From an uncultured Paracoccaceae bacterium (lineage in GTDB: Bacteria > Pseudomonadota > Alphaproteobacteria > Rhodobacterales > Rhodobacteraceae): a stretch of 64,000 nt of DNA. The stretch's first letter is position 1, and each line of letters starts with the position of its first letter. The notes under the pieces were generated by a model. That model saw only the letters and a list, made by a program, of their open reading frames with translations. It made no database searches and was not told the DNA's origin. Positions 1-64,000 of the stretch are shown piece by piece. Position numbers and translations under genes: made by a program. Location: the NCBI GenBank assembly GCA_947503965.1, contig CANNFU010000003.1, forward strand, positions 310,001 to 374,000, in the 5' to 3' direction.

Positions 1-2
1 AG

Positions 3-116
3 GCTGATACGCCGGGCAGAGGACGGCCGGCCAACACCGCCGACACAGTGATCGAGGCGGCAGAGAAACAGGCCAAAAGCGGTACGGTCTTTGCCAAAGG
101 GAACCGCTCGGACTGA
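3..116 (+). CDS. C-terminal tail of an unidentified protein, cut by the window edge
   Basis: An open frame enters from the left edge and ends at TGA (114-116), giving a 37-residue tail that ends in VFAKGNRSD. It converges on the HMG-CoA reductase gene, whose stop lies 25 bases away. The tail is rich in Ala, Lys and Gly and has no motif I can assign. Because the upstream part is missing, I infer coding only from the open frame and the convergent layout. It could equally be non-coding. Confidence 0.35.
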   Translation, partial: ADTPGRGRPANTADTVIEAAEKQAKSGTVFAKGNRSD

Positions 117-141
117 TAAATCCACAGGCGCTGCGCGAGTT

Positions 142-1407
142 TCATCTGAACCGTGCCAGATTTTCATGGGCACGGGTGAAATCGCCTGCCGCGATAGCAG
201 CCACAATGGAAATTTCACCACATAAACACAGGGCGGCAGTGACTTCGGCCAGGGCCGCACCTTTGCCTGCCCCTTTCAGACCCAGAATGTTTAATCCGGC
301 ACTTTGGCTTGCAAGGCCGGTGCCGCCGCCGACGGACCCGACAAGGATGTTGGGCATAGTGACCGAACAGAACAGATCGTCGCCGCGCGCCTCCATCCGG
401 GTAAAACCCACCGCACTTTCGGCAACACAGGCCGCATCCTGGCCTGTGGCGATGTAAAGTGCCGCAAGCCCATTGGCGTAATGCGCCTGTGCGCCCATTT
501 GGCCGGACAGTTTCGATCCCAGATCTGCAATGCGGCCATAGGCCAGCATGTCCTGCGTGGTTGTCCCAAGGACCTTGTCAATGACTGCGGCAGGCAGCAC
601 GACGGATGCGCTGACCTTGCGCCCACGACCTGTCATCAGGCCAAGCGCAGATGCTTTCTTGTCGCCCGAAAAGTTGCCTTCGATATACCAGCGATTGATC
701 GGCACGGTGCAGTCTGCCGCGATCCTTTCGCAAAGCGCGTGGGTTGCGATCGTGACCATGTTTTGCCCGGACGCATCGCCCGTTGTGTAGCGACAGATCA
801 GGAACACGACATCATTGTCGATGACGGGTTCAACAGATGTCAGTTTTCCATGGCGCGTGGTGCTTTCGGCTGTGGTGCGCAACGCATCAATATTTTGCGC
901 GACCCATTCGACAAACAGCCCCGCGTTCAGGATGTTGTCGAAGGTGAAGGCAGGGGTGCGAATGACGCCTTCGTATAGAACGGCGGTGCTGATACCACCT
1001 GATTTTGTGGCGGCAAACGCGCCGCGTCCGTAAGAGGCCACGAGTGCGGCCTCGGTCGTGGCCAGCGGGACGTGATAGTCGCCAGCCGCATTCACGCCGT
1101 TAACGCGCAAGGGACCAATGACGCCAACGGGCACTTTGACCGTCCCGATGTAGTTTTCAATGTTGCCAGAATAGCCTTCCGCCTCCGCAAGGCTTGTAGG
1201 GTCCGCAATCAGGTCGCGATCCATTGTCGATGCGGGCCCGATCAGACGGTCCCAATAGCGCAGCGCGCTTTTTTCGCTGGCATTGCGGACGGGTCGCAAG
1301 GTTTGAAATGGCGCATCACGGGCCGCCATCTGTTCACGCAGTTTTTCAGGCGTGAATTTTTTACGCATGCGCTGCAACATCGATTGGACATGGGTGGGAA
1401 TGGTCAC
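142..1407 (-). CDS. Hydroxymethylglutaryl-CoA reductase, class I-like
   Basis: This 421-residue cytosolic protein should interconvert HMG-CoA and mevalonate with NAD(P)H. The four catalytic landmarks of the family are visible in order: Glu in ENYIG, Lys in GDKKAS, Asp in GQDAA and a C-terminal His in RAHENLAR. SVGGGTGL matches the glycine loop near the C-terminus. The ENYIG, GQDAA and VGGGT forms fit the class I branch (archaea, eukaryotes, some bacteria) better than class II. The chosen start is GTG with GGAG seven bases upstream; a longer frame runs back into the P450 gene and is rejected. The gene lies 64 bases downstream of the P450 on the same strand, so the two are probably co-transcribed. 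Rhodobacterales normally make isoprenoids by the MEP route, so this gene is accessory. Family assignment is strong; physiological role is unknown. Confidence 0.9.
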   Translation of the reverse strand: MTIPTHVQSMLQRMRKKFTPEKLREQMAARDAPFQTLRPVRNASEKSALRYWDRLIGPASTMDRDLIADPTSLAEAEGYSGNIENYIGTVKVPVGVIGPLRVNGVNAAGDYHVPLATTEAALVASYGRGAFAATKSGGISTAVLYEGVIRTPAFTFDNILNAGLFVEWVAQNIDALRTTAESTTRHGKLTSVEPVIDNDVVFLICRYTTGDASGQNMVTIATHALCERIAADCTVPINRWYIEGNFSGDKKASALGLMTGRGRKVSASVVLPAAVIDKVLGTTTQDMLAYGRIADLGSKLSGQMGAQAHYANGLAALYIATGQDAACVAESAVGFTRMEARGDDLFCSVTMPNILVGSVGGGTGLASQSAGLNILGLKGAGKGAALAEVTAALCLCGEISIVAAIAAGDFTRAHENLARFR

Positions 1408-1471
1408 GTGTCTGCTCCGACTGAATGCGTATCCAGCAAGAACCGCAAAATATGTATCATACGTGGTCCGG

Positions 1472-2848
1472 TCATGGTGTTTTTGGGGCAACTTGGCGCA
1501 GGCGCAGCGTGACTGGCAAGCCGTTTGTCGGAACGGGCGTGGGAATGTCCCGCCACTTGGGCAGGTCGGCTGCATCCATTTCAACGCTGTAGCGTTGCAA
1601 GAACTGGACCATGAACGCTTTCATCTGGATTGCGGAAAAGTGCAGTCCAATGCATTTATGTGCACCGCCGCCAAAGGGGGACCACGCAAATTTATGGCGA
1701 CGATCCTCGGCCCGGGCGGGGGTATAGCGGTCCGGATCAAACCGGCGGGGTTCGGGAAAAATGTCTGGTGTCATCATCACCGGGCCGGGGCAAATCACGA
1801 CATTCGTGCCCCGGGGCAGGCGGTGGCCACGCCATTCGGTGTCGGCCATGACGGCACGGGCGGTAAACGCGGAGGGTGTGAAACGGCGCAGGGCCTCGCG
1901 GTAGACGCGATCGGTCAGGTCCAGTTTGTCCAGATCGTCATAGCATACCGGGCCACCGGGCAGACGGGCGATTTCGGCATGCACGCGGTCTTGCAAAGCT
2001 TTATCCTGGGCCAATGCCCAGATCATGGCGGTCAATGCACCGGTCACGGCATCATGAGCCGCAACCAGCAGGAAATTGAAGTGATCGACGATATCCTGAT
2101 CCGACCATGCTTGCCCGTCCTCGTCTTGGGCGATGCAAAGCTGCGAAAAGAAATCATCACCACCCGTGGCTTTGCGTGCGGTGATCAAACGTCTGAAATC
2201 ATTGGCTAATGCCGCCCGCGCCGCGACACCGCGCCCCATTTTTGTGAAGGGCAGTGGCTTGCGGATCAACGCACTTGTCGCGGCGACCTCCCGAACAAAT
2301 GCCGCGTTGATGCGGGCGACTTCGTTTGCATCGGTGACACCCATAAACACATGCGCGCCCAGTCGCAGGGTCAGTTCCTTGATGCTTGGGGCGAACTTCA
2401 TCTTTGTGCCTGAGGGCCATGCGTCCAGCAGGCGGGCGATTTCACCATTCATCAGATCAAGATAGTTTTTCAACGCTGGCGCGCGAAATGCGGCCTGCAT
2501 CACGCGACGATGGGCGCGATGGTCAAGGTCGTCACGGTGCAGCAGCCCGCCTGAAAATATCGGCGCAAAGGCTTTCAGTCCATTTTGCGCAGAAAAGATA
2601 TTCTGGCGGTTCAGATACACATGCTCAAGCGCGTCAGGCCCGGCCAGAACGGCCCATGTTTCGCCAAATACGGTCATGCGAAAGACATCACCGAAACGTG
2701 CCACCTGATCAAAGTAAGTGCCGTAGGGATCAAGACCAAAGCTGATCGTCTTGCCCACAAGCGGAATCGTACGCGGCCCCGGGATATGCATCAGGTTGGG
2801 GCGTTCAAGCCGGGCGACGGGCGCTATGGTGGTTTCTAAAACAGTCAC
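1472..2848 (-). CDS. Cytochrome P450
   Basis: A soluble P450 of about 458 residues with no membrane anchor. The heme loop FGGGAHKCIG carries the cysteine ligand, the K-helix ExxR appears as YREALRR, and the N-terminal proline-rich entry HIPGPRTIPLVG is typical. The I-helix reads AAHDAVTG where most P450s have AGxDTT. The usual oxygen-activating threonine directly after the acid is therefore alanine, with a threonine two places later. Two GTG starts are possible (2869 and 2848); I prefer 2848 because AGAGGA lies about ten bases before it. HMG-CoA reductase follows on the same strand. A palindrome at 2888-2902 sits in the promoter region and suggests repression by a TetR-type regulator, though none is encoded next door. 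The substrate is not deducible. Confidence 0.92.
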   Translation of the reverse strand: MTVLETTIAPVARLERPNLMHIPGPRTIPLVGKTISFGLDPYGTYFDQVARFGDVFRMTVFGETWAVLAGPDALEHVYLNRQNIFSAQNGLKAFAPIFSGGLLHRDDLDHRAHRRVMQAAFRAPALKNYLDLMNGEIARLLDAWPSGTKMKFAPSIKELTLRLGAHVFMGVTDANEVARINAAFVREVAATSALIRKPLPFTKMGRGVAARAALANDFRRLITARKATGGDDFFSQLCIAQDEDGQAWSDQDIVDHFNFLLVAAHDAVTGALTAMIWALAQDKALQDRVHAEIARLPGGPVCYDDLDKLDLTDRVYREALRRFTPSAFTARAVMADTEWRGHRLPRGTNVVICPGPVMMTPDIFPEPRRFDPDRYTPARAEDRRHKFAWSPFGGGAHKCIGLHFSAIQMKAFMVQFLQRYSVEMDAADLPKWRDIPTPVPTNGLPVTLRLRQVAPKTP

Positions 2849-2887
2849 AATGTTGGTTTCCTCTATCACGTGCGACTATATCGTCTC

Positions 2888-2902
2888 TTGAACAATGTTC
2901 AA
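2888..2902. promoter_or_regulatory. Palindromic operator upstream of the P450 gene
   Basis: TTGAACAATGTTCAA is a perfect inverted repeat with a single central base, 40-55 bases upstream of the P450 start. Its size and symmetry resemble TetR/AcrR-family operators. No cognate regulator gene is visible in the adjacent sequence. Confidence 0.5.
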
Positions 2903-3087
2903 TAGATAAGAGTTTGGCTTTGTTCGCGATCAAATGCAGACGCGCCTAAGGCAAGCCGACATCCACAGCTTGGTCAAGCTATCGGCTGCTGAGCGGGACT
3001 TTACTGCCGTTGCTTATTTCAACGTCCGCTTCCATAGTCGGGACAACTGGTGGTATTTGCGTCAGAATGGATCCAAGGAGCCGAAAT

Positions 3088-3726
3088 TTGCAACTGGAAA
3101 GCGCGCTCACAGAAGATCAGCGTCAAGTTCTTTGGAAGTTTGTTCGTGGCGATGTAAATGCTAACGAATTTGAAAAATGGCTATACAATGAAACGGCTTT
3201 GGAGACTGCTTTCGAGGATGAGTCCTACCTCATTTTGATCGGATGCGATTTCCGCAGCAAAGAAGACACGTACAAAATTAAGGCTTCAATTCGATCAGTA
3301 TTGGAAGTTGGGGAGAATTGTCGATGCCTCGCTGTTCGAGATCTGGATAATATTGAGATGGGCGGTGATTGGTTCTTTGAAAAATTCTTTGCCACGCTGA
3401 CTAAACTTGCGAGCCCGCCTACCAAGCAATGGTGGCTATACATCTCACGTTGCAACGCTTGCTGCACCAACTGGCTCGTCGCGCAAGAAGAGCGAATACA
3501 CGATCAGTTTTATGTTGAGAGAATTTCCGATCGTGTCGTTCAAAAGGCAAAGGCGGGAATTTGGCCTGACCGGTTTCGAACATACGCCGATGTTTTGGAT
3601 ATGGGTGTAAAATTGGGTGTAAGTGAAGCCAGATTTGTCGACCCCATGTCCGGTTCATTGCAAGTAACTGTCGAGGAATTGCTACAAACGGTCCTTACAA
3701 TATCTGCCAGAGAGGTCGGCTTATAA
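3088..3726 (+). CDS. Hypothetical protein, possibly horizontally acquired
   Basis: I do not recognise this gene with certainty. The chosen start is TTG at 3088 because AAGGAG lies seven bases before it; an ATG at 3067 lacks a ribosome site. The product is about 212 residues with no signal peptide or membrane segment. It opens with a helical segment (FEKWLYNE), followed by a YLILIG strand. The middle part holds a Cys pair (CNAC) and WLVAQEERIHDQF, then a WPDRFRTYADVL segment. This layout reminds me of small putative immunity-type proteins, but that is only an impression. Base composition is clearly more AT-rich than the neighbours. It stands alone between the P450 promoter and a region holding a broken frame and a tRNA-like fragment, which fits transferred DNA. 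Confidence 0.6.
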   Translation: MQLESALTEDQRQVLWKFVRGDVNANEFEKWLYNETALETAFEDESYLILIGCDFRSKEDTYKIKASIRSVLEVGENCRCLAVRDLDNIEMGGDWFFEKFFATLTKLASPPTKQWWLYISRCNACCTNWLVAQEERIHDQFYVERISDRVVQKAKAGIWPDRFRTYADVLDMGVKLGVSEARFVDPMSGSLQVTVEELLQTVLTISAREVGL

Positions 3727-3747
3727 TTAGGAATTGCGGCACAACAT

Positions 3748-3927
3748 GCGCAACTTTTGATAGACAAGGTCAACAAGGATGGGGCCGACCCAATGGCTGG
3801 CTACATTGACACAAGATGAGGCCAGCAACTGAAAGTATTGTCTAAGCAGACCTTCATGCGCGACGCAGCATCGGGGACTTTGGGCCCTAAGAAGCCATTC
3901 GTCATACTCCGCAAGAACGGCGGCTAA
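3748..3927 (+). pseudogene. Broken reading frame, unidentified
   Basis: In the region between the hypothetical gene and the MarR gene, one frame reads plausibly from LLIDKVNKDGADPMAGYIDTR through an in-frame TGA (3817-3819) to LGPKKPFVILRKNGG and a TAA at 3925. No start with a ribosome site is visible. I read it as the remnant of a lost gene; chance openness is possible. Apart from this and the tRNA-like element, I see nothing in 3727-4055. Confidence 0.25.
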
Positions 3928-4028
3928 GCCGAACCGGGCTTAGTGTGCCATTTCGCCCCCACAAACAAACGACCCTCAACCAATGCAGACCGGGCGTAGC
4001 GAATGGTGGGAATGCCCTACGGCACAAT

Positions 4029-4055
4029 TGCGCCCCTAGCGGGACTCGATCCCAC
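4029..4055 (-). other. tRNA 3'-end-like fragment (possible attachment-site remnant)
   Basis: On the minus strand, GTGGG, ATCGAGT and CCCGC form a five-pair stem with a seven-base loop like a tRNA T-arm. The next bases, TAGGGGC and then GCA, resemble an acceptor 3' strand. No matching 5' half is present because the MarR gene abuts it. Integrative elements often leave such copies, and the adjacent AT-rich gene supports this reading. A simple hairpin downstream of the MarR gene is the alternative. Confidence 0.3.
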
Positions 4056-4502
4056 TTAGGTGATTTTCATCAAAAGCGTCATCAGCGTCTTCTTTTCGGC
4101 TTTGGTCAGCGGCTGCAGCGTTTCTTCCGAAATCCGCAGCCCATCGTTTATCAGGGTTTGCACGATAGACTGGCCCTTGGGGGTCAAGGAGATATCTGAT
4201 CGGCGCTTGTCGGTGGGATTGGCGCTGGAAATCACCAGCCCCTTTGCCTTGAGACGATCGACAACGCCCTTGACCGTTGCGACGTCCATCGCCGCCAGCC
4301 GGCCCAGATGGTTTTGCGACACACTGCCGGTCTCATACACGCGGATCAGGGTTGAGAATTGGGTTGGCGTCAAATCCTCGGAAATATTCTTTTGAAAGAT
4401 AACGGCATGGCGCTGGCTTGCGAGCCGCAGTAGGTACCCGACCTGCTGGCTCAACCTGTATCGCTGTTTTTGCTCTAGCATGTCTTCTGAAGGGCTGATC
4501 AT
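4056..4502 (-). CDS. MarR family transcriptional regulator
   Basis: A 148-residue protein with the usual MarR length and layout: an N-terminal dimerisation helix, a winged helix from about residue 45 to 115 (LGRLAAMDVATVKGVVDRLKA is the recognition region), and the wing motif DKRRSDISLTPKG. It lies 54 bases downstream of the two DUF1185 genes on the same strand and closes the catabolic gene series, so it is the natural local repressor. MarR proteins in aromatic or N-heterocycle gene clusters usually respond to a pathway substrate or intermediate. The effector here is unknown. The candidate operator at 11644-11661 is one possible target. Confidence 0.88.
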   Translation of the reverse strand: MISPSEDMLEQKQRYRLSQQVGYLLRLASQRHAVIFQKNISEDLTPTQFSTLIRVYETGSVSQNHLGRLAAMDVATVKGVVDRLKAKGLVISSANPTDKRRSDISLTPKGQSIVQTLINDGLRISEETLQPLTKAEKKTLMTLLMKIT

Positions 4503-4556
4503 GCCAGACCATACCGCTGTCGTTCCGGATTGAACAGGGCGTCTGTCGGTGGATGA

Positions 4557-5141
4557 CTATCGCAACCCGTCTTTGCCTTCGGCCTCTTCATGGGTCAGGC
4601 CGCCAACGCGCGGCAAGGGGCGTCCGCTATCTGTTACGGCGACGGCGACCATGATTTCATTGCGCCGAGGGGCGTCGTTCAGGCAGACTTCGATCCCGTC
4701 AAAATGACTACGCACATAGGCGGCATCTTTGTGGCCCAATGGCACATCCAGTACCTGACCGGGGCTGCCCATCTTTTTTGAGGAAGGCACAAGTGCGGCA
4801 CCTTTTTCGACCGCCTTGCGCAAGGGCGCCCCCAGTTTCGGATGCAGAATGGCGGCTGCATGTTCCAGCTCACCACTTTCGCCAACCATTGCGGATTTGC
4901 CATAACTTTCCGCGGCATCGCCTGAGATACCAAGCGCCTGCACACATTTTTCGCCCAGAAGCGCGCCAAGTTCCGCGCCAATATCCATTAACGCGCCAAG
5001 ATCCTCTTGGTAGGTGCCAGCAAAGGGGTTTTCGATCACAGCCACGGCAACGGCCTTGCGGGTTGGTGGTGAGATGGGTTTGCCCATCTCAAGATGGGTT
5101 TCTTCGACAGTTATTGCGATTTTTCTGATCTTCGCGCTCAT
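4557..5141 (-). CDS. DUF1185 (amino acid synthesis family) protein, paralogue 1
   Basis: A 194-residue protein of the family PF06684, named amino acid synthesis from old annotation although no reaction is established. Family hallmarks seen here are VIENPFAGTY near residue 35, SYGKSAMVGE, GELEHAAAILHP, LGHKDAAYVRSHFDGIEV and the C-terminal GKDGLR. A structure of a Bordetella member has been described as having a chorismate-mutase-like fold. That fold recalls, in my inference only, ring-opening amidohydrolases such as barbiturase. Its start codon overlaps the stop of the second paralogue by four bases, so the pair is translationally coupled and may form a hetero-oligomer. Context points to a hydrolytic or isomerising step after the molybdenum hydroxylase and reductase. 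Confidence 0.85.
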   Translation of the reverse strand: MSAKIRKIAITVEETHLEMGKPISPPTRKAVAVAVIENPFAGTYQEDLGALMDIGAELGALLGEKCVQALGISGDAAESYGKSAMVGESGELEHAAAILHPKLGAPLRKAVEKGAALVPSSKKMGSPGQVLDVPLGHKDAAYVRSHFDGIEVCLNDAPRRNEIMVAVAVTDSGRPLPRVGGLTHEEAEGKDGLR

Positions 5142-5719
5142 CTCAAACCATCCTTTCCGACAATGTCGCTGGCCTTCAGGCCACCTGCCCGATCATGGAT
5201 ACGGGCACCCGTGCTCATCACAAGGATCAGTGCCATCTCATCGGCGCGGGGTGCATCATTCAATCCAACCTCCATTGCGTCGAAATGGCTGCGGACGTAA
5301 GAGGCGTTGATATGTGTGATCGGCACATCCAGCCGCCCGCCAACACCTGCAACCTTCTTGGTCGATGGTACGATTGCGTTTGAGTTTTCCAACAGCTCGC
5401 GCATGGCATAGCCGCCGGGGGCATGCCACAGCGCGCCATGTTCCAGTTCACCGTCTTCGCCGATGATCGCGCCCTTGCCGTAACCTTCGACATGCGCGGC
5501 ACCACCCAACATCTCTACCAGCCGCCCAGCCATGGACAGGCCCAGCGGTTTGAGGTCTTCCATGAACCATTGGATGTCGGGTTCGTAACGGCCGGCAAAT
5601 GGGTTTTTGATCACCGCCATGCCTGCGGCACGTTTCAGGCTTTTGTCAGGGACCGGCCCTCTTTCATGGAAAATTTCTTCGAGTGAGAATGCGGTCTTTC
5701 GCACGACCAGATCAGACAT
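5138..5719 (-). CDS. DUF1185 (amino acid synthesis family) protein, paralogue 2
   Basis: A 193-residue paralogue of the downstream gene. It shares the order VIKNPFAGRY, EGYGKGAIIGE, GELEHGALWH, ITHINASYVRSHFDAMEV, LNDAPRADE and the C-terminal GKDGLR. The start is ATG at 5719 behind AAGGAG; a longer frame reaching 5872 lies inside the UPF0280 gene and is rejected. It overlaps the UPF0280 stop by eight bases, so the four genes from the reductase down are one translational series. The two copies differ through most of their length while keeping the same motifs. That suggests division of labour or two subunits rather than recent duplication. Confidence 0.85.
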   Translation of the reverse strand: MSDLVVRKTAFSLEEIFHERGPVPDKSLKRAAGMAVIKNPFAGRYEPDIQWFMEDLKPLGLSMAGRLVEMLGGAAHVEGYGKGAIIGEDGELEHGALWHAPGGYAMRELLENSNAIVPSTKKVAGVGGRLDVPITHINASYVRSHFDAMEVGLNDAPRADEMALILVMSTGARIHDRAGGLKASDIVGKDGLR

Positions 5720-6575
5720 AAAGCTGCTCCTTTTGTTGGAGCGAAAACATTGGCCCCTTGGTGATAGTAGAGTGACCCTGCAAAAACAGCGCAGCGCCAA
5801 GTATCCGATTTGCGTGCTGCCATCTTTCCGCCAGCGCCAGCCCGCCCGACAAAGCGCGCGCGCAATCGGCATGGGACAACCCTGCGCATCCGGTCACGAT
5901 CCTTTCAGCGCCCAGGTCGGATTGATCGTCAAGCTCGTGCGCGGCACAGCGGGTCACGGCAGGATGACCGGGCAGGTCAACGGCATTCGCAATCAGTGTC
6001 GCGGAAACGTCCGCCGATGCAGCCGTCTGCGCGAGCACGGTCACACTATCAGCGATCCCCATACTGAGGCTGCGGCCATGCCGCCCACTTGTCGCAATCC
6101 CGCCAATCCCATCCTCAGACTTGATTACGATCTGCCCCAACGGCTGGCCATCATGATGTCGCATGTCTGTTTTGAATGTCTCGCCTGGGCTTAGATGCAG
6201 CGCAATATCTCCGCCATTGTTCACATAGGCCCGGCGCAGAGTACCAGCCTTCAGTATGGCGTTCAAAACCTCGTCAGCGACAGCGCCCGCCACTGCCGCC
6301 ATCGGTGTCACATATCCCGAAAACCGCAGACAAGATGCAGCGTCATACATACGCCGCGCCACATCGCCGTCAGGTCGCCGTGATCCCTTTGCCAGCGGGC
6401 GGCGCAGGACATCCAACTCTTCCACCAGTTCGGTCAGGATTGTCGAAAACCTGTCAATCGCCGCATCAAAGGCCGCCTTACGGTTCCCTTCGGCATGGAT
6501 GATCAGATCAATGGGTCCGTGCTGCAGATGCAACCGCTGGCCGTTGTGCAACAAAGAGGCATGTGGTCCCGTCAT
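5712..6575 (-). CDS. UPF0280 family protein (ApbE-like fold)
   Basis: A 287-residue cytosolic protein of the uncharacterised UPF0280 family. Visible hallmarks are the N-terminal LHHGPIDLIIHAEG-like strand pair, then SGYVTPMAAVAGAVADEVL around residues 120-140, AYVNNGGDIALHL around 155-170, and a SMGIADSVTVLA segment. The family has been grouped with ApbE-like folds, the fold of FMN transferases, but no activity is known to me. It lies six bases after the 6-hydroxynicotinate reductase-like gene and overlaps the next gene. A role in loading or maturing the flavin of that reductase is a reasonable inference, not an established fact. I saw no clear ApbE-type flavinylation motif in the reductase. 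Confidence 0.85.
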   Translation of the reverse strand: MTGPHASLLHNGQRLHLQHGPIDLIIHAEGNRKAAFDAAIDRFSTILTELVEELDVLRRPLAKGSRRPDGDVARRMYDAASCLRFSGYVTPMAAVAGAVADEVLNAILKAGTLRRAYVNNGGDIALHLSPGETFKTDMRHHDGQPLGQIVIKSEDGIGGIATSGRHGRSLSMGIADSVTVLAQTAASADVSATLIANAVDLPGHPAVTRCAAHELDDQSDLGAERIVTGCAGLSHADCARALSGGLALAERWQHANRILGAALFLQGHSTITKGPMFSLQQKEQLYV

Positions 6576-6580
6576 GGTCG

Positions 6581-8065
6581 TTATTTCTTTGCCCAGCGGA
6601 AATTCTTATGCGCCATCGGATCATGCGCATTCTCGTTCTGATTGATGCGCCGCATCTGGCCACCTGCGATTTCTTCGACAGTCTGGATATGATCCATATG
6701 CCCACCCAAGGTGCGATAATCGCTCACCCGCAAGGTAAACTCGATCGGTGCGACCAAGGCGGGCGTCGGAACATAGCCGAAGGATTGCGTCGGCATGTCC
6801 AGTACATCAACCATGACAGTGATGCCGCCGCCGGGCCAGACATAGGCATCGGCGCCCCCGCAGGACACATGCGTCAGTGAATCCTTGACTGAACGGGTCA
6901 ACCGCACCGGGTTTTCCGTCACGCCCGCGCGCAGGCTGCCCCCGGCACCACCCATAAACAGCACCGAACATACCGAAGGTTCGCAATTCTCAGCGATCAG
7001 ATCGGCTGACGCCTTGAGTGGTGCGGAGATCGGTTCGGGTTGCGGAACAAGATCCGCGTCCAGTTCATAATAGGCGTATTGCTCACCCGTAGTTGACACC
7101 ATGAGCAGGCGCAGACCTTCCCATGCGACCTTTGGATTGAACGGGCCAAGGATGGTCAGCGGATCTTCGATATCCGTTCCGCCCCAACCGGTGCCGGGGT
7201 TGGCGACCTGAAAATACCGTCCGGGCGTTGACCGCCGGCCCAGCATCTTGATGCCCGTAGGCGGCACATCCAGTTGCTTGCCTGCTTCGTGTTCAGACAG
7301 GACGCCGGTGATATGGTCGTCAACCACGACAACCTCGTCGGCATGGTCGATCCATTGCATGGCAAACATACCAATCGCGGCAGAGCCGCAGCCAACACGC
7401 ATCAATTTTTCTTCGACACCATTCAAAATAGGGGCCTTGCCCGCCTGCACGACGACTTCTGCCTGGTGCTCAGCGTCGCCGACATGCAGTGTGACCGCTT
7501 CACGATTACACAACCGCAATAATGTATCGCAGGTCACGCGGCCCTCTTTCTTGCTGCCGCCTGTCAGATGCTCCACACCGCCCAGCGACAGCATTTTTGA
7601 GCCATATTCAGACGTCATCACATGGCCGATGGGTTCGCCATCGGCATAGACGACATCACGCTCGTGCCCGATATGGCGGTCAGTGTCGATTTTCACTTTC
7701 ACGCCGCAATAGCTGAAAATCCCCTCGGTCACGACCGTCACCATGTCCACGCCGTCAATGTCCTGACTGACGATAAAGGGGGCGGGCTTGTAGTCTGGAT
7801 AGGTTGTGCCCGCGCCGACCGCTGTGACGAAAGGGCGCTGGCCCTTGATGATATCGCCGTCCCAACCGTCATCGTCTGCCGCGTTTGGCATGAAAGGCAC
7901 CAGCTTTTGATCGCCGCTTTGGATGATTGTCAGCGGATCGACACGCACCAGAGCGCCCTGATGGTTTGCGTAGCGATCACAGGCCCCGGATTTACCTTCG
8001 GAAATATAGCACATGACCGGACAGGCATCGCAGCGGATCTTTTCCGGCTTTCCCTGATCTTTCAT
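6581..8065 (-). CDS. 6-hydroxynicotinate reductase-like iron-sulfur protein
   Basis: A 494-residue cytosolic protein. It starts with a cysteine cluster (CDACPVMC at residues 12-19, then GACDRY) suited to an iron-sulfur centre. It continues through a long conserved body with GLRLLMVSTTGE and a C-terminal part ending near DYRTLGGHMDHI. This matches my recollection of 6-hydroxynicotinate reductase (Hnr), which in Eubacterium barkeri reduces 6-hydroxynicotinate to the tetrahydro-6-oxo ring. It overlaps the molybdenum hydroxylase by four bases, which fits hydroxylation followed by ring reduction. The later enzymes of the E. barkeri route (enamidase, hydroxymethylglutarate dehydrogenase) are absent, so the true substrate may be another N-heterocycle. 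Family call fairly sure; substrate not. Confidence 0.8.
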   Translation of the reverse strand: MKDQGKPEKIRCDACPVMCYISEGKSGACDRYANHQGALVRVDPLTIIQSGDQKLVPFMPNAADDDGWDGDIIKGQRPFVTAVGAGTTYPDYKPAPFIVSQDIDGVDMVTVVTEGIFSYCGVKVKIDTDRHIGHERDVVYADGEPIGHVMTSEYGSKMLSLGGVEHLTGGSKKEGRVTCDTLLRLCNREAVTLHVGDAEHQAEVVVQAGKAPILNGVEEKLMRVGCGSAAIGMFAMQWIDHADEVVVVDDHITGVLSEHEAGKQLDVPPTGIKMLGRRSTPGRYFQVANPGTGWGGTDIEDPLTILGPFNPKVAWEGLRLLMVSTTGEQYAYYELDADLVPQPEPISAPLKASADLIAENCEPSVCSVLFMGGAGGSLRAGVTENPVRLTRSVKDSLTHVSCGGADAYVWPGGGITVMVDVLDMPTQSFGYVPTPALVAPIEFTLRVSDYRTLGGHMDHIQTVEEIAGGQMRRINQNENAHDPMAHKNFRWAKK

Positions 8066-10797
8066 CGCTGGGCCTTTCGAATTTCGGTTCTGACAAGCGA
8101 CGGCGTTGCAGGAACCCTTGTGATCCGAACACCGGTTGCCGCCTTGATGGCGTTCAGGATGGCTGGGGCTGTCGGGATCAGGACGTGTTCACCCAAGCCC
8201 TTTGCGCCATAGGGTCCATGGGCGTCCGGCTCTTCGATAATGATTGTCTCAATCGGGGGGATATCACCAATCGTGGGGATCAGATAGTCGTGCAGGTTTT
8301 CCGTGCGGCCCGGGATGTACTCTTCCATCAGGGCCATCCCCAGCCCTTGTGCGATACCGCCATGCACCTGGCCTTCAACCATCATCGGGTTGATGGCCTG
8401 CCCAACATCGTGGGCCGCCACAAACTTTATCGGTTTTACCGTCCCCATGGCAGTGTCCACATCGACGACAACCAGATGTGCCGCGTAACCGAATTGGGCA
8501 TAAGGTGCGCCTTGACCGTTTTTGTCCAACGGCCGCGTCGGCGGGTCGTATGTTTCCTCTGCCCGCAGGACCAGCCCTTCGTCGTCGCAAGGCAGTTTGG
8601 ACTGGTCTAAGCGGTGTTCGCCCGCCGCATCCGTTGCCACGATCACGCCCTGTTGGAAGGTCAATCTGGCGTCCCTCGCGACATTCATTTTTTCCACGAT
8701 AAGCTGTCGCAATGCCTCGCCCGACAAACGCGCTGCGTTCCCTGAAACGTAGGTCTGCCGCGATGCTGACGTCTTGCCCGCGTCAGGTGTCACGTCAGTA
8801 TCGGCGCCAATGCGCAGGATACTGTCAGCCGGAACGCCCAAGGCGGTTGCAAAAATCTGGGTGATAACCGTGTTCGCGCCTTGGCCGATATCCGTCGCGC
8901 CTTGGTGTAAAACGACACGCCCATCGGGTCGCACCCCCGATTTGATCGTCGACGGGTTCGGCAGTGACGTATTCCCGCACCCGTACCAGCCAGCGGCGAC
9001 GCCAACGCCGCGCTTGATCGTCGGACTGGTATCGTTGAATGCCTTTGCCGCAGCCGTTTCAGACTGCCAAGCCGGGCGCAGCGCCTTCAGGCAGGCAGTG
9101 ATCCCGACGCCCTGATCGAAAACCTGCCCGCAGACAGTCGGTACGCCGTTTTCAAGCGCATTGATGATGCGGAATTCCAGCGGATCGATGCCCAGCTTTT
9201 CCGCGAGTTCGTCGAAGAGGCTTTCTTGCGCGATGGCCGATTGAGGCACGCCAAAACCACGAAACGCACCGGCAGGCGGGTTGTGCGTATAAATGCCCTT
9301 GGATTCCGCCCGATAGTTGGAAATCGCGTAAGGCCCCGATGCGTGCACCGGCACACGGTTGGCCACGGTCGGGCCCCAGCTTGCGTAGGCACCGGTGTCA
9401 AATTCACCGGAAAAATCAAAACCGGTGATCCGACCTTCGGCATCTGCGCCGATTTTCAGCCGGATGTCGGATGGATGTCGCTTGGTCGTGCTTTGCATCG
9501 ATTCAGTGCGCGAATAGCAGATCCGCACCGGCTTGCCTGTCTTCAGCGCGCCAAGCGCAAGATAGGGCTGGACCGAAAGATCCAGCTTTGAGCCAAAGCC
9601 GCCGCCAACGGCGGTAGGAACGATCCGGATCTGCGATCTGTCGAGCCCCAGAATGATCTCAAGTCCCTCCAGGTCCATGACGGGTGCTTGTGTGCATGCA
9701 TGCACTTCGACCCGGCCATCCACGATCTGTGCGAACCCGGCCTCGGGCTCAATATAGCCATGTTCGACAAAGCCGCTGTTGAAATGCCCCTCGACCGTTT
9801 GTGATGCTGCCGACAGTCCTGCCTGCGCGTCACCGCATGTCACGAAACCACCGCACATGACGTTGCGGTCTCGCCCCTGATGCAACTGCGGTGCGGTATC
9901 CTTTTGTGCGTCATGAATGCATTGCGCGGCGGGCATTTCCGTCCACGTCACCGGGAAAGACTCGGGGTCGAAGGTTGCCATAAACTCCGGTGTTGCGACG
10001 ATGGCGGCAACAGCCTCACCGCGGAAGCGTGTCTCAGATTCCGCAAAAACAGGCTGATCCATAAATTGCGGAATGACGCCAAAGACATTGCGGCCTGCGA
10101 TATCATCCGCCGTCAAAACAGCCTCGACCCCTGTCCCATTCTTGAACGCATCCAGATCACCCAGCGTGAAAGAGGCGCGCGCAAAGGGTGAACGGACAAC
10201 AAATATTTCCAGACACCCGACCGGCGCGACATCGTCGCCAAACGCTTCGGTCCCGTCTACTTTGCATTTTCCATCCAGCCGCCGGATTGATGTGCCGACA
10301 CGGCCGTCGCCGTCATGCGCAATCGCTGGCGCGCCGACCACGGCATCGATGATTTTCCGGTAACCGGTGCAACGGCACAAAACGCCGCCCAAGGCATCTT
10401 TGACATCATCCTCAGTGGGTGCATCATTGCTTCGCAGCAACGCAATGGCAGACACCATCATGCCGGGGGTGCAAATGCCACATTGCGCAGCGCCATGGTT
10501 CTGGAAGCTCTCGGCGAGCTGTTTCGTTTTTGCGTCTGTCCGGTACAACCCGGCCAGCGTTTCCACGCTGCGCCCTTCGACCTGGTGGGCGGCGGTCAGA
10601 CAGGCGCAAACCGGCTTGCCATCAAGCAGGACAGTGCAGGCGCCGCAATCGCCGGCATCACAGCCGATCTTGACGTCGCGCGCCCCAAGGTTTTCGCGCA
10701 GGAGCGCCGACAGGCGCTGTCCGGGCGTCACATCCGCACGTGCGGGCTGTGCATTCAGTTCAAACGCAATCTGTTTTGAGAAAAAGGGCTTGTTCAT
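8062..10797 (-). CDS. Molybdenum hydroxylase, fused [2Fe-2S] and molybdopterin domains
   Basis: A 911-residue xanthine dehydrogenase family enzyme. Residues 1-85 form a plant-type ferredoxin domain with CDAGDCGAC. Residues 90-160 form the helical [2Fe-2S] domain with CGICTPGM and CRCTG. The rest is the molybdopterin unit with PAGAFRGFG, a GQGANTV loop and the catalytic glutamate in GAKGLGE. The layout and length are those of the Desulfovibrio aldehyde oxidoreductase type, which lacks FAD. Here, however, a separate FAD subunit gene overlaps the start by four bases, giving an unusual two-subunit enzyme. Expected chemistry is water-derived hydroxylation of an N-heteroaromatic ring next to nitrogen, with electrons leaving via the two clusters and FAD. 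Context with the Hnr-like reductase favours a nicotinate-like substrate. Confidence 0.93.
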   Translation of the reverse strand: MNKPFFSKQIAFELNAQPARADVTPGQRLSALLRENLGARDVKIGCDAGDCGACTVLLDGKPVCACLTAAHQVEGRSVETLAGLYRTDAKTKQLAESFQNHGAAQCGICTPGMMVSAIALLRSNDAPTEDDVKDALGGVLCRCTGYRKIIDAVVGAPAIAHDGDGRVGTSIRRLDGKCKVDGTEAFGDDVAPVGCLEIFVVRSPFARASFTLGDLDAFKNGTGVEAVLTADDIAGRNVFGVIPQFMDQPVFAESETRFRGEAVAAIVATPEFMATFDPESFPVTWTEMPAAQCIHDAQKDTAPQLHQGRDRNVMCGGFVTCGDAQAGLSAASQTVEGHFNSGFVEHGYIEPEAGFAQIVDGRVEVHACTQAPVMDLEGLEIILGLDRSQIRIVPTAVGGGFGSKLDLSVQPYLALGALKTGKPVRICYSRTESMQSTTKRHPSDIRLKIGADAEGRITGFDFSGEFDTGAYASWGPTVANRVPVHASGPYAISNYRAESKGIYTHNPPAGAFRGFGVPQSAIAQESLFDELAEKLGIDPLEFRIINALENGVPTVCGQVFDQGVGITACLKALRPAWQSETAAAKAFNDTSPTIKRGVGVAAGWYGCGNTSLPNPSTIKSGVRPDGRVVLHQGATDIGQGANTVITQIFATALGVPADSILRIGADTDVTPDAGKTSASRQTYVSGNAARLSGEALRQLIVEKMNVARDARLTFQQGVIVATDAAGEHRLDQSKLPCDDEGLVLRAEETYDPPTRPLDKNGQGAPYAQFGYAAHLVVVDVDTAMGTVKPIKFVAAHDVGQAINPMMVEGQVHGGIAQGLGMALMEEYIPGRTENLHDYLIPTIGDIPPIETIIIEEPDAHGPYGAKGLGEHVLIPTAPAILNAIKAATGVRITRVPATPSLVRTEIRKAQR

Positions 10798-11624
10798 CTC
10801 GACGCTGCCTGCATGATTGCGCGCTTACACTGCTCTTGTACCACATCGTAGCGGTACGCGGCTGTGCCCCGCACATCATCGATGGGTGCCAGCGGTGCGA
10901 AGTATTCAGGCTTCATTTCGATGCGGTCAGGCGTTTGTCTGATCAGACTTGCTTCAAGCGCTGGCAGACGTTGTGCAACAGCTGAACAGGCACCGACAGC
11001 GACGCGGGCGTCAGCGATGCGGCCATCCTTGGCCATGGCTAGATTTACCGCTGTCATGCAGATCGAAATCACAAGGTACCGGCGACTGCCGAGCTTTTCG
11101 AACGCGGACGTCATGTGGCGCGATGGCTTTGGTATTTGGATACCGACAACCATTTCGTCGGATTGCAGGGCGGTTGCCCGGACCCCTTGGATAAACGCAG
11201 CCAGCGGAAGCAGTCTGGACCCGCGTGCAAGGCTTGCGATTTCAACCGATGCATCAAGGGCGAGCAACGGCGGCACGCCATCTGCCGCGGGCGACGCATT
11301 GCAGATGTTACCGGCCAAAGTGGCCGCATTCTGGATCTGGACACTTCCCACCTCGCGAGACGCGGCCTTAAGGGCATCAAATGCCGGGCAAAGATCGGCA
11401 TTGATGATGTCCGTCCAGGTCACGGCACTGCCAATATGTATCGTGCTTTCGGTCGTGGTAATTCTGTTCAGACCGTCAATCCGGGTGACATCAAGATAAA
11501 AGTCGGGTTGATGGCCGGGTTGTGCAGATGGGTATACATCAGTGCCGCCTGCAATGATCTTGCCCGATCCCTGCGCAAGGGCTTCCAGGGCGTCATGCAT
11601 ATTCTTGGGGCTGATGTAACTCAC
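10794..11624 (-). CDS. FAD-binding subunit of the molybdenum hydroxylase
   Basis: A 276-residue CoxM/XdhB-type flavoprotein. FAD contacts are seen in IIAGGTDVYP near residue 25 and in TLAGNICNASPAADGVPPLLAL near residue 110, followed by the usual C-terminal domain with KLGSRRYLVIS. The chosen start is GTG at 11624, with GAGG six bases before it; the longer frame would run through the operator and -10 element. It overlaps the fused iron-sulfur/molybdopterin gene by four bases and should pass electrons from the clusters to NAD or another acceptor. It heads the operon running down to the MarR gene, behind a strong promoter at 11658-11687. Confidence 0.9.
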   Translation of the reverse strand: MSYISPKNMHDALEALAQGSGKIIAGGTDVYPSAQPGHQPDFYLDVTRIDGLNRITTTESTIHIGSAVTWTDIINADLCPAFDALKAASREVGSVQIQNAATLAGNICNASPAADGVPPLLALDASVEIASLARGSRLLPLAAFIQGVRATALQSDEMVVGIQIPKPSRHMTSAFEKLGSRRYLVISICMTAVNLAMAKDGRIADARVAVGACSAVAQRLPALEASLIRQTPDRIEMKPEYFAPLAPIDDVRGTAAYRYDVVQEQCKRAIMQAASR

Positions 11625-11643
11625 AGAGCGCCTCAACTCATTT

Positions 11644-11687
11644 TCATTTGCATACAAATGATATTGGTGTGGGGGCGATCCTGTCAA
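11644..11687 (-). promoter_or_regulatory. Sigma70-type promoter with overlapping palindromic operator
   Basis: Reading the minus strand, a perfect TTGACA (11682-11687) is followed 18 bases later by TATCAT (11658-11663). An inverted repeat with seven-base arms, TCATTTG and CAAATGA around a four-base spacer (11644-11661), overlaps the -10 element and lies just before the ribosome site of the FAD subunit gene. This is the classic position for a repressor. ATTTGCAT half-sites also occur upstream of the MarR-like gene at 25458. Confidence 0.65.
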
Positions 11688-11767
11688 CAAGGATTCAGTC
11701 CATCAAGCAATGATCCGATGACGCTGCCGTTCAATTTCCTAGCGCTGTTATACCCAGCAGAATTGTA

Positions 11768-12520
11768 TCAGCGGATCGAATTGATCGAGCTTTCCAGCAA
11801 GTGCTGTGTATAGGCCGACTTGGTGTCAAAGCGGCGCATCGCTTCGACGCTAAGAACTTCTTCGAAGCTGCCGTTCTTCATTACGCCGATGCGTTCGCAC
11901 AAATGGCTTACGACGCCCAGATCATGCGACACCATGATATAGGTCAGTTTGTGTTCGCGCCGCAGGTCGACAAGCAGGTTCAGGATTTCAGCCTGAACCG
12001 AGACGTCCAAAGCGGAAGTCGGCTCATCCAATAGCAGGATTGACGGATTGCAGGCCAGGGCGCGCGCAATGGCAACGCGCTGTCGCTGGCCGCCTGACAA
12101 CTGGTGCGGGTATCTAAAGCGAAAGCCGGGGCCAAGGCCCACATCATCCAGCAGACTGGCAATGCGCTGATTGATATTAGGTACGTCGTGCAGGTTCATG
12201 GCCTCAGACAGAACACGATCTACTGTCTGACGTGGATGTAAGGACGCATATGGGTCCTGAAATACCATCTGAACCTTGCTGTAGAATGCCTTGCTGCGGC
12301 GCGGCCCCAGTGTTTCGCCCGCAACGGACATCTCGCCCGACCATGTGGGAACCAGCCCGGCCATGGCGCGTAGAATGGTCGATTTGCCAGAACCGCTTTC
12401 GCCGACCAAACCAAAGCTCTCGCCATCGGCGACGTTGAAATTGACATCTCGCACAGCATAAGATTTTTGCGCACCAGTGCCAAACCAGACATTCAGCGCT
12501 TTGACCGTAATCGCGTTCAT
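11768..12520 (-). CDS. Oligopeptide-type ABC transporter, ATP-binding protein (DppF/OppF type)
   Basis: A 250-residue ATPase of the peptide/nickel importer family. Walker A is GESGSGKST, the signature is LSGGQRQR, Walker B is ILLLDEPTSALD and the switch His lies in MVSHDLGVV. The ATG at 12520 overlaps the preceding ATPase stop by four bases; the longer upstream frame lies inside that gene and is rejected. It is the last gene of the ABC operon. A 143-base gap holding the operator and promoter separates it from the molybdenum hydroxylase genes. It powers import together with the DppD-type partner. Confidence 0.92.
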   Translation of the reverse strand: MNAITVKALNVWFGTGAQKSYAVRDVNFNVADGESFGLVGESGSGKSTILRAMAGLVPTWSGEMSVAGETLGPRRSKAFYSKVQMVFQDPYASLHPRQTVDRVLSEAMNLHDVPNINQRIASLLDDVGLGPGFRFRYPHQLSGGQRQRVAIARALACNPSILLLDEPTSALDVSVQAEILNLLVDLRREHKLTYIMVSHDLGVVSHLCERIGVMKNGSFEEVLSVEAMRRFDTKSAYTQHLLESSINSIR

Positions 12521-13380
12521 ATGCGGGCACTCACTGATGGGGCGTCCCGCCACGCGGGATCGCGTTTGAGTACCTCCAGATGATCGCGCGGATGTTCCAG
12601 ATCCGGCACCGCGTTCAGCAGACCCTGCGTATAGGGATGTTGGGCGTTGCGTAGCTCGCTTGCCTTGCAAGTCTCAACGATGCGGCCTGCATACATGATA
12701 ACAATGCGGTCGCAGAATTTTGCCACAAGGTTCAGGTCGTGGCTGATGAACATCAGGCCCATGCCACGATCGCGCACCAGCGTGTCGATGATATCCAGCA
12801 CCTGAAGCTGCACTGATACATCCAACGCCGAAGTGGGCTCATCGGCAATCAGTATTTCAGGGTTGGGCAGCAACATCATCGCGATCATGATGCGTTGCCC
12901 CATCCCGCCCGACACCTCGTGTGGATAGAGATCATAGACGCGCTTGGGGTCGCGGATCGCAACCTCGTCCAGCATATCCAGAGTACGTTTGCGTGCCTCG
13001 CTGCGCGATACCTTTTCATGGGCGCACAGGGCCTCGATCAATTGTTGGCCAACTGTCATGACGGGGTTGAGTGAGAATTTCGGGTCCTGCATGATCATCG
13101 ACACACGCCCCCCGCGCAGTTGTCGCATACGTTTATCCGGGAGCGACAGAATGTCTTCTCCATGAACGGCAAGCCTGTCTGCCTCGATCAAGCCGGGTGG
13201 CCTTATCAGGCGTAGCACCGCCCGGCCCGTCATCGACTTACCCGATCCGCTTTCGCCGACGATGCCCAGTCGTTCCTTGCCCAGCGTGAACGAAATCCCG
13301 CGTACGGCGTCGAAAACGCCCGTACGGGTGCGGAACTTTACCCACAGGTTTTCCACATCCAGAAGAGGGGCATCAGTCAT
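12517..13380 (-). CDS. Oligopeptide-type ABC transporter, ATP-binding protein (DppD/OppD type)
   Basis: A 287-residue ATPase. Walker A is GESGSGKS, the signature reads VSGGMGQR, Walker B is ILIADEPTSALD, and the C-terminal extension EHPRDHLEVLKRDP carries the short tail typical of OppD/DppD proteins. The signature has Gly where most members have Arg (SGGMRQR), a small departure. It overlaps both neighbours by four bases, so the four transporter genes are translationally coupled. Confidence 0.92.
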   Translation of the reverse strand: MTDAPLLDVENLWVKFRTRTGVFDAVRGISFTLGKERLGIVGESGSGKSMTGRAVLRLIRPPGLIEADRLAVHGEDILSLPDKRMRQLRGGRVSMIMQDPKFSLNPVMTVGQQLIEALCAHEKVSRSEARKRTLDMLDEVAIRDPKRVYDLYPHEVSGGMGQRIMIAMMLLPNPEILIADEPTSALDVSVQLQVLDIIDTLVRDRGMGLMFISHDLNLVAKFCDRIVIMYAGRIVETCKASELRNAQHPYTQGLLNAVPDLEHPRDHLEVLKRDPAWRDAPSVSARI

Positions 13381-14291
13381 GCGTTGTCCTCTTTCGGATC
13401 AAGCACGTCACGCAGGCCATCCCCAATAAGGTTAAAGGCCAGACTGATGGCAAAGATTGCGATGCCCGGGATTGTCGCGACCCACCAGTAATCAAGTATA
13501 TATTTGCGCCCCTCCGAAATCATCGCGCCCCATTCCGGGCTGGGCGGTTGTGCGCCAAGGCCGAGAAACCCAAGACCTGCGGCTGTCAGAATGATGCCGG
13601 CCATGTCAAGCGTCACGCGGATCACAAGTGAAGAGATACAAAGCGGCCAGATATGCCGCGTCACGATGCGGAAAGGTCCGGCCCCCTGCAACTTGATCGC
13701 GTGGATATAGTCCGAGTTGCGGATGGTCAGCGTCTCAGCCCGTGCGATCCGCGCGTAAGGCGGCCATGCCGTCAAAGAGATCGCAAGCACCGCGTTTTCA
13801 ATTCCGGCCCCAAGCGCTGCTACAAAGGCCAGCGCAAGGATCAGGCGCGGGAATGCCAGAAAGATGTCTGTAATCCGCATCAATAGAACGTCGATCCAGC
13901 CACCAGCATAGCCTGATACCGTACCGACGATCAGGCCGACAACCGGAGCGACCATGACGACAAGCAGCACGATATAAAGCGAAATCCGCGCCCCATAAAG
14001 CAAGCGCGAATAGATATCGCGTCCCAGGCTGTCAGTGCCGAAGAAATGTCCGTTTTCGCCCGGCGCCAGCAACCGTTGACCCAGGTCCTGGGCAAACGGG
14101 TCATGTGTCGCCAGAAGTGGAGCAAAGATCGCCCCGAGGATCAAAAACGCCAGTACAAAAAGTCCCAGCATGGCGAGCGTGTTGGACCGGAGCGTAAGCC
14201 AGCCTTTGTACCATGACGCATAGCGCGCCTGCTGGCGAGAGGTTGGTTCTTCACTCAGAAGCCAGGCGCGTAAACCTTGTGACGTGCTCAT
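13377..14291 (-). CDS. Oligopeptide-type ABC transporter, permease (DppC type)
   Basis: A 304-residue inner-membrane permease. The N-terminal cytoplasmic leader is followed by a first membrane helix (LAMLGLFVLAFLILGAIF). The conserved loop FGTDSLGRDIYSRLLYGARISL marks DppC/OppC proteins, and the EAA coupling region lies around HAIKLQGAGPFRIVTRHIWP. Four-base overlaps link it to the genes on both sides. It forms the channel with the DppB-type subunit. Confidence 0.92.
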   Translation of the reverse strand: MSTSQGLRAWLLSEEPTSRQQARYASWYKGWLTLRSNTLAMLGLFVLAFLILGAIFAPLLATHDPFAQDLGQRLLAPGENGHFFGTDSLGRDIYSRLLYGARISLYIVLLVVMVAPVVGLIVGTVSGYAGGWIDVLLMRITDIFLAFPRLILALAFVAALGAGIENAVLAISLTAWPPYARIARAETLTIRNSDYIHAIKLQGAGPFRIVTRHIWPLCISSLVIRVTLDMAGIILTAAGLGFLGLGAQPPSPEWGAMISEGRKYILDYWWVATIPGIAIFAISLAFNLIGDGLRDVLDPKEDNA

Positions 14292-15343
14292 TTCGCCCTC
14301 GGATCGAAGAAACGATACAAAAGATCGGAAAAGATGTTGATGCCGACAAAGATCGTGCCGATGACGATTGTCCCGCCCAATACAGAGTTCATGTCATTGG
14401 CCAGCAGCGACGTCGTGATGTATTGACCCAAACCGGGCCAGGCAAAGATAATCTCGGTCAGCACGGACCCTTCCAGCAGATTGGCATAGGCCAGGGCAAT
14501 CACTGTCACCAGCTGAATACGGATATTCCGAAAGGCATGGCCCCAAACCACCTGCCATTCGCTTAGTCCCTTGACCCGTGCTGTGGTGACATATTCGGAG
14601 CCAAGCTGCTCTAACATGAATGACCGCGTCATGCGGCTGATATAGGCCAGACTGTAATAACCCAGCAACGACGCGGGCAGGATGATATGCGAAAACGCAT
14701 TGCGAAACACGGCCCATTCGCCGCGCAGTGCGCTGTCCACCAAGATCATTCCGGTGATGGGCTCGACGATGCCTTGATAGAAAATGCCCAATCGTCCCGG
14801 GCCTGCCACCCAGCCGAGGATGCCGTAAAATACCAAAAGGCCCACAAGACCAAGCCAGAAAATCGGCATGGAATAGCCGATCAGACCGACAAACCGCGCC
14901 AGCTGATCAATCCAGCTACCGCGACGGACCGCCGCGATCACGCCCAAAGGCACGCCAAGAACGACGCCGAAAAGGGTTCCCAGCGTGGCAAGCTCCAGGG
15001 TTGCCGGAAACACGCGGGCTATGTCGGTCGTGACCTCTTGTCCGGTACGAATTGACTTGCCGAAATCCCCTTGCAGTACATCTGTGACATATATCCAGAA
15101 CTGCACCAAAAGCGGTTGGTCCAGCCCCAAATCACGAAATGTCTGGTCGTATTGCTCCTGCGTCGCGCGTTCACCGATCACCGCCAAGACGGGGTCGATG
15201 GGCATCACGCGACCGATCATGAAGGTTACAAAAAGCAGGCCAAGTATTGTGGCCGCAACAGTTGCCAGTGTCGTCAGCGTCGTTTTCAGCCAAGGGGGGA
15301 AGGACGGCGTATGCCGTCCCTCACCATGTGTTGTATCTGTCAT
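14288..15343 (-). CDS. Oligopeptide-type ABC transporter, permease (DppB type)
   Basis: A 351-residue inner-membrane permease. It has an N-terminal helix near residue 20-45, a periplasmic stretch with DLGLDQPLLVQFWIY, five further helices and an EAA region at TARVKGLSEWQVVWGHAFRN. This pattern is standard for DppB/OppB. Its ATG begins immediately after the stop of the binding-protein gene, so the set reads binding protein, B, C, D, F. Confidence 0.92.
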   Translation of the reverse strand: MTDTTHGEGRHTPSFPPWLKTTLTTLATVAATILGLLFVTFMIGRVMPIDPVLAVIGERATQEQYDQTFRDLGLDQPLLVQFWIYVTDVLQGDFGKSIRTGQEVTTDIARVFPATLELATLGTLFGVVLGVPLGVIAAVRRGSWIDQLARFVGLIGYSMPIFWLGLVGLLVFYGILGWVAGPGRLGIFYQGIVEPITGMILVDSALRGEWAVFRNAFSHIILPASLLGYYSLAYISRMTRSFMLEQLGSEYVTTARVKGLSEWQVVWGHAFRNIRIQLVTVIALAYANLLEGSVLTEIIFAWPGLGQYITTSLLANDMNSVLGGTIVIGTIFVGINIFSDLLYRFFDPRAK

Positions 15344-16939
15344 CTACTTTGTAATGACCCAGTAAGAGACCGCCGTCGTAGCGCCGCCGGCGACGAAGTT
15401 TTCAACATTCGAACGCATGCCATTCTGTTCGATTTGCTGGAACATCACGCCAAAGGGGCTGATCTGTTGATGCTCTCGCTGAAGCGCGAGGTACATGTCA
15501 CGGCGGGTGTCGACGTCGTTTTCCACCACGGCCGCAAGGGTATCTTCGCTCATTTCCGGGATACCCCAGGCATTACGCCATGCCAGCAGGCCGGTTGCAC
15601 CTGCTTCGTCCGAGTTATCGGGATTAAAGGCAAACGTACCCGCGTTTGTATTCGGGTCAGGATAGTCCGGACCCCATGCACCAAGGTAGATATCGTGTTC
15701 ACGTGCGCGATAACGGTCGAGCGTCTGCGCGCCCGTACCGACGATCAGTTCGACTTCACAACCAAGCTGACCCCATGTGTTCTGAAGGGACTGGGCGATA
15801 TCAAGGCGTTCTTGCGCATCGCGGACCGAGATCTTGATCGGACCGCAGTCAGGATGCCCCGATGCAGCAAGCGCTGCTTTCGCGGCGTCCATATCATAGG
15901 CAAAGGGTGTTTCCTCTAAGGCGCCCAGGAACGTGCGCGGCAGAAACGCCTGGTGCACCGTATACTGTCCCTTGAGGAACGAATTTGCCATGCCTTCGTA
16001 ATCGGTTGCCAGCTTGAGCGCCTCGATAACCTTGGGGTCTGACAGCATCTCGTTCTTCTGGTTCGCTGCGAAATACATCAGGCGGCCGCGCAGTTCGTCG
16101 ATGACTTTGACATCCGCAACATCGGCAAGACCGGCCACGTCTTCAGGTGACAGGTTCCGCGCCACGTCAATATCGCCACGCTCTAGCTGAAGACGCTGTG
16201 TGGCGCTTTCCTGGATATGCTGGACGATCACCCGTTCCATCGCCGGTTTTTCGCCGCCGTAATTTGGGTTGAGATCCATCAACACGCTTTCGCTGGGCTT
16301 CCAGTCCACCATCTTGTAGGGGCCGGACCCCGCGGTGTTAGTACGTAGCCATTCATTGCCCATGTCACCGTCAACGGCGTTTGCCATCGCGGTTTCCATA
16401 TCAACGATCCCGCCAATGGTCGCGGTCAGACAGTTAAGCACGAAAGACAGCGCATATGGCTTGTCCAATGTCAAAACCAGTGTCCTGTCGTCTGGCGCCA
16501 CGATCGTCTGTTCCACATTCTCGGGTGTAAAACCGAACTGAGTCAGAATGAACGACGGTGTCTTGTTCAGCAGCACCGCGCGGCGCAACGAGAATTCAGC
16601 ATCCTTGGCTGTCACGGGGTTACCGGACGCAAAGACATTCCCTTCGGCCATGGTAAACGTGATGGTGAGGCCATCGTCAGAGATGGTCCAGCTTTCGGCC
16701 AGTTGCGGCTGATAACCTGCATCCAGATCAAGAGGATCGAAATTGACGAGCTTCTGATAGATGTTGCGGCTCACATCCGCGCCGGCAAATTCAAAACTTT
16801 CGGCCGGATCAAAGGTTTTGATGTCGTCGATCCGATTGGCGATGACAAGCATATTCGGCGGTGTTTCTGCAAAGCTGGGCATTGCCAGACCGACAGCCAA
16901 AACTGACGCAACCGTAGCTGCAACAAACGATGTCTTCAT
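15344..16939 (-). CDS. Oligopeptide-type ABC transporter, periplasmic binding protein (SBP family 5)
   Basis: A 531-residue secreted binding protein. Residues 1-25 form a signal peptide ending at SFAETPP. DAGYQPQLAESWTISDDGLTITFTM is the family 5 entry motif, and DYPDPNTNAGTFAFNPDN is a typical distal loop. The start is ATG at 16939; the longer frame to 16999 has no export signal at its front. The gene lies 23 bases after the M19 dipeptidase on the same strand. Family 5 proteins bind peptides but also nickel, opines and other small amides, so the ligand could be a lactam or N-acyl compound related to the island's catabolic enzymes. Confidence 0.92.
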   Translation of the reverse strand: MKTSFVAATVASVLAVGLAMPSFAETPPNMLVIANRIDDIKTFDPAESFEFAGADVSRNIYQKLVNFDPLDLDAGYQPQLAESWTISDDGLTITFTMAEGNVFASGNPVTAKDAEFSLRRAVLLNKTPSFILTQFGFTPENVEQTIVAPDDRTLVLTLDKPYALSFVLNCLTATIGGIVDMETAMANAVDGDMGNEWLRTNTAGSGPYKMVDWKPSESVLMDLNPNYGGEKPAMERVIVQHIQESATQRLQLERGDIDVARNLSPEDVAGLADVADVKVIDELRGRLMYFAANQKNEMLSDPKVIEALKLATDYEGMANSFLKGQYTVHQAFLPRTFLGALEETPFAYDMDAAKAALAASGHPDCGPIKISVRDAQERLDIAQSLQNTWGQLGCEVELIVGTGAQTLDRYRAREHDIYLGAWGPDYPDPNTNAGTFAFNPDNSDEAGATGLLAWRNAWGIPEMSEDTLAAVVENDVDTRRDMYLALQREHQQISPFGVMFQQIEQNGMRSNVENFVAGGATTAVSYWVITK

Positions 16940-16962
16940 AGTGTATGTCCCCGTTATACGAA

Positions 16963-18012
16963 TTATTGGCCCCACGTTTTTCGCAGGACCCTCAGCCAAT
17001 TCCCGTGCGTGATCTTGGCCATAAGGTCATCATCAACACCAAGGGAACGCAGCGCAGCAAGCAGTCTGGGCAGGCCTTCACAGTCCCCGATCTTATCCGG
17101 TACAAGTGCGCCGTCGAAATCGGACCCCATACCAAGCCGCTCTTCACCCAGGCTGCGGATGAGATGGTCGAAGTGTCTGAGCATGATGTCAAGCTCAAAC
17201 TCGGAATCCATGCGACCATCGGGTCGTAGGAAGGCACTGGCGAAATTAATGCCAACCATTCCATCGCTTTCGCGGATCATGGCCAATTGACGATCGGTCA
17301 GATTGCGCGCATGCGGGCAAACCGCCCACGCATTCGAATGGGTCGCAACAAGCGGCGCGTCTGTGATCCGGGCAACATCCTCAAACCCTTGTGCATTGAG
17401 ATGGGACAGATCAATCATGATGTTCAGGTGGTTACACGCGCGGATCAACGCTTTGCCATCTTCCGTCAGCCCCGGCCCGATATCGGGATCAGATGGATAG
17501 CGGAAGGGCACGCCATGCCCCCAGATGGTATCACGGCTCCAGACCGGACCCAGCGACCTTAGCCCACGCGAATGCCAGTCGTGCAGTTTTTCAAAGTCGC
17601 GGTCTATCGCCTCGGCCCCTTCAATATGAATGACGGCGGCCATCTCTTCGGCGGGCAATGCCGCTTCGATCTCTTGCACGTTGCGACAGACGCGGATCGC
17701 GCCGGCAGCGGCAAGATCGTCTACCGCCGCGAACCCTTTTTCTGTCCAGTCAGTGGCATCGGTCTCTGACACCTGATCAGGCAACGGAATGTCATAGGGC
17801 GGGTTGCGCATCAGATCATGATGGTCTGAGGACCTGACGGAATTGGGCACGAAGATCGCAAACATGCCGCCACCGAACCCACCTTTTCGCGCGCGCGGTT
17901 TGTCAATGTGACCATCGGGCAGACCGGAAGCTACCGCATCGGCGGTAACATCGTCTTGCAAAAGGCGCAGGATCAAATCGTTGTGGCCATCAAAGATAGG
18001 AAAATCAGTCAT
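16963..18012 (-). CDS. Membrane dipeptidase (peptidase family M19)
   Basis: A 349-residue zinc hydrolase of the renal dipeptidase family. Metal-binding landmarks are DGHNDL near the N-terminus, the bridging Glu in VIHIEGAEAID, and His residues in IDLSHLN and ATHSNAWAVCPHARN. GMGSDFDGA lies near the C-terminus. Despite the family name I see no signal peptide or anchor, so this copy is probably cytosolic, as usual in proteobacteria. The ATG at 18012 gives the standard N-terminus; a longer frame to 18246 is not family-like. It heads the peptide ABC operon and would cleave dipeptides or beta-lactam-like amides brought in by it. Confidence 0.92.
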   Translation of the reverse strand: MTDFPIFDGHNDLILRLLQDDVTADAVASGLPDGHIDKPRARKGGFGGGMFAIFVPNSVRSSDHHDLMRNPPYDIPLPDQVSETDATDWTEKGFAAVDDLAAAGAIRVCRNVQEIEAALPAEEMAAVIHIEGAEAIDRDFEKLHDWHSRGLRSLGPVWSRDTIWGHGVPFRYPSDPDIGPGLTEDGKALIRACNHLNIMIDLSHLNAQGFEDVARITDAPLVATHSNAWAVCPHARNLTDRQLAMIRESDGMVGINFASAFLRPDGRMDSEFELDIMLRHFDHLIRSLGEERLGMGSDFDGALVPDKIGDCEGLPRLLAALRSLGVDDDLMAKITHGNWLRVLRKTWGQ

Positions 18013-18337
18013 ATTGCGTCCAGTAATTGAGTGTCGCCAAAAATGACCGCGTTCGGTCCGGTCACTGTTCGACATTGTTTGAAATGCGAACTGATCACAA
18101 TCGGCTTTCGCACAAATGTCCGACCACATCATACGGGCCTCCGCAGAGCGGCTATCCCGTGTGAGCGCCGCCACAATCATGGCAGGCAAGATGAATGGCT
18201 GGGGCAGCAACTGTTTCTGGACTGAAGGCATTTGATGAATGCCCAAGATGTCCCGCCGACCAGACGGTCGGCCGGTATTTCAAGTTATGCCGCGGCGGCA
18301 AGTATCGGCCTTAGCCCCGGTCGGTCAGCTTTTGATG
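18013..18337. other. Intergenic region before the dipeptidase operon
   Basis: These 325 bases lie between the stop of the hydantoinase and the dipeptidase start, both on the minus strand. They should hold the dipeptidase operon promoter. A short inverted repeat, CCGACC with GGTCGG near 18256-18271, has no following T-run and is only a weak terminator candidate. I saw no convincing small gene. Confidence 0.4.
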
Positions 18338-21300
18338 TCAATCAGCACCTGATCCAAAGCCACCCCCACCAGGCGTCTTCATGACAAACACGTCACCGGC
18401 TTGCATGTCCCTGCGGTCATTTCCATCCAAACGCTCGATCGAGCCGTCTTTACGACAGACCGAATTCTCTCCGGGGCGGCCGGGTTCGCCACCGTTCACG
18501 CCGAAGGCTTGCGTTTTGCGATGGGACGACAACACCGTCACCGTCATCGGTGACAGGAATTCAAGCGCGCGTTCGATGCCGTTACCACCGTGCGTCGCGC
18601 CCCGCCCACCCGAACCGTGCCGGATCGCAAAGCGGTGTACGCGCACCGGAAACCGTGTTTCAAGAACTTCGGGGTCGGTCATGCGGGTATTGGTCATGTG
18701 GCTATGCACCGCAGAACAGCCGTCAAAACCCGGGCCAGCGCCTGTGCCACCACAGATGGTTTCGTAGTTTTGCAAGGTGTCATTGCCATAAACGAAGTTG
18801 TTCATCGTACCCTGGCTACCGGCAATCACGCCAAGCGCACCATATAGCGCATCCGCGATGCTTTGGCTGACTTCGGTGTTGCCCGAGATGACCGCAGCAG
18901 GGTAGGTCGGGTTGATGAAACTTCCCTCGGGCGCGATGATGTTGATGGGCTTCAGGCAGCCTTCGTTCATGGGAATGTCTGTGCCAACTAGCGTGCGGAA
19001 GACATAAAGCACGACAGCATGGCAGATAGCCAAGGGTGCGTTGTAGTTCAGATCGTCCTGTCTGCTTGTCCCTGTGAAATCGACCGTTGCGCTGCGGTCG
19101 TCCTTATTGACAGAGATTGCGACCTTAATCTGTGCACCACTGTCAAGCGGATAGGTGAATTGGCTGTCCTCCAACACGTCGATGACACGCCGGACGGATT
19201 CTTCGGCATTCGCCTGCACGTGACGCATATAGGATTGCACCACATCGGCCCCGAATTGATCCATTGCTTTTTGCAGTTCGATTGCACCTGTCGCATTGGC
19301 CGCAATCTGGGCCGTCAGGTCGGTCATGTTGTGGTCAATGTTGCGGCAAGGGTAAGGGCCTGATGCCAAAAGCGCGCGCGCTTCAGCTTCACGCAGGTGT
19401 CCGTCTGCGACGAGTTTGAAGTTCCTGATGAGGATACCCTCTTCGTCGATATGTCGGCTGTCAGGCGGGGCAGAGCCGGGGGTCTTGCCGCCAATGTCGG
19501 CGTGATGTCCGCGCGATGCGACAAGACATTCGATCCCTTCAGCGCTTTCGTCAAAAACCGGCGTGACCACGGTGACATCAGGCAGATGGGTGCCACCATT
19601 GAACGGATCGTTCATCATGAAAACATCGCCCGGACGGATCGTTCCAGCATTTTCGCGCAGGATCGATTTCACGCTCGCGCTCATGGAGCCAAGGTGCACC
19701 GGCACGTGGGGCGCGTTGGCGACCAGATCGCCCGTAGGATCAAAGATTGCACAAGAGAAATCCAACCGCTCGCGGATATTCACGGATGCTGCGGTTTTGG
19801 CCAGCGTTGCGCCCATTTGTTCAGCGATGGACATGAACAGGTTGTTGAACACCTCAAGCATGATCGGATCGACCGAGGTGCCGATCGCCTCGGCTCGGGC
19901 CAGCGGGATGATACGGCGCAGGATAAGCGCGCCGCCATCAATGCATGTCGCAGCCCACCCGTGTTCCACGACAGTTGTCCCCGTCGGTTCATTGATGACG
20001 GCGGGGCCTTGAACCGTTGCACCCATGCCCATTTTCGTCCGGTTGTGTGTCGGCACTGTCTGCGAGCATCCCTCCGACCACATTTCTACGGTGCCATGCT
20101 GGCTGCCTTGTGCTTTTGCATTCGGCAGGCTTGCTGTCGCGCCGGATGCGCCAATCGCCTCGACTGAGATCATCTCGGCGATGATCTCGTCGCCTTCGGG
20201 GCGGAAACCAAATGCTGTTTCATGGGCGTTGCGAAATGCCTCGACCATGTCTGTCGGTGATGCGAGCGCGACAGGCAATGTGGTCTGCGATGTGGCCATG
20301 CGCAGATAGACCTTTTCGCGCAGGCTGATGTTCTCGGCGGTAATGCCTTGGTTCTGGACTTCTTTCTCGGCCTCTTTGATCAGCGCCGAAGCGGCATCAT
20401 CAATGGCATTTATGTCCGTAACCGGCACAAGAAGCTGTTTTTCCCGCATCGCGACAATATCAGCCAGACCCATGCCCAGCGCGGACAGCACACCTGCAAA
20501 TGGGTGCAGATAAACAGATGTCATCCCAAGCGCATCCGCCACAAGGCAGGCGTGCTGACCACCCGCACCGCCAAAACAGTTCAGCGTATAGCGCGTCACG
20601 TCATAGCCACGTGCGATGCTGATTTCCTTGATCGCGTTTGCCATATTGTCGACCGCGATCCGCAAGAAGCCTTCAGCCAATGTCTCGACCGACATCGGGT
20701 TTTCGCCGGTCTGGTCGGCGATCTGCTGCGCGAGCTTTGTGAACAGCGCGCGGGGTGTTGCCACATCAAGTGGCTGGTCACTGTCCGGCCCGAAAACATG
20801 GGGAAAGTTTTCAGGCTGCAGTTTGCCAAGGACGGCGTTGCAATCTGTCACCGTGAGGGGACCGCCACGACGATAACAGGCTGGACCGGGATCGGCGCCA
20901 GCGCTTTCAGGGCCGACTTGCAACCGACCGTCGCGGAACGACAGGATCGACCCGCCGCCAGCCGCGACGGTATGAATATTCATCATTGGCGCCCGCATCC
21001 GCACGCCCGCAACCTCGGTTTCAAAACTGCGCTCGTACTCGCCTGCGTAGTGGCACACATCGGTAGAGGTTCCACCCATGTCGAACCCGATCAGTCTGTC
21101 AAAACCGTCCTGTGTCGCAGTCTGAACCATGCCGACCACACCACCTGCCGGACCTGACAGGATCGCGTCTCGTCCATGAAAAAGGTCAGCATCCGTCAGC
21201 CCGCCATTCGACTGCATGAACATCAGCTGGCCAACGGCATCGGGGCCAAGCGCATCGCGCACCTGATTGACATAGCGTTTCAGGATTGGCGTCAGATAGG

Positions 21301-21946
21301 CGTCTGCCACTGTTGTGTCCCCGCGCGAGACAAGTTTGATCAGTGAACTGACATCGTGGCTAAGCGAGATTTGCTGGAACCCTTGCTGGTGCGCCATCTG
21401 TCCCAGCTTCTGTTCATGTTCCGGATTGCGATAACTGTGAAGCAGCGCAATGGCGATGGACCGGTAGCCTTTGCCGTAAGCGCGGCAAAGTGCTTCGCGT
21501 GCTTTGCTCAGGTCCAGCGGTGTGATCACGTTGCCCTGCGCGTCCAGTCGTTCATCCACCTCAACCACGTCCGAGTACAGCAGATCGGGCAGTTGAATAT
21601 GCAGTGCAAAAAGGTCGGGCCGGTTTTGATAGCCGATTCGAAGAAGGTCCTTGAACCCGCGGGTTATGAACAGGATCGTGTTTTCGCCCTTGCGTTCCAA
21701 AAGCGCGTTAGTTGCAACCGTTGTGCCCATTTTGATAGCGCGGATCGCATTTTGGGGGATTGGATCGCTTTGCTTCAGACCCAGCATTTCACAGATGCCT
21801 TGCACGGCGGCATCTTTGTAAGACTCTGGTTTTTCTGAAAGAATCTTGTGTGTGATCAGTGATCCATCAGGTTTGCGTGCGACAATATCGGTAAAGGTGC
21901 CGCCCCGATCAATCCAGAAGTCCCATTTCGTATCTGTGCGCGCCAT
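18338..21946 (-). CDS. Fused HyuA-HyuB hydantoinase / 5-oxoprolinase
   Basis: A 1202-residue cytosolic fusion. Residues 1 to about 700 are the HyuA (ATP-binding) half with [10 protein letters not shown] at the front and [11 protein letters not shown] near residue 290. From about residue 720 the HyuB half starts ([20 protein letters not shown]) and continues through [15 protein letters not shown] and a C-terminal GGGGFG. This length and order match eukaryotic 5-oxoprolinase and bacterial fused forms. The reaction class is ATP-dependent opening of a five-membered lactam or hydantoin. The ATG at 21946 was chosen because it gives the standard N-terminus. The gene is divergent from the TRAP transporter, with a palindrome in between, and fits as a late ring-opening step of the island. 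Confidence 0.93.
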
Positions 21947-21992
21947 TTTTTTGAGTCCCATGAATAAAGCTATTGCTTTGCTTGCAAAACGC

Positions 21993-22005
21993 TGACAAAT
22001 TGTCA
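21993..22005. promoter_or_regulatory. Palindromic operator between hydantoinase and TRAP genes
   Basis: TGACAAATTGTCA is a perfect inverted repeat with one central base, in the 113-base divergent region. On the minus strand it contains TTGACA, which could be the -35 element of the hydantoinase promoter. The nine-base GACAATTTG within it recurs at 25470-25478 in front of the second MarR-like gene. Confidence 0.5.
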
Positions 22006-22059
22006 ACGTAGTAATTGGGACCGCAGAGTGCCAAGAAAAGACCAACAGAGGAGCAAATC

Positions 22060-23025
22060 ATGAAACACGTCATATTGGCGGCGACCGTCGCGAGCGGTCT
22101 TTCCACGGCAGCCCTTGCCGAAACATGGGACATGCCCACACCTTATGGTGATGCAACATTCCATACACAGAATATCACACAATTTGCAGAAGAGGTGGCA
22201 GCCGCAACGGATGGAGCTCTGGAAATCACGGTGCATTCCGGCGGTTCGCTGTTTCCGCATGGTGAAATCCGCAATGTCGTCCGCTCGGGTCAGGTACCTA
22301 TCGGGGAATTCTTTCTGTCACGTCTGGTGAATGATGATGCGGCTTTTGGTATCGACAGCCAGCCTTTTGTGGCGACCAGCTATGAAGATGCCGCACGCCT
22401 CTGGGATGCGCAGAAACCGGTTGTGACCGCGCTTTTGGCAGAGCAAGGCCTGATGCCGCTGTTTTCGGTTCCGTGGCCTGCGCAGGGTCTTTACACCAAT
22501 GGTGAGATTGCAACAGTTGCGGACCTGTCAGGGCTGCGTTTCCGCGCCTACAACGCGGCATTGGAAGAGTTCGCGGCACTTGCAGGTGCTGCCCCGGTTC
22601 AGGTCGAGGCCCCCGATATTCCACAGGCATTTGCCACCGGCCAGGTTGAGGCGATGGTGACCTCGCCCTCCACTGGCGCAAACTCGACCGCGTGGGATTT
22701 TGTGACCCATTACACCCCTATCAACGCATGGGTACCCAAGAACATCGTTGTGGTGAACGAACGGGCTTTCCGCAGACTGCCCGACGATGTGCAAGCGGCC
22801 ATTCTGGATGCAGCCGCCGTTGCCGAAACACGTGGTTGGGACCTGTCCGCCGCAGAAGCTGACGCCAAAACCGCGATCATGGCCGAGAACGGCATGATCA
22901 TCGTGGAGCCAAGCGCCGAACTGACCGCCGGCTTGCAAGATATTGGTGCCCAGATGTTGAGCAACTGGAAAGCAAGCGCATCGGATGCGGCAATGTCGAT
23001 CCTGACATCGTATCAAGGGCAGTAA
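22060..23025 (+). CDS. TRAP transporter, periplasmic binding protein (DctP type)
   Basis: A 321-residue secreted protein with a signal peptide ending at ALAETWDM. The body shows the DctP landmarks: an N-terminal HTQNITQFAEEV helix, SGGSLFPHGEI, a central LSGLRFRAYN with the conserved carboxylate-binding arginine, and a NIVVVNERAF segment. The ATG at 22060 is preceded by GAGGAG at a good distance. Such proteins usually carry organic acids through an arginine-carboxylate salt bridge, so the ligand is probably a carboxylate, consistent with a heteroaromatic acid or a ring-opened product. First gene of a three-gene operon. Confidence 0.93.
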   Translation: MKHVILAATVASGLSTAALAETWDMPTPYGDATFHTQNITQFAEEVAAATDGALEITVHSGGSLFPHGEIRNVVRSGQVPIGEFFLSRLVNDDAAFGIDSQPFVATSYEDAARLWDAQKPVVTALLAEQGLMPLFSVPWPAQGLYTNGEIATVADLSGLRFRAYNAALEEFAALAGAAPVQVEAPDIPQAFATGQVEAMVTSPSTGANSTAWDFVTHYTPINAWVPKNIVVVNERAFRRLPDDVQAAILDAAAVAETRGWDLSAAEADAKTAIMAENGMIIVEPSAELTAGLQDIGAQMLSNWKASASDAAMSILTSYQGQ

Positions 23026-23118
23026 CGCGCGCGACCGAAACTGTCCTAATCTGCCAAGCTGGGCCCGGTGCTGGCTTCTTTCGCCCATGCACCGGGTTTT
23101 ATTCTGAAAGGGTTCTTG

Positions 23119-23643
23119 ATGCGGTACTTTCTTGATCGGATCTACATGACAGCGGCCTGGACGTCGGCCTTTACGATCCTGGCCATTGCAATCCTTATCA
23201 GTGCGCAGATTTTCCTGAACTTCGCCACAAGGGTCTTTGGTCTGCCGCTGCCATCGACCATTCCGTCCTATGCGGATTTTTCAGGGTTCATGTTGGCGGC
23301 GGCGACATTTCTGGCGATGCCTTACACGTTTCGCAGTGGGGGGCATATCAAGGTATCGCTTGTCACCGCACGCCTGCCACGCAAGGCGCGATTGTGGGCC
23401 GAAATCATCTCTTTATGCGGCGCGGCGTTCCTGACCAGCTTTGCCGTTTACTACATCTGGGTCCTAGTCGCGGAAAGCATCCATTTCAACGATCTGTCCA
23501 CCGGCACGGTCCCGATCCCGCTTTGGATACCGCAATCGGTTATGGGCATCGGCATGAGCCTGCTATGCGTCGCGGTGATAGACAGTCTGGTCCAGACGAT
23601 TGCGCGCGGCGAACCTGTTATCACCGCGTCAGAGGAGGTCTGA
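23119..23643 (+). CDS. TRAP transporter, small permease (DctQ type)
   Basis: A 174-residue inner-membrane protein with four predicted helices (near residues 10-32, 47-65, 90-112 and 135-155) and the RSGGHIKV segment typical of DctQ proteins between helices two and three. It lies 93 bases after the binding protein and ends one base before the large permease start. The ATG at 23119 is chosen over 23068 because it gives a family-like N-terminus. Confidence 0.9.
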   Translation: MRYFLDRIYMTAAWTSAFTILAIAILISAQIFLNFATRVFGLPLPSTIPSYADFSGFMLAAATFLAMPYTFRSGGHIKVSLVTARLPRKARLWAEIISLCGAAFLTSFAVYYIWVLVAESIHFNDLSTGTVPIPLWIPQSVMGIGMSLLCVAVIDSLVQTIARGEPVITASEEV

Positions 23644-23644
23644 G

Positions 23645-24946
23645 ATGTCTGATCCTGTGGTCGGTCTGATCCTTCTTGCGCTGTTGTTCGTTTTTCTTGC
23701 CGGGGGACTTTGGATCGCGCTGTCGCTCTCGGCTGTTGCGGCCATCGCACTGGCGTTCTTTTCGAACTCGTCTGTGGGGCTGAACCTTGCGGTGACGTTC
23801 TGGGGGCATAGCCATTCGTGGTCTTTGACCGCGCTGCCGCTGTTTATTCTGATGGGTGAAATACTGCTCAGATCGCGATTGAGCCGGGACATGTTCAATG
23901 GCCTTGCCCCGTGGCTGGGTGGTTTGCCGGGACGGTTGTTGCATGTGAACGTATTGGGCTGCGCGATTTTTGCGGCTGTCTCTGGCTCATCCGCCGCGAC
24001 GGCGGCAACCATCGGCAAGATGTCGATCCCCGAACTGAAATCGCGCGGCTATCCAGAGGGGTTGATCCTTGGAACCTTGGCCGGTTCTGCAACGCTTGGC
24101 CTGCTGATCCCGCCATCGATCATTCTGATCGTCTATGGTGTGGCAACCGAACAATCCATTGCGCGCCTTTTCGTTGCCGGGCTGATCCCGGGCGCCATGC
24201 TCGTACTGCTTTTTGGTGGTTACGTTGCTGTGCGGGCATGGATGGACCCGGAGCTAATTCCGACAGAGACTGTCAAACTGACGCTCAGGGAAAAGCTGTG
24301 GGAAGCACGCGGGTTGATCCCGGTGGCATTGCTGATCACCGGGGTGATCGGCGCAATTTATACCGGGATCGCATCACCGACGGATGCAGCCGCATTGGGC
24401 GTTCTGCTATCAATCCTTCTGGCTGTCCTGTCTGGCAGTTTCGGCAAGCAGGACTTTCTGGACGCTTTGCTTTCGGCGGCGCGAACATCCTGCATGATTG
24501 CATTCATCCTGCTTGGCGCCGCTTTTCTGGCGGTCGCGATGGGGTTCACCGGCTTGCCCCGCAACCTGGCCGCCTGGATCGGAGAGATGGGCCTGTCACC
24601 CTATGTGCTGCTGGCCGTCCTGACGGTGTTCTTTATTGTGCTGGGGCTGTTTCTTGATGGGATCTCGGTCGTGGTTTTAACCACATCGATCATCATGCCA
24701 ATGGTACTGGCAGTCGGGATCGATCCGATCTGGTTCGGTATCTACCTTGTTCTTGTTGTCGAGATGAGCCAGATCACACCGCCGGTCGGGTTCAACCTTT
24801 TCGTCATTCAGGGGTTGACGGGCATCGATATCCTGCGCATCGCGAAGGCGGCGTTGCCATTCTTCTTTCTGCTTTTGCTGGCCGTGGTACTGATCACGCT
24901 GTTCCCCGGCATCGTCACCTATCTGCCATCCGCAATGGGTCGCTAA
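23645..24946 (+). CDS. TRAP transporter, large permease (DctM type)
   Basis: A 433-residue membrane protein with about twelve helices. Typical DctM features are LPLFILMGEILLRS, the conserved AAVSGSSAATAATIGKM loop, LIPPSIILIVYG and TPPVGFNLFVIQG. Transport is driven by a sodium or proton gradient, with the DctP and DctQ partners directly upstream. Its end overlaps the end of the convergent MarR-like gene by four bases. Confidence 0.93.
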   Translation: MSDPVVGLILLALLFVFLAGGLWIALSLSAVAAIALAFFSNSSVGLNLAVTFWGHSHSWSLTALPLFILMGEILLRSRLSRDMFNGLAPWLGGLPGRLLHVNVLGCAIFAAVSGSSAATAATIGKMSIPELKSRGYPEGLILGTLAGSATLGLLIPPSIILIVYGVATEQSIARLFVAGLIPGAMLVLLFGGYVAVRAWMDPELIPTETVKLTLREKLWEARGLIPVALLITGVIGAIYTGIASPTDAAALGVLLSILLAVLSGSFGKQDFLDALLSAARTSCMIAFILLGAAFLAVAMGFTGLPRNLAAWIGEMGLSPYVLLAVLTVFFIVLGLFLDGISVVVLTTSIIMPMVLAVGIDPIWFGIYLVLVVEMSQITPPVGFNLFVIQGLTGIDILRIAKAALPFFFLLLLAVVLITLFPGIVTYLPSAMGR

Positions 24947-25458
24947 AGCGATGATGCCGCCCGGCTGGCCTGATCATATTGCCCTGACAACGCCCGCAGA
25001 CTGGCCGCGATGCTGCTAAGCTCATCGCCGGACATGTCCATGCGTCCCAACCCGTCGATCAGACACCGTTCCCTGACTTCACGATAGCTTTGGCATAGGG
25101 CGGCACCGCTGGTCGAGGTGCGGTAGAACACCTCTTTGCCCCGCTTCTCGGACTCGATCAGACCCGCCTTCAGCAGCTTGCGCAATGCGTAGTTGACGGT
25201 GTGTGTGTCATCGATATTCAGCACGAAACACACGTCGCTCAGCCGTTTATCACGCCCGCGGTGGTTCACATTGTGCAGCACCAATATCTCTAGCGGGCTC
25301 ATCTCGGTATGGCCGGCTGCTGCCATGCATTTGACCATCCAGCGCGAAAAGGCGTTGAACGCAATGATAAGGCCAAATTCGAATTCGGACGCTTCCCAGC
25401 CTTCGCCATCGGCAAGATGACGGGACGATACGATTTTACGTTTTGGCGAGGTGTTCAT
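24943..25458 (-). CDS. MarR-like winged-helix regulator (COG5631 type)
   Basis: A 171-residue predicted transcription factor. The winged helix spans about residues 50-115, with SPLEILVLHNVNHRGRDKR followed by NIDDTHTVNYALRKLLKAGLI as recognition helix and EKRGKEVFYRTS as wing. The long N-terminal helix (FGLIIAFNAFSRWMVKCM) would form the dimer. This form matches the predicted MarR-family group that often accompanies catabolic operons. It is convergent with the TRAP operon. Its own promoter region contains GACAATTTG and two ATTTGCAT half-sites that also occur at the two other island promoters, so it is a good candidate for the island's regulator. Confidence 0.85.
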   Translation of the reverse strand: MNTSPKRKIVSSRHLADGEGWEASEFEFGLIIAFNAFSRWMVKCMAAAGHTEMSPLEILVLHNVNHRGRDKRLSDVCFVLNIDDTHTVNYALRKLLKAGLIESEKRGKEVFYRTSTSGAALCQSYREVRERCLIDGLGRMDMSGDELSSIAASLRALSGQYDQASRAASSL

Positions 25459-25810
25459 GATGTTTTACCGACAATTTGCATGCGACAGAACGTAAGGTGT
25501 TCCCCGTTCAGATGCAAATCCGCGGGCGAGGGGAAGGTCAGCGCATGGCGGGCACATCTGACTGTCATGTCGGCGAATGATTACCGTGCTTTGTGTATGT
25601 CCGAGTTCATGACCGATGGCTGCAGGAACATGAGGGGCTGCGTCGCCCTTGTTTTCGGGTGCGACATTGCACGCAAGTCAAGCCTGCCATGGTCGTATGA
25701 CGAAGGTTCAATATCACGATGATGTGCTTTTCGCGGATACTAAGCGTGGATCAGTCCGGGCGTCAGCGTGGGCGTTGATGATCTCAATTGGGAAATGGGA
25801 GGAGCCAGTT
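25459..25810. promoter_or_regulatory. Divergent promoter region with inverted ATTTGCAT half-sites
   Basis: This 352-base stretch separates the MarR-like gene and the PQQ dehydrogenase. It holds GACAATTTG at 25470-25478, ATTTGCAT at 25474-25481 and its inverse ATGCAAAT at 25512-25519, 30 bases apart. These lie directly in front of the MarR-like start and suggest autoregulation. I saw no convincing gene in the rest; an upstream extension of the dehydrogenase frame to 25649 lacks a ribosome site and would bury the signal peptide. Confidence 0.4.
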
Positions 25811-27574
25811 ATGAAACGGTTCGCACTAGCCGTGGCCGCCGCGATTGCAACAGCTGCTGTTGCACAGGCGCAGGTCACAGAAGAAATGCTGTTGAACGAT
25901 ACGGCCACGACAGGGGATGTTCTGACAAACGGGATGGGGCGGCATCTGCAGCGACACTCGCCGCTGGACATTCTGAACCGTGACAATGTCGAAAATCTGG
26001 TGCCGGCCTGGGCCTTTTCGCTGGGTGGCGAAAAGCAGCGTGGTCAGGAAACCCAGCCCATCGTGCATGATGGGGTGATGTATATCACCGGATCCTACAG
26101 CCGCCTTTACGCGATTGACGTGAAAACCGGCCGCGAGATCTGGCAATATGATGCCCGCCTGCCCGAAGGGATATTGCCCTGCTGTGACGTTGTGAACCGG
26201 GGTGCCGCGATCTTTGGCGACAACATCTATTTCGGCACGCTGGACGCCCGCATTGTGGCCCTGAACAAGGACACAGGCGATGTGGTCTGGAACAAAAGAA
26301 TTGCCGATTACAAGGCAGGCTATAGTTACACAGCCGCACCATTGATCGTGAACGGTCTGGTGATCACCGGCAATTCCGGTGGCGAATTTGGGATCGTCGG
26401 CGCGGTCGAAGCCCGCGATGCCGAAACCGGTGATTTGGTGTGGCGGCGCCCCGTTATCGAAGGCCATATGGGCGAACTGAATGGCGAAGAAAGCACCATG
26501 ACCGGGACGCTGAACGCGACCTGGCCGGGTGACATGTGGAAAACCGGCGGTGGGGCCACTTGGCTGGGCGGTTCGTACGATGCCGACACCGATACGCTGG
26601 TGTTTGGCACAGGCAACCCGGCCCCATGGAACAGTCATTTGCGCAATGCCGGTCAACCGCTTGATGATAACTCTGGCGACAATCTTTATGCGGCCTCCCG
26701 TCTGGGCATCGATCCGGCCACGGGCGAGATTAAGTGGCATTTCCAGACGACGCCCCGCGAAGGCTGGGATTATGACGGCGTGAACGAGGTCGTCGCCTAT
26801 ACCGATCGCGAGGGGAACGCGCGATTTGCAACCGCTGACCGGAACGGGTTCTTCTATGTGCTGAACCGCGAAGACGGTGCCTTCGTGAACGCCTATCCGT
26901 TTGTAAAGGACATCAGCTGGGCCGAAGGGATTGACGAAAACGGGCGCCCGATCTTTGTCGAGGAAAATCGCCCCGGCGATCCGGCAGAGGCCGCTGATGG
27001 CAACCGGGGCGAGGTTGTCTTTGCCTCGCCATCCTTCCTGGGTGGCAAGAACTGGATGCCGATGGCGCATTCGCCTGACACCGGGCTGTTCTATGTGCCG
27101 TCCAACGAATGGGGCATGGATATCTGGAACGAGCCGATCACCTATAAGCAGGGTGCGGCCTATCTGGGATCGGGCTTTACGATCAAGCCGAACTATGAAG
27201 ATCATATCGGCAGCCTGAAGGCGATTGATCCCGACACCGGCGAAATCGTCTGGGAATTCCAGAACCCCGCACCACTTTGGGGTGGCGTGATGACAACCGC
27301 TGGCGGTCTGGTCTTTACCGGCACGCCAGAGGGTGAATTCATGGCCTTTGATGACATGACCGGTGAGGTGCTTTGGTCCTTCCAGACCGGTTCGGGCATC
27401 GTCGGTCAGCCGATCACCTGGGAACAGGATGGCGAGCAATATGTGACGGTCATTTCCGGCTGGGGCGGTGCTGTGCCGCTTTGGGGTGGTGAGGTTGCAA
27501 GCGCTGTCAACTATCTCAACCAGGGTGGTCTGCTTTGGACATTCCGCCTTCCACAACAACTGGCCGCGAACTGA
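25811..27574 (+). CDS. PQQ-dependent alcohol dehydrogenase, lanthanide type by signature
   Basis: A 587-residue periplasmic quinoprotein of eight beta-propeller blades. Residues 1-21 are a signal peptide (AVAQAQ). The adjacent Cys pair in LPCCDVVN forms the ring of the PQQ site. Metal and PQQ residues line up as Glu192 (GGEFG), Asn269 (GTGNP), catalytic Asp320 and a second acid Asp322 in GWDYDG. That second Asp, two residues on, is the hallmark of lanthanide-dependent XoxF and PedH enzymes; calcium enzymes carry Ala, Ser or Thr there. The ATG at 25811 follows GGGAGGAG. No cytochrome or XoxJ gene is adjacent. A terminator follows, then a sensor-regulator set likely to control it. Substrate (methanol, ethanol or longer alcohols) is not certain. 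Confidence 0.92.
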
Positions 27575-27594
27575 GTTCTCCCGATAGACCGGCC

Positions 27595-27630
27595 AAAAGG
27601 GCGCATTCCCGAGAGGGGATGCGCCTTTTT
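27595..27630 (+). terminator. Rho-independent terminator after the PQQ dehydrogenase
   Basis: A stem built on GGCGCAT paired with ATGCGCC, extended by CCC/GGG next to a short loop, is followed by TTTTT at 27626-27630. It lies 21 bases after the stop and should insulate the regulator genes. Confidence 0.8.
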
Positions 27631-27688
27631 CGCCTCTTAGACCTTTGGCGAATTGGCAGCATATCAGGCCAGTGATTATACTGCCGAT

Positions 27689-28390
27689 ATGGAGACAGCT
27701 ACACATACCCCGTCATCCGCCATGCGCCCCAAAACCCCAAAAGGCTGGGCGCTGATCATCGACGATCATCCGCTGTTTTGCGATGCGCTTGAACTGACGC
27801 TGCGCGCGATGGGGGAATTCACCGAGGTCGAGACCGCCGACAGTATGGAGGCCGGGTTGAGCATGCTGGATGGTGCGCCCGCACCGGCGCTGATCCTGCT
27901 GGACCTTAATCTGCCCGATGTCAGTGGCCTTGACGGGCTGATCCGCATCAAACGCTGCGCTGACAAATCCCCTGTCGTGATCGTGTCTTCGGTCACCGAC
28001 AACGCCATCATCAACGGTGCAATAGCGGCCGGCGCATCGGGCTTTGTGCCGAAACATTCCGGGCGCGCCGTTTTCAAAGAGGCATTGGCCGAGATCGCCA
28101 ATGACGGCGTCTATACGCCCAGCGGCTTTGTCGAGCCTGAGACAAGCACGGATCAGGCGCAAGTCATGGCGCGCCTGTCATCGCTGACCAATCAGCAGGG
28201 CCGTATTCTTGAGCTTATCTGCGAGGGCAAGTTGAACAAGCAGATCGCCTATGACCTGTCGATTGCAGAAGGAACGGTCAAGGCGCATGTGACGGCAATC
28301 ATGCGCAAGCTGGGTGTTCAGCGCCGCACGCAGGCCGTTCTGGTCGCGCAAGAGGCGCGCTATTTTAACACCTTGCCAAATTCAAATTGA
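27689..28390 (+). CDS. LuxR/NarL family response regulator
   Basis: A 233-residue two-component regulator. The receiver domain carries the acidic pocket DDHPLF near the front, phosphoacceptor Asp72 (LLDLNLPDVSG), the Ser switch (IVSSVTD) and Lys in FVPKHSG. The C-terminal HTH (LTNQQGRILELICEGKLNKQIAYDLSIAEGTVKAHVTAIMRKL) is standard LuxR type. The start codon is uncertain because no good ribosome site is seen before ATG 27689 or 27722. The FIST and hybrid kinase genes follow on the same strand. Similar regulators (EraR/ErbR/AgmR group) control PQQ ethanol oxidation in pseudomonads, and the PQQ enzyme next door fits. Confidence 0.9.
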   Translation: METATHTPSSAMRPKTPKGWALIIDDHPLFCDALELTLRAMGEFTEVETADSMEAGLSMLDGAPAPALILLDLNLPDVSGLDGLIRIKRCADKSPVVIVSSVTDNAIINGAIAAGASGFVPKHSGRAVFKEALAEIANDGVYTPSGFVEPETSTDQAQVMARLSSLTNQQGRILELICEGKLNKQIAYDLSIAEGTVKAHVTAIMRKLGVQRRTQAVLVAQEARYFNTLPNSN

Positions 28391-28426
28391 GCATCCTATC
28401 CTGTTTGGCAGGGAGGACTGCACAAA

Positions 28427-29578
28427 ATGACGCCGACGTTTACGTCGCCGCAAAGCCTGTTATGCAAGGCGCAGGTTCACTGTGGGACAACAGCGCCTGT
28501 GCGCGCTTTGCAAGCCCAGCTTGGCGATCAGCGGCTTTCCTTGTTGGTGCTGTTTGTAACCCCGCAAACCGATTTCGAAGCCGTTGTTGCGGAGGCTGAA
28601 CATCTTTATCCGGACACCGATGTTGTCGCCTGTACCACGGCAGGCGAAATCGGCGCGGCCGGGTATCAGGAAGGTCTTATCGTCGCGGTTGGGTTTCCCG
28701 ATACCGATTTTGCCTCAAGATCTCTGGCTTTCCCCGATCTGAATGATTTCGCCGCCGAGGCCGAGACTGACCGCATCGCGCAAGAACGGGTCGCGTTGCA
28801 GGAAACCAGGCGCGAGATGGAGAATGGCTTTGCCTTTCTGATAGTTGACGGGCTGTCGCTGCGCGAGGATACGCTGACGGCCACGATTTCACCGGCACTG
28901 CGTGACATGCCGCTTTTTGGTGCGTCTGCCGGGGATGGCACCGATTTTCAAAAGACGATGGTGGCACTGAACGGACATGTTTTGCCGAACGGGGCTGTTC
29001 TGAACCTGATCCGAAGCATCCACAGGACAGAGGTTTTCAGCCTTGATCACCTTGTGCCCTCGGACATCCAGATGGTTGTCACAGATGCCGATCCCGAGCG
29101 GCGGATCGTCAAATCAATCAATGCGGAACCTGCCGCCCGCGAATATGCCCGGATCGTGGGCAAGGACCCCGATCAGCTTGATCGGTTCACCTTTGCCTCG
29201 CATCCGGTGGTCGTGCGTATCGGTGGCGATCACCATGTGCGCGCGATCCAGCAGGTCAACGAAGCAGGAGAGCTGGTGTTCTTCTCGGCCATCGACGAAG
29301 GTATGGTTCTGACGGTCGCCGAGCCTGCCAATATGGTCACCCATTTGCGCGAAAAGTTGGAGCAACTGTCCCGTACCAGCGGCTTTACCGAAATCATCGG
29401 CTGCGATTGTATCCTGCGCCGGATCGAAGCCGAACAGATGCAGATGACGCGCGATCTGTCTGACGTTCTGGCGCAATACAACGTGACCGGATTTTCCACA
29501 TATGGTGAACAGATCGGGCCCTTGCACGTCAATCAGACGATGACAGGCGTTGCCTTTTATCGGCAAGAGGCCGTCTAG
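28427..29578 (+). CDS. FIST-domain sensor protein (NosP-like)
   Basis: A 383-residue cytosolic protein. The FIST N-domain spans about 30-220 (VVACTTAGEIGAAGYQEG and PLFGASAGDG are typical), and the FIST C-domain about 225-365, ending in TGFSTYGEQIGPLHVNQT. FIST proteins bind small ligands. NosP members bind heme and nitric oxide and regulate an adjacent NahK-type kinase. Here the kinase gene begins four bases after the stop, supporting the same partnership. I cannot confirm the heme-ligating histidine by eye. A GGGAGGA ribosome site precedes ATG 28427. Confidence 0.88.
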   Translation: MTPTFTSPQSLLCKAQVHCGTTAPVRALQAQLGDQRLSLLVLFVTPQTDFEAVVAEAEHLYPDTDVVACTTAGEIGAAGYQEGLIVAVGFPDTDFASRSLAFPDLNDFAAEAETDRIAQERVALQETRREMENGFAFLIVDGLSLREDTLTATISPALRDMPLFGASAGDGTDFQKTMVALNGHVLPNGAVLNLIRSIHRTEVFSLDHLVPSDIQMVVTDADPERRIVKSINAEPAAREYARIVGKDPDQLDRFTFASHPVVVRIGGDHHVRAIQQVNEAGELVFFSAIDEGMVLTVAEPANMVTHLREKLEQLSRTSGFTEIIGCDCILRRIEAEQMQMTRDLSDVLAQYNVTGFSTYGEQIGPLHVNQTMTGVAFYRQEAV

Positions 29579-29582
29579 CCCC

Positions 29583-31835
29583 ATGTCGATCATCAATCAA
29601 AATGACCCGATTGAGCGGCAGAATGAAAAGCTGGTCCAGATTGCCCAATCGCTGATGCGCCGGGTTGAACAGAAAAGCGATCAATCCGGGCTTGCCTATC
29701 AGCAATTCGAACGTGCGGCGTTGCTGGAAACCCAGGTCAGACAACGTACAAAGGAACTCGAACGGACGCTTGATCTGCTGCAAGAGTCTAACGCCCAGCT
29801 TGAACGGGCCAATGTCGAGACCGAACGCGCGCGCGCGAATATCACCGAAGCGATTGAAACGATCGACGAAGGCTTTGCGCTTTTTGATCATGATGAACGG
29901 CTGGTCTTGTTCAACAGCCGGTTTTGCCGTGACATTGCCGATATTCCCGAGAACCTGTTCGAGGGGCTTCATTTCAACGATTATGTTGGTCTGATATCGC
30001 GCAGCAAGCATCTGGCGATCCCTGAGGGACAAACGCCCGAGGATTGGGCATCCAAACGGCTGGCACGGCACAGCCGCGATCACGTCGTCTTCAACGTGCG
30101 TCTGATGTGGAATCGCTGGTTGCAGATCAGTGAACATCGCACCGCGCGCGGTGGTACTGTAATTCTGCAGACTGACGTCACTGACATGATGCGTTCGGAA
30201 CGCAAAGAGCGTGACAAGATGCTCGATCGGCAGGCCAAAATCCTGCAAGCCACGCTGGACCACCTGAACCAGGGTGTGTGCATCTTTGACCATAACAACC
30301 GACTGGTTGGCTGGAACAAGACGATGAATCGTATTCTGGCGATTCCGCCGACGCCGGGCATTCAGGATCTGCCGTTTTCCGAACTGCTGAAAAAGCTTGA
30401 GAATGAACTGACTTTTCACGGCGATTTTGACCACAGCCGCTTGATCAACTGGGCCAACAAGCGGTCCCGCCGCGGCCGCATCGCGTTTGAGATCACGCGC
30501 GGCGATGATCAAACGCTAAGTGTGTTCGGTCAGGAAATGCCGGATCGGGGTTTTGTCATCAGTTTCACAGATGTCACCGCCGAACGCGAGGCGGCGCGCG
30601 TCCTATCCGAAATGAACGAAACACTGGAACGCGGTGTGATCGCCCGAACCGAAGAACTGGGCGAGGCGCTTGCCGAGGCGGAGCGTGCCAACGCATCGAA
30701 ATCGCGCTTTGTCGCTGCCGCGAGCCACGACCTGCTGCAGCCCCTGTCTGCGGCCAAGTTGTTCATGTCATCTCTGTCGGATCAATTGCAGGACCCCGGC
30801 GCGCTTGCGGTATTGGGAAAGGCCGAGAATGCGCTGTTGGGTGTCGAGAATATTATCGAGGCGTTGCTTGATATCTCGAAACTTGATGCCGGCAAGGCGA
30901 CTTTTGATGTTCGAGCGGTTCCACTGTCTGCGATCCTGTCGCCACTGCGTGATGAGCTGACGCCGGTCGCGCAGAACAAGGGACTTGACCTGACGATTGT
31001 CGACAGCAGCCTGAGCGTCGTCAGCGATCCCGGTTATCTGCGCCGGATCATACAGAATCTGATTGCAAATGCCGTGAAATATACGCTGACAGGCCGGGTC
31101 ATTGTTGGCGTACGCCGCAACGGTGGATCTGCACGGATCGAGGTATGGGATACCGGTCCTGGGATTGCCGAAGGGGATCGCGCCACCATCTTTCAAGAAT
31201 TCGAACGTCTCGATCAGCCCAACAAGAACGATGGGCTTGGACTTGGGCTGGCCATCGTTGAACGTGCGGCCAAAGCGTTGAACCACGATCTGAGCCTTTG
31301 GTCCCGTGTTGGCAGGGGCAGTTGCTTTTCGATTAATATTCCCATTGCTGAAACCTGTCAGACATATGGCCGTGGGGTGCGTAAGGTGGCTGCGGACTGG
31401 GGTAACGCGCTTGATGGCATGATTGTTCTGCTTGCTGAAAACGACATCGCTTTCGCCAACGCCATGACATTGATGATTGAAAGCCACGGTGCCGAAGTGC
31501 TGTTGGCCCATAACGCCCAAGACGCCATTGATTTGCTGAACGAGATACAATTGGTGCCCGACGTTTTGTTGCTCGACTACCAGCTTGGGTCGGGGGCGTC
31601 TGGTCTTGATCTGTATCGTGACCTCTGTGCGCGACATGGGATAGTGCCGGCCGCGATCATCTCGGCGGATCGGAGCAAAGAATTGCAGCAGGCCTGTGCC
31701 GATCTGTCACTTCGTCTGCTGGCCAAACCAGTGGATAAGGAAAAGATCCTTGGATTTTTGTCAGGTATCCAGCAATCCGAGGGGTGCGGTGCAGTTCCCA
31801 GTGCGGGAAGCAGCGTTAGTTCGAAACGTCACTGA
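29583..31835 (+). CDS. Hybrid sensor histidine kinase with two PAS domains (NahK/ErcS'-like)
   Basis: A 750-residue soluble kinase without membrane helices. Residues 1-85 form a coiled coil, followed by two PAS domains with EAIETIDEGFALFDHDERLV near residue 90 and LDHLNQGVCIFDHNNRLVGW near 225. The HisKA site is His382 (AASHDLLQPL), then comes a HATPase (NLIANAVKYT, DTGPGI, GLGLGLAI), and a C-terminal receiver has phosphoacceptor Asp665 (LLLDYQLGSG). This order matches NahK/ErcS' kinases, which take input from a FIST protein. Input is therefore probably from the preceding FIST protein, and output to the LuxR-type regulator or a phosphotransfer protein elsewhere. The ATG at 29583 is just after the FIST stop. 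Confidence 0.9.
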   Translation: MSIINQNDPIERQNEKLVQIAQSLMRRVEQKSDQSGLAYQQFERAALLETQVRQRTKELERTLDLLQESNAQLERANVETERARANITEAIETIDEGFALFDHDERLVLFNSRFCRDIADIPENLFEGLHFNDYVGLISRSKHLAIPEGQTPEDWASKRLARHSRDHVVFNVRLMWNRWLQISEHRTARGGTVILQTDVTDMMRSERKERDKMLDRQAKILQATLDHLNQGVCIFDHNNRLVGWNKTMNRILAIPPTPGIQDLPFSELLKKLENELTFHGDFDHSRLINWANKRSRRGRIAFEITRGDDQTLSVFGQEMPDRGFVISFTDVTAEREAARVLSEMNETLERGVIARTEELGEALAEAERANASKSRFVAAASHDLLQPLSAAKLFMSSLSDQLQDPGALAVLGKAENALLGVENIIEALLDISKLDAGKATFDVRAVPLSAILSPLRDELTPVAQNKGLDLTIVDSSLSVVSDPGYLRRIIQNLIANAVKYTLTGRVIVGVRRNGGSARIEVWDTGPGIAEGDRATIFQEFERLDQPNKNDGLGLGLAIVERAAKALNHDLSLWSRVGRGSCFSINIPIAETCQTYGRGVRKVAADWGNALDGMIVLLAENDIAFANAMTLMIESHGAEVLLAHNAQDAIDLLNEIQLVPDVLLLDYQLGSGASGLDLYRDLCARHGIVPAAIISADRSKELQQACADLSLRLLAKPVDKEKILGFLSGIQQSEGCGAVPSAGSSVSSKRH

Positions 31836-32174
31836 CCCGGATCGTCACATTACAGACCCAACAGGTGAAGCCGTACGGACGTTGTCGGTCGTGGCGTTGG
31901 AAAAAGCCAATACCGTTTGCAGACAAATAAATCGGCGCTTGAACAAAGCGCACAGACGGCCTGCGCGCTGGCATCCAACAGATCAGAATTGGCTGCTTTA
32001 CCATGATGCAGCAAGACACCTGGCACAGTTTACGCTGGGTCTGGTCTGTCGGCGCGCGTGTTGGCTTCAAATGTTTGCAGTTATCTGACAATTTCTATCA
32101 GAAAAGGTTTACAGCCCCGTTGAAACGACTAAAACCGTTTCCTGAGTAAAACACTCATAAAAGGATTCGACAGG
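31836..32174. other. Intergenic region before the iron binding protein gene
   Basis: No gene stands out in these 339 bases. The last 80 bases before the iron-binding protein are AT-richer and likely contain its promoter. CTGACAATTTCTATCAG near 32085 is an imperfect inverted repeat. I did not find a clear Irr or RirA box. Confidence 0.35.
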
Positions 32175-33197
32175 ATGAACTCTCTCAAAACAAGGGCAAT
32201 TCTTGCCCTGACTGCCTCAACCCTTGCGACAACGGCTGTCGCGGATGGCGTATTGAACCTCTATTCGTCCCGCCACTACGATACTGATGAACGTCTGTAT
32301 TCCGACTTTACCGATTTGACCGGAATCACGATCAATCGCATCGAAGGCAACGCGGATGAGTTGATTGCCCGGATGGAAGCAGAAGGCGCAAATTCACCCG
32401 CCGACGTTTTGCTGACGGTCGACACATCCCGGCTGGAACGCGCAAAGGAAGCGGGTATCCTGCAATCCATTGATAGCGAAATCCTCGAAGCCCGTATCCC
32501 CGAGGCGCTGCAGGATGCCGATAACCAATGGTTTGGCTTCAGCCAGCGTGCGCGGATCATCTTTTACGACAAAAATGACGTAACCAACCCACCTACGGAT
32601 TACGTATCGCTTGCTGATCCGGCTTATGAGGGCATGGTGTGCCACCGGTCCTCAACAAACGTCTATTCGCAAACGCTGCTGTCCGCCGTGATTGAAAACC
32701 ATGGTGAAGAGGCCGCCAAAGGCTGGGCGCAGGGTGTTGTGAACAACTTTGCCCGCGCCCCGCAGGGTGGTGACACCGACCAGTTGCGCGGTCTGGTATC
32801 AGGCGAATGTGATATCGCGATCTCGAACACCTATTACTTTGCCCGCGCGCTGCGCAAAGATGTCGACGGGCTGGACGGTGACGCGCTGACCAATATCGGG
32901 TGGGTCTTTCCCGCGCAGAATGCCGAAGGCGCACATATGAACCTGTCGGGTGGTGGTGTGGCCGCAAATGCACCCAACCGCGACAATGCGATCGCTTTCC
33001 TTGAATATCTGGCTTCGGATCAGGCGCAGCAATACTTTAGCGCCGGCAACGACGAATATCCCGGCGTGCCTGGTGTGGGCCTGTCCCCCTCTGTTGCGGC
33101 CCTTGGCCTGTTCCGCCCCGACGCGGTGGATCTGAGCGCTGTCGCCAAGAACCTGCCTGCCGCACAGGTCATATTCAACGAGGTTGGTTGGGAGTAA
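32175..33197 (+). CDS. Ferric iron ABC transporter, periplasmic binding protein (FbpA/FutA type)
   Basis: A 340-residue secreted protein. The signal peptide ends near TAVADGVLN. LNLYSSRHYDTDERLY is the conserved first strand, and the adjacent tyrosines in SNTYYFARAL are the iron ligands of this family. It should bind bare Fe(III) in the periplasm. The permease lies downstream in the opposite direction, with a shared terminator between, which is unusual because the set is normally co-directional. No ATPase gene of the set is present in the window. Confidence 0.92.
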   Translation: MNSLKTRAILALTASTLATTAVADGVLNLYSSRHYDTDERLYSDFTDLTGITINRIEGNADELIARMEAEGANSPADVLLTVDTSRLERAKEAGILQSIDSEILEARIPEALQDADNQWFGFSQRARIIFYDKNDVTNPPTDYVSLADPAYEGMVCHRSSTNVYSQTLLSAVIENHGEEAAKGWAQGVVNNFARAPQGGDTDQLRGLVSGECDIAISNTYYFARALRKDVDGLDGDALTNIGWVFPAQNAEGAHMNLSGGGVAANAPNRDNAIAFLEYLASDQAQQYFSAGNDEYPGVPGVGLSPSVAALGLFRPDAVDLSAVAKNLPAAQVIFNEVGWE

Positions 33198-33220
33198 GTC
33201 CCCTACGACATACCCAGCCC

Positions 33221-33248
33221 GGGGGGTGCGGCGACAGCTGCGCCCCCC
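33221..33248. terminator. Bidirectional terminator hairpin
   Basis: GGGGGGTGCGGC and GCTGCGCCCCCC pair around a GACA loop, with two wobble pairs, between the convergent iron-binding and permease genes. A T-rich tail (TATTTATT) follows on the plus strand. Confidence 0.75.
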
Positions 33249-33251
33249 TAT

Positions 33252-34910
33252 TTATTGGCCTTCGCGCCCAATCCGACGACACAAAAGGATCACCGGGATC
33301 AGCCCGATGGCCGCGATCACAAGGCTGGGCACCGCCGCACCGCTTAATCTTTCGTCAGAGGCAAGGCGATGCGCCTGCACCGCAAGTGTGTCGTAGTTGA
33401 ACGGTCGCATGATCAGCGTGGCGGGCAGTTCCTTCATCACGTCAACGAAAACGATCAATCCCGCAGTCAACAGGCTGGTCCGCAGCATCGGCATATGAAC
33501 CCGTCGCACCATTCCGGGCATATCCTGCCCCAATGTCCGCGCTGCCGCATCCATATTCGGCCCGACCGAGGCGATCCCCCCTTCATAGGCTCCGATGGCG
33601 GCAGCCAGAAAACGGATCATATAGGCACTGATCAGCAGCCAGATCGACCCCGTGAACAAAAGCCCGGTTGAGATGTTGAAATTCGCCCGCATCCATGCGT
33701 CCAGCGTGTTGTCGAACAGGGCGAAAGGTACCAGCAATCCCACCGCGATGACGCCACCGGGCACCGCATAGCCGATCCGCCCCATGTAAAGCGAAAAGGC
33801 TGTCAGCCGTGTTGCCTGAACCCGATGCAATGTACCCAGCATCAATGCCGCCAGTACCGTCAACACGGCCGCGATCCCTGCAAGCGTGACCGAGTTTCTG
33901 ATAAACCCAAGGTAGCGCGGACTCAGCAGGTTCTGCTCTGATCCCAGCGCCATGATGCCAAGGGTAATCACGGGGACCAGCACGCCGAGGGCGACAGGCA
34001 GAAAGCAAAACACAAAGGCCCCGATCTGTTTCCTGCGGTTCAGCCTGATCCGTTGCATGGGGGCCTTTTTGCGTCCATCGGTATAGGCCGCGTCGCCGCG
34101 ACTGGCACGCTCAAGAAACGCAAGCAGCAATGCGAAGGCCAGCAGGCCCAAGGCCAGTTGCGCCGCCGCCGCGCGATCCGCCATCGTGAACCAGCTTGTG
34201 TAGATACCGACTGCAAAGGTCTGCACACCAAAATAGGCGACCGTGCCGAAATCCGCGATGGTCTCCATCGCGACAAGCATGACGCCAGATGCAATGGCCG
34301 GGCGCGCCATCGGCAAGGACACCGTCAGAAACGCCCGGAACGGGGATTTGCCCAGCACCCTGGCGGCCAGAAATGCGGTTGCACCTTGGGCAGTAAAGGC
34401 CGCCCGCGCCAGCAGGTAAACGTAAGGGTACAGCACCAGTGTCAGCATCGCGGCCGCCCCGCCGAGTGATCGGATTTCGGGGAACCAGTAATCCCGCGGC
34501 CCCCAACCCATGACGTCGCGCAAGGTTGATTGGACGACACCGGGATGGTCAAGGACATGCGTGTAGCCATACGCCAGCACATAGGCAGGAAAAGCCAGCG
34601 GGATCGCCAGCGCAATTTCCAGCCAGCGCCGCCCTCGAAACTCGGTCATGGTAACAAGCCATGCGGCCCCTGTGCCGATCACCGCACTGCACGTCATTAC
34701 GATGATCAGCAACGCAAAGGTGGTGTAGGTGTAGCGGGCCAACACCGTCCCGGCGAGGTGTTGCAGCGTGTCAATTGAACCGGTCAGCGCGGCGGCCAAA
34801 ACGCCCAGATGCGGCAGGATACAAAGCGCTGTGACGAAACCGACAAGGCCATAGATTGCGGGCGTCGCCAAACCGCGCAAGGATCGCCTTTGAAGGACCT
34901 GAATGCTCAT
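33252..34910 (-). CDS. Ferric iron ABC transporter, fused permease (FbpB type)
   Basis: A 552-residue inner-membrane protein containing two tandem permease halves with about twelve helices. Each half ends in an EAA-type loop: RVLGKSPFRAFLTVSLPMARPAI in the first, and RTLGQDMPGMVRRVHMPMLRTSL in the second. MRPFNYDTLAVQAHRLASDE near the C-terminus is typical of iron permeases. Two-in-one permeases of this size belong to the FbpB/SfuB group. The ATPase that must energise it is not nearby. It is convergent with its binding protein and 42 bases from the GST gene downstream of that strand's SBP terminator. Confidence 0.9.
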   Translation of the reverse strand: MSIQVLQRRSLRGLATPAIYGLVGFVTALCILPHLGVLAAALTGSIDTLQHLAGTVLARYTYTTFALLIIVMTCSAVIGTGAAWLVTMTEFRGRRWLEIALAIPLAFPAYVLAYGYTHVLDHPGVVQSTLRDVMGWGPRDYWFPEIRSLGGAAAMLTLVLYPYVYLLARAAFTAQGATAFLAARVLGKSPFRAFLTVSLPMARPAIASGVMLVAMETIADFGTVAYFGVQTFAVGIYTSWFTMADRAAAAQLALGLLAFALLLAFLERASRGDAAYTDGRKKAPMQRIRLNRRKQIGAFVFCFLPVALGVLVPVITLGIMALGSEQNLLSPRYLGFIRNSVTLAGIAAVLTVLAALMLGTLHRVQATRLTAFSLYMGRIGYAVPGGVIAVGLLVPFALFDNTLDAWMRANFNISTGLLFTGSIWLLISAYMIRFLAAAIGAYEGGIASVGPNMDAAARTLGQDMPGMVRRVHMPMLRTSLLTAGLIVFVDVMKELPATLIMRPFNYDTLAVQAHRLASDERLSGAAVPSLVIAAIGLIPVILLCRRIGREGQ

Positions 34911-34951
34911 CCGTTTCGATTAGCCTGTTTTGCCCTTGTGCGGCAATCTGA

Positions 34952-35614
34952 TTATTTCTGTCGGGAAACCGGGGGGTCGGCCTTTTTCAGATAACCCGCC
35001 ATGGCAGGGGCATAGGCGGCAAGTTCGGTTTGCACGGCTGGAAAGGTGTTCAGATGCCGGTCATATGCAACAACCCGGTCCGGCCAGCTTACCGGCAGGT
35101 TCAACGCAGTCTCGAACGCTTTGATCCATGCAAAGCACACGGCAAACCCGCAATCACACAGCCACAGCGTCCCCTTTGGCAGGTCTTCCAGTGAAAGCAG
35201 TAGGTCCAGGGATGATAAGGCCTTGTTGATTGCAGCGGCGGCGACAAGAACGGCCTCCGGGTCGCGTGTCTCATAGGCTACATGCGGGTAAAGCTGCCGC
35301 AGGGCGGGTTCCAGCCGCGTATCATGCAGCCGCCCCTTTTCGCGAACCTTGGCGCGGGCCTTGATCGTGTCTGGTAGCATCGGGGTGTCGAGAAACGCCT
35401 CTTCGAGATATTCGGCGATGGCTTCTGAATCAGCCAGCATGAACCCATCATGGATCATCGCGGGCAGGTTACCCGATGGGACGATAGCCCTGTACTCTGC
35501 TGATCCATAACCGCCGGGCGGGGGCAGATCGTTCCACGCCAACTGTTTGTGCCGCAACAGCACCCGCAGCTTGGCACAATACAGCGACACCGGTTCGGAA
35601 TAGATCGTCAGCAT
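34952..35614 (-). CDS. Glutathione S-transferase family protein
   Basis: A 220-residue protein with a thioredoxin-fold N-domain: LTIYSEPVSLYCAKLRVLLRHK, then the cis-Pro SGNLPAMI and the glutathione-contact LADSEAIAEYLEE. A helical C-domain follows from about residue 85. The ATG at 35614 behind AAGGATGAG gives the standard start; a longer frame runs back through the terminator hairpin and is rejected. Substrate unknown; no linked catabolic gene. Confidence 0.9.
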   Translation of the reverse strand: MLTIYSEPVSLYCAKLRVLLRHKQLAWNDLPPPGGYGSAEYRAIVPSGNLPAMIHDGFMLADSEAIAEYLEEAFLDTPMLPDTIKARAKVREKGRLHDTRLEPALRQLYPHVAYETRDPEAVLVAAAAINKALSSLDLLLSLEDLPKGTLWLCDCGFAVCFAWIKAFETALNLPVSWPDRVVAYDRHLNTFPAVQTELAAYAPAMAGYLKKADPPVSRQK

Positions 35615-35629
35615 TGGCTCATCCTTGAC

Positions 35630-35660
35630 ATAAAAAGACCGGCCAGGACACTGGCCGGCC
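35630..35660 (-). terminator. Rho-independent terminator after the amino-acid-type binding protein
   Basis: On the minus strand, eight-base arms CCGGCCAG and CTGGCCGG with a four-base loop (35639-35658) are followed by TCTTTTT. It separates the binding-protein gene at 35681 from the GST gene. Confidence 0.8.
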
Positions 35661-35680
35661 CGATCTGGCATGCGGGATGC

Positions 35681-36460
35681 CTATTCAGCGATCAGCTGCC
35701 ATTTCGCGCCCAGTTCTTCAAAAAAGCCCTGTTCCTGCTTCAGTGCGATCCATGTGTTCACATAGTTGATCCAGACCTGATCGGCCTGCGGCAGGAGCAT
35801 TGCAATGGGTGTCGGCGCGCGACCTTCCTCGACCGGGACAATCATCATCTGGTCGTATTGCGCGACAAGTTTGTTTGCCTCGACATTGGATGTGATATTG
35901 GCGTCGGCCCGGCCTGACAGCACTTCCTGAAAATCACGGGCCGGGGCCTCCACGATGCGGTGGATGGCGTTGGGGAAAAACTCTTTGACCTGCGTCTCTT
36001 GGGTCGTGCCCAGTGTTGCCGCGACTGACACATCTGGCGCATTCAGGTCATCCCAGCTGGAAAACCGGTCTGCGTTTTCTTTCAGGATCAGCGGCACAGT
36101 GACTAGCGAAAAATAGCTGTCTGAATATCCTGCCGCCTTGGCCCGGCTTGCGGAAACAGAGGCCGATCCGGTGATGTGGTACTGGCCAGATGTCACACCG
36201 CTGACAAGGGTTTTCCAATCGGTTGGTACAAATTCAACTTCGACGCCCAGATCAGCGGCAAGTGCGGTCATGACGTCGATATCATACCCAGTGTAACCAT
36301 TCGTCGTGATATCGCGCATGGTCATCGGGTTCCAATCGCCCGTTGTGCCGACCTTCAACACGCCGGATGACAGGATGTCGTTCAACGCAGATTGTGCATG
36401 TGCCTGAACTGCGCTGATTGCCAATAGGGCAGTCGTCGCGACGATCTTAAATAACTTCAT
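35681..36460 (-). CDS. Polar amino acid-type ABC transporter, periplasmic binding protein (SBP family 3)
   Basis: A 259-residue secreted protein with a signal peptide ending at AHAQSALN. VLKVGTTGDWNPMT and GYDIDVMTALAADLGVEVEFVP are the family 3 front, and ITGSASVSASRAKAAGYSDSYF carries the arginine that usually holds a carboxylate. It is divergent from the ATPase and permease genes, with a 127-base shared promoter region. Ligand could be an amino acid or, given the sulfonate genes downstream, another small anion. Confidence 0.9.
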   Translation of the reverse strand: MKLFKIVATTALLAISAVQAHAQSALNDILSSGVLKVGTTGDWNPMTMRDITTNGYTGYDIDVMTALAADLGVEVEFVPTDWKTLVSGVTSGQYHITGSASVSASRAKAAGYSDSYFSLVTVPLILKENADRFSSWDDLNAPDVSVAATLGTTQETQVKEFFPNAIHRIVEAPARDFQEVLSGRADANITSNVEANKLVAQYDQMMIVPVEEGRAPTPIAMLLPQADQVWINYVNTWIALKQEQGFFEELGAKWQLIAE

Positions 36461-36587
36461 GGGTTTCCCTTTTCACCAGATCATTGATAGCTAGTGTGCC
36501 TGACCTGTTTGGAAATGCAAAGCATGCGACAACGCCGTGCACAGCCATTCAGACACATGTCTGTGAGATACGAGCGAAAGAGCGTTG

Positions 36588-37346
36588 ATGGCCCAAACAC
36601 CCGATCAGGCAACCCCAATCATTTCAATGCGTCAGGTGTCCAAATTCTTTGGGCCGTTTCAGGCGCTCAAAGACGTATCGATCGATGTGCATCTGGGCGA
36701 GCGTGTGGTCATTTGCGGCCCATCCGGGTCGGGCAAATCGACCCTGATACGGTGCATCAACCGGTTAGAGGCGCATGAAAGTGGCGAAATCATTGTCGAT
36801 GGCATCACCCTGACAAATCATCCCGCCAGCCTTGAGAAAATTCGCGGGGCAGTCGGGATGGTATTTCAGCAGTTCAATCTGTTCCCGCATTTGACGGTGC
36901 TAGAGAACCTTACCCTTGGTCCCCGGCGGGTACTTGGCCTGTCGGAAGAGCAGGCACAGGCCCGCGCCATGACCTATCTGGAGCGTGTGCAGATCCCCGA
37001 TCAGGTGCAGAAATATCCCCGGCAATTGTCTGGCGGGCAGCAACAACGGGTCGCCATCGCAAGGTCGCTTTGCATGGAACCACGCATTCTGCTGTTTGAC
37101 GAACCCACATCAGCCCTTGATCCCGAAATGATTGCCGAGGTTTTGGATGTCATGACCGAACTTGCATCGTCTGGGATGACCATGATCGTCGTCACACATG
37201 AAATGGGCTTTGCCCGCAAGGTCGCCGACAAGATGGTGTTCATGGACAAGGGCGAAATTGTTGAGGTCGGCCCCCCGGATGAGGTGTTCACCGCGCCAAA
37301 ATCCAAACGGTTCGCGAAATTCCTGCAACAGATACTGAACCACTAG
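36588..37346 (+). CDS. Polar amino acid-type ABC transporter, ATP-binding protein
   Basis: A 252-residue ATPase with GPSGSGKST (Walker A), LSGGQQQR (signature), LLFDEPTSALDPEM (Walker B) and VVTHEMGFARKVAD (switch His). This text is that of the GlnQ/HisP group. ATG 36588 is preferred over the overlapping TTG three bases earlier. The permease begins ten bases after the stop. Confidence 0.93.
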   Translation: MAQTPDQATPIISMRQVSKFFGPFQALKDVSIDVHLGERVVICGPSGSGKSTLIRCINRLEAHESGEIIVDGITLTNHPASLEKIRGAVGMVFQQFNLFPHLTVLENLTLGPRRVLGLSEEQAQARAMTYLERVQIPDQVQKYPRQLSGGQQQRVAIARSLCMEPRILLFDEPTSALDPEMIAEVLDVMTELASSGMTMIVVTHEMGFARKVADKMVFMDKGEIVEVGPPDEVFTAPKSKRFAKFLQQILNH

Positions 37347-37356
37347 GGGGCATGAC

Positions 37357-38094
37357 ATGAAACGCATTGCGATCTTTGCCCCGCTGTTTTTGTTGCTATC
37401 GGGATGTTCGGGCAATTGGGGGTGGTATGTTGTCGATCCGACCACGACGAACGGCTGGAACAACCTGCGCTTCATGATGACCGGGGCCTATTACACGATC
37501 TTGCTGTCGGTCACGGCAATCACGATCTCGGTCATTGTGGGCTTGTTGGTGGCACTTCCAGGTTTGTCGGAAAAACGTGGATGGCGCGCCCTTAATCGCG
37601 GTTATGTGGAGGTGGTTCGGGCGGTCCCGATCCTGGTTCTGATCCTGTGGGTCTATTACGGATTGCCGACGCTGACTGGCATCACGCTCAGCGTGTTTTG
37701 GGCCGGTGTTCTGGCGCTTGCGCTGTCAGATAGCGCCTTTCAGGCCGAAATTTTTCGCGCTGGCATCCAGTCGATTGACAAGGGGCAGTATGAGGCGGCG
37801 CAATCGATCTCGCTTAATTATCGCGACACGATGCGGTATGTGATCCTGCCGCAGGCGATCCGCCGTATTCTGCCCGCGCTGGGCAATCAGTTGGTCTATA
37901 TGCTCAAGATGTCTTCGCTGGTGTCTGTCATCGGCATGCAGGAATTGACCCGCAAGGCCAATGAACTGGTCGTCGTCGAATATCGCCCGCTGGAAATCTA
38001 CACCATTCTTGTTCTGGAGTATCTTGTGCTGATCCTGATCGTATCGGCGGGGGTGCGTCATCTGGAACGCCGGATGGCAGGCGGTGACACATGA
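37357..38094 (+). CDS. Polar amino acid-type ABC transporter, permease, with lipobox-like N-terminus
   Basis: A 245-residue permease with about five helices and an EAA loop at GQYEAAQSISLNYRDTMRYVILPQAIRRILPALGN. Its N-terminus reads MKRIAIFAPLFLLLSGCSG, which looks like a lipoprotein signal with lipobox LSGC, rare in permeases. The following periplasmic stretch (WGWYVVDPTTTNGWNN) precedes the first core helix. Only one permease gene is present, so it may act as a homodimer. The MATE gene starts inside its stop (ATGA overlap). Confidence 0.9.
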   Translation: MKRIAIFAPLFLLLSGCSGNWGWYVVDPTTTNGWNNLRFMMTGAYYTILLSVTAITISVIVGLLVALPGLSEKRGWRALNRGYVEVVRAVPILVLILWVYYGLPTLTGITLSVFWAGVLALALSDSAFQAEIFRAGIQSIDKGQYEAAQSISLNYRDTMRYVILPQAIRRILPALGNQLVYMLKMSSLVSVIGMQELTRKANELVVVEYRPLEIYTILVLEYLVLILIVSAGVRHLERRMAGGDT

Positions 38095-39476
38095 GTGTGG
38101 TCAAGGATGACCTGACCACCGGCAGCATGGGGTCGCATTTCAAAAGCCTTGCCGTACCTGCCGCTTTCGGAATGCTGTTTGCCACGCTTTACAATGTTGT
38201 GGATGTGTACTGGGCGGGCCGTTTGTCGACGCAGGCGCAGGCCGGTCTGGCCATCGGATATCAGGCGTTCTTTATCCTGATGGCGGTCGGTTTTGGTCTT
38301 GGCTCCGCGCTCAGCGCCCTGGTCAGCAACGCCAAAGGCAGCAAGAATACGGAAGAAACAAGGGCCTTTGTGGCGCAGGGGCTGAGTTTCGGGATCCTCG
38401 TCACCGCATCATTCATGGTTGTTGGCTATATCGCGGGTCCATATCTGATCAATCTGGTGTCTGAACCGGGCGGATATCGTGACGCGGCAACGGGTTATTT
38501 CTATTGGCTGATCTTTGCGCTGCCGGGGTTCATGTTGGCCTACGGGGGCAACGGGATTTTGCAGGCGCATGGCGATTCTGTTTCCATGCAGCGGGCGCTG
38601 ATGGTCGCGTTCTTTGTGAATATCGGGCTGAACCCCTTACTTATGTTCGGGGTACCCGGACTATGGGGCGGCATGGGGTTCAACGGGATCGCGGCGGCGA
38701 CAATCATCAGCCAGACCGGCGTGATGAGCTTTATCCTTTACCGCATCTCAAAACTGGATGTGATGCAGGGGATTACGCGGCAGAGCTTCGTGCCAGACCT
38801 CACGCGCTATCGCGCAATCACGGCACAACTTCTGCCCGCATCAACGGCGCTGGTAGTGATGTTTGTTTCGGGATTTGTTGTGCAATTCGCGCTGAAAGGT
38901 TTTGGCGAACATGCGATTGCGGCCTACGGTGTTGCATTGCGGATTGAGCAGATCCTGCTGTTACCGGTCCTGGGTATGACGGGGGCGCTGCTGCCTATCG
39001 CCGGGCAAAACTTTGGTGCCGAGAATTATGAACGCGTGCGCGAAGCCGTCTTCTTTTGCTGGAAACTGGGCTTTGCCATGACTGCGATTGCAACACCTAC
39101 CTTATGGTTTGCGGGTGGGTTTGCGATGTCATTCTTTACCGATGATCCCGATGTGATCCGTGTGGGCGCGTCCTATTTGCAGGTCGATGGTTTTCTGTTC
39201 CCGATCTACATGATGCTGTTCTCGATCAACTCGCTTCTTCAGGCGCTCAAACAACCGATCTGGACATTGTGGATCAGCATTTACCGTCAGGGCTTTGGCG
39301 TTGCGTTCTTTATCTGGGTCTTTGTCGGATGGCTGAACTTTGACGTCTGGGGCGTGTGGTTTGGTATTGGGACGGCCGTTTCAAGCGGTTGGATCATCGC
39401 GCTGATTGTGGTCAGCGCGGTGGCAAACAAACATATGGGCGGCTTGTTCAGCGTTGCGGCGGCAAAGGCGGCTTAG
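38091..39476 (+). CDS. MATE family efflux transporter
   Basis: A 461-residue membrane protein with twelve helices in two homologous halves (first from LAVPAAFGMLFATLYNVVDVYWAG, second from LLPASTALVVMFVSGFVVQFALKGFG). GALLPIAGQNFGAENYERV in the second half is a family landmark. It exports organic cations or drugs by sodium or proton antiport. It is translationally coupled to an importer permease by a four-base overlap, which is an odd pairing of import and export. Its 3' end overlaps the convergent LacI gene by 29 bases. Confidence 0.92.
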   Translation: MSVVKDDLTTGSMGSHFKSLAVPAAFGMLFATLYNVVDVYWAGRLSTQAQAGLAIGYQAFFILMAVGFGLGSALSALVSNAKGSKNTEETRAFVAQGLSFGILVTASFMVVGYIAGPYLINLVSEPGGYRDAATGYFYWLIFALPGFMLAYGGNGILQAHGDSVSMQRALMVAFFVNIGLNPLLMFGVPGLWGGMGFNGIAAATIISQTGVMSFILYRISKLDVMQGITRQSFVPDLTRYRAITAQLLPASTALVVMFVSGFVVQFALKGFGEHAIAAYGVALRIEQILLLPVLGMTGALLPIAGQNFGAENYERVREAVFFCWKLGFAMTAIATPTLWFAGGFAMSFFTDDPDVIRVGASYLQVDGFLFPIYMMLFSINSLLQALKQPIWTLWISIYRQGFGVAFFIWVFVGWLNFDVWGVWFGIGTAVSSGWIIALIVVSAVANKHMGGLFSVAAAKAA

Positions 39477-40473
39477 CCAGCGACGCGCGCAGACGCAGCT
39501 CGGTCTTCAATTCCATCGATGTGATGGGGACGCCATCAACCAGGTGACGGACAAGGGCGTGTGCGGCCTGTTTGCCCATTTCGCGATGGGGCACATGGAC
39601 GGTGGTCAGCATCGGATAGGTGACCTGCGACAGTTCGATATCGTCAAACCCGATGATCGAGACATCACCCGGCACATCAAGACCCAGTTCGCGTGCACGC
39701 CGCAGCGCGCCTACGGCCAGAACATCGTTGCCGCAAAAGACGGCTGTTGGCTGGCCTTGTCCCATGACCGTTTCAAACCCTTCCGCACCGTTTTCGATGC
39801 CATAAGGCATTTCAACGATATTCAGATCATCGGGGTTCAGGCCGAATTCCTGCATCGCGTCTTTCAGCCCATCCAGCCGACCCTGCGCGCGATCGTTCCG
39901 CGCCAGCGGTGCAGCAATCATTGCAAGGCGGCGATGGCCCAACTTCAGCACTTCGCGCGCCATATCGCGCATGGCAGTGCGATTGTTGAACCCGATTGAC
40001 GGGCGGGGATGCGCCTGATCGAAGGTCCAGGTCACAAGCGATGGCACCTGCTGCGCATCCAGAAACCGGTAAATCTCGGGGTCGCGGATATGTCCGATTA
40101 ACAGCAACGCATCTGCCCCGCGTGCGACCAGCGAACGGACTTGGGCCACCTCGCGTTCGCGCTGATAGGATGAGCTGGCCACCATCAGATTGAAGCCCAG
40201 CGTCACCAACTCCTCTTGAAACGCCTGCAGCCCACGCGCAAAGATCGCATTCTCCATCGTGGGGATGATGGCCCCGATCGTGTTGGTCCGCTGTGTGGCC
40301 ATCGCGCGGGCGCCAAAATTTGGGGAATAGCCAAGCTCTGCCACCGTGGCCATGACCTTGGCGCGGGTGCGCGCGGTCACTTTGTCAGGATAATTCAGAC
40401 AGCGCGATACCGTCGCGGTCGACACACCGGCGCGGGTTGCAACATCAACGAGCGTTGGGGTCTGTGGCTTCAT
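39448..40473 (-). CDS. LacI family transcriptional regulator
   Basis: A 341-residue repressor. The N-terminal HTH TLVDVATRAGVSTATVSRCLN and the hinge helix SPNFGARAMAT define the family. A periplasmic-binding-protein-like sensor domain fills residues 60-330 (GNDVLAVGALRRARELGLDVPGDVSIIGFDD). It is divergent from the sulfonate operon, and two LacI-type operators lie between the two starts, so it most likely represses hpsN and itself. Expected inducer is DHPS or sulfolactate, by inference. Confidence 0.93.
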   Translation of the reverse strand: MKPQTPTLVDVATRAGVSTATVSRCLNYPDKVTARTRAKVMATVAELGYSPNFGARAMATQRTNTIGAIIPTMENAIFARGLQAFQEELVTLGFNLMVASSSYQREREVAQVRSLVARGADALLLIGHIRDPEIYRFLDAQQVPSLVTWTFDQAHPRPSIGFNNRTAMRDMAREVLKLGHRRLAMIAAPLARNDRAQGRLDGLKDAMQEFGLNPDDLNIVEMPYGIENGAEGFETVMGQGQPTAVFCGNDVLAVGALRRARELGLDVPGDVSIIGFDDIELSQVTYPMLTTVHVPHREMGKQAAHALVRHLVDGVPITSMELKTELRLRASLAKPPLPPQR

Positions 40474-40517
40474 TGCATATCCATTTTGGGTATTCCGACC
40501 TTTGTTTGACCTAGCGT

Positions 40518-40535
40518 AATGTAAGCGCTTGCATT
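40518..40535. promoter_or_regulatory. LacI-type operator 1
   Basis: AATGTAAGCGCTTGCATT is an inverted repeat centred on GCGC with one mismatch, the form bound by LacI/PurR-family proteins. It lies 44 bases from the regulator start and about 100 bases from the hpsN start. Confidence 0.75.
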
Positions 40536-40540
40536 ATACA

Positions 40541-40558
40541 AATGTAAAGGCTTACAAA
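40541..40558. promoter_or_regulatory. LacI-type operator 2
   Basis: AATGTAAAGGCTTACAAA contains TGTAAAGGCTTACA, a second copy of the same half-sites with one mismatch, 23 bases centre-to-centre from operator 1. Two helical turns would place both dimers on the same DNA face. Confidence 0.65.
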
Positions 40559-40634
40559 GGTGCCAAGAATCGACAGATAAGCGGTGTCGGCCTGCATGCT
40601 GGCTGATGGATTTCACGAATAGGACCCTTCGAAA

Positions 40635-41942
40635 ATGGCAAGAGAGTATCTTAAAAAGGCGACGCTGACGGCACAGTCTGATGCGTCTGATGTGCATGAT
40701 ATCGTCAGTGGTATCTTGTCCGACATCGAAGCCGGCGGCGATGCTGCTGCGCGTGAATATGCCGCGAAGTTCGATAAATACGAGGGCAATATCATCCTTA
40801 CGGCTGAAGAAATCGCAGCCGCCGCTGATCTGGTGCCGGAAAAGCTGAAGGCGGATATTCAATTCGCCCATGATAACGTACGCCGTTTTGCTGAGGCGCA
40901 AAAGGCGACCGTCAGCGACGTCGAGGTCGAAATCGTTCCCGGATTGATCGCCGGCCAAAAGGCGATCCCTGTCGACGCGGCAGGCTGTTATGTGCCCGGC
41001 GGTCGTTACAGCCACATCGCCTCTGCCATCATGACGGTCACAACAGCCAAGGTGGCGGGATGCCGGCACATCACCGCAACCTCTCCACCGCGCCCCGGTG
41101 TGGGTGTCGCCCCTGCAATTGTCTATGCCGCCCATATCTGTGGTGCAGACACGATCATGGCGCTGGGTGGTGTGCAGGGTGTCGCTGCGATGACCTTTGG
41201 TTTGTTCGGCTTGCCCAAAGCCAACATTCTTGTCGGTCCCGGCAACCAGTTCGTGGCCGAGGCCAAGCGCATTCTGTTTGGCCGCGTTGGCATCGACATG
41301 ATCGCCGGGCCAACAGATAGTCTGATCCTGGCCGACAAGACCGCCGATCCCATGATCGTCGCTGTCGATTTGGTATCGCAGGCCGAACATGGCTATAACT
41401 CACCCGTTTGGCTGGTCACGGACTGCCGGGATCTTGCCACCGAAGTGATGGAGCTTGTGCCGACGCTGATCGCCGATCTGCCAGAGGTGAACCGCGAAAA
41501 CGCAACCGCCGCATGGCGCGACTATGCCGAGGTGATCCTGTGTGCCGACCGCGAAGAGATGGCAGCGACCTCCGACGATTACGCGCCTGAGCATCTGACA
41601 GTGCAGGCCGCAGACCTCGATTGGTGGCGCGACCGGTTGAGCTGCTATGGCTCACTGTTCCTGGGCGAAGAGACCACGGTGTCTTATGGCGACAAGGCAA
41701 GCGGCACGAACCACGTGTTGCCGACCTCGGGTGCGGCCAGCTATACTGGCGGTCTGTCTGTGCACAAATACATGAAAATCGTCACATGGCAGCAGTCCAC
41801 GCGTGACGGATCAAAGCGGGTCGCCGAAGCAACCGCCCGGATTTCACGCCTTGAAGGGATGGAAGGACATGCCCGAGCGGCCGATGTGCGCTTGGCCAAG
41901 TATTTCCCCGGTGAGAATTTCGACCTGACCCCAAATGAATGA
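40635..41942 (+). CDS. hpsN: Sulfopropanediol 3-dehydrogenase (HpsN), histidinol dehydrogenase-like
   Basis: A 435-residue NAD-dependent zinc enzyme of the histidinol dehydrogenase superfamily. Family motifs include VPGGRYSHIASAIM, GPGNQFVAEAK, DMIAGPTDS, the metal-site QAEHG and SGTNHVLPTSG. HpsN oxidises (R)-2,3-dihydroxypropane-1-sulfonate to (R)-sulfolactate in two steps. The choice of HpsN over true HisD rests on context: an SDR and a zinc ADH, as in the HpsOPN set, then sulfopyruvate decarboxylase. No his genes are nearby. It is the first gene of the operon behind the LacI operators, and its end overlaps the next gene by eight bases. Confidence 0.85.
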   Translation: MAREYLKKATLTAQSDASDVHDIVSGILSDIEAGGDAAAREYAAKFDKYEGNIILTAEEIAAAADLVPEKLKADIQFAHDNVRRFAEAQKATVSDVEVEIVPGLIAGQKAIPVDAAGCYVPGGRYSHIASAIMTVTTAKVAGCRHITATSPPRPGVGVAPAIVYAAHICGADTIMALGGVQGVAAMTFGLFGLPKANILVGPGNQFVAEAKRILFGRVGIDMIAGPTDSLILADKTADPMIVAVDLVSQAEHGYNSPVWLVTDCRDLATEVMELVPTLIADLPEVNRENATAAWRDYAEVILCADREEMAATSDDYAPEHLTVQAADLDWWRDRLSCYGSLFLGEETTVSYGDKASGTNHVLPTSGAASYTGGLSVHKYMKIVTWQQSTRDGSKRVAEATARISRLEGMEGHARAADVRLAKYFPGENFDLTPNE

Positions 41943-42696
41943 CCCGCGCCATCTTTTTGATCTGACCGGGCGTGTCGCTTGCGTGACCGGGGCCAGTGCG
42001 GGCCTTGGTCAGCGTGCGGCAACTGTTCTGGCAGCGGCGGGTGCGCAGGTCATCGGTGTTGCCCGGCGGGCCGAGGCGCTGTCTGATTGGGTCGCTGCAA
42101 CAGGGAAAGCGGCCAAGGCCGTGTCGGCCGATCTGTCCCAGCGGGATCAGCTGCCGGACATTGCTGCCAAGATCACAGCCGCCTTTGGCACACCTGATAT
42201 TGTCGTACATGCCGCAGGGATCAATACACGCGAAACTGCGGACGCCGTGACCCCCGAAGGTTGGGATATCACCATGAACCTGAACCTGGCTGCGCCTTTC
42301 TTCCTTAGCCAAGCCTTTGCCCCGGCGATGAAGGCGAAAGGCTGGGGGCGGATCGTGAACTTTGCTTCGCTTCAGACGACACGCGCCTTTCCGGGTGGTA
42401 CCACTTATGGCGCATCCAAAGCAGGGATCGCGCAATTGACCCGTGCGATGGCAGAGGCATGGTCAAAAGACGGCATCACCGCAAATGCGATTGGGCCGGG
42501 GTTCTTTCCGACCGAACTGACCGGACCTGTCTTTGCGGACCCGCAACGCGCGGCCCGGAACGCGGCACAAACCTGTGTCGGGCGTAATGGTGCGCTCTCA
42601 GATATCGACGGGCCGCTGTTGTTTCTGTGCTCTGATGCGTCGGCTTATGTGACCGGGCAGGTGCTGATGGTCGATGGGGGGTTCACCGCAAAATGA
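41935..42696 (+). CDS. Short-chain dehydrogenase (likely DHPS 2-dehydrogenase, HpsO/HpsP role)
   Basis: A 253-residue classical SDR. The nucleotide loop is TGASAGLG at residues 19-26, NAG appears as AAG in VHAAGIN, the catalytic Ser is in FASLQT, Tyr and Lys are in YGASK, and VDGGF lies at the C-terminus. In Cupriavidus, HpsO and HpsP interconvert the two enantiomers of DHPS through the 2-ketone so that HpsN can use both. This SDR and the next ADH form exactly such a pair. Which one takes which enantiomer cannot be told. Overlaps exist on both sides. Confidence 0.82.
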   Translation: MNDPRHLFDLTGRVACVTGASAGLGQRAATVLAAAGAQVIGVARRAEALSDWVAATGKAAKAVSADLSQRDQLPDIAAKITAAFGTPDIVVHAAGINTRETADAVTPEGWDITMNLNLAAPFFLSQAFAPAMKAKGWGRIVNFASLQTTRAFPGGTTYGASKAGIAQLTRAMAEAWSKDGITANAIGPGFFPTELTGPVFADPQRAARNAAQTCVGRNGALSDIDGPLLFLCSDASAYVTGQVLMVDGGFTAK

Positions 42697-43682
42697 AGGC
42701 GCTGATCTATGAAGGCCCCGAGATGCTTGCGCTGCGCGATGCACCCGACCCGGTGCCCGCGACGGGCCAGCAACTGATCAAGGTTGCCGCGGTCGGGATC
42801 TGTGGATCGGATATGCATGCTTATCTGGGTCACGACGAACGCCGCCCCGCCCCGTTGATCTTGGGGCACGAGGCGGCGGGTGTCATCGTCGGCGGGTCCC
42901 GCGCCGGTGAAAGGGTCACATTGAACCCGCTCGTGACCTGCGGAACCTGCAAGGCCTGCATGACCGGGCAGGACAATCTGTGTGCTACGCGTATGATCAT
43001 CTCTATGCCGCCGCGCGAAGGTGCGTTTGCCCAGTTTGTGGCAATGCGGGACCAGAACCTTGTGACCGTGCCAGACCACGTGAGCCTCGAAAAAGCCGCA
43101 CTGGCCGAACCAATCGCCTGTGGCTGGCATGCCGTCCGGCTGGCCAAACAGCGGCTGGGCCCCGGCAGCTATACCGCGTTGGTGATCGGAGGCGGTGCCA
43201 TCGGGCTGGGCGCCGCGCTGTCATTGGTTGCACAAGGCATTCATGACATCACAATCGTCGAGCCGAACGCCCTTCGCCATGACTATCTTGTGAATACATG
43301 CCGTCAAAACGCCGTATCGCCGGATGATCTGGCTGCTGACATGATGTTTGACATCGTCATTGACGGGGTCGGCTATGCCGCCACGCGGGCCACGGCCTCT
43401 GCCCATACGCGCCCCGGTGGTGTGATTGCGCATATCGGGCTTGGCGAGGGGACGGGTGGGCTTGATATCCGCCGGATGACCCTGCAGGAGATCACCTTCA
43501 TCGGCACCTATACCTATACATCGCAGGATTTTCACGACACCGCACAAGCGATCTTTGACGGGCGGCTTGGACCATTGGACTGGACCGAAACGCGCCCGCT
43601 TGCTGATGGACCGACAGCCTTTGCCGATATCCGCGCCGGGCGCATCGCCGCCCCCAAGATCATTCTTCACCCCGATCCATAA
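42693..43682 (+). CDS. Zinc-dependent alcohol dehydrogenase (likely DHPS 2-dehydrogenase partner)
   Basis: A 329-residue medium-chain dehydrogenase. Catalytic zinc ligands are Cys in GICGSD and His-Glu in LGHEAAG. The structural zinc has four Cys in CGTCKACMTGQDNLC. The Rossmann loop is GGGAIGLGAA. It starts within the SDR stop (ATGA) and is probably the second enantiomer-specific DHPS 2-dehydrogenase. A 44-base gap precedes comD. Confidence 0.85.
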   Translation: MKALIYEGPEMLALRDAPDPVPATGQQLIKVAAVGICGSDMHAYLGHDERRPAPLILGHEAAGVIVGGSRAGERVTLNPLVTCGTCKACMTGQDNLCATRMIISMPPREGAFAQFVAMRDQNLVTVPDHVSLEKAALAEPIACGWHAVRLAKQRLGPGSYTALVIGGGAIGLGAALSLVAQGIHDITIVEPNALRHDYLVNTCRQNAVSPDDLAADMMFDIVIDGVGYAATRATASAHTRPGGVIAHIGLGEGTGGLDIRRMTLQEITFIGTYTYTSQDFHDTAQAIFDGRLGPLDWTETRPLADGPTAFADIRAGRIAAPKIILHPDP

Positions 43683-43726
43683 CAGCCGCGCCGCGCACCG
43701 GCGCCGCCAACAGGAGACCAGCAGAC

Positions 43727-44233
43727 GTGGACATAAACAAAAAAATCGTCGACGATTTTGTCGCCAACGATGTCTCATTCATCACGACCGTACCGTGCAA
43801 GCAGCTTGCCGGGGTTATTGATGAGGTCGAAGCCCGTGAAGGGATCTATCACATCCCTTCGAACAAAGAGGATGAAGGCATGGGGCTGTGTGCCGGTGCC
43901 TTTATGGGTGGCAAACGCCCGGCGATCATCATGCAGAACACCGCGATTGGCGTGACGATCAACACGCTTGCGACGCTGATCCAGTATTACCGGATGCCCC
44001 TGCCGATGCTGATCAGTTATCGTGGTGAGCTACGCGAACCCGTGGCCTGTCAGGTGGAAATGGCGGTGCACACCAAGGCGCTGCTGGCCCAGATGAATAT
44101 CCCGACCTATCACTTCCACTGGCAGCGGGACGTCGAGGAATTCGACAACATCCTGAAATACACCTTCATGTGCAACAAACCCGTGGCGATCCTGACCGAC
44201 GCCAATTTCTGGGGAGGCTATGGCGACCAATGA
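43727..44233 (+). CDS. comD: Sulfopyruvate decarboxylase, alpha subunit
   Basis: A 168-residue protein matching the N-terminal (pyrimidine-binding) half of a ThDP enzyme. VPCKQLAGVID near residue 22, the catalytic Glu in SNKEDEGMGLCAGAF and the NTAIGVTIN segment are typical of ComD and phosphonopyruvate decarboxylases. The start is GTG behind GGAG. Together with ComE it converts sulfopyruvate to sulfoacetaldehyde. Sulfonate rather than phosphonate use is inferred from the upstream HpsN set. Confidence 0.85.
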   Translation: MDINKKIVDDFVANDVSFITTVPCKQLAGVIDEVEAREGIYHIPSNKEDEGMGLCAGAFMGGKRPAIIMQNTAIGVTINTLATLIQYYRMPLPMLISYRGELREPVACQVEMAVHTKALLAQMNIPTYHFHWQRDVEEFDNILKYTFMCNKPVAILTDANFWGGYGDQ

Positions 44234-44784
44234 TCCGTTCTGAAATCCTGCGCGAGATCGCGCCAGTTATTCGTGACCAACTTGTCGTCTGCAACATCGG
44301 CCTGCCCAGCCAGGAACTGCACATGATCGATGATCAGCCCACCAATTTCTACATGTTGGGCACGATGGGTCTGTCGTCTTCCATCGGGCTGGGTCTTGCG
44401 CTGGCACAAGACAAGACTGTCATTTCCATTGATGGAGATGGGTCTGTTCTGACCAATCTTGGCACGCTGCCAACCATCGCGAACAATGTCGCTGACAACT
44501 ACATCCTGCTGATCATCGACAACGGGTCCTATGGCTCGACCGGGGACCAGCCGACCTATGCTGGTAAAAAAACATCGCTGGCCGCTGTGGCGTCTGCCTG
44601 TGGGTGCGACAACGTGATCGAGGTGCAGGACCGGGACCTGCCCCCCGTTCTGCAAAAGGCCATCGATGACCGCAAGATGACTGTGATCGTCTGCAAATGT
44701 GACAGCGGCAATATCAAGCTGCCTGTCATCACCAAGGATCCCGTCGTCATCCGCGACCGGTTCATGAACGCGGTCGCCAGCTAA
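44230..44784 (+). CDS. comE: Sulfopyruvate decarboxylase, beta subunit
   Basis: A 184-residue protein matching the C-terminal (pyrophosphate-binding) half of a ThDP enzyme. GTMGLSSSIGLGLAL is followed by the magnesium/ThDP motif GDGSVLTNLGTLPTIANN. It overlaps the comD stop by four bases (ATGA), as expected for two halves of one active site. A longer upstream frame lies inside comD and is rejected. The downstream sulfoacetaldehyde enzyme (Xsc) is not in this window. Confidence 0.87.
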   Translation: MIRSEILREIAPVIRDQLVVCNIGLPSQELHMIDDQPTNFYMLGTMGLSSSIGLGLALAQDKTVISIDGDGSVLTNLGTLPTIANNVADNYILLIIDNGSYGSTGDQPTYAGKKTSLAAVASACGCDNVIEVQDRDLPPVLQKAIDDRKMTVIVCKCDSGNIKLPVITKDPVVIRDRFMNAVAS

Positions 44785-44787
44785 GCG

Positions 44788-45903
44788 ATGGCGGTGCAAA
44801 TCCATTCAAGCGCAGACGCGCGGCGCATCGCGCGGCGTCGTCTGCCTTGGATGGTGTTCGACTACATTGACGGGGCCGCAGGTCAGGAAACAGGGGCCGT
44901 GCGCAATCGCGCAGCCTTTGATGCGCTGGAATTCCGGCCCCGCATCCTGCGCGATGTCAGCAACCGTTCAATTGCCGTCGATCTATTCGGCAAGCCGACC
45001 AAAGCCCCTTTTGGCATCAGCCCAATGGGTATGTGCAATCTGTCCGGCCCCTGTGCCGACCTGATGCTGGCACGTCTTGCTGCCCGCGAAAACGTTCCAC
45101 TGGGCGTGTCAACTGTCGCCTCAACCGCGATGGAACCGTTGATCGAAGCCGCTGAAGGCAATGCGTGGTTTCAGCTTTATTTCAGCGGTGACGGGACCGG
45201 CACGTTCAAACTGGTCGAACGGGCCAAGGCCGCTGGCTATGAAACAATCATACTGACCGTCGATGTGCCAGAGGTGGGGCGCCGCCCACGTGAATTGCGC
45301 CATGGTTTCAAGATGCCGTTCCGGATCGGGCCAAAGCAGTTCGTTGACTTTGCGCTGCATCCGCGTTGGTCGATAACTTCACTATTGGCGGGCAAACCGC
45401 AGATGGCGAATTTTGATATGCCCGGATTTGACTTTGACCGGACCGAAAGCCGCGCCAAAGCGGACTGGGGCACCCTGAAACGTCTGCGCGACATGTGGCC
45501 TGGTAATCTGGTTGTGAAAGGTGTGCTGGATAGCGCGGATGCCGTTGCGCTGCGCGACGCAGGTGTCGACGCGGTCCAGATATCAAGTCATGGCGCGCGC
45601 CAACTGGAAAGTGCACCATCGCCCATCACCGCATTGCGCGAAATCTGCGCTGCGGTTGGCCCCGATCTGCCGCTGTTCTTTGACACTGGCCTGCGGTCGG
45701 GTGAAGATGTGGTAAAGGCCTATGGGCTGGGCGCCAACTTTGCCTTTCTGGGCCGTGTGCTGCAGTTTGCCATCGCGGCAGGTGGCGAAGAGGGACTGCA
45801 GCAGCTTTGGTCGGTCCTGCGCGACGAAACGCAGATCACGCTTGCGCAGATCGGGGCGACATCGCTCTCGCCCGATCAGTTAAAGGATGCGGTGCGCGTC
45901 TAG
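44788..45903 (+). CDS. FMN-dependent alpha-hydroxyacid dehydrogenase (possible sulfolactate dehydrogenase)
   Basis: A 371-residue TIM-barrel flavoprotein of the lactate/glycolate oxidase family. FDYIDGAAGQE, the FMN loop FGISPMGM, Lys in VVKGVL and the catalytic His-Arg in SSHGARQLESAP are present. The usual active-site segment is SNHGGRQLDGAP, so the loop is slightly altered. It begins three bases after comE. The pathway needs oxidation of sulfolactate to sulfopyruvate between HpsN and ComDE, and this is the only gene in the operon that can do it. That assignment is inference; known SlcD and SuyA/ComC are of other types. Confidence 0.85.
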   Translation: MAVQIHSSADARRIARRRLPWMVFDYIDGAAGQETGAVRNRAAFDALEFRPRILRDVSNRSIAVDLFGKPTKAPFGISPMGMCNLSGPCADLMLARLAARENVPLGVSTVASTAMEPLIEAAEGNAWFQLYFSGDGTGTFKLVERAKAAGYETIILTVDVPEVGRRPRELRHGFKMPFRIGPKQFVDFALHPRWSITSLLAGKPQMANFDMPGFDFDRTESRAKADWGTLKRLRDMWPGNLVVKGVLDSADAVALRDAGVDAVQISSHGARQLESAPSPITALREICAAVGPDLPLFFDTGLRSGEDVVKAYGLGANFAFLGRVLQFAIAAGGEEGLQQLWSVLRDETQITLAQIGATSLSPDQLKDAVRV

Positions 45904-45933
45904 GCTGCGCATCCCGTGTCTGGTCAAGATGTC

Positions 45934-46959
45934 TTAGGCGGGCGCCTTGCGCGCCGCGGCAAAGGACACCAGCCGACGGCTTTTCTCATCCCATAGATCA
46001 AGGCTGGCACATTTCAGGCTTTGCATGATCGTCATCCGGCTGCATTCGACCAGTTCATTATGATCGCGCAGCACTTCGGTCAGGCGATAGAACGGGATGC
46101 GGCTGTAAAGATGGTGCACATGGTGAATGCCGATATTGGCCGTGAACCAGCGCAGGATCGGGGGCAGATCGTAATGCGAACTGCCATGCAGCGCTGCATC
46201 ATGCAATTGCCAGTCTTCTGCCTGATCCCATTGCGTCGTTTCAAACTGGTGCTGCACATAGAACAGCCAGACGCCAATAGAGGCGGCAATCAGCGTGGTT
46301 GGCAGGAATACGAGGAACAGCGCCTGTAGTCCGCCGAAATAAACGATCGTGCCTAGAATCACAGCAATTGCGGCATTCGTGCCCATCGCGCTGATCCAGT
46401 ATTTCTTGTCGTTCTTCATCTGTCCCAGCGGAATACGGTTCTGCAAGATGAACAGATAGGTCGGCCCCAGCCCGAACATGACCAACGGATGCCGGTAGGC
46501 CCGATACATGAACCGGCCGAACGGGGTGCGCTGGTGATACTCTTCGACCGTCAGGGTCATGACGTCACCGATGCCGCGCTGATCAAGGTCACCGGCATGG
46601 CTGTGATGGATCGAATGCGTCCGCCGCCAAACGTCATAAGGTGTTAACGTCACCACGCCCAACGCGCGTCCGATCCAGTCACTGACATTGCGGTTGCCGA
46701 AAAACGACCCATGCCCGCAATCATGCTGAATGCAGAAAAGCCGCAACAGGAACAGGCCATTCAAGGCCGAGATCAGGAACGCCGCAAGATAGCTGTATTG
46801 CGCAACCCAACACGCCAGCACCCATAGCAGCACAAATGGCACCAGGCTGACGCCAAGTTCGAAGCTGCTGCGCAGGCTGTTGGGTTCACGATATTTGGCT
46901 AGCACCTGGACCCAGTCGCGGGGGGTCATGTTGGACGGGTCGTTGGGTTTTTCCTGCAT
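45934..46959 (-). CDS. Membrane fatty acid desaturase
   Basis: A 341-residue integral membrane di-iron enzyme. The three histidine boxes are HDCGH, HSIHH and HHVHH, with membrane helices between them. This set fits delta-12 / omega-3 acyl-lipid desaturases. The start is taken as ATG 46959; a longer frame to 47070 would run into the DMT exporter gene on the other strand. The stop faces the hydroxyacid dehydrogenase 30 bases away. It introduces double bonds in membrane lipids; the exact position is not predictable. Confidence 0.9.
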   Translation of the reverse strand: MQEKPNDPSNMTPRDWVQVLAKYREPNSLRSSFELGVSLVPFVLLWVLACWVAQYSYLAAFLISALNGLFLLRLFCIQHDCGHGSFFGNRNVSDWIGRALGVVTLTPYDVWRRTHSIHHSHAGDLDQRGIGDVMTLTVEEYHQRTPFGRFMYRAYRHPLVMFGLGPTYLFILQNRIPLGQMKNDKKYWISAMGTNAAIAVILGTIVYFGGLQALFLVFLPTTLIAASIGVWLFYVQHQFETTQWDQAEDWQLHDAALHGSSHYDLPPILRWFTANIGIHHVHHLYSRIPFYRLTEVLRDHNELVECSRMTIMQSLKCASLDLWDEKSRRLVSFAAARKAPA

Positions 46960-47073
46960 ACACAACTTCTTATCATGGTTTGGTGACGGATATCTTAATC
47001 CCAGCAGGTAACAAGCGAAAAAGGCTTCATTGTGGTGCTGGTGCGGCGTAGTGTCCCGAAAAAAGGACATGTG

Positions 47074-47994
47074 ATGCAGCCGCTTCGGGGCATTTTTTTC
47101 AAGGTCATGTCGGTGGTCATGTTCATGGGCATGGCCAGCCTGATCAAAGCAGCATCGGATGCGGTGCCACCGGGACAGGCGGTGTTTTTCAGATCATTCT
47201 TCGCGCTACCGATCATTTTCGGCTGGCTGGCGCTGCGGGGCGAGCTGCGCACGGGATGGAAGACCACCAACCACATCGGTCATTTCTGGCGTGGTCTGGT
47301 GGGCACAGCGGCGATGGGCCTGGGCTTTACCGGATTGGGCCTGCTCCCACTTCCGGAAGTGACGGCGATCGGCTATGCCGCACCGATTTTCGTTGTGATC
47401 TTTGCGGCCATGTTCCTCAACGAACAGGTCCGCGCGTTCCGTTTGTCGGCCGTGGCATTGGGCATGGTTGGTGTGATCATTGTTCTGTCGCCGCGTCTGT
47501 CCGTTGGTTCGGCGCTGAACATGTCAGAGACGCTGGGCGCGGTCGTTACCCTGATGGGTGCCATCTTTGCCGCACTTGCGCATGTCTTTGTGCGCAAACT
47601 TGTCGCGACTGAAACAACAGCGGCGATTGTGTTCTGGTTCACCATCACATCGTCGGCTTTGGCGTTGCTGACCTTGCCCTGGGGGTGGGTCATGCCCGGT
47701 TGGCCGGCTGCATTGATGCTGATCATGGCTGGCTTGCTGGGCGGGGTCGGGCAGATTTTTCTGACATCCAGCTATCGTTTCGCAGATGCATCGCTTGTCG
47801 CGCCTTTTGATTACACCTCGATGATCCTGGCGCTGACCATCGGCTATTTCGTCTTTGATGAGGTGCCTACAGGGACGATGCTGATCGGTGCCACCATCGT
47901 GATAACGGCAGGCGTTTTGATCATCTGGCGCGAACGGCGTCTTGGGCTGCAGCGGGCGCAGCAACGCAAGGCGACGGGTCACTCCGGGACCTAG
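47074..47994 (+). CDS. EamA/DMT superfamily transporter
   Basis: A 306-residue inner-membrane protein with ten helices in two EamA repeats (first ending near LNEQVRAFRLSAVALGMVGVIIVLSP, second near FDEVPTGTMLIGATIVITAGVLII). The ATG at 47074 follows AAGGA at a good distance. These proteins export metabolites such as amino acids; the substrate is unknown. Divergent from the desaturase; its end overlaps the next, opposite gene by four bases. Confidence 0.9.
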   Translation: MQPLRGIFFKVMSVVMFMGMASLIKAASDAVPPGQAVFFRSFFALPIIFGWLALRGELRTGWKTTNHIGHFWRGLVGTAAMGLGFTGLGLLPLPEVTAIGYAAPIFVVIFAAMFLNEQVRAFRLSAVALGMVGVIIVLSPRLSVGSALNMSETLGAVVTLMGAIFAALAHVFVRKLVATETTAAIVFWFTITSSALALLTLPWGWVMPGWPAALMLIMAGLLGGVGQIFLTSSYRFADASLVAPFDYTSMILALTIGYFVFDEVPTGTMLIGATIVITAGVLIIWRERRLGLQRAQQRKATGHSGT

Positions 47995-48602
47995 GTTACA
48001 CGGCTGGGTATCCTGATTTTGTGCAGAAGTGTTTTTGCCTTGGCGACCGTGCGCGGGATGCCCGGTGCAGCAGGCTGCACACGCAGGCCCAGCTCTGCGT
48101 ATAACGGCCAGAGATGCCGTGCCTCATCCGGTGACAATTGTGGCGGCAAATCCAAGGGTAGACCGCCTTCGGGGTTCAGAAACCGGCGCGGAATGTTGAA
48201 AGGCAGCGATCCGCGGGCGCGGGCCATGACCTTTTGATTAATCCGGACAAGCTGACGCGGATCAACATCCTCTCGTTCGACGGCGAGGACATGCGTGCGG
48301 AAATAGCCCAAATCCCAGTTGATCAAAAGCTGCGCGAAAATATCGGAGGGGCCGGGTCGTGCTGGTAAAGGACGCGGCAGATCAAGGTGTTGACCGGGAT
48401 CGCTGCGATAGAATGCATGCACCGCCACAGCGAAATCACATCCGGTCTGGCTGATCATCCAGTGGACAAGACCATCATGTTCGGCCCCCTTGGTGCGGCG
48501 GATCGTCTCAAGCCACAGGTCCTGCGGCGACGCCTTCAATATGCGTCGCAGATCGACCTCGGCGCGGCTTGGGAAAGAGGGTTTGATCTGGTTTTGTTTC
48601 AT
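47991..48602 (-). CDS. Conserved hypothetical protein
   Basis: A 203-residue cytosolic protein without signal or membrane segment, not recognised. It is rich in Arg and Pro, with segments such as ILKASPQDLWLETIRR near the front and FNIPRRFLNPEGGLPLDLP and LSPDEARHLWPLYAELGL in the second half. Codon use is like the neighbours and the frame is convergent with the DMT exporter, so I take it as real. The start ATG 48602 is preferred over TTG 48608; no strong ribosome site is seen. Confidence 0.7.
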   Translation of the reverse strand: MKQNQIKPSFPSRAEVDLRRILKASPQDLWLETIRRTKGAEHDGLVHWMISQTGCDFAVAVHAFYRSDPGQHLDLPRPLPARPGPSDIFAQLLINWDLGYFRTHVLAVEREDVDPRQLVRINQKVMARARGSLPFNIPRRFLNPEGGLPLDLPPQLSPDEARHLWPLYAELGLRVQPAAPGIPRTVAKAKTLLHKIRIPSRVT

Positions 48603-48786
48603 GTTCAATATCTGTGATCAAAGCACGACGTATCGGGAAATATCGGCTGAACTTGGGCCAAGATGCGACAAATGCTTTTTATGGTTAAAGTTTCAAAGAA
48701 AAGGGTAGGTTAAATGTGCCTGACGCTAAACGCGCGAATCTGCGCTGTCTGTGCTATACTGCACATCCAGAGCCGAGGAGGAAACC

Positions 48787-48981
48787 ATGACCAAGCATAT
48801 ACTGGATCGACCACGCAGAATGTCCAAAAGCTGGCTGGGACGTGCTGTCAGCATCGAAAAAGGCACCGGACCAGATAGCGCCAGCCTGACCTTGCAGCGC
48901 CGCAAGCGGTTGGCATCGCCAAAGCGCAGAGTGGCGCATTTCCTGCGGATTGACCGCCAAAAAGAAAATCGGGCCGATTAG
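48787..48981 (+). CDS. Small basic protein, 64 residues, unidentified
   Basis: A strong ribosome site (GAGGAGG, five bases before ATG) opens a 64-residue frame rich in Arg and Lys (RRKRLASPKRRVAHFLR), with no cysteines and no hydrophobic segment. It stands alone between a hypothetical gene and the PstS-OmpA gene. Charge and size suggest a nucleic-acid or ribosome-associated protein, which is only inference. Confidence 0.6.
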   Translation: MTKHILDRPRRMSKSWLGRAVSIEKGTGPDSASLTLQRRKRLASPKRRVAHFLRIDRQKENRAD

Positions 48982-49304
48982 AGCCCGGACCTCAATGTAA
49001 GTGCGACATCTAAATTCAGCATCCTGCAGATGTCCTGCGGGATGCCCATACGCCGTTGGTGTCGCGTGCCGCTACGTTGCGAAAATGAAAATACAGGCAT
49101 ATACTTCATCTGTAATCAGCGTGAACGCACAAGTCAGGCGACAAGGGAGGTATGCGACGTTCCGCCATGACACCTGAACCCCGGTAATTGATTGTCGGGA
49201 CTTGGTGCAGCTTCAAATGGCGAAAATTGTCATAGAATCGCCCCTTTCTTCGTGTTCGCTGATGAAAGCTGGTTAGTAATTTTCATGTTAATAAGGACAA
49301 GGCA
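48982..49304. other. Intergenic region before the PstS-OmpA gene
   Basis: In these 323 bases I see no convincing gene. TTGTCATAGAATCGCCCC near 49226 matches one half of a Pho box (TGTCATA) but not the second half, so PhoB control is not established. The final 60 bases are AT-rich and hold the likely promoter of the downstream gene. Confidence 0.35.
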
Positions 49305-51104
49305 ATGGAGCTATTTAGACCCATGTCACCAACCAAAACGGCCCTTTCGATTATCGCAATAACGTCTGCATTCGCTGCACCGGTTTCGGCGCAGGATCGG
49401 GATATCGTGCTGACCACTAAAACTGGCGGCATGGAAATTGCCGGTGAACTACGGCTTTTCAACGGCAGTGAATATATCATTGCGACACCAACACTGGGTG
49501 AGATTCGCTTTGATGCGTCGACCGTCAACTGCGCTGGTGCTGGCTGCCCAGAGATCGTTTTTGCGCGCGGCGAAGAGGTCACGCTGCGATCAAACAGCGG
49601 CAGCATGGAGATCACTGGCGAATTGCTGGATTATGTCGACGGCGTCTTTACCGTTCAGACACCGCTGGCTGTTCTGACCACAGACTCTGATACAGTGACA
49701 TGCGAGGGACCGGGCTGCCCAACCCTTGCTATTCCGGCAAGCGCCGAACAGGCTGAACCTGAAGAAGAGGCCGCGCCGATCCGGCTTGAGGCCGATCTCG
49801 TGATGGTCGGGTCCGACAATGTCGGTGAAGACCTGATGCCGCTGGTAATGGAGCCGTTCGCAGCGCTGCTGAATGCGACAGTGTCAGAGCCAATCGAGTT
49901 TCCCGATGACATCGCGCAATACGTTTTCACACCAATCGGCGGTGGTGAACCGTTTGTAATGGAAGTCGAATCCAACGATTCTGAAATCGGATTTGATCGC
50001 CTTGTCGAAGGCACCGCAGATATTGCCATGGCATCCGGACCGCCCTCGCAAGAGCAGGTTAACGCACTGGCACGACAAGGGCGGGGCGATCTGTTCGACG
50101 CGTCGCAGGAATATATCATCGGCGTCGATTCTGTTTTGATGACAGTTCACAATACCAACCCAATTGATGCCCTGTCGCGCCAGCAATTGATCAGCATCTA
50201 CACCGATCAGACGACGAACTGGTCGCAGGTTGGTGGCCCCAATCTGACAATCATGCCGGGCGCCCGTGATGGCGGATCCGCCCGCCGGAACTTTGAAAAC
50301 TGGGCTTTCGGAGAAGAACGTGACCTGTCGCCGGGCACGTTCGAATTGGACCGTGGCCGCGATATGCGCAACTTTGTTCAGGATAACCCGGGCGCCATCG
50401 GCTATTCGATCAGCGATAATATCGGGGACACTAAGGCCGTTGATCTGATCCTTGACTGCGGTGTGGTGACCGAGGCGACTCCGTTCAAAAGCAAATCCGA
50501 AGAATACCTGCTGGGTCGCCGCATTCGTCTGTACATCGACAACCAGAACCCCAAGCCGGAAGTGCGCCAGCTGGTCAACTACATGATCTCGCCGGCGGCC
50601 GATCCTTACGTTGCTGAATCGGGCTATTTCAGCCTGGGCATTGTCGAGGATGATCAGGCACTGGGCCGACTGACCAATGCCGCCTTGATCGGCCAGCCGC
50701 GGTCGATTGGCCGCAACATTCAGGACCAGATCGCAACAGATCTCAGGGGTGCGAGCCGGTTGTCACTGACATTCCGCTTCCCGACCGATGTGTTCGCGCT
50801 CGACAGCAAGGGGCTGCGCGATCTTGATCGTCTGGTCGACTACATGGCGCGTCCCGAAAACGCAGGCCGGGAGTTCATTTTTGTGGGCTTTGCCGACACC
50901 GTTGGGCAATTTGTCTACAACACCCAGCTGTCCCGCAACCGCGCGCAGCAGGTGTTGCAGCAGGTTCGTAACCACCCAGAGGCAGGCGGATTGCGCAGCA
51001 TGCGGATGTCAACCGTCGGATTGAGCGAGGCCGCTCCTGTTAGCTGCAACGACAACGCTTACGGGCGTTCGCGGAACCGTCGCGTTGAAGTTTGGGTGCG
51101 CTAG
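49305..51104 (+). CDS. Fusion of twin N-terminal repeats, PstS-like binding domain and OmpA peptidoglycan-binding domain
   Basis: A 599-residue exported protein. Residues 1-29 form a signal peptide (PVSAQD). Two copies of a 46-residue unit follow (37-82 and 94-139), each starting near (G/S)xMEI(A/T)GEL and ending in a C-x4-C pair followed by Pro (GAGCP, GPGCP). A spacer rich in Glu leads to a phosphate-binding-type domain from about 160 to 445 (SLSRQQLISIYTDQTTNWSQVGG, GARDGGSARRNFE). The C-terminus (about 475-599) is an OmpA domain with GFADTVGQFVYN, LSRNRAQQV and GRSRNRRVEVWVR. It is probably peptidoglycan-anchored in the periplasm. No pst genes are adjacent. Confidence 0.85.
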   Translation: MELFRPMSPTKTALSIIAITSAFAAPVSAQDRDIVLTTKTGGMEIAGELRLFNGSEYIIATPTLGEIRFDASTVNCAGAGCPEIVFARGEEVTLRSNSGSMEITGELLDYVDGVFTVQTPLAVLTTDSDTVTCEGPGCPTLAIPASAEQAEPEEEAAPIRLEADLVMVGSDNVGEDLMPLVMEPFAALLNATVSEPIEFPDDIAQYVFTPIGGGEPFVMEVESNDSEIGFDRLVEGTADIAMASGPPSQEQVNALARQGRGDLFDASQEYIIGVDSVLMTVHNTNPIDALSRQQLISIYTDQTTNWSQVGGPNLTIMPGARDGGSARRNFENWAFGEERDLSPGTFELDRGRDMRNFVQDNPGAIGYSISDNIGDTKAVDLILDCGVVTEATPFKSKSEEYLLGRRIRLYIDNQNPKPEVRQLVNYMISPAADPYVAESGYFSLGIVEDDQALGRLTNAALIGQPRSIGRNIQDQIATDLRGASRLSLTFRFPTDVFALDSKGLRDLDRLVDYMARPENAGREFIFVGFADTVGQFVYNTQLSRNRAQQVLQQVRNHPEAGGLRSMRMSTVGLSEAAPVSCNDNAYGRSRNRRVEVWVR

Positions 51105-51130
51105 GCACAACGAACATAGCAATAGAAGAA

Positions 51131-51156
51131 GGGGCGGTTTTCACCGCCCCTTTTTT
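51131..51156. terminator. Terminator between PstS-OmpA gene and ilvE
   Basis: GGGGCGGT pairs with ACCGCCCC (51131-51150), followed by six T. The two genes converge here, so the hairpin may serve both. Confidence 0.85.
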
Positions 51157-51173
51157 GATGGGTCTGGCTGCGC

Positions 51174-52043
51174 TTAGCTGCGCACCAGCTTTTCATACTC
51201 TTCCGCGATGTCGCGTGTCATGGCACCGACTTCGAAGTTATAGTCACCAATCTGCCCAACAGGGGTGACTTCGGCGGCGGTGCCGGTCAGCCAGCATTGC
51301 TCGAACCCTTCGACCTCTTCCGGCATGATCACCCGCTCGTGGACCTTGATCTGATGCTTTTCCAGCATCCCGATGACGGTCTGCCGCGTCAGCCCGTTCA
51401 GGAAGGCGTCAGGTTTGGGCGTGTGCACCTCACCATCCTTGACGAAAAAGATATTGGCGCCTGTCGCTTCTGCCACATAGCCGCGGTAGTCGAACATCAT
51501 GGCGTCGCTGCACCCTTTCGCCTCGGCTGCGTGTTTGGACATGGTGGCGATCATGTAAAGACCGGCCGCTTTGGCCTGCGATGGGGCGGTTTCGGGGCTG
51601 GGGCGTTTCCATTTCGCGATGTCGAGTTTTGCGCCCTTCATCTTGGCATCGCCATAGTAATTGCCCCATTCCCAGACGGCGACCGCCAGATGAACCGGGT
51701 TGCGCGCTGCCGCGACGCCCATGTCCTGGCCAGAGCCGCGCCATGCGACGGCGCGCACATACGCGTCCTTCAGACCGTTGGCTTCCAATGCCGCAACCTT
51801 GGCGGCCTCGATTTCATCGACCGTGTAGGGGATTTCGAAATCGATCAGGCGGCCTGACTGGATCAGCCGTTCGGAATGTTCGCGGGATTTGAAGATCTTG
51901 CCGTTGTAACACCGCTCACCTTCGAACACCGAGGATGCGTAATGCATGGCATGGGTCAGAATGTGGACATTGGCGCTGCGCCAGTCGACCAGTTGGCCGT
52001 CCATCCAGATTTTACCGTCCCTGTCATCATATGCACCAGCCAT
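51174..52043 (-). CDS. ilvE: Branched-chain amino acid aminotransferase
   Basis: A 289-residue PLP enzyme of fold type IV, catalysing the last step of Val, Ile and Leu synthesis. MHYASSVFEGERCY near residue 33 is typical, Lys158 (SQAKAAGLYM) is the Schiff-base lysine, and EATGANIFFVKDG and WLTGTAAEVTPV are conserved cofactor loops. It is divergent from petP; this adjacency is familiar from Rhodobacter relatives. Confidence 0.95.
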   Translation of the reverse strand: MAGAYDDRDGKIWMDGQLVDWRSANVHILTHAMHYASSVFEGERCYNGKIFKSREHSERLIQSGRLIDFEIPYTVDEIEAAKVAALEANGLKDAYVRAVAWRGSGQDMGVAAARNPVHLAVAVWEWGNYYGDAKMKGAKLDIAKWKRPSPETAPSQAKAAGLYMIATMSKHAAEAKGCSDAMMFDYRGYVAEATGANIFFVKDGEVHTPKPDAFLNGLTRQTVIGMLEKHQIKVHERVIMPEEVEGFEQCWLTGTAAEVTPVGQIGDYNFEVGAMTRDIAEEYEKLVRS

Positions 52044-52186
52044 TGCGACCTCCGATTTGCAATTGTTACGCCACTAGGTCCGTTTCGGACATAATCTTGC
52101 GCAGTTTCTGCATTTCGCTAGCAGTTGATTCTTGGAATGTCAACAAAGCTGACGTATTGTGATCCACAGTATCGAGGGAGGTCCGC

Positions 52187-52693
52187 ATGGCGGAAGGGTT
52201 GCAACCGCAAGTGGGGCAAAGTCTGCTGTTCCTGACGGACGAGCAGTTGCGCAAGGGGATCGAGGCGATGTTTTTCGCCTATCGCGGGTTCACGGCTGAT
52301 CCGGATCGTATTCTGGCGCAAAAGGGCTATGGCCGCGCCCATCACCGCGCCATTCACTTTATCCACCGCAGCCCGGGTACGACCGTCAACAATCTTCTGT
52401 CCATTCTTGGCGTGACGAAACAATCGCTTAATCGTGTGTTGCGCACATTGATCGAGGACGGTTTGGTCGAAAGCACCGTCGGGACACGCGACAAACGCGA
52501 GCGTCATTTGCACCTGACGGCAGAAGGGGCAACACTGGAACGCGCACTGTCTGACGCGCAACGCGACAGGATGCGTGCGGCCTACCGTGCAGCAGGTCCC
52601 GCCGCAGTGGCTGGCTTTCGTCAGGTACTTGAGGCAATGATGGACGAAGAGACCCGCCATCACTACGAGGCGATGAAGGACAAGACCGAATGA
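52187..52693 (+). CDS. petP: MarR family regulator PetP
   Basis: A 168-residue winged-helix protein (HRAIHFIHRSPGTTVNNLL, VTKQSLNRVLRTLIEDGLV, wing DKRERHLHLTAEG). It sits directly before an OmpR-type response regulator with a four-base overlap. This pair matches petP-petR of Rhodobacter capsulatus, where it is needed for cytochrome bc1 expression. GAGGGAGG precedes the ATG. Confidence 0.9.
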   Translation: MAEGLQPQVGQSLLFLTDEQLRKGIEAMFFAYRGFTADPDRILAQKGYGRAHHRAIHFIHRSPGTTVNNLLSILGVTKQSLNRVLRTLIEDGLVESTVGTRDKRERHLHLTAEGATLERALSDAQRDRMRAAYRAAGPAAVAGFRQVLEAMMDEETRHHYEAMKDKTE

Positions 52694-53391
52694 ATGTTGA
52701 TGATGCCCACCTGCTGATTGTTGACGATGATGAACGCATTCGAGGCCTTTTGCAGAAATTTCTGATCCGATCGGGTTTTCTGGTCAGCACCGCGCGCGAC
52801 GCGGCCCATGCTCGCCGCGTTCTATCCGGTCTGGAATTCGATCTGATCGTGCTGGATGTGATGATGCCGGGCGAGGATGGGATGGCGCTCTGCCGTGACC
52901 TGCGCAAGACAATCACGACACCGATCATGCTGCTGACCGCCAAAGGTGAAACAGATGACCGAATTACCGGGCTTGAGGCCGGGGCGGATGATTATCTGGC
53001 CAAGCCGTTCGAACCCAAGGAACTGCTGCTGCGCATCAACGCCATCCTGCGGCGTGTGCCTGCCGCCGAACCTGCGGTCGTGCGGCCCAAGGTGCTGAAT
53101 ATGGGCCCTGTGCGCTATGACATCGAACGCGGTGAGATGTGGCAGGGGGATCAACTGGTGCGCCTGACCGCGACCGAAAGCCAGTTGATGCGCATCTTCT
53201 CCGGTTGCCCCGGAGAGGCTGTGACCCGCGCGCGGCTGGTCGAGGAACTGAGCCGGTCCGGTGGGCAGACGCAGGAACGTGCGGTGGATGTCCAGATCAC
53301 ACGGCTGCGACGCAAGATCGAGGTGGACCCTAAACAGCCGCGCTACCTACAGACAGTGCGCGGGGCAGGGTATATGCTCGCACCTGAATGA
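52690..53391 (+). CDS. petR: OmpR-family response regulator PetR
   Basis: A 233-residue regulator with a receiver domain (LLIVDDDERI, phosphoacceptor Asp56 in LIVLDVMMPGEDG, Thr in MLLTAK, Lys in DYLAKPF) and a C-terminal winged helix (LTATESQLMRIF, RAVDVQITRLRRKIE, VRGAGYML). No kinase gene is adjacent, as in the R. capsulatus petPR locus. The petP stop lies inside its start. Confidence 0.92.
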   Translation: MNVDDAHLLIVDDDERIRGLLQKFLIRSGFLVSTARDAAHARRVLSGLEFDLIVLDVMMPGEDGMALCRDLRKTITTPIMLLTAKGETDDRITGLEAGADDYLAKPFEPKELLLRINAILRRVPAAEPAVVRPKVLNMGPVRYDIERGEMWQGDQLVRLTATESQLMRIFSGCPGEAVTRARLVEELSRSGGQTQERAVDVQITRLRRKIEVDPKQPRYLQTVRGAGYMLAPE

Positions 53392-53527
53392 CCGTAGATC
53401 GTTTCACGCCCATCGGAGAGAATTGACCGAGGTTGCGAAAACGCACCAAACAGACGCAACGGAACCACACCGCAGGATTTGACAACCCCGGCACATCGGC
53501 AAAAGCTGGGTGCGGGAGGATCAGATC

Positions 53528-55168
53528 ATGCAAAGCGATGTGGTGATTATCGGCGGTGGGCTGGCGGGGCTGGTTGCCGCCCATGAACTGCTTGAACGCG
53601 GCAAAACCGTCACGATCCTTGATCAGGAAGGACGTCAGAACCTCGGTGGGCAGGCGTTCTGGTCACTGGGCGGTCTCTTGATGATCGACACGCCTGAACA
53701 GCGCCGGATGCGCGTGCGTGATAGTCTGGCACTGGCCACGAACGACTGGATGGGGTCGGCACAGTTTGATCGCCCCGAAGATCACTGGCCGCGCGAATGG
53801 GCGCGGACCTATCTGGACTTTGCAGCCGGTGAAATGCGGTCGTGGCTGCATGGCCTCGGCATGCGCTGGTTCCCGATTGTCGGCTGGGCAGAGCGTGGGG
53901 GCAGCTTTGCCAATGGGCATGGCAATTCGATCCCGCGCTTTCATATCACATGGGGAACAGGCCCCGGTGTTCTGAAACCATTCGAGGATCGCGTGTTGCA
54001 GGCAGAGAAGACAGGCAAAGTCACCTTCGGCTTCCGCCACCGCGTCACAGGCTTCGACATCACCGGCGGCAAAGTTGCGGGCGTATCGGGCGACATCCTC
54101 GCCCCCGACGATGCGGTGCGCGGGGCTGCGACAAACCGCGATGTGATCGACAGTTTTGATATCAAGGCCGATCAGGTCATCGTCACATCGGGTGGTATCG
54201 GTGGGAATTTTGATCTGGTGCGCCGCAATTGGGATGCATCCAAATCAGGACCACTGCCCGACAAGATGGTGTCGGGTGTGCCGGAACATGTGGACGGGCT
54301 GCTGCTGGATATTCTCAAGGATGCGGGTGGTGAGCTGATCAATACCGACCGCATGTGGCACTATACCGAAGGGGTACAGAACTGGGATCCGATCTGGCCC
54401 AAACACGGCATCCGCATCCTGCCCGGCCCTTCATCCATGTGGTTCGACGCAACGGGCGACCGGCTGCCCGCACCCTGCCTGCCCGGTTTTGATACCATGT
54501 CGACACTGCACGAGATTTGCAGGCGCGGGTATGACCACACGTGGTTCGTGCTGACCCAGAAAATAATTGAAAAGGAATTCGCGCTGTCCGGCTCTGAACA
54601 GAACCCCGACCTGACGGGGGGTGAGTGGCGCGGTGTGCTCAAGGAGCGTCTTGGCAAAGGTGCTACCGCGGCGGTCGAGGCGTTCAAGGAGAAGGGCGAG
54701 GATTTCGTTGTCGCCAATGATTTCGACACGCTGGTTGCGGGAATGAACCAGCTGGGTGGCAACCTGATTGATCCCGCAAAACTGCGCGCGCAGATCGAGG
54801 CGCGCGATGCGCAGATCGACAATCCGTTCACCAAGGATGTGCAGATTTCGGCGATCCACACAGCGCGGAACTATCTGGGCGACAAACTGATCCGCACAGC
54901 CAAACCGCACAAGATTCTCGATAAATCCAAAGGTCCGCTGATCGCCGTCAAACTGCATGTGGTCACTCGCAAGACCTTGGGGGGTATTCACACCGATCTT
55001 GACGGACGGGTCTTTGCGCCGGGCGGCAAGACGATCGATGGGCTTTATGCCGCGGGCGAGGCGGCCGGTTTCGGCGGCGGCGGCTATCACGGCAACAACG
55101 CCTTGGAAGGCACGTTTCTGGGTGGTTGTATCCATTCGGGGCGGCGCGTGGGTCGGGCTGCAGGGTGA
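53528..55168 (+). CDS. FAD-dependent dehydrogenase (fumarate reductase / ketosteroid dehydrogenase-like)
   Basis: A 546-residue flavoprotein. The N-terminal dinucleotide loop is VVIIGGGLAGLVAAHELLERG, with DQEGRQNLGGQAFWSLGG next. The FAD C-terminal loop is LYAAGEAAGFGGGGYHGNNALEGTFLGGC. The group is the FAD-binding dehydrogenases related to 3-ketosteroid dehydrogenase and fumarate reductase; no substrate can be given. The ATG at 53528 follows GGGAGGA. The stop overlaps the GTG of the PanE-like gene, so the two are coupled. Confidence 0.88.
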   Translation: MQSDVVIIGGGLAGLVAAHELLERGKTVTILDQEGRQNLGGQAFWSLGGLLMIDTPEQRRMRVRDSLALATNDWMGSAQFDRPEDHWPREWARTYLDFAAGEMRSWLHGLGMRWFPIVGWAERGGSFANGHGNSIPRFHITWGTGPGVLKPFEDRVLQAEKTGKVTFGFRHRVTGFDITGGKVAGVSGDILAPDDAVRGAATNRDVIDSFDIKADQVIVTSGGIGGNFDLVRRNWDASKSGPLPDKMVSGVPEHVDGLLLDILKDAGGELINTDRMWHYTEGVQNWDPIWPKHGIRILPGPSSMWFDATGDRLPAPCLPGFDTMSTLHEICRRGYDHTWFVLTQKIIEKEFALSGSEQNPDLTGGEWRGVLKERLGKGATAAVEAFKEKGEDFVVANDFDTLVAGMNQLGGNLIDPAKLRAQIEARDAQIDNPFTKDVQISAIHTARNYLGDKLIRTAKPHKILDKSKGPLIAVKLHVVTRKTLGGIHTDLDGRVFAPGGKTIDGLYAAGEAAGFGGGGYHGNNALEGTFLGGCIHSGRRVGRAAG

Positions 55169-56142
55169 TCACCGTTCTGGGGGCCGGGTCGATTGGCTGC
55201 TACGTGGGCGGGATGCTTGCGGCGGTTGGCAACCCTGTCACGCTGATCGGGCGTCCGGGGATGACCGCGGCACTGGCGCATGGGCTGACCGTCAGCGCCA
55301 TGGAGGGGCGGGTGTTGCACGCGAAACCTGTTGCCACCGCCGCCCACGATGCACTGGCTGACGCCACCACTGTCCTGCTATGCGTCAAATCTGCAGATAC
55401 GCGCGAAGCGGCGCAGATCATCAAGACGCACGCACCGGACGCCGCGCAAGTGATCAGCCTGCAAAACGGGCTGAGCAATCCGGACATCCTGCGCACCGTT
55501 CTGGGTGCGGATCGGGTAACGGCTGGAATGGTCGGGTTTAACGTGATCCGTAATGGCGATGCCGACTTCGCACAGACAACGGATGGAGAGATCATCCTCG
55601 ACCCATCGGGCTGGGGATTTGCAGAGCTATTTGCGGCCACACCCATCAAAGCACTTACCCATGACAATATGGATGGGGTGCAATGGTCCAAGTTACTGAT
55701 GAACCTCAATAACGCGCTGAATGCGCTATCCGGTCTGGGGCTGCGCGCGCAACTGGAGGATCGGAACTTGCGGCGGGTTCTTGCGGCCTGCATTGCCGAA
55801 GGTCTGCTGGTGGCACAGGCCGAAAATGTGCGGCTTGAGAAGCTGGGCAAGGTCCACCCGCGCCTGCTGCCCATGTTGCTGCGTTTGCCGGATTTTGTCT
55901 TCCTGCGCATCGCGCAATCCATGTTGCGGATCAGCCCGACCGCGCGGTCATCAATGGCCGATGACTATGCGCTGCACCGCGGACCCGAGGTGGATTGGCT
56001 GAACGGGTATATCGTGGAACAGGCGCAAACACATGGGTTGCAGGCACCAGTCAACGCGCGGGTCGTTCAGACCGTCAAGCGGGTTTTCGCAGATACAAAC
56101 CGCCCGCCACTTTGTCTTTCTGCACGGAATTTGCTGCAATAA
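55165..56142 (+). CDS. 2-dehydropantoate 2-reductase family protein (PanE/ApbA-like)
   Basis: A 325-residue NADP-dependent reductase. GAGSIGCYVGG is the nucleotide loop, followed by CVKSADT and SLQNGLSN. The catalytic lysine and binding Asn lie in QWSKLLMNLNNAL. The start is taken as GTG 55165, which overlaps the preceding stop (GTGA). True PanE makes pantoate for CoA, but coupling to an FAD dehydrogenase suggests a paralogue acting on another 2-oxoacid. Confidence 0.85.
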   Translation: MITVLGAGSIGCYVGGMLAAVGNPVTLIGRPGMTAALAHGLTVSAMEGRVLHAKPVATAAHDALADATTVLLCVKSADTREAAQIIKTHAPDAAQVISLQNGLSNPDILRTVLGADRVTAGMVGFNVIRNGDADFAQTTDGEIILDPSGWGFAELFAATPIKALTHDNMDGVQWSKLLMNLNNALNALSGLGLRAQLEDRNLRRVLAACIAEGLLVAQAENVRLEKLGKVHPRLLPMLLRLPDFVFLRIAQSMLRISPTARSSMADDYALHRGPEVDWLNGYIVEQAQTHGLQAPVNARVVQTVKRVFADTNRPPLCLSARNLLQ

Positions 56143-56262
56143 ATTCACAAACGATTCCTGAATTTTTCCGCCTTTGTGAGAAAAGGCACATTCGTCAAAG
56201 GGCTTTATTCGTAAACCTGACAGTGGAACGTTACCCGCCGTAATCAGTCAGGACACCAACAC

Positions 56263-57243
56263 ATGTTTGCATTTTCGCCTGCCATCCCATCCCGGAACGA
56301 TCTGGACTGGTGCTGGTACCTGCGCAGGCAGGGGAAAGCTGGTGAAGTGCTGGAACGTATTCTGCATGATATCGGTGTCATGCATCCCGGTGGCTGGGCT
56401 GAATGGGCGCCAAGCACGCTGACTGATACAGGCGCGCCATTGACGCTGACCTTCAAAAGAGGTGATGCCGCGCTGGAAGTGACGACCGAGGTCGCCGACC
56501 CGGCAAGCGATCCGACAAATCGTGTGAATGATGTATGCAAAATCATGCAGGATCTGGGGGCCGATCTGCCCTCAGCCGCACTGCGCGATGTCATCAGCGC
56601 GGCACAGGGTGATGTGCAATTGCGCTACGGGGCGCGTTTGGGGCTGCGTCATGACGGAACCAATCTTGATGTGATCCTATATGCTGAATTGCCAGCCGCG
56701 GCGTGTGACCTGCTCGGGTTAATGTCAACGGCGCCGGTCAAACCCGTCCTGAATGATATCGGTGACAGCGCAAAAACTACCATGCTTGCATTCAATGCCA
56801 CGACCAAAGATGTCACGATTTACTGGGTGGTCGAAGGTGCAAACCGCACGATCCTTCCCAAGTTGGCGGCTCCGGCTGCGGTGTCTCATGATACGCTGTC
56901 CCGAGCGATAGATCAGATGGCGACCGCTGAATCAGGGCCGGAGCTGCCAACGCGAAAACTGGGTTTCAGCTATACCGCAAGAGATGACGATGCGGCACCA
57001 GAGCTTACGCTTTACTTCTCGGCCAAGCACATGCTTGGCGATGACGCAGAGGTCGAACAGCGTGTGCGTGCCTATGCCATCGATCCAATTAACGCCTACA
57101 CGCACCTGATGGATATCCAGGCCGAAGCGCCTGCCGGACGTGCCCGCCACAGTTTGGTGAGCATGACCGCCCATCAAAATGCGGAACCGACACTCGCCAT
57201 CAGCGTTGCCGCACCGTGGCATAGCCCGTTCGAGTCAATGTAG
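56263..57243 (+). CDS. Uncharacterised protein with ABBA prenyltransferase-like strand repeats
   Basis: A 326-residue soluble protein that I cannot place firmly. Three similar two-strand units are visible: RLGLRHDGTNLDVILYAEL around residue 127, TTMLAFNATTKDVTIYWVV around 170, and KLGFSYTARDD followed by ELTLYFSAK around 225-250. Repeats of this type, ending in a tyrosine strand, are typical of the DMATS/ABBA aromatic prenyltransferase barrel, and the third unit resembles the closing segment of those enzymes. The fold assignment is inference from pattern only. The ATG at 56263 is preceded by AGGA. It lies between the PanE-like and Crp genes without tight linkage. Confidence 0.6.
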   Translation: MFAFSPAIPSRNDLDWCWYLRRQGKAGEVLERILHDIGVMHPGGWAEWAPSTLTDTGAPLTLTFKRGDAALEVTTEVADPASDPTNRVNDVCKIMQDLGADLPSAALRDVISAAQGDVQLRYGARLGLRHDGTNLDVILYAELPAAACDLLGLMSTAPVKPVLNDIGDSAKTTMLAFNATTKDVTIYWVVEGANRTILPKLAAPAAVSHDTLSRAIDQMATAESGPELPTRKLGFSYTARDDDAAPELTLYFSAKHMLGDDAEVEQRVRAYAIDPINAYTHLMDIQAEAPAGRARHSLVSMTAHQNAEPTLAISVAAPWHSPFESM

Positions 57244-57356
57244 GCGAAGGACATATCCAAGCCCCGGACGCCTGACAATTCGATCTGGCGACCAATTACT
57301 GGCTTGGAAGCTGCGGAAAGTGGCCTATAGTCGCTCCTTGTGAAGGGGAGCGCCCG

Positions 57357-57437
57357 ATGAGTCTGTCTGCATCAAATGTAATCAAAACAAGATATGGGTG
57401 CTGTCTTGTGCTATTCCGTCGGACGGATTGCACATGA
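57357..57437 (+). CDS. Leader ORF of 26 codons overlapping the Crp/Fnr start
   Basis: An ATG behind AAGGGGAG (seven-base spacing) opens a frame beginning MSLSASNVIKTRYGCC whose TGA overlaps the ATG of the next gene (ATGA). The peptide contains three cysteines. Its strong ribosome site and overlap suggest that its translation sets expression of the regulator downstream. Not described as far as I know; coding is inferred. Confidence 0.45.
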   Translation: MSLSASNVIKTRYGCCLVLFRRTDCT

Positions 57438-58150
57438 ATGTCGAACAGCTATTGGGTTACAATCTCCCGTTGTTCGAAGGGCTGACGCCTGCGGATCTTG
57501 ATAAATTTGACCTCGGGGTCACCGAACAGACGTTGCGGCCCTGGCAAACGATCTTTGATCAGGAAGACGACTCTTTCGATCTGTATTTCCTGCTTTCGGG
57601 TGCCTTGCTGGCCGTGTTTTGGACCAGCGAAGGACGCGAGATCGTGTTTTCCCGCTTTCAGATTGGCGCCTATTTTGGCGAGTTGGCCGCATTTGACGGC
57701 ACACCGCGCTCTTTAGCTGTTGTCGCCAAAACCGATGCCAAGGTGCTTGTCATGAAACGGCAAAGCTTTCTGCAACTGTTCAATGAAGTTCCGCTGATCC
57801 GTGATCGTATCTCGCGCGAACTTGTCGCGCGTATTCGTTCACTGACGCGGCGGAATATGGAAATGACAACACTGACGGTCGAACAACGGGTGGGCACCTA
57901 TCTTCTGCGACTGGCGGCAGAGCATGGCAGACTGGCTGCAGGTGCGGTTATCGAAAACGCCCCGACCCATGCGGAAATCGCCGGCTCCATCGGCGCAAAT
58001 CGTGAAATGGTCAGTCGCTCCATCAGCAAGTTGGCCAAACGGGGTATCATCAAATCCGCGCGTCAGCGCATCGAAATCTGTAACCCCGCCGAACTTTCTG
58101 ACGATTTGGGTGATATTGTCTCAAAACCCTATGACTTTGCCAAAACCTAG
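57434..58150 (+). CDS. Crp/Fnr family transcriptional regulator
   Basis: A 238-residue regulator. The cyclic-nucleotide-binding-like barrel covers residues 10-125 (FGELAAFDGTPRSLAVVA is the phosphate-binding cassette region). A dimer helix follows, and a C-terminal HTH_CRP has APTHAEIAGSIGANREMVSRSISKLAKRGII. Fnr-type cysteines are absent. An Arg-Ser pair in the cassette is compatible with cAMP. The chosen start at 57434 is the conserved family N-terminus and overlaps the leader ORF. Downstream is a small ORF and an AT-rich inverted repeat. Confidence 0.92.
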   Translation: MNVEQLLGYNLPLFEGLTPADLDKFDLGVTEQTLRPWQTIFDQEDDSFDLYFLLSGALLAVFWTSEGREIVFSRFQIGAYFGELAAFDGTPRSLAVVAKTDAKVLVMKRQSFLQLFNEVPLIRDRISRELVARIRSLTRRNMEMTTLTVEQRVGTYLLRLAAEHGRLAAGAVIENAPTHAEIAGSIGANREMVSRSISKLAKRGIIKSARQRIEICNPAELSDDLGDIVSKPYDFAKT

Positions 58151-58162
58151 CCGCAATTCGAA

Positions 58163-58186
58163 CTTATAATTAAACAATATTATAAG
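58163..58186. repeat. AT-rich inverted repeat
   Basis: CTTATAAT and ATTATAAG are eight-base perfect arms around an eight-base spacer, 12 bases after the Crp/Fnr stop and 15 bases before a small ORF. There is no GC clamp or T-run, so an operator or promoter element is more likely than a terminator. Confidence 0.45.
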
Positions 58187-58201
58187 ACTTCGAGCAGAAA
58201 A

Positions 58202-58288
58202 ATGAAAATAATCAGTATTTTAGGTGCCGAGGCAAGCCTGATGCTCATGGCGGGATTTGTCGGCGTCATCAGCCTGGTTCTGGGGTGA
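58202..58288 (+). CDS. Single-helix small membrane peptide, 28 residues
   Basis: A short frame encodes MKIISILGAEASLMLMAGF followed by VGVISLVLG and TGA, one continuous hydrophobic segment suitable for a membrane helix. The ribosome site is weak (GAGC). It lies in the 331-base gap between the Crp/Fnr and TraB/GumN genes; I see nothing else convincing there. Coding status is an inference. Confidence 0.35.
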   Translation: MKIISILGAEASLMLMAGFVGVISLVLG

Positions 58289-58481
58289 AATACGGCCAAA
58301 TTTTGGCGACGCCGACACCTCTGACACGTTGCAATCGGTTGGGTTGGTCCGTTGGCATCACATGCGAATGGCGGTGACGCGCCTGATGACGCATGGCGCG
58401 GCCTGCAAACTGTGGGTTATGATTGATCAAGGGTCGTATTCGTTTAGATAAACGACAAAGCATCAAGCCAAAGGATTTTCC

Positions 58482-59474
58482 ATGCCACTGCGTCCTATCG
58501 CGTTTGCCATTCTGACCTGCCTCGGCTTTCCTGCCGTGGCACAATGTGTCGGGGCAAGCTATCTTGACCAGCTTGACGCAAATAGGCAGGCCGAACTGGC
58601 CGCAACCGCCGACGCAATGCCGTTTAGCAAAGGCACGCTTTGGACAGCGACGCGCGGCGACGATACGATCACCGTGATCGGCACGGTGCATATCTACGAC
58701 CCCCGGCTGGAACCGATCTATGACAAGATCAGCGATGAAGTCGCGGCCGCCGATCTTGTCTTGCTGGAGGCAACGCCAAAGGAAGAGGCTGAACTGCAAG
58801 AGATGATCGTGACAGACCCCGATCTGCTGTTCATCACCGAAGGTCCGACTTTGCCAGCGATCCTTGATGAGGACACATGGGCGCTGATCGTCGCGGCCGC
58901 CACGGATCGGGGGATCCCCGGCTTTATGGCCGCCAAAATGCAACCCTGGTATCTGTCACTGATCCTGTCGATCCCTCCTTGCGCGACCCAGGATATGTTG
59001 GCCGGTGATCTGGGGCTGGATCACATGATCAGCGAAGGGGCAGCTATCGCGGGCGTTCCGATGCAGGCGCTGGAACCCGTAACAACCCTGTTTGATCTGT
59101 TCCAGGACAGCCCGATTGAGGAACAGATTGACATGCTGATGGTCAATCTCTCCAGCCCGGAAATCCAGCAACAGATGTTTGTGGCGATGCTGGACAGTTA
59201 CTTTGCGCAGGACGTGGGAACCTTGTGGGAAATGTCCCGCATTTCCATGACGGAACTGCCTGGCGTTGACGAAGCAACAGCGACCGAGATGTTCAACCAG
59301 ATCGAGGAGTCCCTGCTGATCAAACGCAACTGGAACTGGATGCCTGTCATTGCCGAGGCCGTGGCAGAACATGACGATCTGGTCGTGGCTGTCGGGGCGG
59401 CGCATCTGATTGGGTCAGAAGGGATCCTTCAATTCCTGCAGGATGACGGCTGGACCCTGACCCGGATGGAATAG
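58482..59474 (+). CDS. TraB/GumN family protein
   Basis: A 330-residue exported protein. The signal peptide is residues 1-20 (PAVAQC). GTVHIYDPRLEPI near residue 65 and VAVGAAHLIGSEGI near the C-terminus are the paired TraB/GumN motifs, placing conserved His residues in a putative metal-binding site. Members are thought to be related to Tiki-type metalloproteases, but bacterial function is not established. Confidence 0.88.
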   Translation: MPLRPIAFAILTCLGFPAVAQCVGASYLDQLDANRQAELAATADAMPFSKGTLWTATRGDDTITVIGTVHIYDPRLEPIYDKISDEVAAADLVLLEATPKEEAELQEMIVTDPDLLFITEGPTLPAILDEDTWALIVAAATDRGIPGFMAAKMQPWYLSLILSIPPCATQDMLAGDLGLDHMISEGAAIAGVPMQALEPVTTLFDLFQDSPIEEQIDMLMVNLSSPEIQQQMFVAMLDSYFAQDVGTLWEMSRISMTELPGVDEATATEMFNQIEESLLIKRNWNWMPVIAEAVAEHDDLVVAVGAAHLIGSEGILQFLQDDGWTLTRME

Positions 59475-59564
59475 GTCGGCGGCTTATTGAATACGTAAGG
59501 TGGGTCTGGCGGATGTCTGGACTGAGCCCAAATTCACCGGTCTCAAAACGAACCGTAGAACACT

Positions 59565-59990
59565 TCATTTCCCTTCAGAGTTCGAAAAATATCTGTTGAG
59601 ATGTTCGCCAAACTCTCGAATAGCGGCCGACATCCCAGTTGCAAACATCAGCACACCGACACAGAAAGTTAGCTGAAAAATAATGCCCGCCAAGGTTGGT
59701 AGACCATTGTCGAAATACACAGCCCGTGGTGTATCAATGTCTGCCTGCGCAATGTAGAGGAACAGGAAGTTGAACAGTGCGGCTGCCACTAATGCTTTGA
59801 AAAATCTGGCGTTTAGACCTGCCATTATAGGAAGGATCAAAGCGGCTAGAAAAAGAGCCACATAAAAGAGGAAGATTGGCCAACCCCCAGCATAGTAAGG
59901 GTACATCATTCCAGATAGGCCATAGGTGAACACGACAAGACCGAAAGCTGAAGCCATCAAGAGCATTAAAAAATGAATAGGTGAGCGCAT
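59565..59990 (-). CDS. Small integral membrane protein, unidentified
   Basis: A 141-residue protein with four predicted membrane helices (about 7-30, 38-60, 64-85, 100-123) and a short charged C-terminus. AAGG lies eight bases before ATG 59990. Composition is slightly AT-richer than the surroundings. Function unknown. Confidence 0.75.
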   Translation of the reverse strand: MRSPIHFLMLLMASAFGLVVFTYGLSGMMYPYYAGGWPIFLFYVALFLAALILPIMAGLNARFFKALVAAALFNFLFLYIAQADIDTPRAVYFDNGLPTLAGIIFQLTFCVGVLMFATGMSAAIREFGEHLNRYFSNSEGK

Positions 59991-60091
59991 AAGCTCAACC
60001 TTACCCTAATAACATTGCACATCAAGCGTTTAGGCACCCTCGGCTTCGGTCAAACGGCAGCTTCGTCCGCAAACCACCAACCACAAACACC

Positions 60092-60745
60092 CTACGCATC
60101 CCCATAATCCGTTATCCCCTGACGTCCGGCATCTGTCAGATCATACACCCCGCGTGACACGCGCACGAACCAGCCGTAGTGATCCGCCGCCATGATCCGC
60201 GTGGCATCCGGCACCTCGGCCCATGCCTTGACCGTCGCCCCTTGCGATGGCCCGTGTACCGCCAGAAACCGCGCGCAGCGCAGCGCGTCCTGCCGATATC
60301 CTGTGACAATCCCATGCCGTGTGGCACCGCCTGCGTTCGGATCGCCCTGCAACCGGTCAAAGGCACGCAACAGCCGTGTTGTTTTCTTCCTGGATTTGCG
60401 CGGCGCATAGGGGCCGGGATCTGCCAGCACCTCGACATGTCCGTCGCGCAGGCGGACCGTCATCACGCCCAGCCCGACCCGGCGCGCCAGCTTCACATTC
60501 GCCTTCAGCGCCTTGTTCTTGCCCCCGGCCGGGACGGCCACATAGACCTGATCGGTGATTGCCAGCCGGTCAATGCCCTGGTGGAACAGTGAAAGCGAAA
60601 AGCCCAGCTTCAGCTCGACAATCACCGGCGGTTCATCCCGCCGTCGCGCAACTACGTCAGCCGCCCCGACCTCGCCCTTTACCTGATATCCCTGCCGTTG
60701 CAGGTAGGCTTTGATGGGGGGATATAGATCAGCCTCTTTCGGCAT
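60092..60745 (-). CDS. DUF2161 family protein, PD-(D/E)XK nuclease-type fold
   Basis: A 217-residue cytosolic protein. The nuclease-like core is near the N-terminus: GAADVVARR supplies the Asp and VIVELKLG supplies the E-x-K pair. The basic stretch APRKSRKKTTRLLRAFDRLQGDP and a C-terminal winged-helix-like end (YDLTDAGRQGI) follow. ATG 60745 is preferred. The family is common in Rhodobacterales; a nucleic-acid processing role is predicted but unproven. The 61-residue basic protein gene precedes it on the same strand by 81 bases. Confidence 0.85.
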   Translation of the reverse strand: MPKEADLYPPIKAYLQRQGYQVKGEVGAADVVARRRDEPPVIVELKLGFSLSLFHQGIDRLAITDQVYVAVPAGGKNKALKANVKLARRVGLGVMTVRLRDGHVEVLADPGPYAPRKSRKKTTRLLRAFDRLQGDPNAGGATRHGIVTGYRQDALRCARFLAVHGPSQGATVKAWAEVPDATRIMAADHYGWFVRVSRGVYDLTDAGRQGITDYGDA

Positions 60746-60826
60746 CGACGGCTCCTTTTCGCGCCAGCCAAATGCAAATTCCGGCATGGTGCAAGCCCCG
60801 CCACAAAGGGTGGCGGGGCCGCATTG

Positions 60827-61012
60827 TTACCGTCCGCCCTGTCTGCCGGGGAATTGCGGCGGGCGTTTGGTGTCCCGCCGCTGCCGGTTCAGGCCTTGCG
60901 GCAGACGCGCAGGCTGTCGGCCCAGCGGATCAGGCCGCACGGCCCTCCGGTTCTTGGTGACGGACAGGGGGTTTGGTCCCGCCTTGCGGGGTTTTGGTGT
61001 TTTACGGGGCAT
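60827..61012 (-). CDS. Small basic protein, 61 residues
   Basis: ATG 61012 lies eight bases after AAAAGG. The product starts MPRKTPKPRKAGPNPLS and stays rich in Arg, Pro and Gln to the end, with no hydrophobic segment. Such composition suits a nucleic-acid-bound protein. It precedes the DUF2161 gene on the same strand. I believe it is real but cannot name it. Confidence 0.55.
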   Translation of the reverse strand: MPRKTPKPRKAGPNPLSVTKNRRAVRPDPLGRQPARLPQGLNRQRRDTKRPPQFPGRQGGR

Positions 61013-61074
61013 GGAATGCACCTTTTGCTAAATGATCTTAGGGCCGGAACGGCCAGACGTATCGCCCATAGGCG

Positions 61075-61169
61075 TTAGCGAGACATGTCCATTGTCAGGG
61101 TGCTCCTCAAAAGGGTCTGCGGATCGGGTGGCGCGGATTATGCGTGCTGGTCCATCGTCAGGTTCCTCC
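61075..61169 (-). repeat. Two tandem ribosome-site plus micro-ORF units
   Basis: Upstream of the small basic gene, the minus strand carries two similar units 63 bases apart. Each has an SD (AGGAGGAACCTGACG / GAGGAGCACCCTGACA) directly followed by ATGGAC and a stop after five codons (61138-61155 and 61075-61092, peptides MDQHA and MDMSR). Both the ribosome sites and the spacing are repeated while the codons differ. Confidence 0.4.
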
Positions 61170-61292
61170 TTTTGGATATCACAGGCATACCATGTCGGCC
61201 CACGATCCGTCAAACCACCGCGATGGGGTGACAGGCCCCGCCGACCCTCATATATACAGGACAAATTCAGCTTTTTGGAAAGTGATCCCCTG

Positions 61293-62210
61293 ATGACAAC
61301 GCTTGTTTTTGGCCACAAATTCCCCGACACCGACAGCACCGGGTCCCCGCTGATCTGGGAATGGTTCCTGAACCATACCGGGATCACGGCAAAGGCGGCC
61401 CTGCTGGGTGATCCGAATACCGAAGCGAAATTTGTCGCCAAACGCTGGGGGTTCGATCTGCCCGCGGTGATCAAGGATGTGGAGAATGACCAATCCTGTG
61501 TGATCGTGGACACCAATAACCCCGCCGAATTGCCGGACAACATTAACAATGCCGATGTGTTGGCGATCATCGACCATCATAAGCTGGCTGGCGGGCTTGA
61601 GACGAAGAACCCGATTAACATTACCGTGCGCCCCTTGGCCTGTACGGCAACGATCATGCACCAGATGATGGGTGAACATGCCGATCACATGCCCGAAGGG
61701 GTCAAGGGTCTGATGCTGTCCTGCATTCTTTCCGACACGCTGGCGTTTCGGTCACCCACGACAACCGAGATCGACAAGGATCTGGCCGAAAAGCTCGCCA
61801 AGGACCTGAAGATCGATATCGAGAAATATGCAGGCGAGATGTTCGCCGCCAAATCTGATGTCTCCGCCTTTTCGGACGCCGAGCTTTTGCGGATGGACAG
61901 CAAGGAATACGCGGTCGATGGCAAGAAATTCCGGGTGTCCGTGCTGGAAACGACCGCCCCGAAAACCGTGCTTGACCGCAAAGCATCCCTGATGAAGGAA
62001 ATGCCGAAGGTCGCCAAAGAAGACGGCGTGGACGAGGTGCTGTTGTTCGTGGTCGATATCCTCAAGGAAGAAGCGACCATGCTGATCCCGAATGATCTGA
62101 CCAAAGGCGTGGCTGAAAAATCATTCGACGCCAAGGTCGAAGGCGACAGCGTCGTCCTGCCCGGCGTCATGAGCCGGAAGAAGCAGATTATCCCCGCGTT
62201 GAAGGTGTAA
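61293..62210 (+). CDS. ppaC: Manganese-dependent inorganic pyrophosphatase
   Basis: A 305-residue family II pyrophosphatase of the DHH superfamily. GHKFPDTDS at residues 7-15 and DHHK near residue 95 carry the manganese ligands, and SRKKQIIP at the C-terminus binds pyrophosphate. The ATG at 61293 gives the standard length; the longer upstream frame is not family-like. It hydrolyses PPi to drive biosynthesis. The HAD gene follows in the same direction. Confidence 0.95.
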   Translation: MTTLVFGHKFPDTDSTGSPLIWEWFLNHTGITAKAALLGDPNTEAKFVAKRWGFDLPAVIKDVENDQSCVIVDTNNPAELPDNINNADVLAIIDHHKLAGGLETKNPINITVRPLACTATIMHQMMGEHADHMPEGVKGLMLSCILSDTLAFRSPTTTEIDKDLAEKLAKDLKIDIEKYAGEMFAAKSDVSAFSDAELLRMDSKEYAVDGKKFRVSVLETTAPKTVLDRKASLMKEMPKVAKEDGVDEVLLFVVDILKEEATMLIPNDLTKGVAEKSFDAKVEGDSVVLPGVMSRKKQIIPALKV

Positions 62211-62234
62211 GCCCAACCGCACCCACTATACATG

Positions 62235-62255
62235 TGTACATACGCTGTATGTACA
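62235..62255. promoter_or_regulatory. Inverted repeat upstream of the HAD phosphatase
   Basis: TGTACATAC and GTATGTACA are perfect nine-base arms separated by three bases, 25 bases after the pyrophosphatase stop and 41 before the next ATG. It could be an operator or an mRNA hairpin in the 5' leader; there is no T-run. Confidence 0.5.
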
Positions 62256-62296
62256 GGTTCTGTACGCAGTCTTGCTGCCTTCATAAAGGTTACCAT

Positions 62297-63172
62297 ATGA
62301 CCCGGATTATCGAGCATTTCGAAGAGATTTCGGGTCAGTATGACGCCGCTTTTGTGGATCTGTGGGGCTGTATGCATAACGGCCTTCACGCCCTGCCGGA
62401 TGCGGTAAAAGCGATGCAGAAGTACCGGGCGGCCGGCGGAGCGGTGGTGCTGGTCACGAACTCCCCCCGTCCTTGGGATTCGGTGGCCCGGCAGATCAAC
62501 GGGTTTGGCGTGCCTGATGATGCATGGGATGCGATTGCTACCTCGGGCGACAGTGCCCGCGCCGCCATGTATCGCGGGATTGTGGGCGAAAAGATCTGGT
62601 TCATGGGCGAGAGCCCGCGTGATGATGATTTCTTCAAGCCTTTGAAAATCATCGATGATCCGGTGAATATCCAAAAGGTACCACTGGAAGAGGCGGAAGG
62701 GATCGTCTGCTGCGGCCCCTTTGATCCGCTGGCAGATGTGGACGTGAATCGGCCTGAATTCCTCTATGCCAAGCAGAAGGGGCTCAAGCTGCTTTGCGCA
62801 AACCCGGACATCGTCGTGGACCGGGGTGACGTGCGCGAATGGTGCGCCGGGGCGCTTGCTGCGCTTTATACGGAAATGGGCGGTGAAAGCCTGTATTTCG
62901 GCAAGCCACATCCCCCGATTTACGACCTCGCGCGGCGACGGCTCGCCGCGTTAAACATTGCGCCATCCGATCCACGTATCATCGGGATCGGTGATGGCAT
63001 CGGCACGGATATCCTGGGCGCTTTGCAGGAAGACATCGATGCCTTGTTCATTTCTGGCGGGCTGGCCGCGTCAGAAACAAAGACTGACCGCCAGCCAGAG
63101 CCCCATGCGTTAACGAATTACCTGCAATCACAGCAAATGAGCGCAACCTACACAATCGGCCACCTTCGTTAG
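62297..63172 (+). CDS. HAD superfamily class IIA phosphatase (TIGR01459 type)
   Basis: A 291-residue cytosolic hydrolase. Motif I reads FVDLWGCMHNG, the DxWG variant of the usual DxDG that marks this subfamily. LVTNSPR is motif II, and IGIGDGIGTDILGA is motif IV; the class IIA cap lies between. The start ATG 62297 is chosen for the conserved front. Substrate is unknown; sugar or nucleotide phosphates are typical of the class. Confidence 0.9.
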   Translation: MTRIIEHFEEISGQYDAAFVDLWGCMHNGLHALPDAVKAMQKYRAAGGAVVLVTNSPRPWDSVARQINGFGVPDDAWDAIATSGDSARAAMYRGIVGEKIWFMGESPRDDDFFKPLKIIDDPVNIQKVPLEEAEGIVCCGPFDPLADVDVNRPEFLYAKQKGLKLLCANPDIVVDRGDVREWCAGALAALYTEMGGESLYFGKPHPPIYDLARRRLAALNIAPSDPRIIGIGDGIGTDILGALQEDIDALFISGGLAASETKTDRQPEPHALTNYLQSQQMSATYTIGHLR

Positions 63173-63262
63173 AAGAATCGCTTGATTTTTCTGCGTCTGC
63201 AAAGTAATAAAGTTTCAATATCTGTTTGATACTGGATTTTTTGTTACTTAATGGAGCCGGAA

Positions 63263-63706
63263 ATGCTGGACAACGCCCCGCGCGGAACGATCTGCATCGA
63301 GGATATCGAGATCGGCATGACCCGGTCCCTGCGCAAAGTCATCACCGACCGGGATATTGAGATGTTCGCCGATGTTTCCACAGACCGGAACCCGGTGCAT
63401 CTGGACGAAGACTATGCCCAAGACACGATTTTTGGCGGGCGCATCGCCCACGGCATGCTGACGGCTGGATTGATCAGTGCGGTAATTGGCGAACAACTGC
63501 CCGGCCACGGTACGGTCTATCTGGGACAAAGCCTGAAATTCCTCGCGCCCGTGCGCCCCGGTGACATGGTGCTGGCCGAGGTTGAAGTGACCGATATCGA
63601 TCATTCCAAGCGCCGCGTGACGATGAACACGCGCTGTCTGGTGAACGATAAAAAGGTGCTGGTGGGTGACGCCACGGTGCTGGCCCCGTCGCGCAAGTTC
63701 GACTAA
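63263..63706 (+). CDS. MaoC family hydratase (R-specific enoyl-CoA hydratase-like)
   Basis: A 147-residue hot-dog fold protein. The catalytic Asp and His are in DRNPVHLDEDYA and GRIAHGML. The family includes PhaJ, which feeds (R)-3-hydroxyacyl-CoA to polyester synthesis. ATG 63263 is preferred because GGAG lies six bases before it; an ATG at 63251 has no ribosome site. No pha genes are adjacent. Confidence 0.88.
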   Translation: MLDNAPRGTICIEDIEIGMTRSLRKVITDRDIEMFADVSTDRNPVHLDEDYAQDTIFGGRIAHGMLTAGLISAVIGEQLPGHGTVYLGQSLKFLAPVRPGDMVLAEVEVTDIDHSKRRVTMNTRCLVNDKKVLVGDATVLAPSRKFD

Positions 63707-63742
63707 AGCGCCGCCCAATTCATCTGCAATACTTGTTCAACA

Positions 63743-63801
63743 GCGCTAGCGCAGCCCCCGCCCATGGGGCGGTCGGGGGCTGCCCGATTTGTCAATCGGG
63801 C
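63743..63801. repeat. Cluster of three short palindromes / hairpins
   Basis: GCGCTAGCGC (63743-63752) is followed by GCAGCCCCCG paired with CGGGGGCTGC (63751-63783). This is overlapped by GCCCGATT paired with AATCGGGC (63782-63801). No T-run follows. It may end transcription of the MaoC gene or be a dispersed extragenic palindromic element. Confidence 0.5.
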
Positions 63802-63907
63802 AGGACCTCAGCCAAGGTGTGGTTCAGATTTTGAGGACGATGCTCTAAAATAACGCAACTGGTCAAAAAGACTTTCTGTGGTGACTGTCTGGTGCTAACG
63901 CCCAGAC

Positions 63908-64000
63908 ATGGACAAAGAGCTAACTCAAATCAGCAAATTCCTGAGCTTTGTACTGCGGCATAAACCGGATGCGATTGGCCTGACGCTGGATGCCGAAGGC
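63908..64000 (+). CDS. kptA: RNA 2'-phosphotransferase (Tpt1/KptA), 5' part only
   Basis: ATG 63908 opens a frame that runs off the right edge. Its first 31 residues contain [20 protein letters not shown] followed by [11 protein letters not shown], the highly conserved start of Tpt1/KptA proteins, which carry the catalytic Arg-His pair in LRHKP. The enzyme transfers a 2'-phosphate from RNA to NAD; its natural role in bacteria is unclear. The recognition is strong despite truncation. Confidence 0.85.

Follow-up and report, generated by a model that had tools for sequence, protein, structure and literature searches.

Gene content of the region

Between positions 4056 and 25458 of the window (the whole stretch of 64,000 nucleotides analysed), the genes form three units and not one pathway: a core (unit A), an M19 dipeptidase with a peptide-type importer (unit B), and a fused HyuA-HyuB protein with a TRAP importer and a MarR-type regulator (unit C). 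Matches to Pfam and NCBIfam models, and in the case of Hnr a named close relative, bear out all the genes that an earlier note had named here, as well as their order. All lie on the minus strand except the TRAP genes, which are on the plus strand.

The core (4056–11690), comprising molybdenum hydroxylase subunits, Hnr, UPF0280, two DUF1185 proteins and a MarR regulator, is kept in named relatives. The MarR-type gene (4056..4502; Pfam MarR, E 6.7e-12) has tblastn relatives at the equivalent spot in many of the 32 named Hnr loci. It is followed by DUF1185b (4557..5141; Pfam E 4.3e-71) and DUF1185a (5138..5719; Pfam E 1.7e-66; PDB 3byq, E 2e-58), both of the AA_synth family PF06684, against which the pair scores 238.4 and 223.4 bits (cut-off 27). 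The open frame of DUF1185a extends to 5872, and conservation in the family sets its start at 5719. UPF0280, of the ApbE superfamily, occupies 5712..6575 (NF003322, 353.8 bits, cut-off 290). Hnr (6581..8065) is named by homology: its closest relative, 97% identical, is a 6-hydroxynicotinate reductase according to NCBI, and related clusters on plasmids also carry that name. Pfam contained no match to Hnr, the best PDB match reached only E 0.6, and a profile search likewise returned none. The fused [2Fe-2S] and molybdenum-cofactor subunit of the hydroxylase (8062..10797; Pfam Fer2_2, MoCoBD_1 and MoCoBD_2) has xanthine-oxidase-family domains and falls under every NCBIfam equivalog cut-off; for its FAD subunit (10794..11690; Pfam FAD_binding_5, E 4e-42) relatives suggest a start near 11624.

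Unit B consists of a peptide-type ABC importer (SBP5, two permeases and two ATPases; 11768..16999) and the M19 dipeptidase (16963..18246), and unit C of the fused HyuA-HyuB (18338..22045; Hydantoinase_A/B), the TRAP importer DctP, DctQ and DctM (22015..24946) and the regulator MarR2 (24943..25458; HTH_27, E 1.3e-19), all identified by Pfam.

Conservation of the core and a probable reductive nicotinate route

The clustering of the core genes is well beyond chance. Among 32 named Hnr relatives, UPF0280 lies in the same stretch in 31 and a DUF1185 gene in 30, and all 68 Hnr-bearing genomes in a survey of 385 alphaproteobacterial genomes also carry UPF0280 (adjacent to Hnr in 67), so that the conserved grouping of Hnr, UPF0280 and DUF1185, which the earlier note had proposed to look for in other genomes, is strongly in evidence. 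These counts score UPF0280 fragments at contig ends as present and leave out matches to Hnr in G216 (E 8.8e-4), to UPF0280 in G143, G109, G311, G323, G099 and G121 (E 4.6e-7 to 6.5e-4) and to DUF1185 in G056 (E 5.4e-4); the Fisher values for the genome counts, 2e-77 and 3e-17, ignore relatedness. When 120 genomes of the phylum were searched, Hnr turned up in 8, every one from the same class.

The core appears to make up the initial portion of a cluster for reductive nicotinate breakdown of the Azorhizobium/Bradyrhizobium type, a kind already named in databases. In PMC3511419, the nicotinate cluster of Azorhizobium caulinodans and Bradyrhizobiaceae is given a route via tetrahydro-oxonicotinate to glutarate, and PMC9304392 describes ring opening in reductive nicotinate breakdown; the proposal of an undescribed pathway or island is accordingly unsupported. 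The likeness to the A. caulinodans cluster is one of described route, and in the present genome the enamidase block stands 41 kb from Hnr.

The later enzymes of the route, previously reported as missing, are missing from the window only. An enamidase gene lies at C3:274476-275633 of the same genome, at that distance of 41 kb, and the possibility that enamidase is absent was rejected on this ground. Its product aligns over residues 1-382 with the solved enzyme of Eubacterium barkeri (2vun, E 7.6e-106), and it adjoins genes for a putative glutarate-type CoA-transferase and for a Liv-type ABC importer. Of the NCBIfam models, the one for succinate--glutarate CoA-transferase fits the former best (524 bits, under a cut-off of 750). 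A plasmid of Sulfitobacter mediterraneus holds the same gene set within about 17 kb. No decarboxylase or semialdehyde dehydrogenase dedicated to the route was identified. The reductive route is common to nicotinate fermentation in E. barkeri, whose enamidase is homologous end to end; the E. barkeri pathway continues to pyruvate and propionate, whereas here a glutarate-type CoA-transferase stands beside the enamidase. In Azorhizobium, glutarate is activated by a CoA-transferase.

Substrate and reaction order, as we infer them from the observed gene presence, homology and conserved clustering, would be as follows. The Mo/Fe-S/FAD enzyme would convert nicotinate to 6-hydroxynicotinate, and Hnr would reduce this to 1,4,5,6-tetrahydro-6-oxonicotinate; the enamidase would then form 2-formylglutarate by opening the ring. 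Loss of CO2 and oxidation would turn this into glutarate, to be activated by the adjoining CoA-transferase. A core acting by the same chemistry on another N-heteroaromatic acid is improbable: the nicotinate name comes from homology, and the scores of the Mo subunit below every equivalog cut-off would suit such a substrate, but the E. barkeri-type enamidase in the genome, the glutarate-type CoA-transferase next to it and the nicA and nicB annotations beside hnr in a sister cluster all speak for nicotinate. The preferred reading, to which we assign a probability of roughly 75%, is that the core forms part of an Azorhizobium-type pathway for reductive nicotinate breakdown whose genes occupy two separate sites on one contig, and that HyuAB-TRAP and the M19-peptide importer are unrelated adjoining units.

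Apparent separateness of the adjoining units

The region had been taken for a single 21-kb island in which hydroxylation, ring reduction and lactam opening follow one another. That order is a fair one for the core, but the hydantoinase, dipeptidase and importers look like parts of other units. HyuAB, TRAP and MarR2 are conserved together, apart from Hnr, in the same-genus genomes G386, G388 and G007, and HyuAB/TRAP was rejected as a pathway part on account of this recurrence; M19 and the peptide ABC importer were rejected likewise, M19 adjoining SBP5 in three same-genus genomes. Litoreibacter roseus (L003) has a different peptide-type ABC importer, 27-44% identical, together with an M81 protein upstream of its own core, which calls for caution about the separateness of unit B.

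It is very improbable that the region is one island devoted to a heterocycle or lactam so far undescribed, with HyuAB, UPF0280 or DUF1185 as the ring-opening protein. The genes are physically close and run on one strand, the TRAP genes excepted, and a HyuA clade does accompany Hnr in 36 of 68 genomes; against this stand the enamidase of the genome, the recurrence of unit C elsewhere, and the finding that M19, TRAP and SBP5 were seen in none of the 32 Hnr loci. Moreover, the HyuAB of the window falls outside the Hnr-linked clade: the best match in the genome to the HyuA of L082 has E 1.8e-102, with none at E 1e-200, and the two kinds are 29-33% identical. Both share Hydantoinase_A/B domains with the HyuA/HyuB, caprolactamase and acetophenone carboxylase families, and both score well under the NCBIfam caprolactamase cut-offs. 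Since the pathway is described, the genome has an enamidase and the hydantoinase, dipeptidase and importers look separate, no uncharacterised family is needed for ring opening here.

UPF0280 as a possible partner of Hnr

Profile comparison relates UPF0280 to the ApbE flavin transferases (PF02424) over 95 columns (probability 94%, E 1.1e-7; controls below 1%), including the ApbE-core motifs GGD, ATSG and AD..AT, which are invariant in 26 UPF0280 sequences and align with ApbE; this agreement is in part chosen, because the ApbE rows (9 of 20 loci retained) were selected by the ATS and AD..AT patterns. E. barkeri Hnr carries a covalent flavin, and since UPF0280 is a relative of ApbE, it may flavinylate Hnr. 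We accordingly suggest tentatively, at somewhat under even odds, that UPF0280 serves to mature Hnr, its likeliest identity being that of a flavin transferase of a diverged, ApbE-like kind. The chance is close to even that UPF0280 is no flavin transferase and instead serves Hnr as a partner without catalytic activity or as a chaperone for its cofactor. The strict linkage to Hnr fits this equally; H..DP.TG, the catalytic loop that ApbE enzymes possess, is lost in UPF0280, where the profile alignment has a gap at the corresponding place; and the canonical target motif of flavinylation occurs in 0 of 100 Hnr sequences. The invariant core motifs, however, favour a flavin transferase. The library searched yielded nothing on UPF0280, nor on 6-hydroxynicotinate together with "covalently bound flavin".

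Two proposed types of ring opening

Enamidase is present in 30 of the 68 Hnr genomes and one HyuA clade in 36, none having both and 2 having neither. An enamidase search at E 1e-60 gave 36 genomes, 31 of them with a copy of at least 66% identity; copies of at most 41% are termed enamidase-like. Membership of the HyuA clade means at least 57% identity to the HyuA of L082, among at most 17 candidates scored per genome, a threshold set after viewing a list whose end lay below the clade. The control in 121 genomes was partly contrary: HyuA of at least 58% identity occurred in 13, of which 12 bear Hnr and 1 (G114) is Hnr-free, and three Hnr-free genomes have a HyuA of 52%. In clusters without enamidase this clade is often near Hnr, and the earlier suggestion that uncharacterised families open the ring, superfluous for the present genome, thereby keeps some ground: a HyuAB, other than that of the window, probably replaces enamidase in this sister type of Hnr cluster. 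A search of the library gave no description of hydroxynicotinate with a hydantoinase, or of a HyuAB lactamase acting on the substrate of the ring-opening step.

That the two cluster types act on different substrates, and are not alternative ways into one and the same ring, we consider doubtful. Their strict exclusivity and their differing DUF1185 content would fit, but the type labels change 8 times on a quick Hnr tree (at least 4 by starred branches), even among close relatives (G104 versus G210, G300 and G378), and a Neorhizobium cluster of the Hyu type is annotated with nicA and nicB beside hnr. The tree includes three long doubtful rows (L134, L131 and L081) and 16 rows without a label; because of the 8 changes, the idea that each cluster type is a deep Hnr lineage of its own was rejected.

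The DUF1185 subtypes follow these types in part. DUF1185a is present in both and presumably has some role in each, while DUF1185b mostly goes with enamidase. DUF1185 as a substitute for enamidase was rejected, DUF1185 being found in 31 of 31 enamidase genomes. A tentative suggestion, with the odds against it, is that the product of the enamidase is what DUF1185b works on or with, perhaps as a decarboxylase or tautomerase of 2-formylglutarate. TgnF (trigonelline) and HcdD (7-hydroxycoumarin) belong to the same family and likewise lie in catabolic operons, for substrates that differ from those of the core; PMC7913881 has TgnF stimulating the oxidation of succinic semialdehyde by TgnE, and no effect demonstrable for HcdD. 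A literature search for TgnF gave only unrelated names among the matches listed.

Taken together, UPF0280 could be a divergent flavin transferase devoted to activating Hnr, with ring opening in two interchangeable forms, by a metal-dependent enamidase with a DUF1185b partner or by an ATP-dependent HyuAB lactamase; this combined picture is possible, though with the odds clearly against it.

Implications

Since the pathway is known, the island itself is ordinary. Its wider interest lies in three matters that each lead to a testable prediction: UPF0280, an uncharacterised family whose bacterial subfamily is strictly tied to one enzyme in 385 alphaproteobacterial genomes; DUF1185, also uncharacterised, whose second copy mostly goes with enamidase; and what looks like an exchange of enamidase for HyuAB in roughly half of the Hnr-bearing genomes surveyed. 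If two-form ring opening and the flavin-transferase reading were true, UPF0280, DUF1185b and a HyuAB clade would receive functions together, and genes that annotation in such clusters at present calls "amino acid synthesis", "N-methylhydantoinase" or "ApbE" would gain a role in the breakdown of vitamin B3.

Results

All genes that the earlier note had listed for 4056-25458, in content and order, were found in the window (bases 310001-374000 of contig C3), which comes from a 4.65-Mb genome that is 99.97% complete. HyuAB (22045) down to MarR (4056) form a minus-strand series, past which the TRAP set lies on the plus strand and a further MarR gene on the minus strand. Gene junctions within the core (4056-11690) are tight: the molybdenum hydroxylase FAD and Mo subunit genes overlap by 4 bases, as do those of Mo and Hnr, the 6-hydroxynicotinate reductase-like protein; a 5-base gap separates Hnr from UPF0280, DUF1185a shares 4 bases with DUF1185b, and UPF0280 overlaps DUF1185a by 8 if 5719, the start conserved in the family, is taken for the latter. 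The closest named relative of this Hnr, 97% identical, is that of Sulfitobacter (now Parasulfitobacter) algicola.

The window's proteins were compared by tblastn with 32 named loci encoding an Hnr relative, each at most 21.5 kb. Hnr was matched in 32, UPF0280 and the Mo subunit in 31 each, at least one DUF1185 in 30 and the FAD subunit in 29, with the window's core gene order; the locus without UPF0280 (L033) stops inside Hnr. The M19, SBP5 and TRAP genes had no match in these 32 loci of up to 21.5 kb, and HyuAB matched in three, at just 29-33% identity. Of 41 relatives, 14 (own genome counted) have a fused HyuAB, and the Hnr core and M19 are absent from all eight HyuAB neighbourhoods fetched (12-19 kb each). 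Three of these (G007, plus G386 and G388, which share the genus of the window's organism) hold HyuAB, DctP, DctQ, DctM and MarR2 together; beside HyuAB, two have just DctM (39-40%), three have HyuAB alone, and one of the eight gives a DppF match (28%). Hnr and the HyuAB unit lie on different contigs in G007. M19 was found in 4/41 relatives, own counted, and adjoins an SBP5 relative in the other three. A single island, as first proposed, is contradicted by this recurrence of HyuAB, TRAP and MarR2 without the Hnr core and of M19 beside SBP5; the 21-kb region is three units rather than one (core; ABC importer with M19, 11768-18246; HyuAB, TRAP and MarR2, 18338-25458).

Conserved clustering of Hnr, UPF0280 and DUF1185, which the earlier note had singled out, is borne out by these loci and by a survey of 385 alphaproteobacterial genomes. 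Hnr was matched in 69 (68 strongly) and UPF0280 in 74 (68 strongly), the strong sets being the identical 68 genomes; the two genes are at most 600 bases apart in 67, the exception (G231) having them on separate contigs. DUF1185 was matched in 82 genomes (81 over the cut-off), including 59 of the 68 with Hnr. Enamidase, counted at 66% identity or more, occurs in 31 genomes; every one of these has DUF1185, and 30 also have Hnr.

In 16 of the 32 named Hnr loci the fetched stretch includes an amidohydrolase of some 390 residues, and that of locus L003 matches 2vun, the solved E. barkeri enamidase, at E 1.8e-107. The later enzymes, from enamidase on, had been thought missing; the window's genome has an enamidase at C3:274476-275633 (88% identity to the one in locus L006), and its alignment with 2vun (residues 1-382, E 7.6e-106) led us to reject absence. 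A CoA-transferase family III protein adjoins it (best NCBIfam model succinate--glutarate CoA-transferase, 524 bits, cut-off 750), and nearby are genes clustering with Liv-type permeases, ATPases and a binding protein, as well as one for a ferredoxin-NADP reductase-like protein (133 bits, cut-off 390). Since the enamidase is 40,951 bases from Hnr and such genes lie in a single cluster elsewhere, the organism has the cluster split in two pieces. In 11 loci the Liv-type importer genes adjoin one for a protein of some 470 residues that matches no Pfam model (L065:6444-7868, or C3:281444-282868, and relatives).

Plasmid P3 of Sulfitobacter mediterraneus carries a like set within about 17 kb: Liv ABC, FAD, Mo, Hnr, UPF0280, two 'amino acid synthesis' proteins, MarR, amidohydrolase and ferredoxin-NADP reductase. 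A Comamonadaceae plasmid joins Hnr, UPF0280, two DUF1185, an ABC importer, ferredoxin-NADP reductase, an enamidase of 68% identity and a Mo enzyme of another type. Hnr is on plasmids in 12 Sulfitobacter records (H1-H12, 92-180 kb) and in 26 PLSDB records overall, so that the cluster is probably mobile. Six loci (L008:15878-16990 and five more) have a Rieske oxygenase of VanA_C type near the core.

The 68 Hnr genomes divide by candidate ring opener. A HyuA clade, defined by at least 57% identity to the HyuA of locus L082 (with HyuB, L082:4155-7920), occurs in 36, all without enamidase; enamidase occurs in 30, both in none, and neither in two (G226 and G313, completeness 70 and 86%). HyuA is within 10 kb of Hnr in 21/36 and enamidase in 17/30, many others being on separate contigs. 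In a control sample of 121 genomes, 13 have clade HyuA, 12 of them with Hnr and one (G114) without; three Hnr-free genomes have a HyuA of 52%. In a quick tree built from 100 Hnr rows, each of the two labels requires 8 changes, at least 4 of them forced by starred branches, whereas shuffled labels average 28. Neorhizobium sp. NCHU2750 exemplifies the Hyu type with nicA, nicB, liv genes, hnr, UPF0280, two DUF1185, hyuA and hyuB; enamidase was not found in 31 kb of its cluster. From this exclusivity, the label changes and the Neorhizobium cluster we infer a single pathway with two interchangeable ring openers, HyuA/HyuB being the candidate ATP-dependent opener of the sister type.

DUF1185 subtypes were assigned by best match to window copy a or b. 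Among the 31 enamidase-type loci (window counted), 18 have both, 7 have b alone, 2 have a alone and 4 have none; among the 36 Hyu-type loci, 17 have a alone, 18 have none and one (G104, b 59%) has both. As many loci are short, 'none' may in either group reflect a truncated stretch. Neorhizobium, of Hyu type, has both (b 62%). DUF1185b therefore goes mostly with enamidase, with two exceptions (G104, Neorhizobium). In six genomes (G001, G007, G065, G185, G279, G357) the distance between enamidase and a DUF1185 copy is 67-355 bases. In the known route, the step after ring opening is CO2 loss from 2-formylglutarate; because this comes next, and TgnF is tied to a semialdehyde step, DUF1185b might, as a guess, be a decarboxylase or tautomerase. 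Hyu-type genomes without DUF1185b, yet with the same expected product, count against such a role. PMC7913881 draws a parallel between the DUF1185 protein HcdD and TgnF, which belongs to the trigonelline pathway, but could see no effect of HcdD. In G060, G202 and G306, with second sites in G300, G210, G378 and G381, an enamidase-like gene (38-41% identical to enamidase) has DUF1185 74-119 bases away; three of these genomes are without any Hnr, a putative second use of the pair.

A UPF0280 profile (26 sequences) matched one solved structure, 2o34 (E 7.2e-12), and some family database entries already bear the name ApbE superfamily. Profile comparison of 78 UPF0280 with 9 ApbE sequences, the latter chosen by motif patterns, gave 94% probability (E 1.1e-7, 95 columns; 69% in an earlier untrimmed run), and controls against Hnr and Mo stayed below 1%. 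E. barkeri Hnr is reported to have covalently bound flavin and Fe-S clusters. Because of this and the ApbE likeness, the most economical idea is that UPF0280 is the flavinylation factor of Hnr. About as likely, it is a non-catalytic partner of Hnr: of the ApbE hallmarks, the H..DP.TG loop is missing from UPF0280 in the profile alignment and the canonical flavinylation target motif was found in 0/100 Hnr sequences, although the ApbE core motifs GGD, ATSG and AD..AT do align.

Discussion

Azorhizobium is reported to decarboxylate, form glutarate and move CoA from succinyl-CoA. According to PMC9304392, E. barkeri and A. caulinodans both cleave the tetrahydro-oxonicotinate ring hydrolytically to 2-formylglutarate, the E. 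barkeri enzyme being enamidase. PMC3511419 describes nicotinate degradation clusters of A. caulinodans and Bradyrhizobiaceae and a route over tetrahydro-oxonicotinate to glutarate. The pathway is already known; it is the strict linkage of unknown families to Hnr that makes the case moderately interesting.
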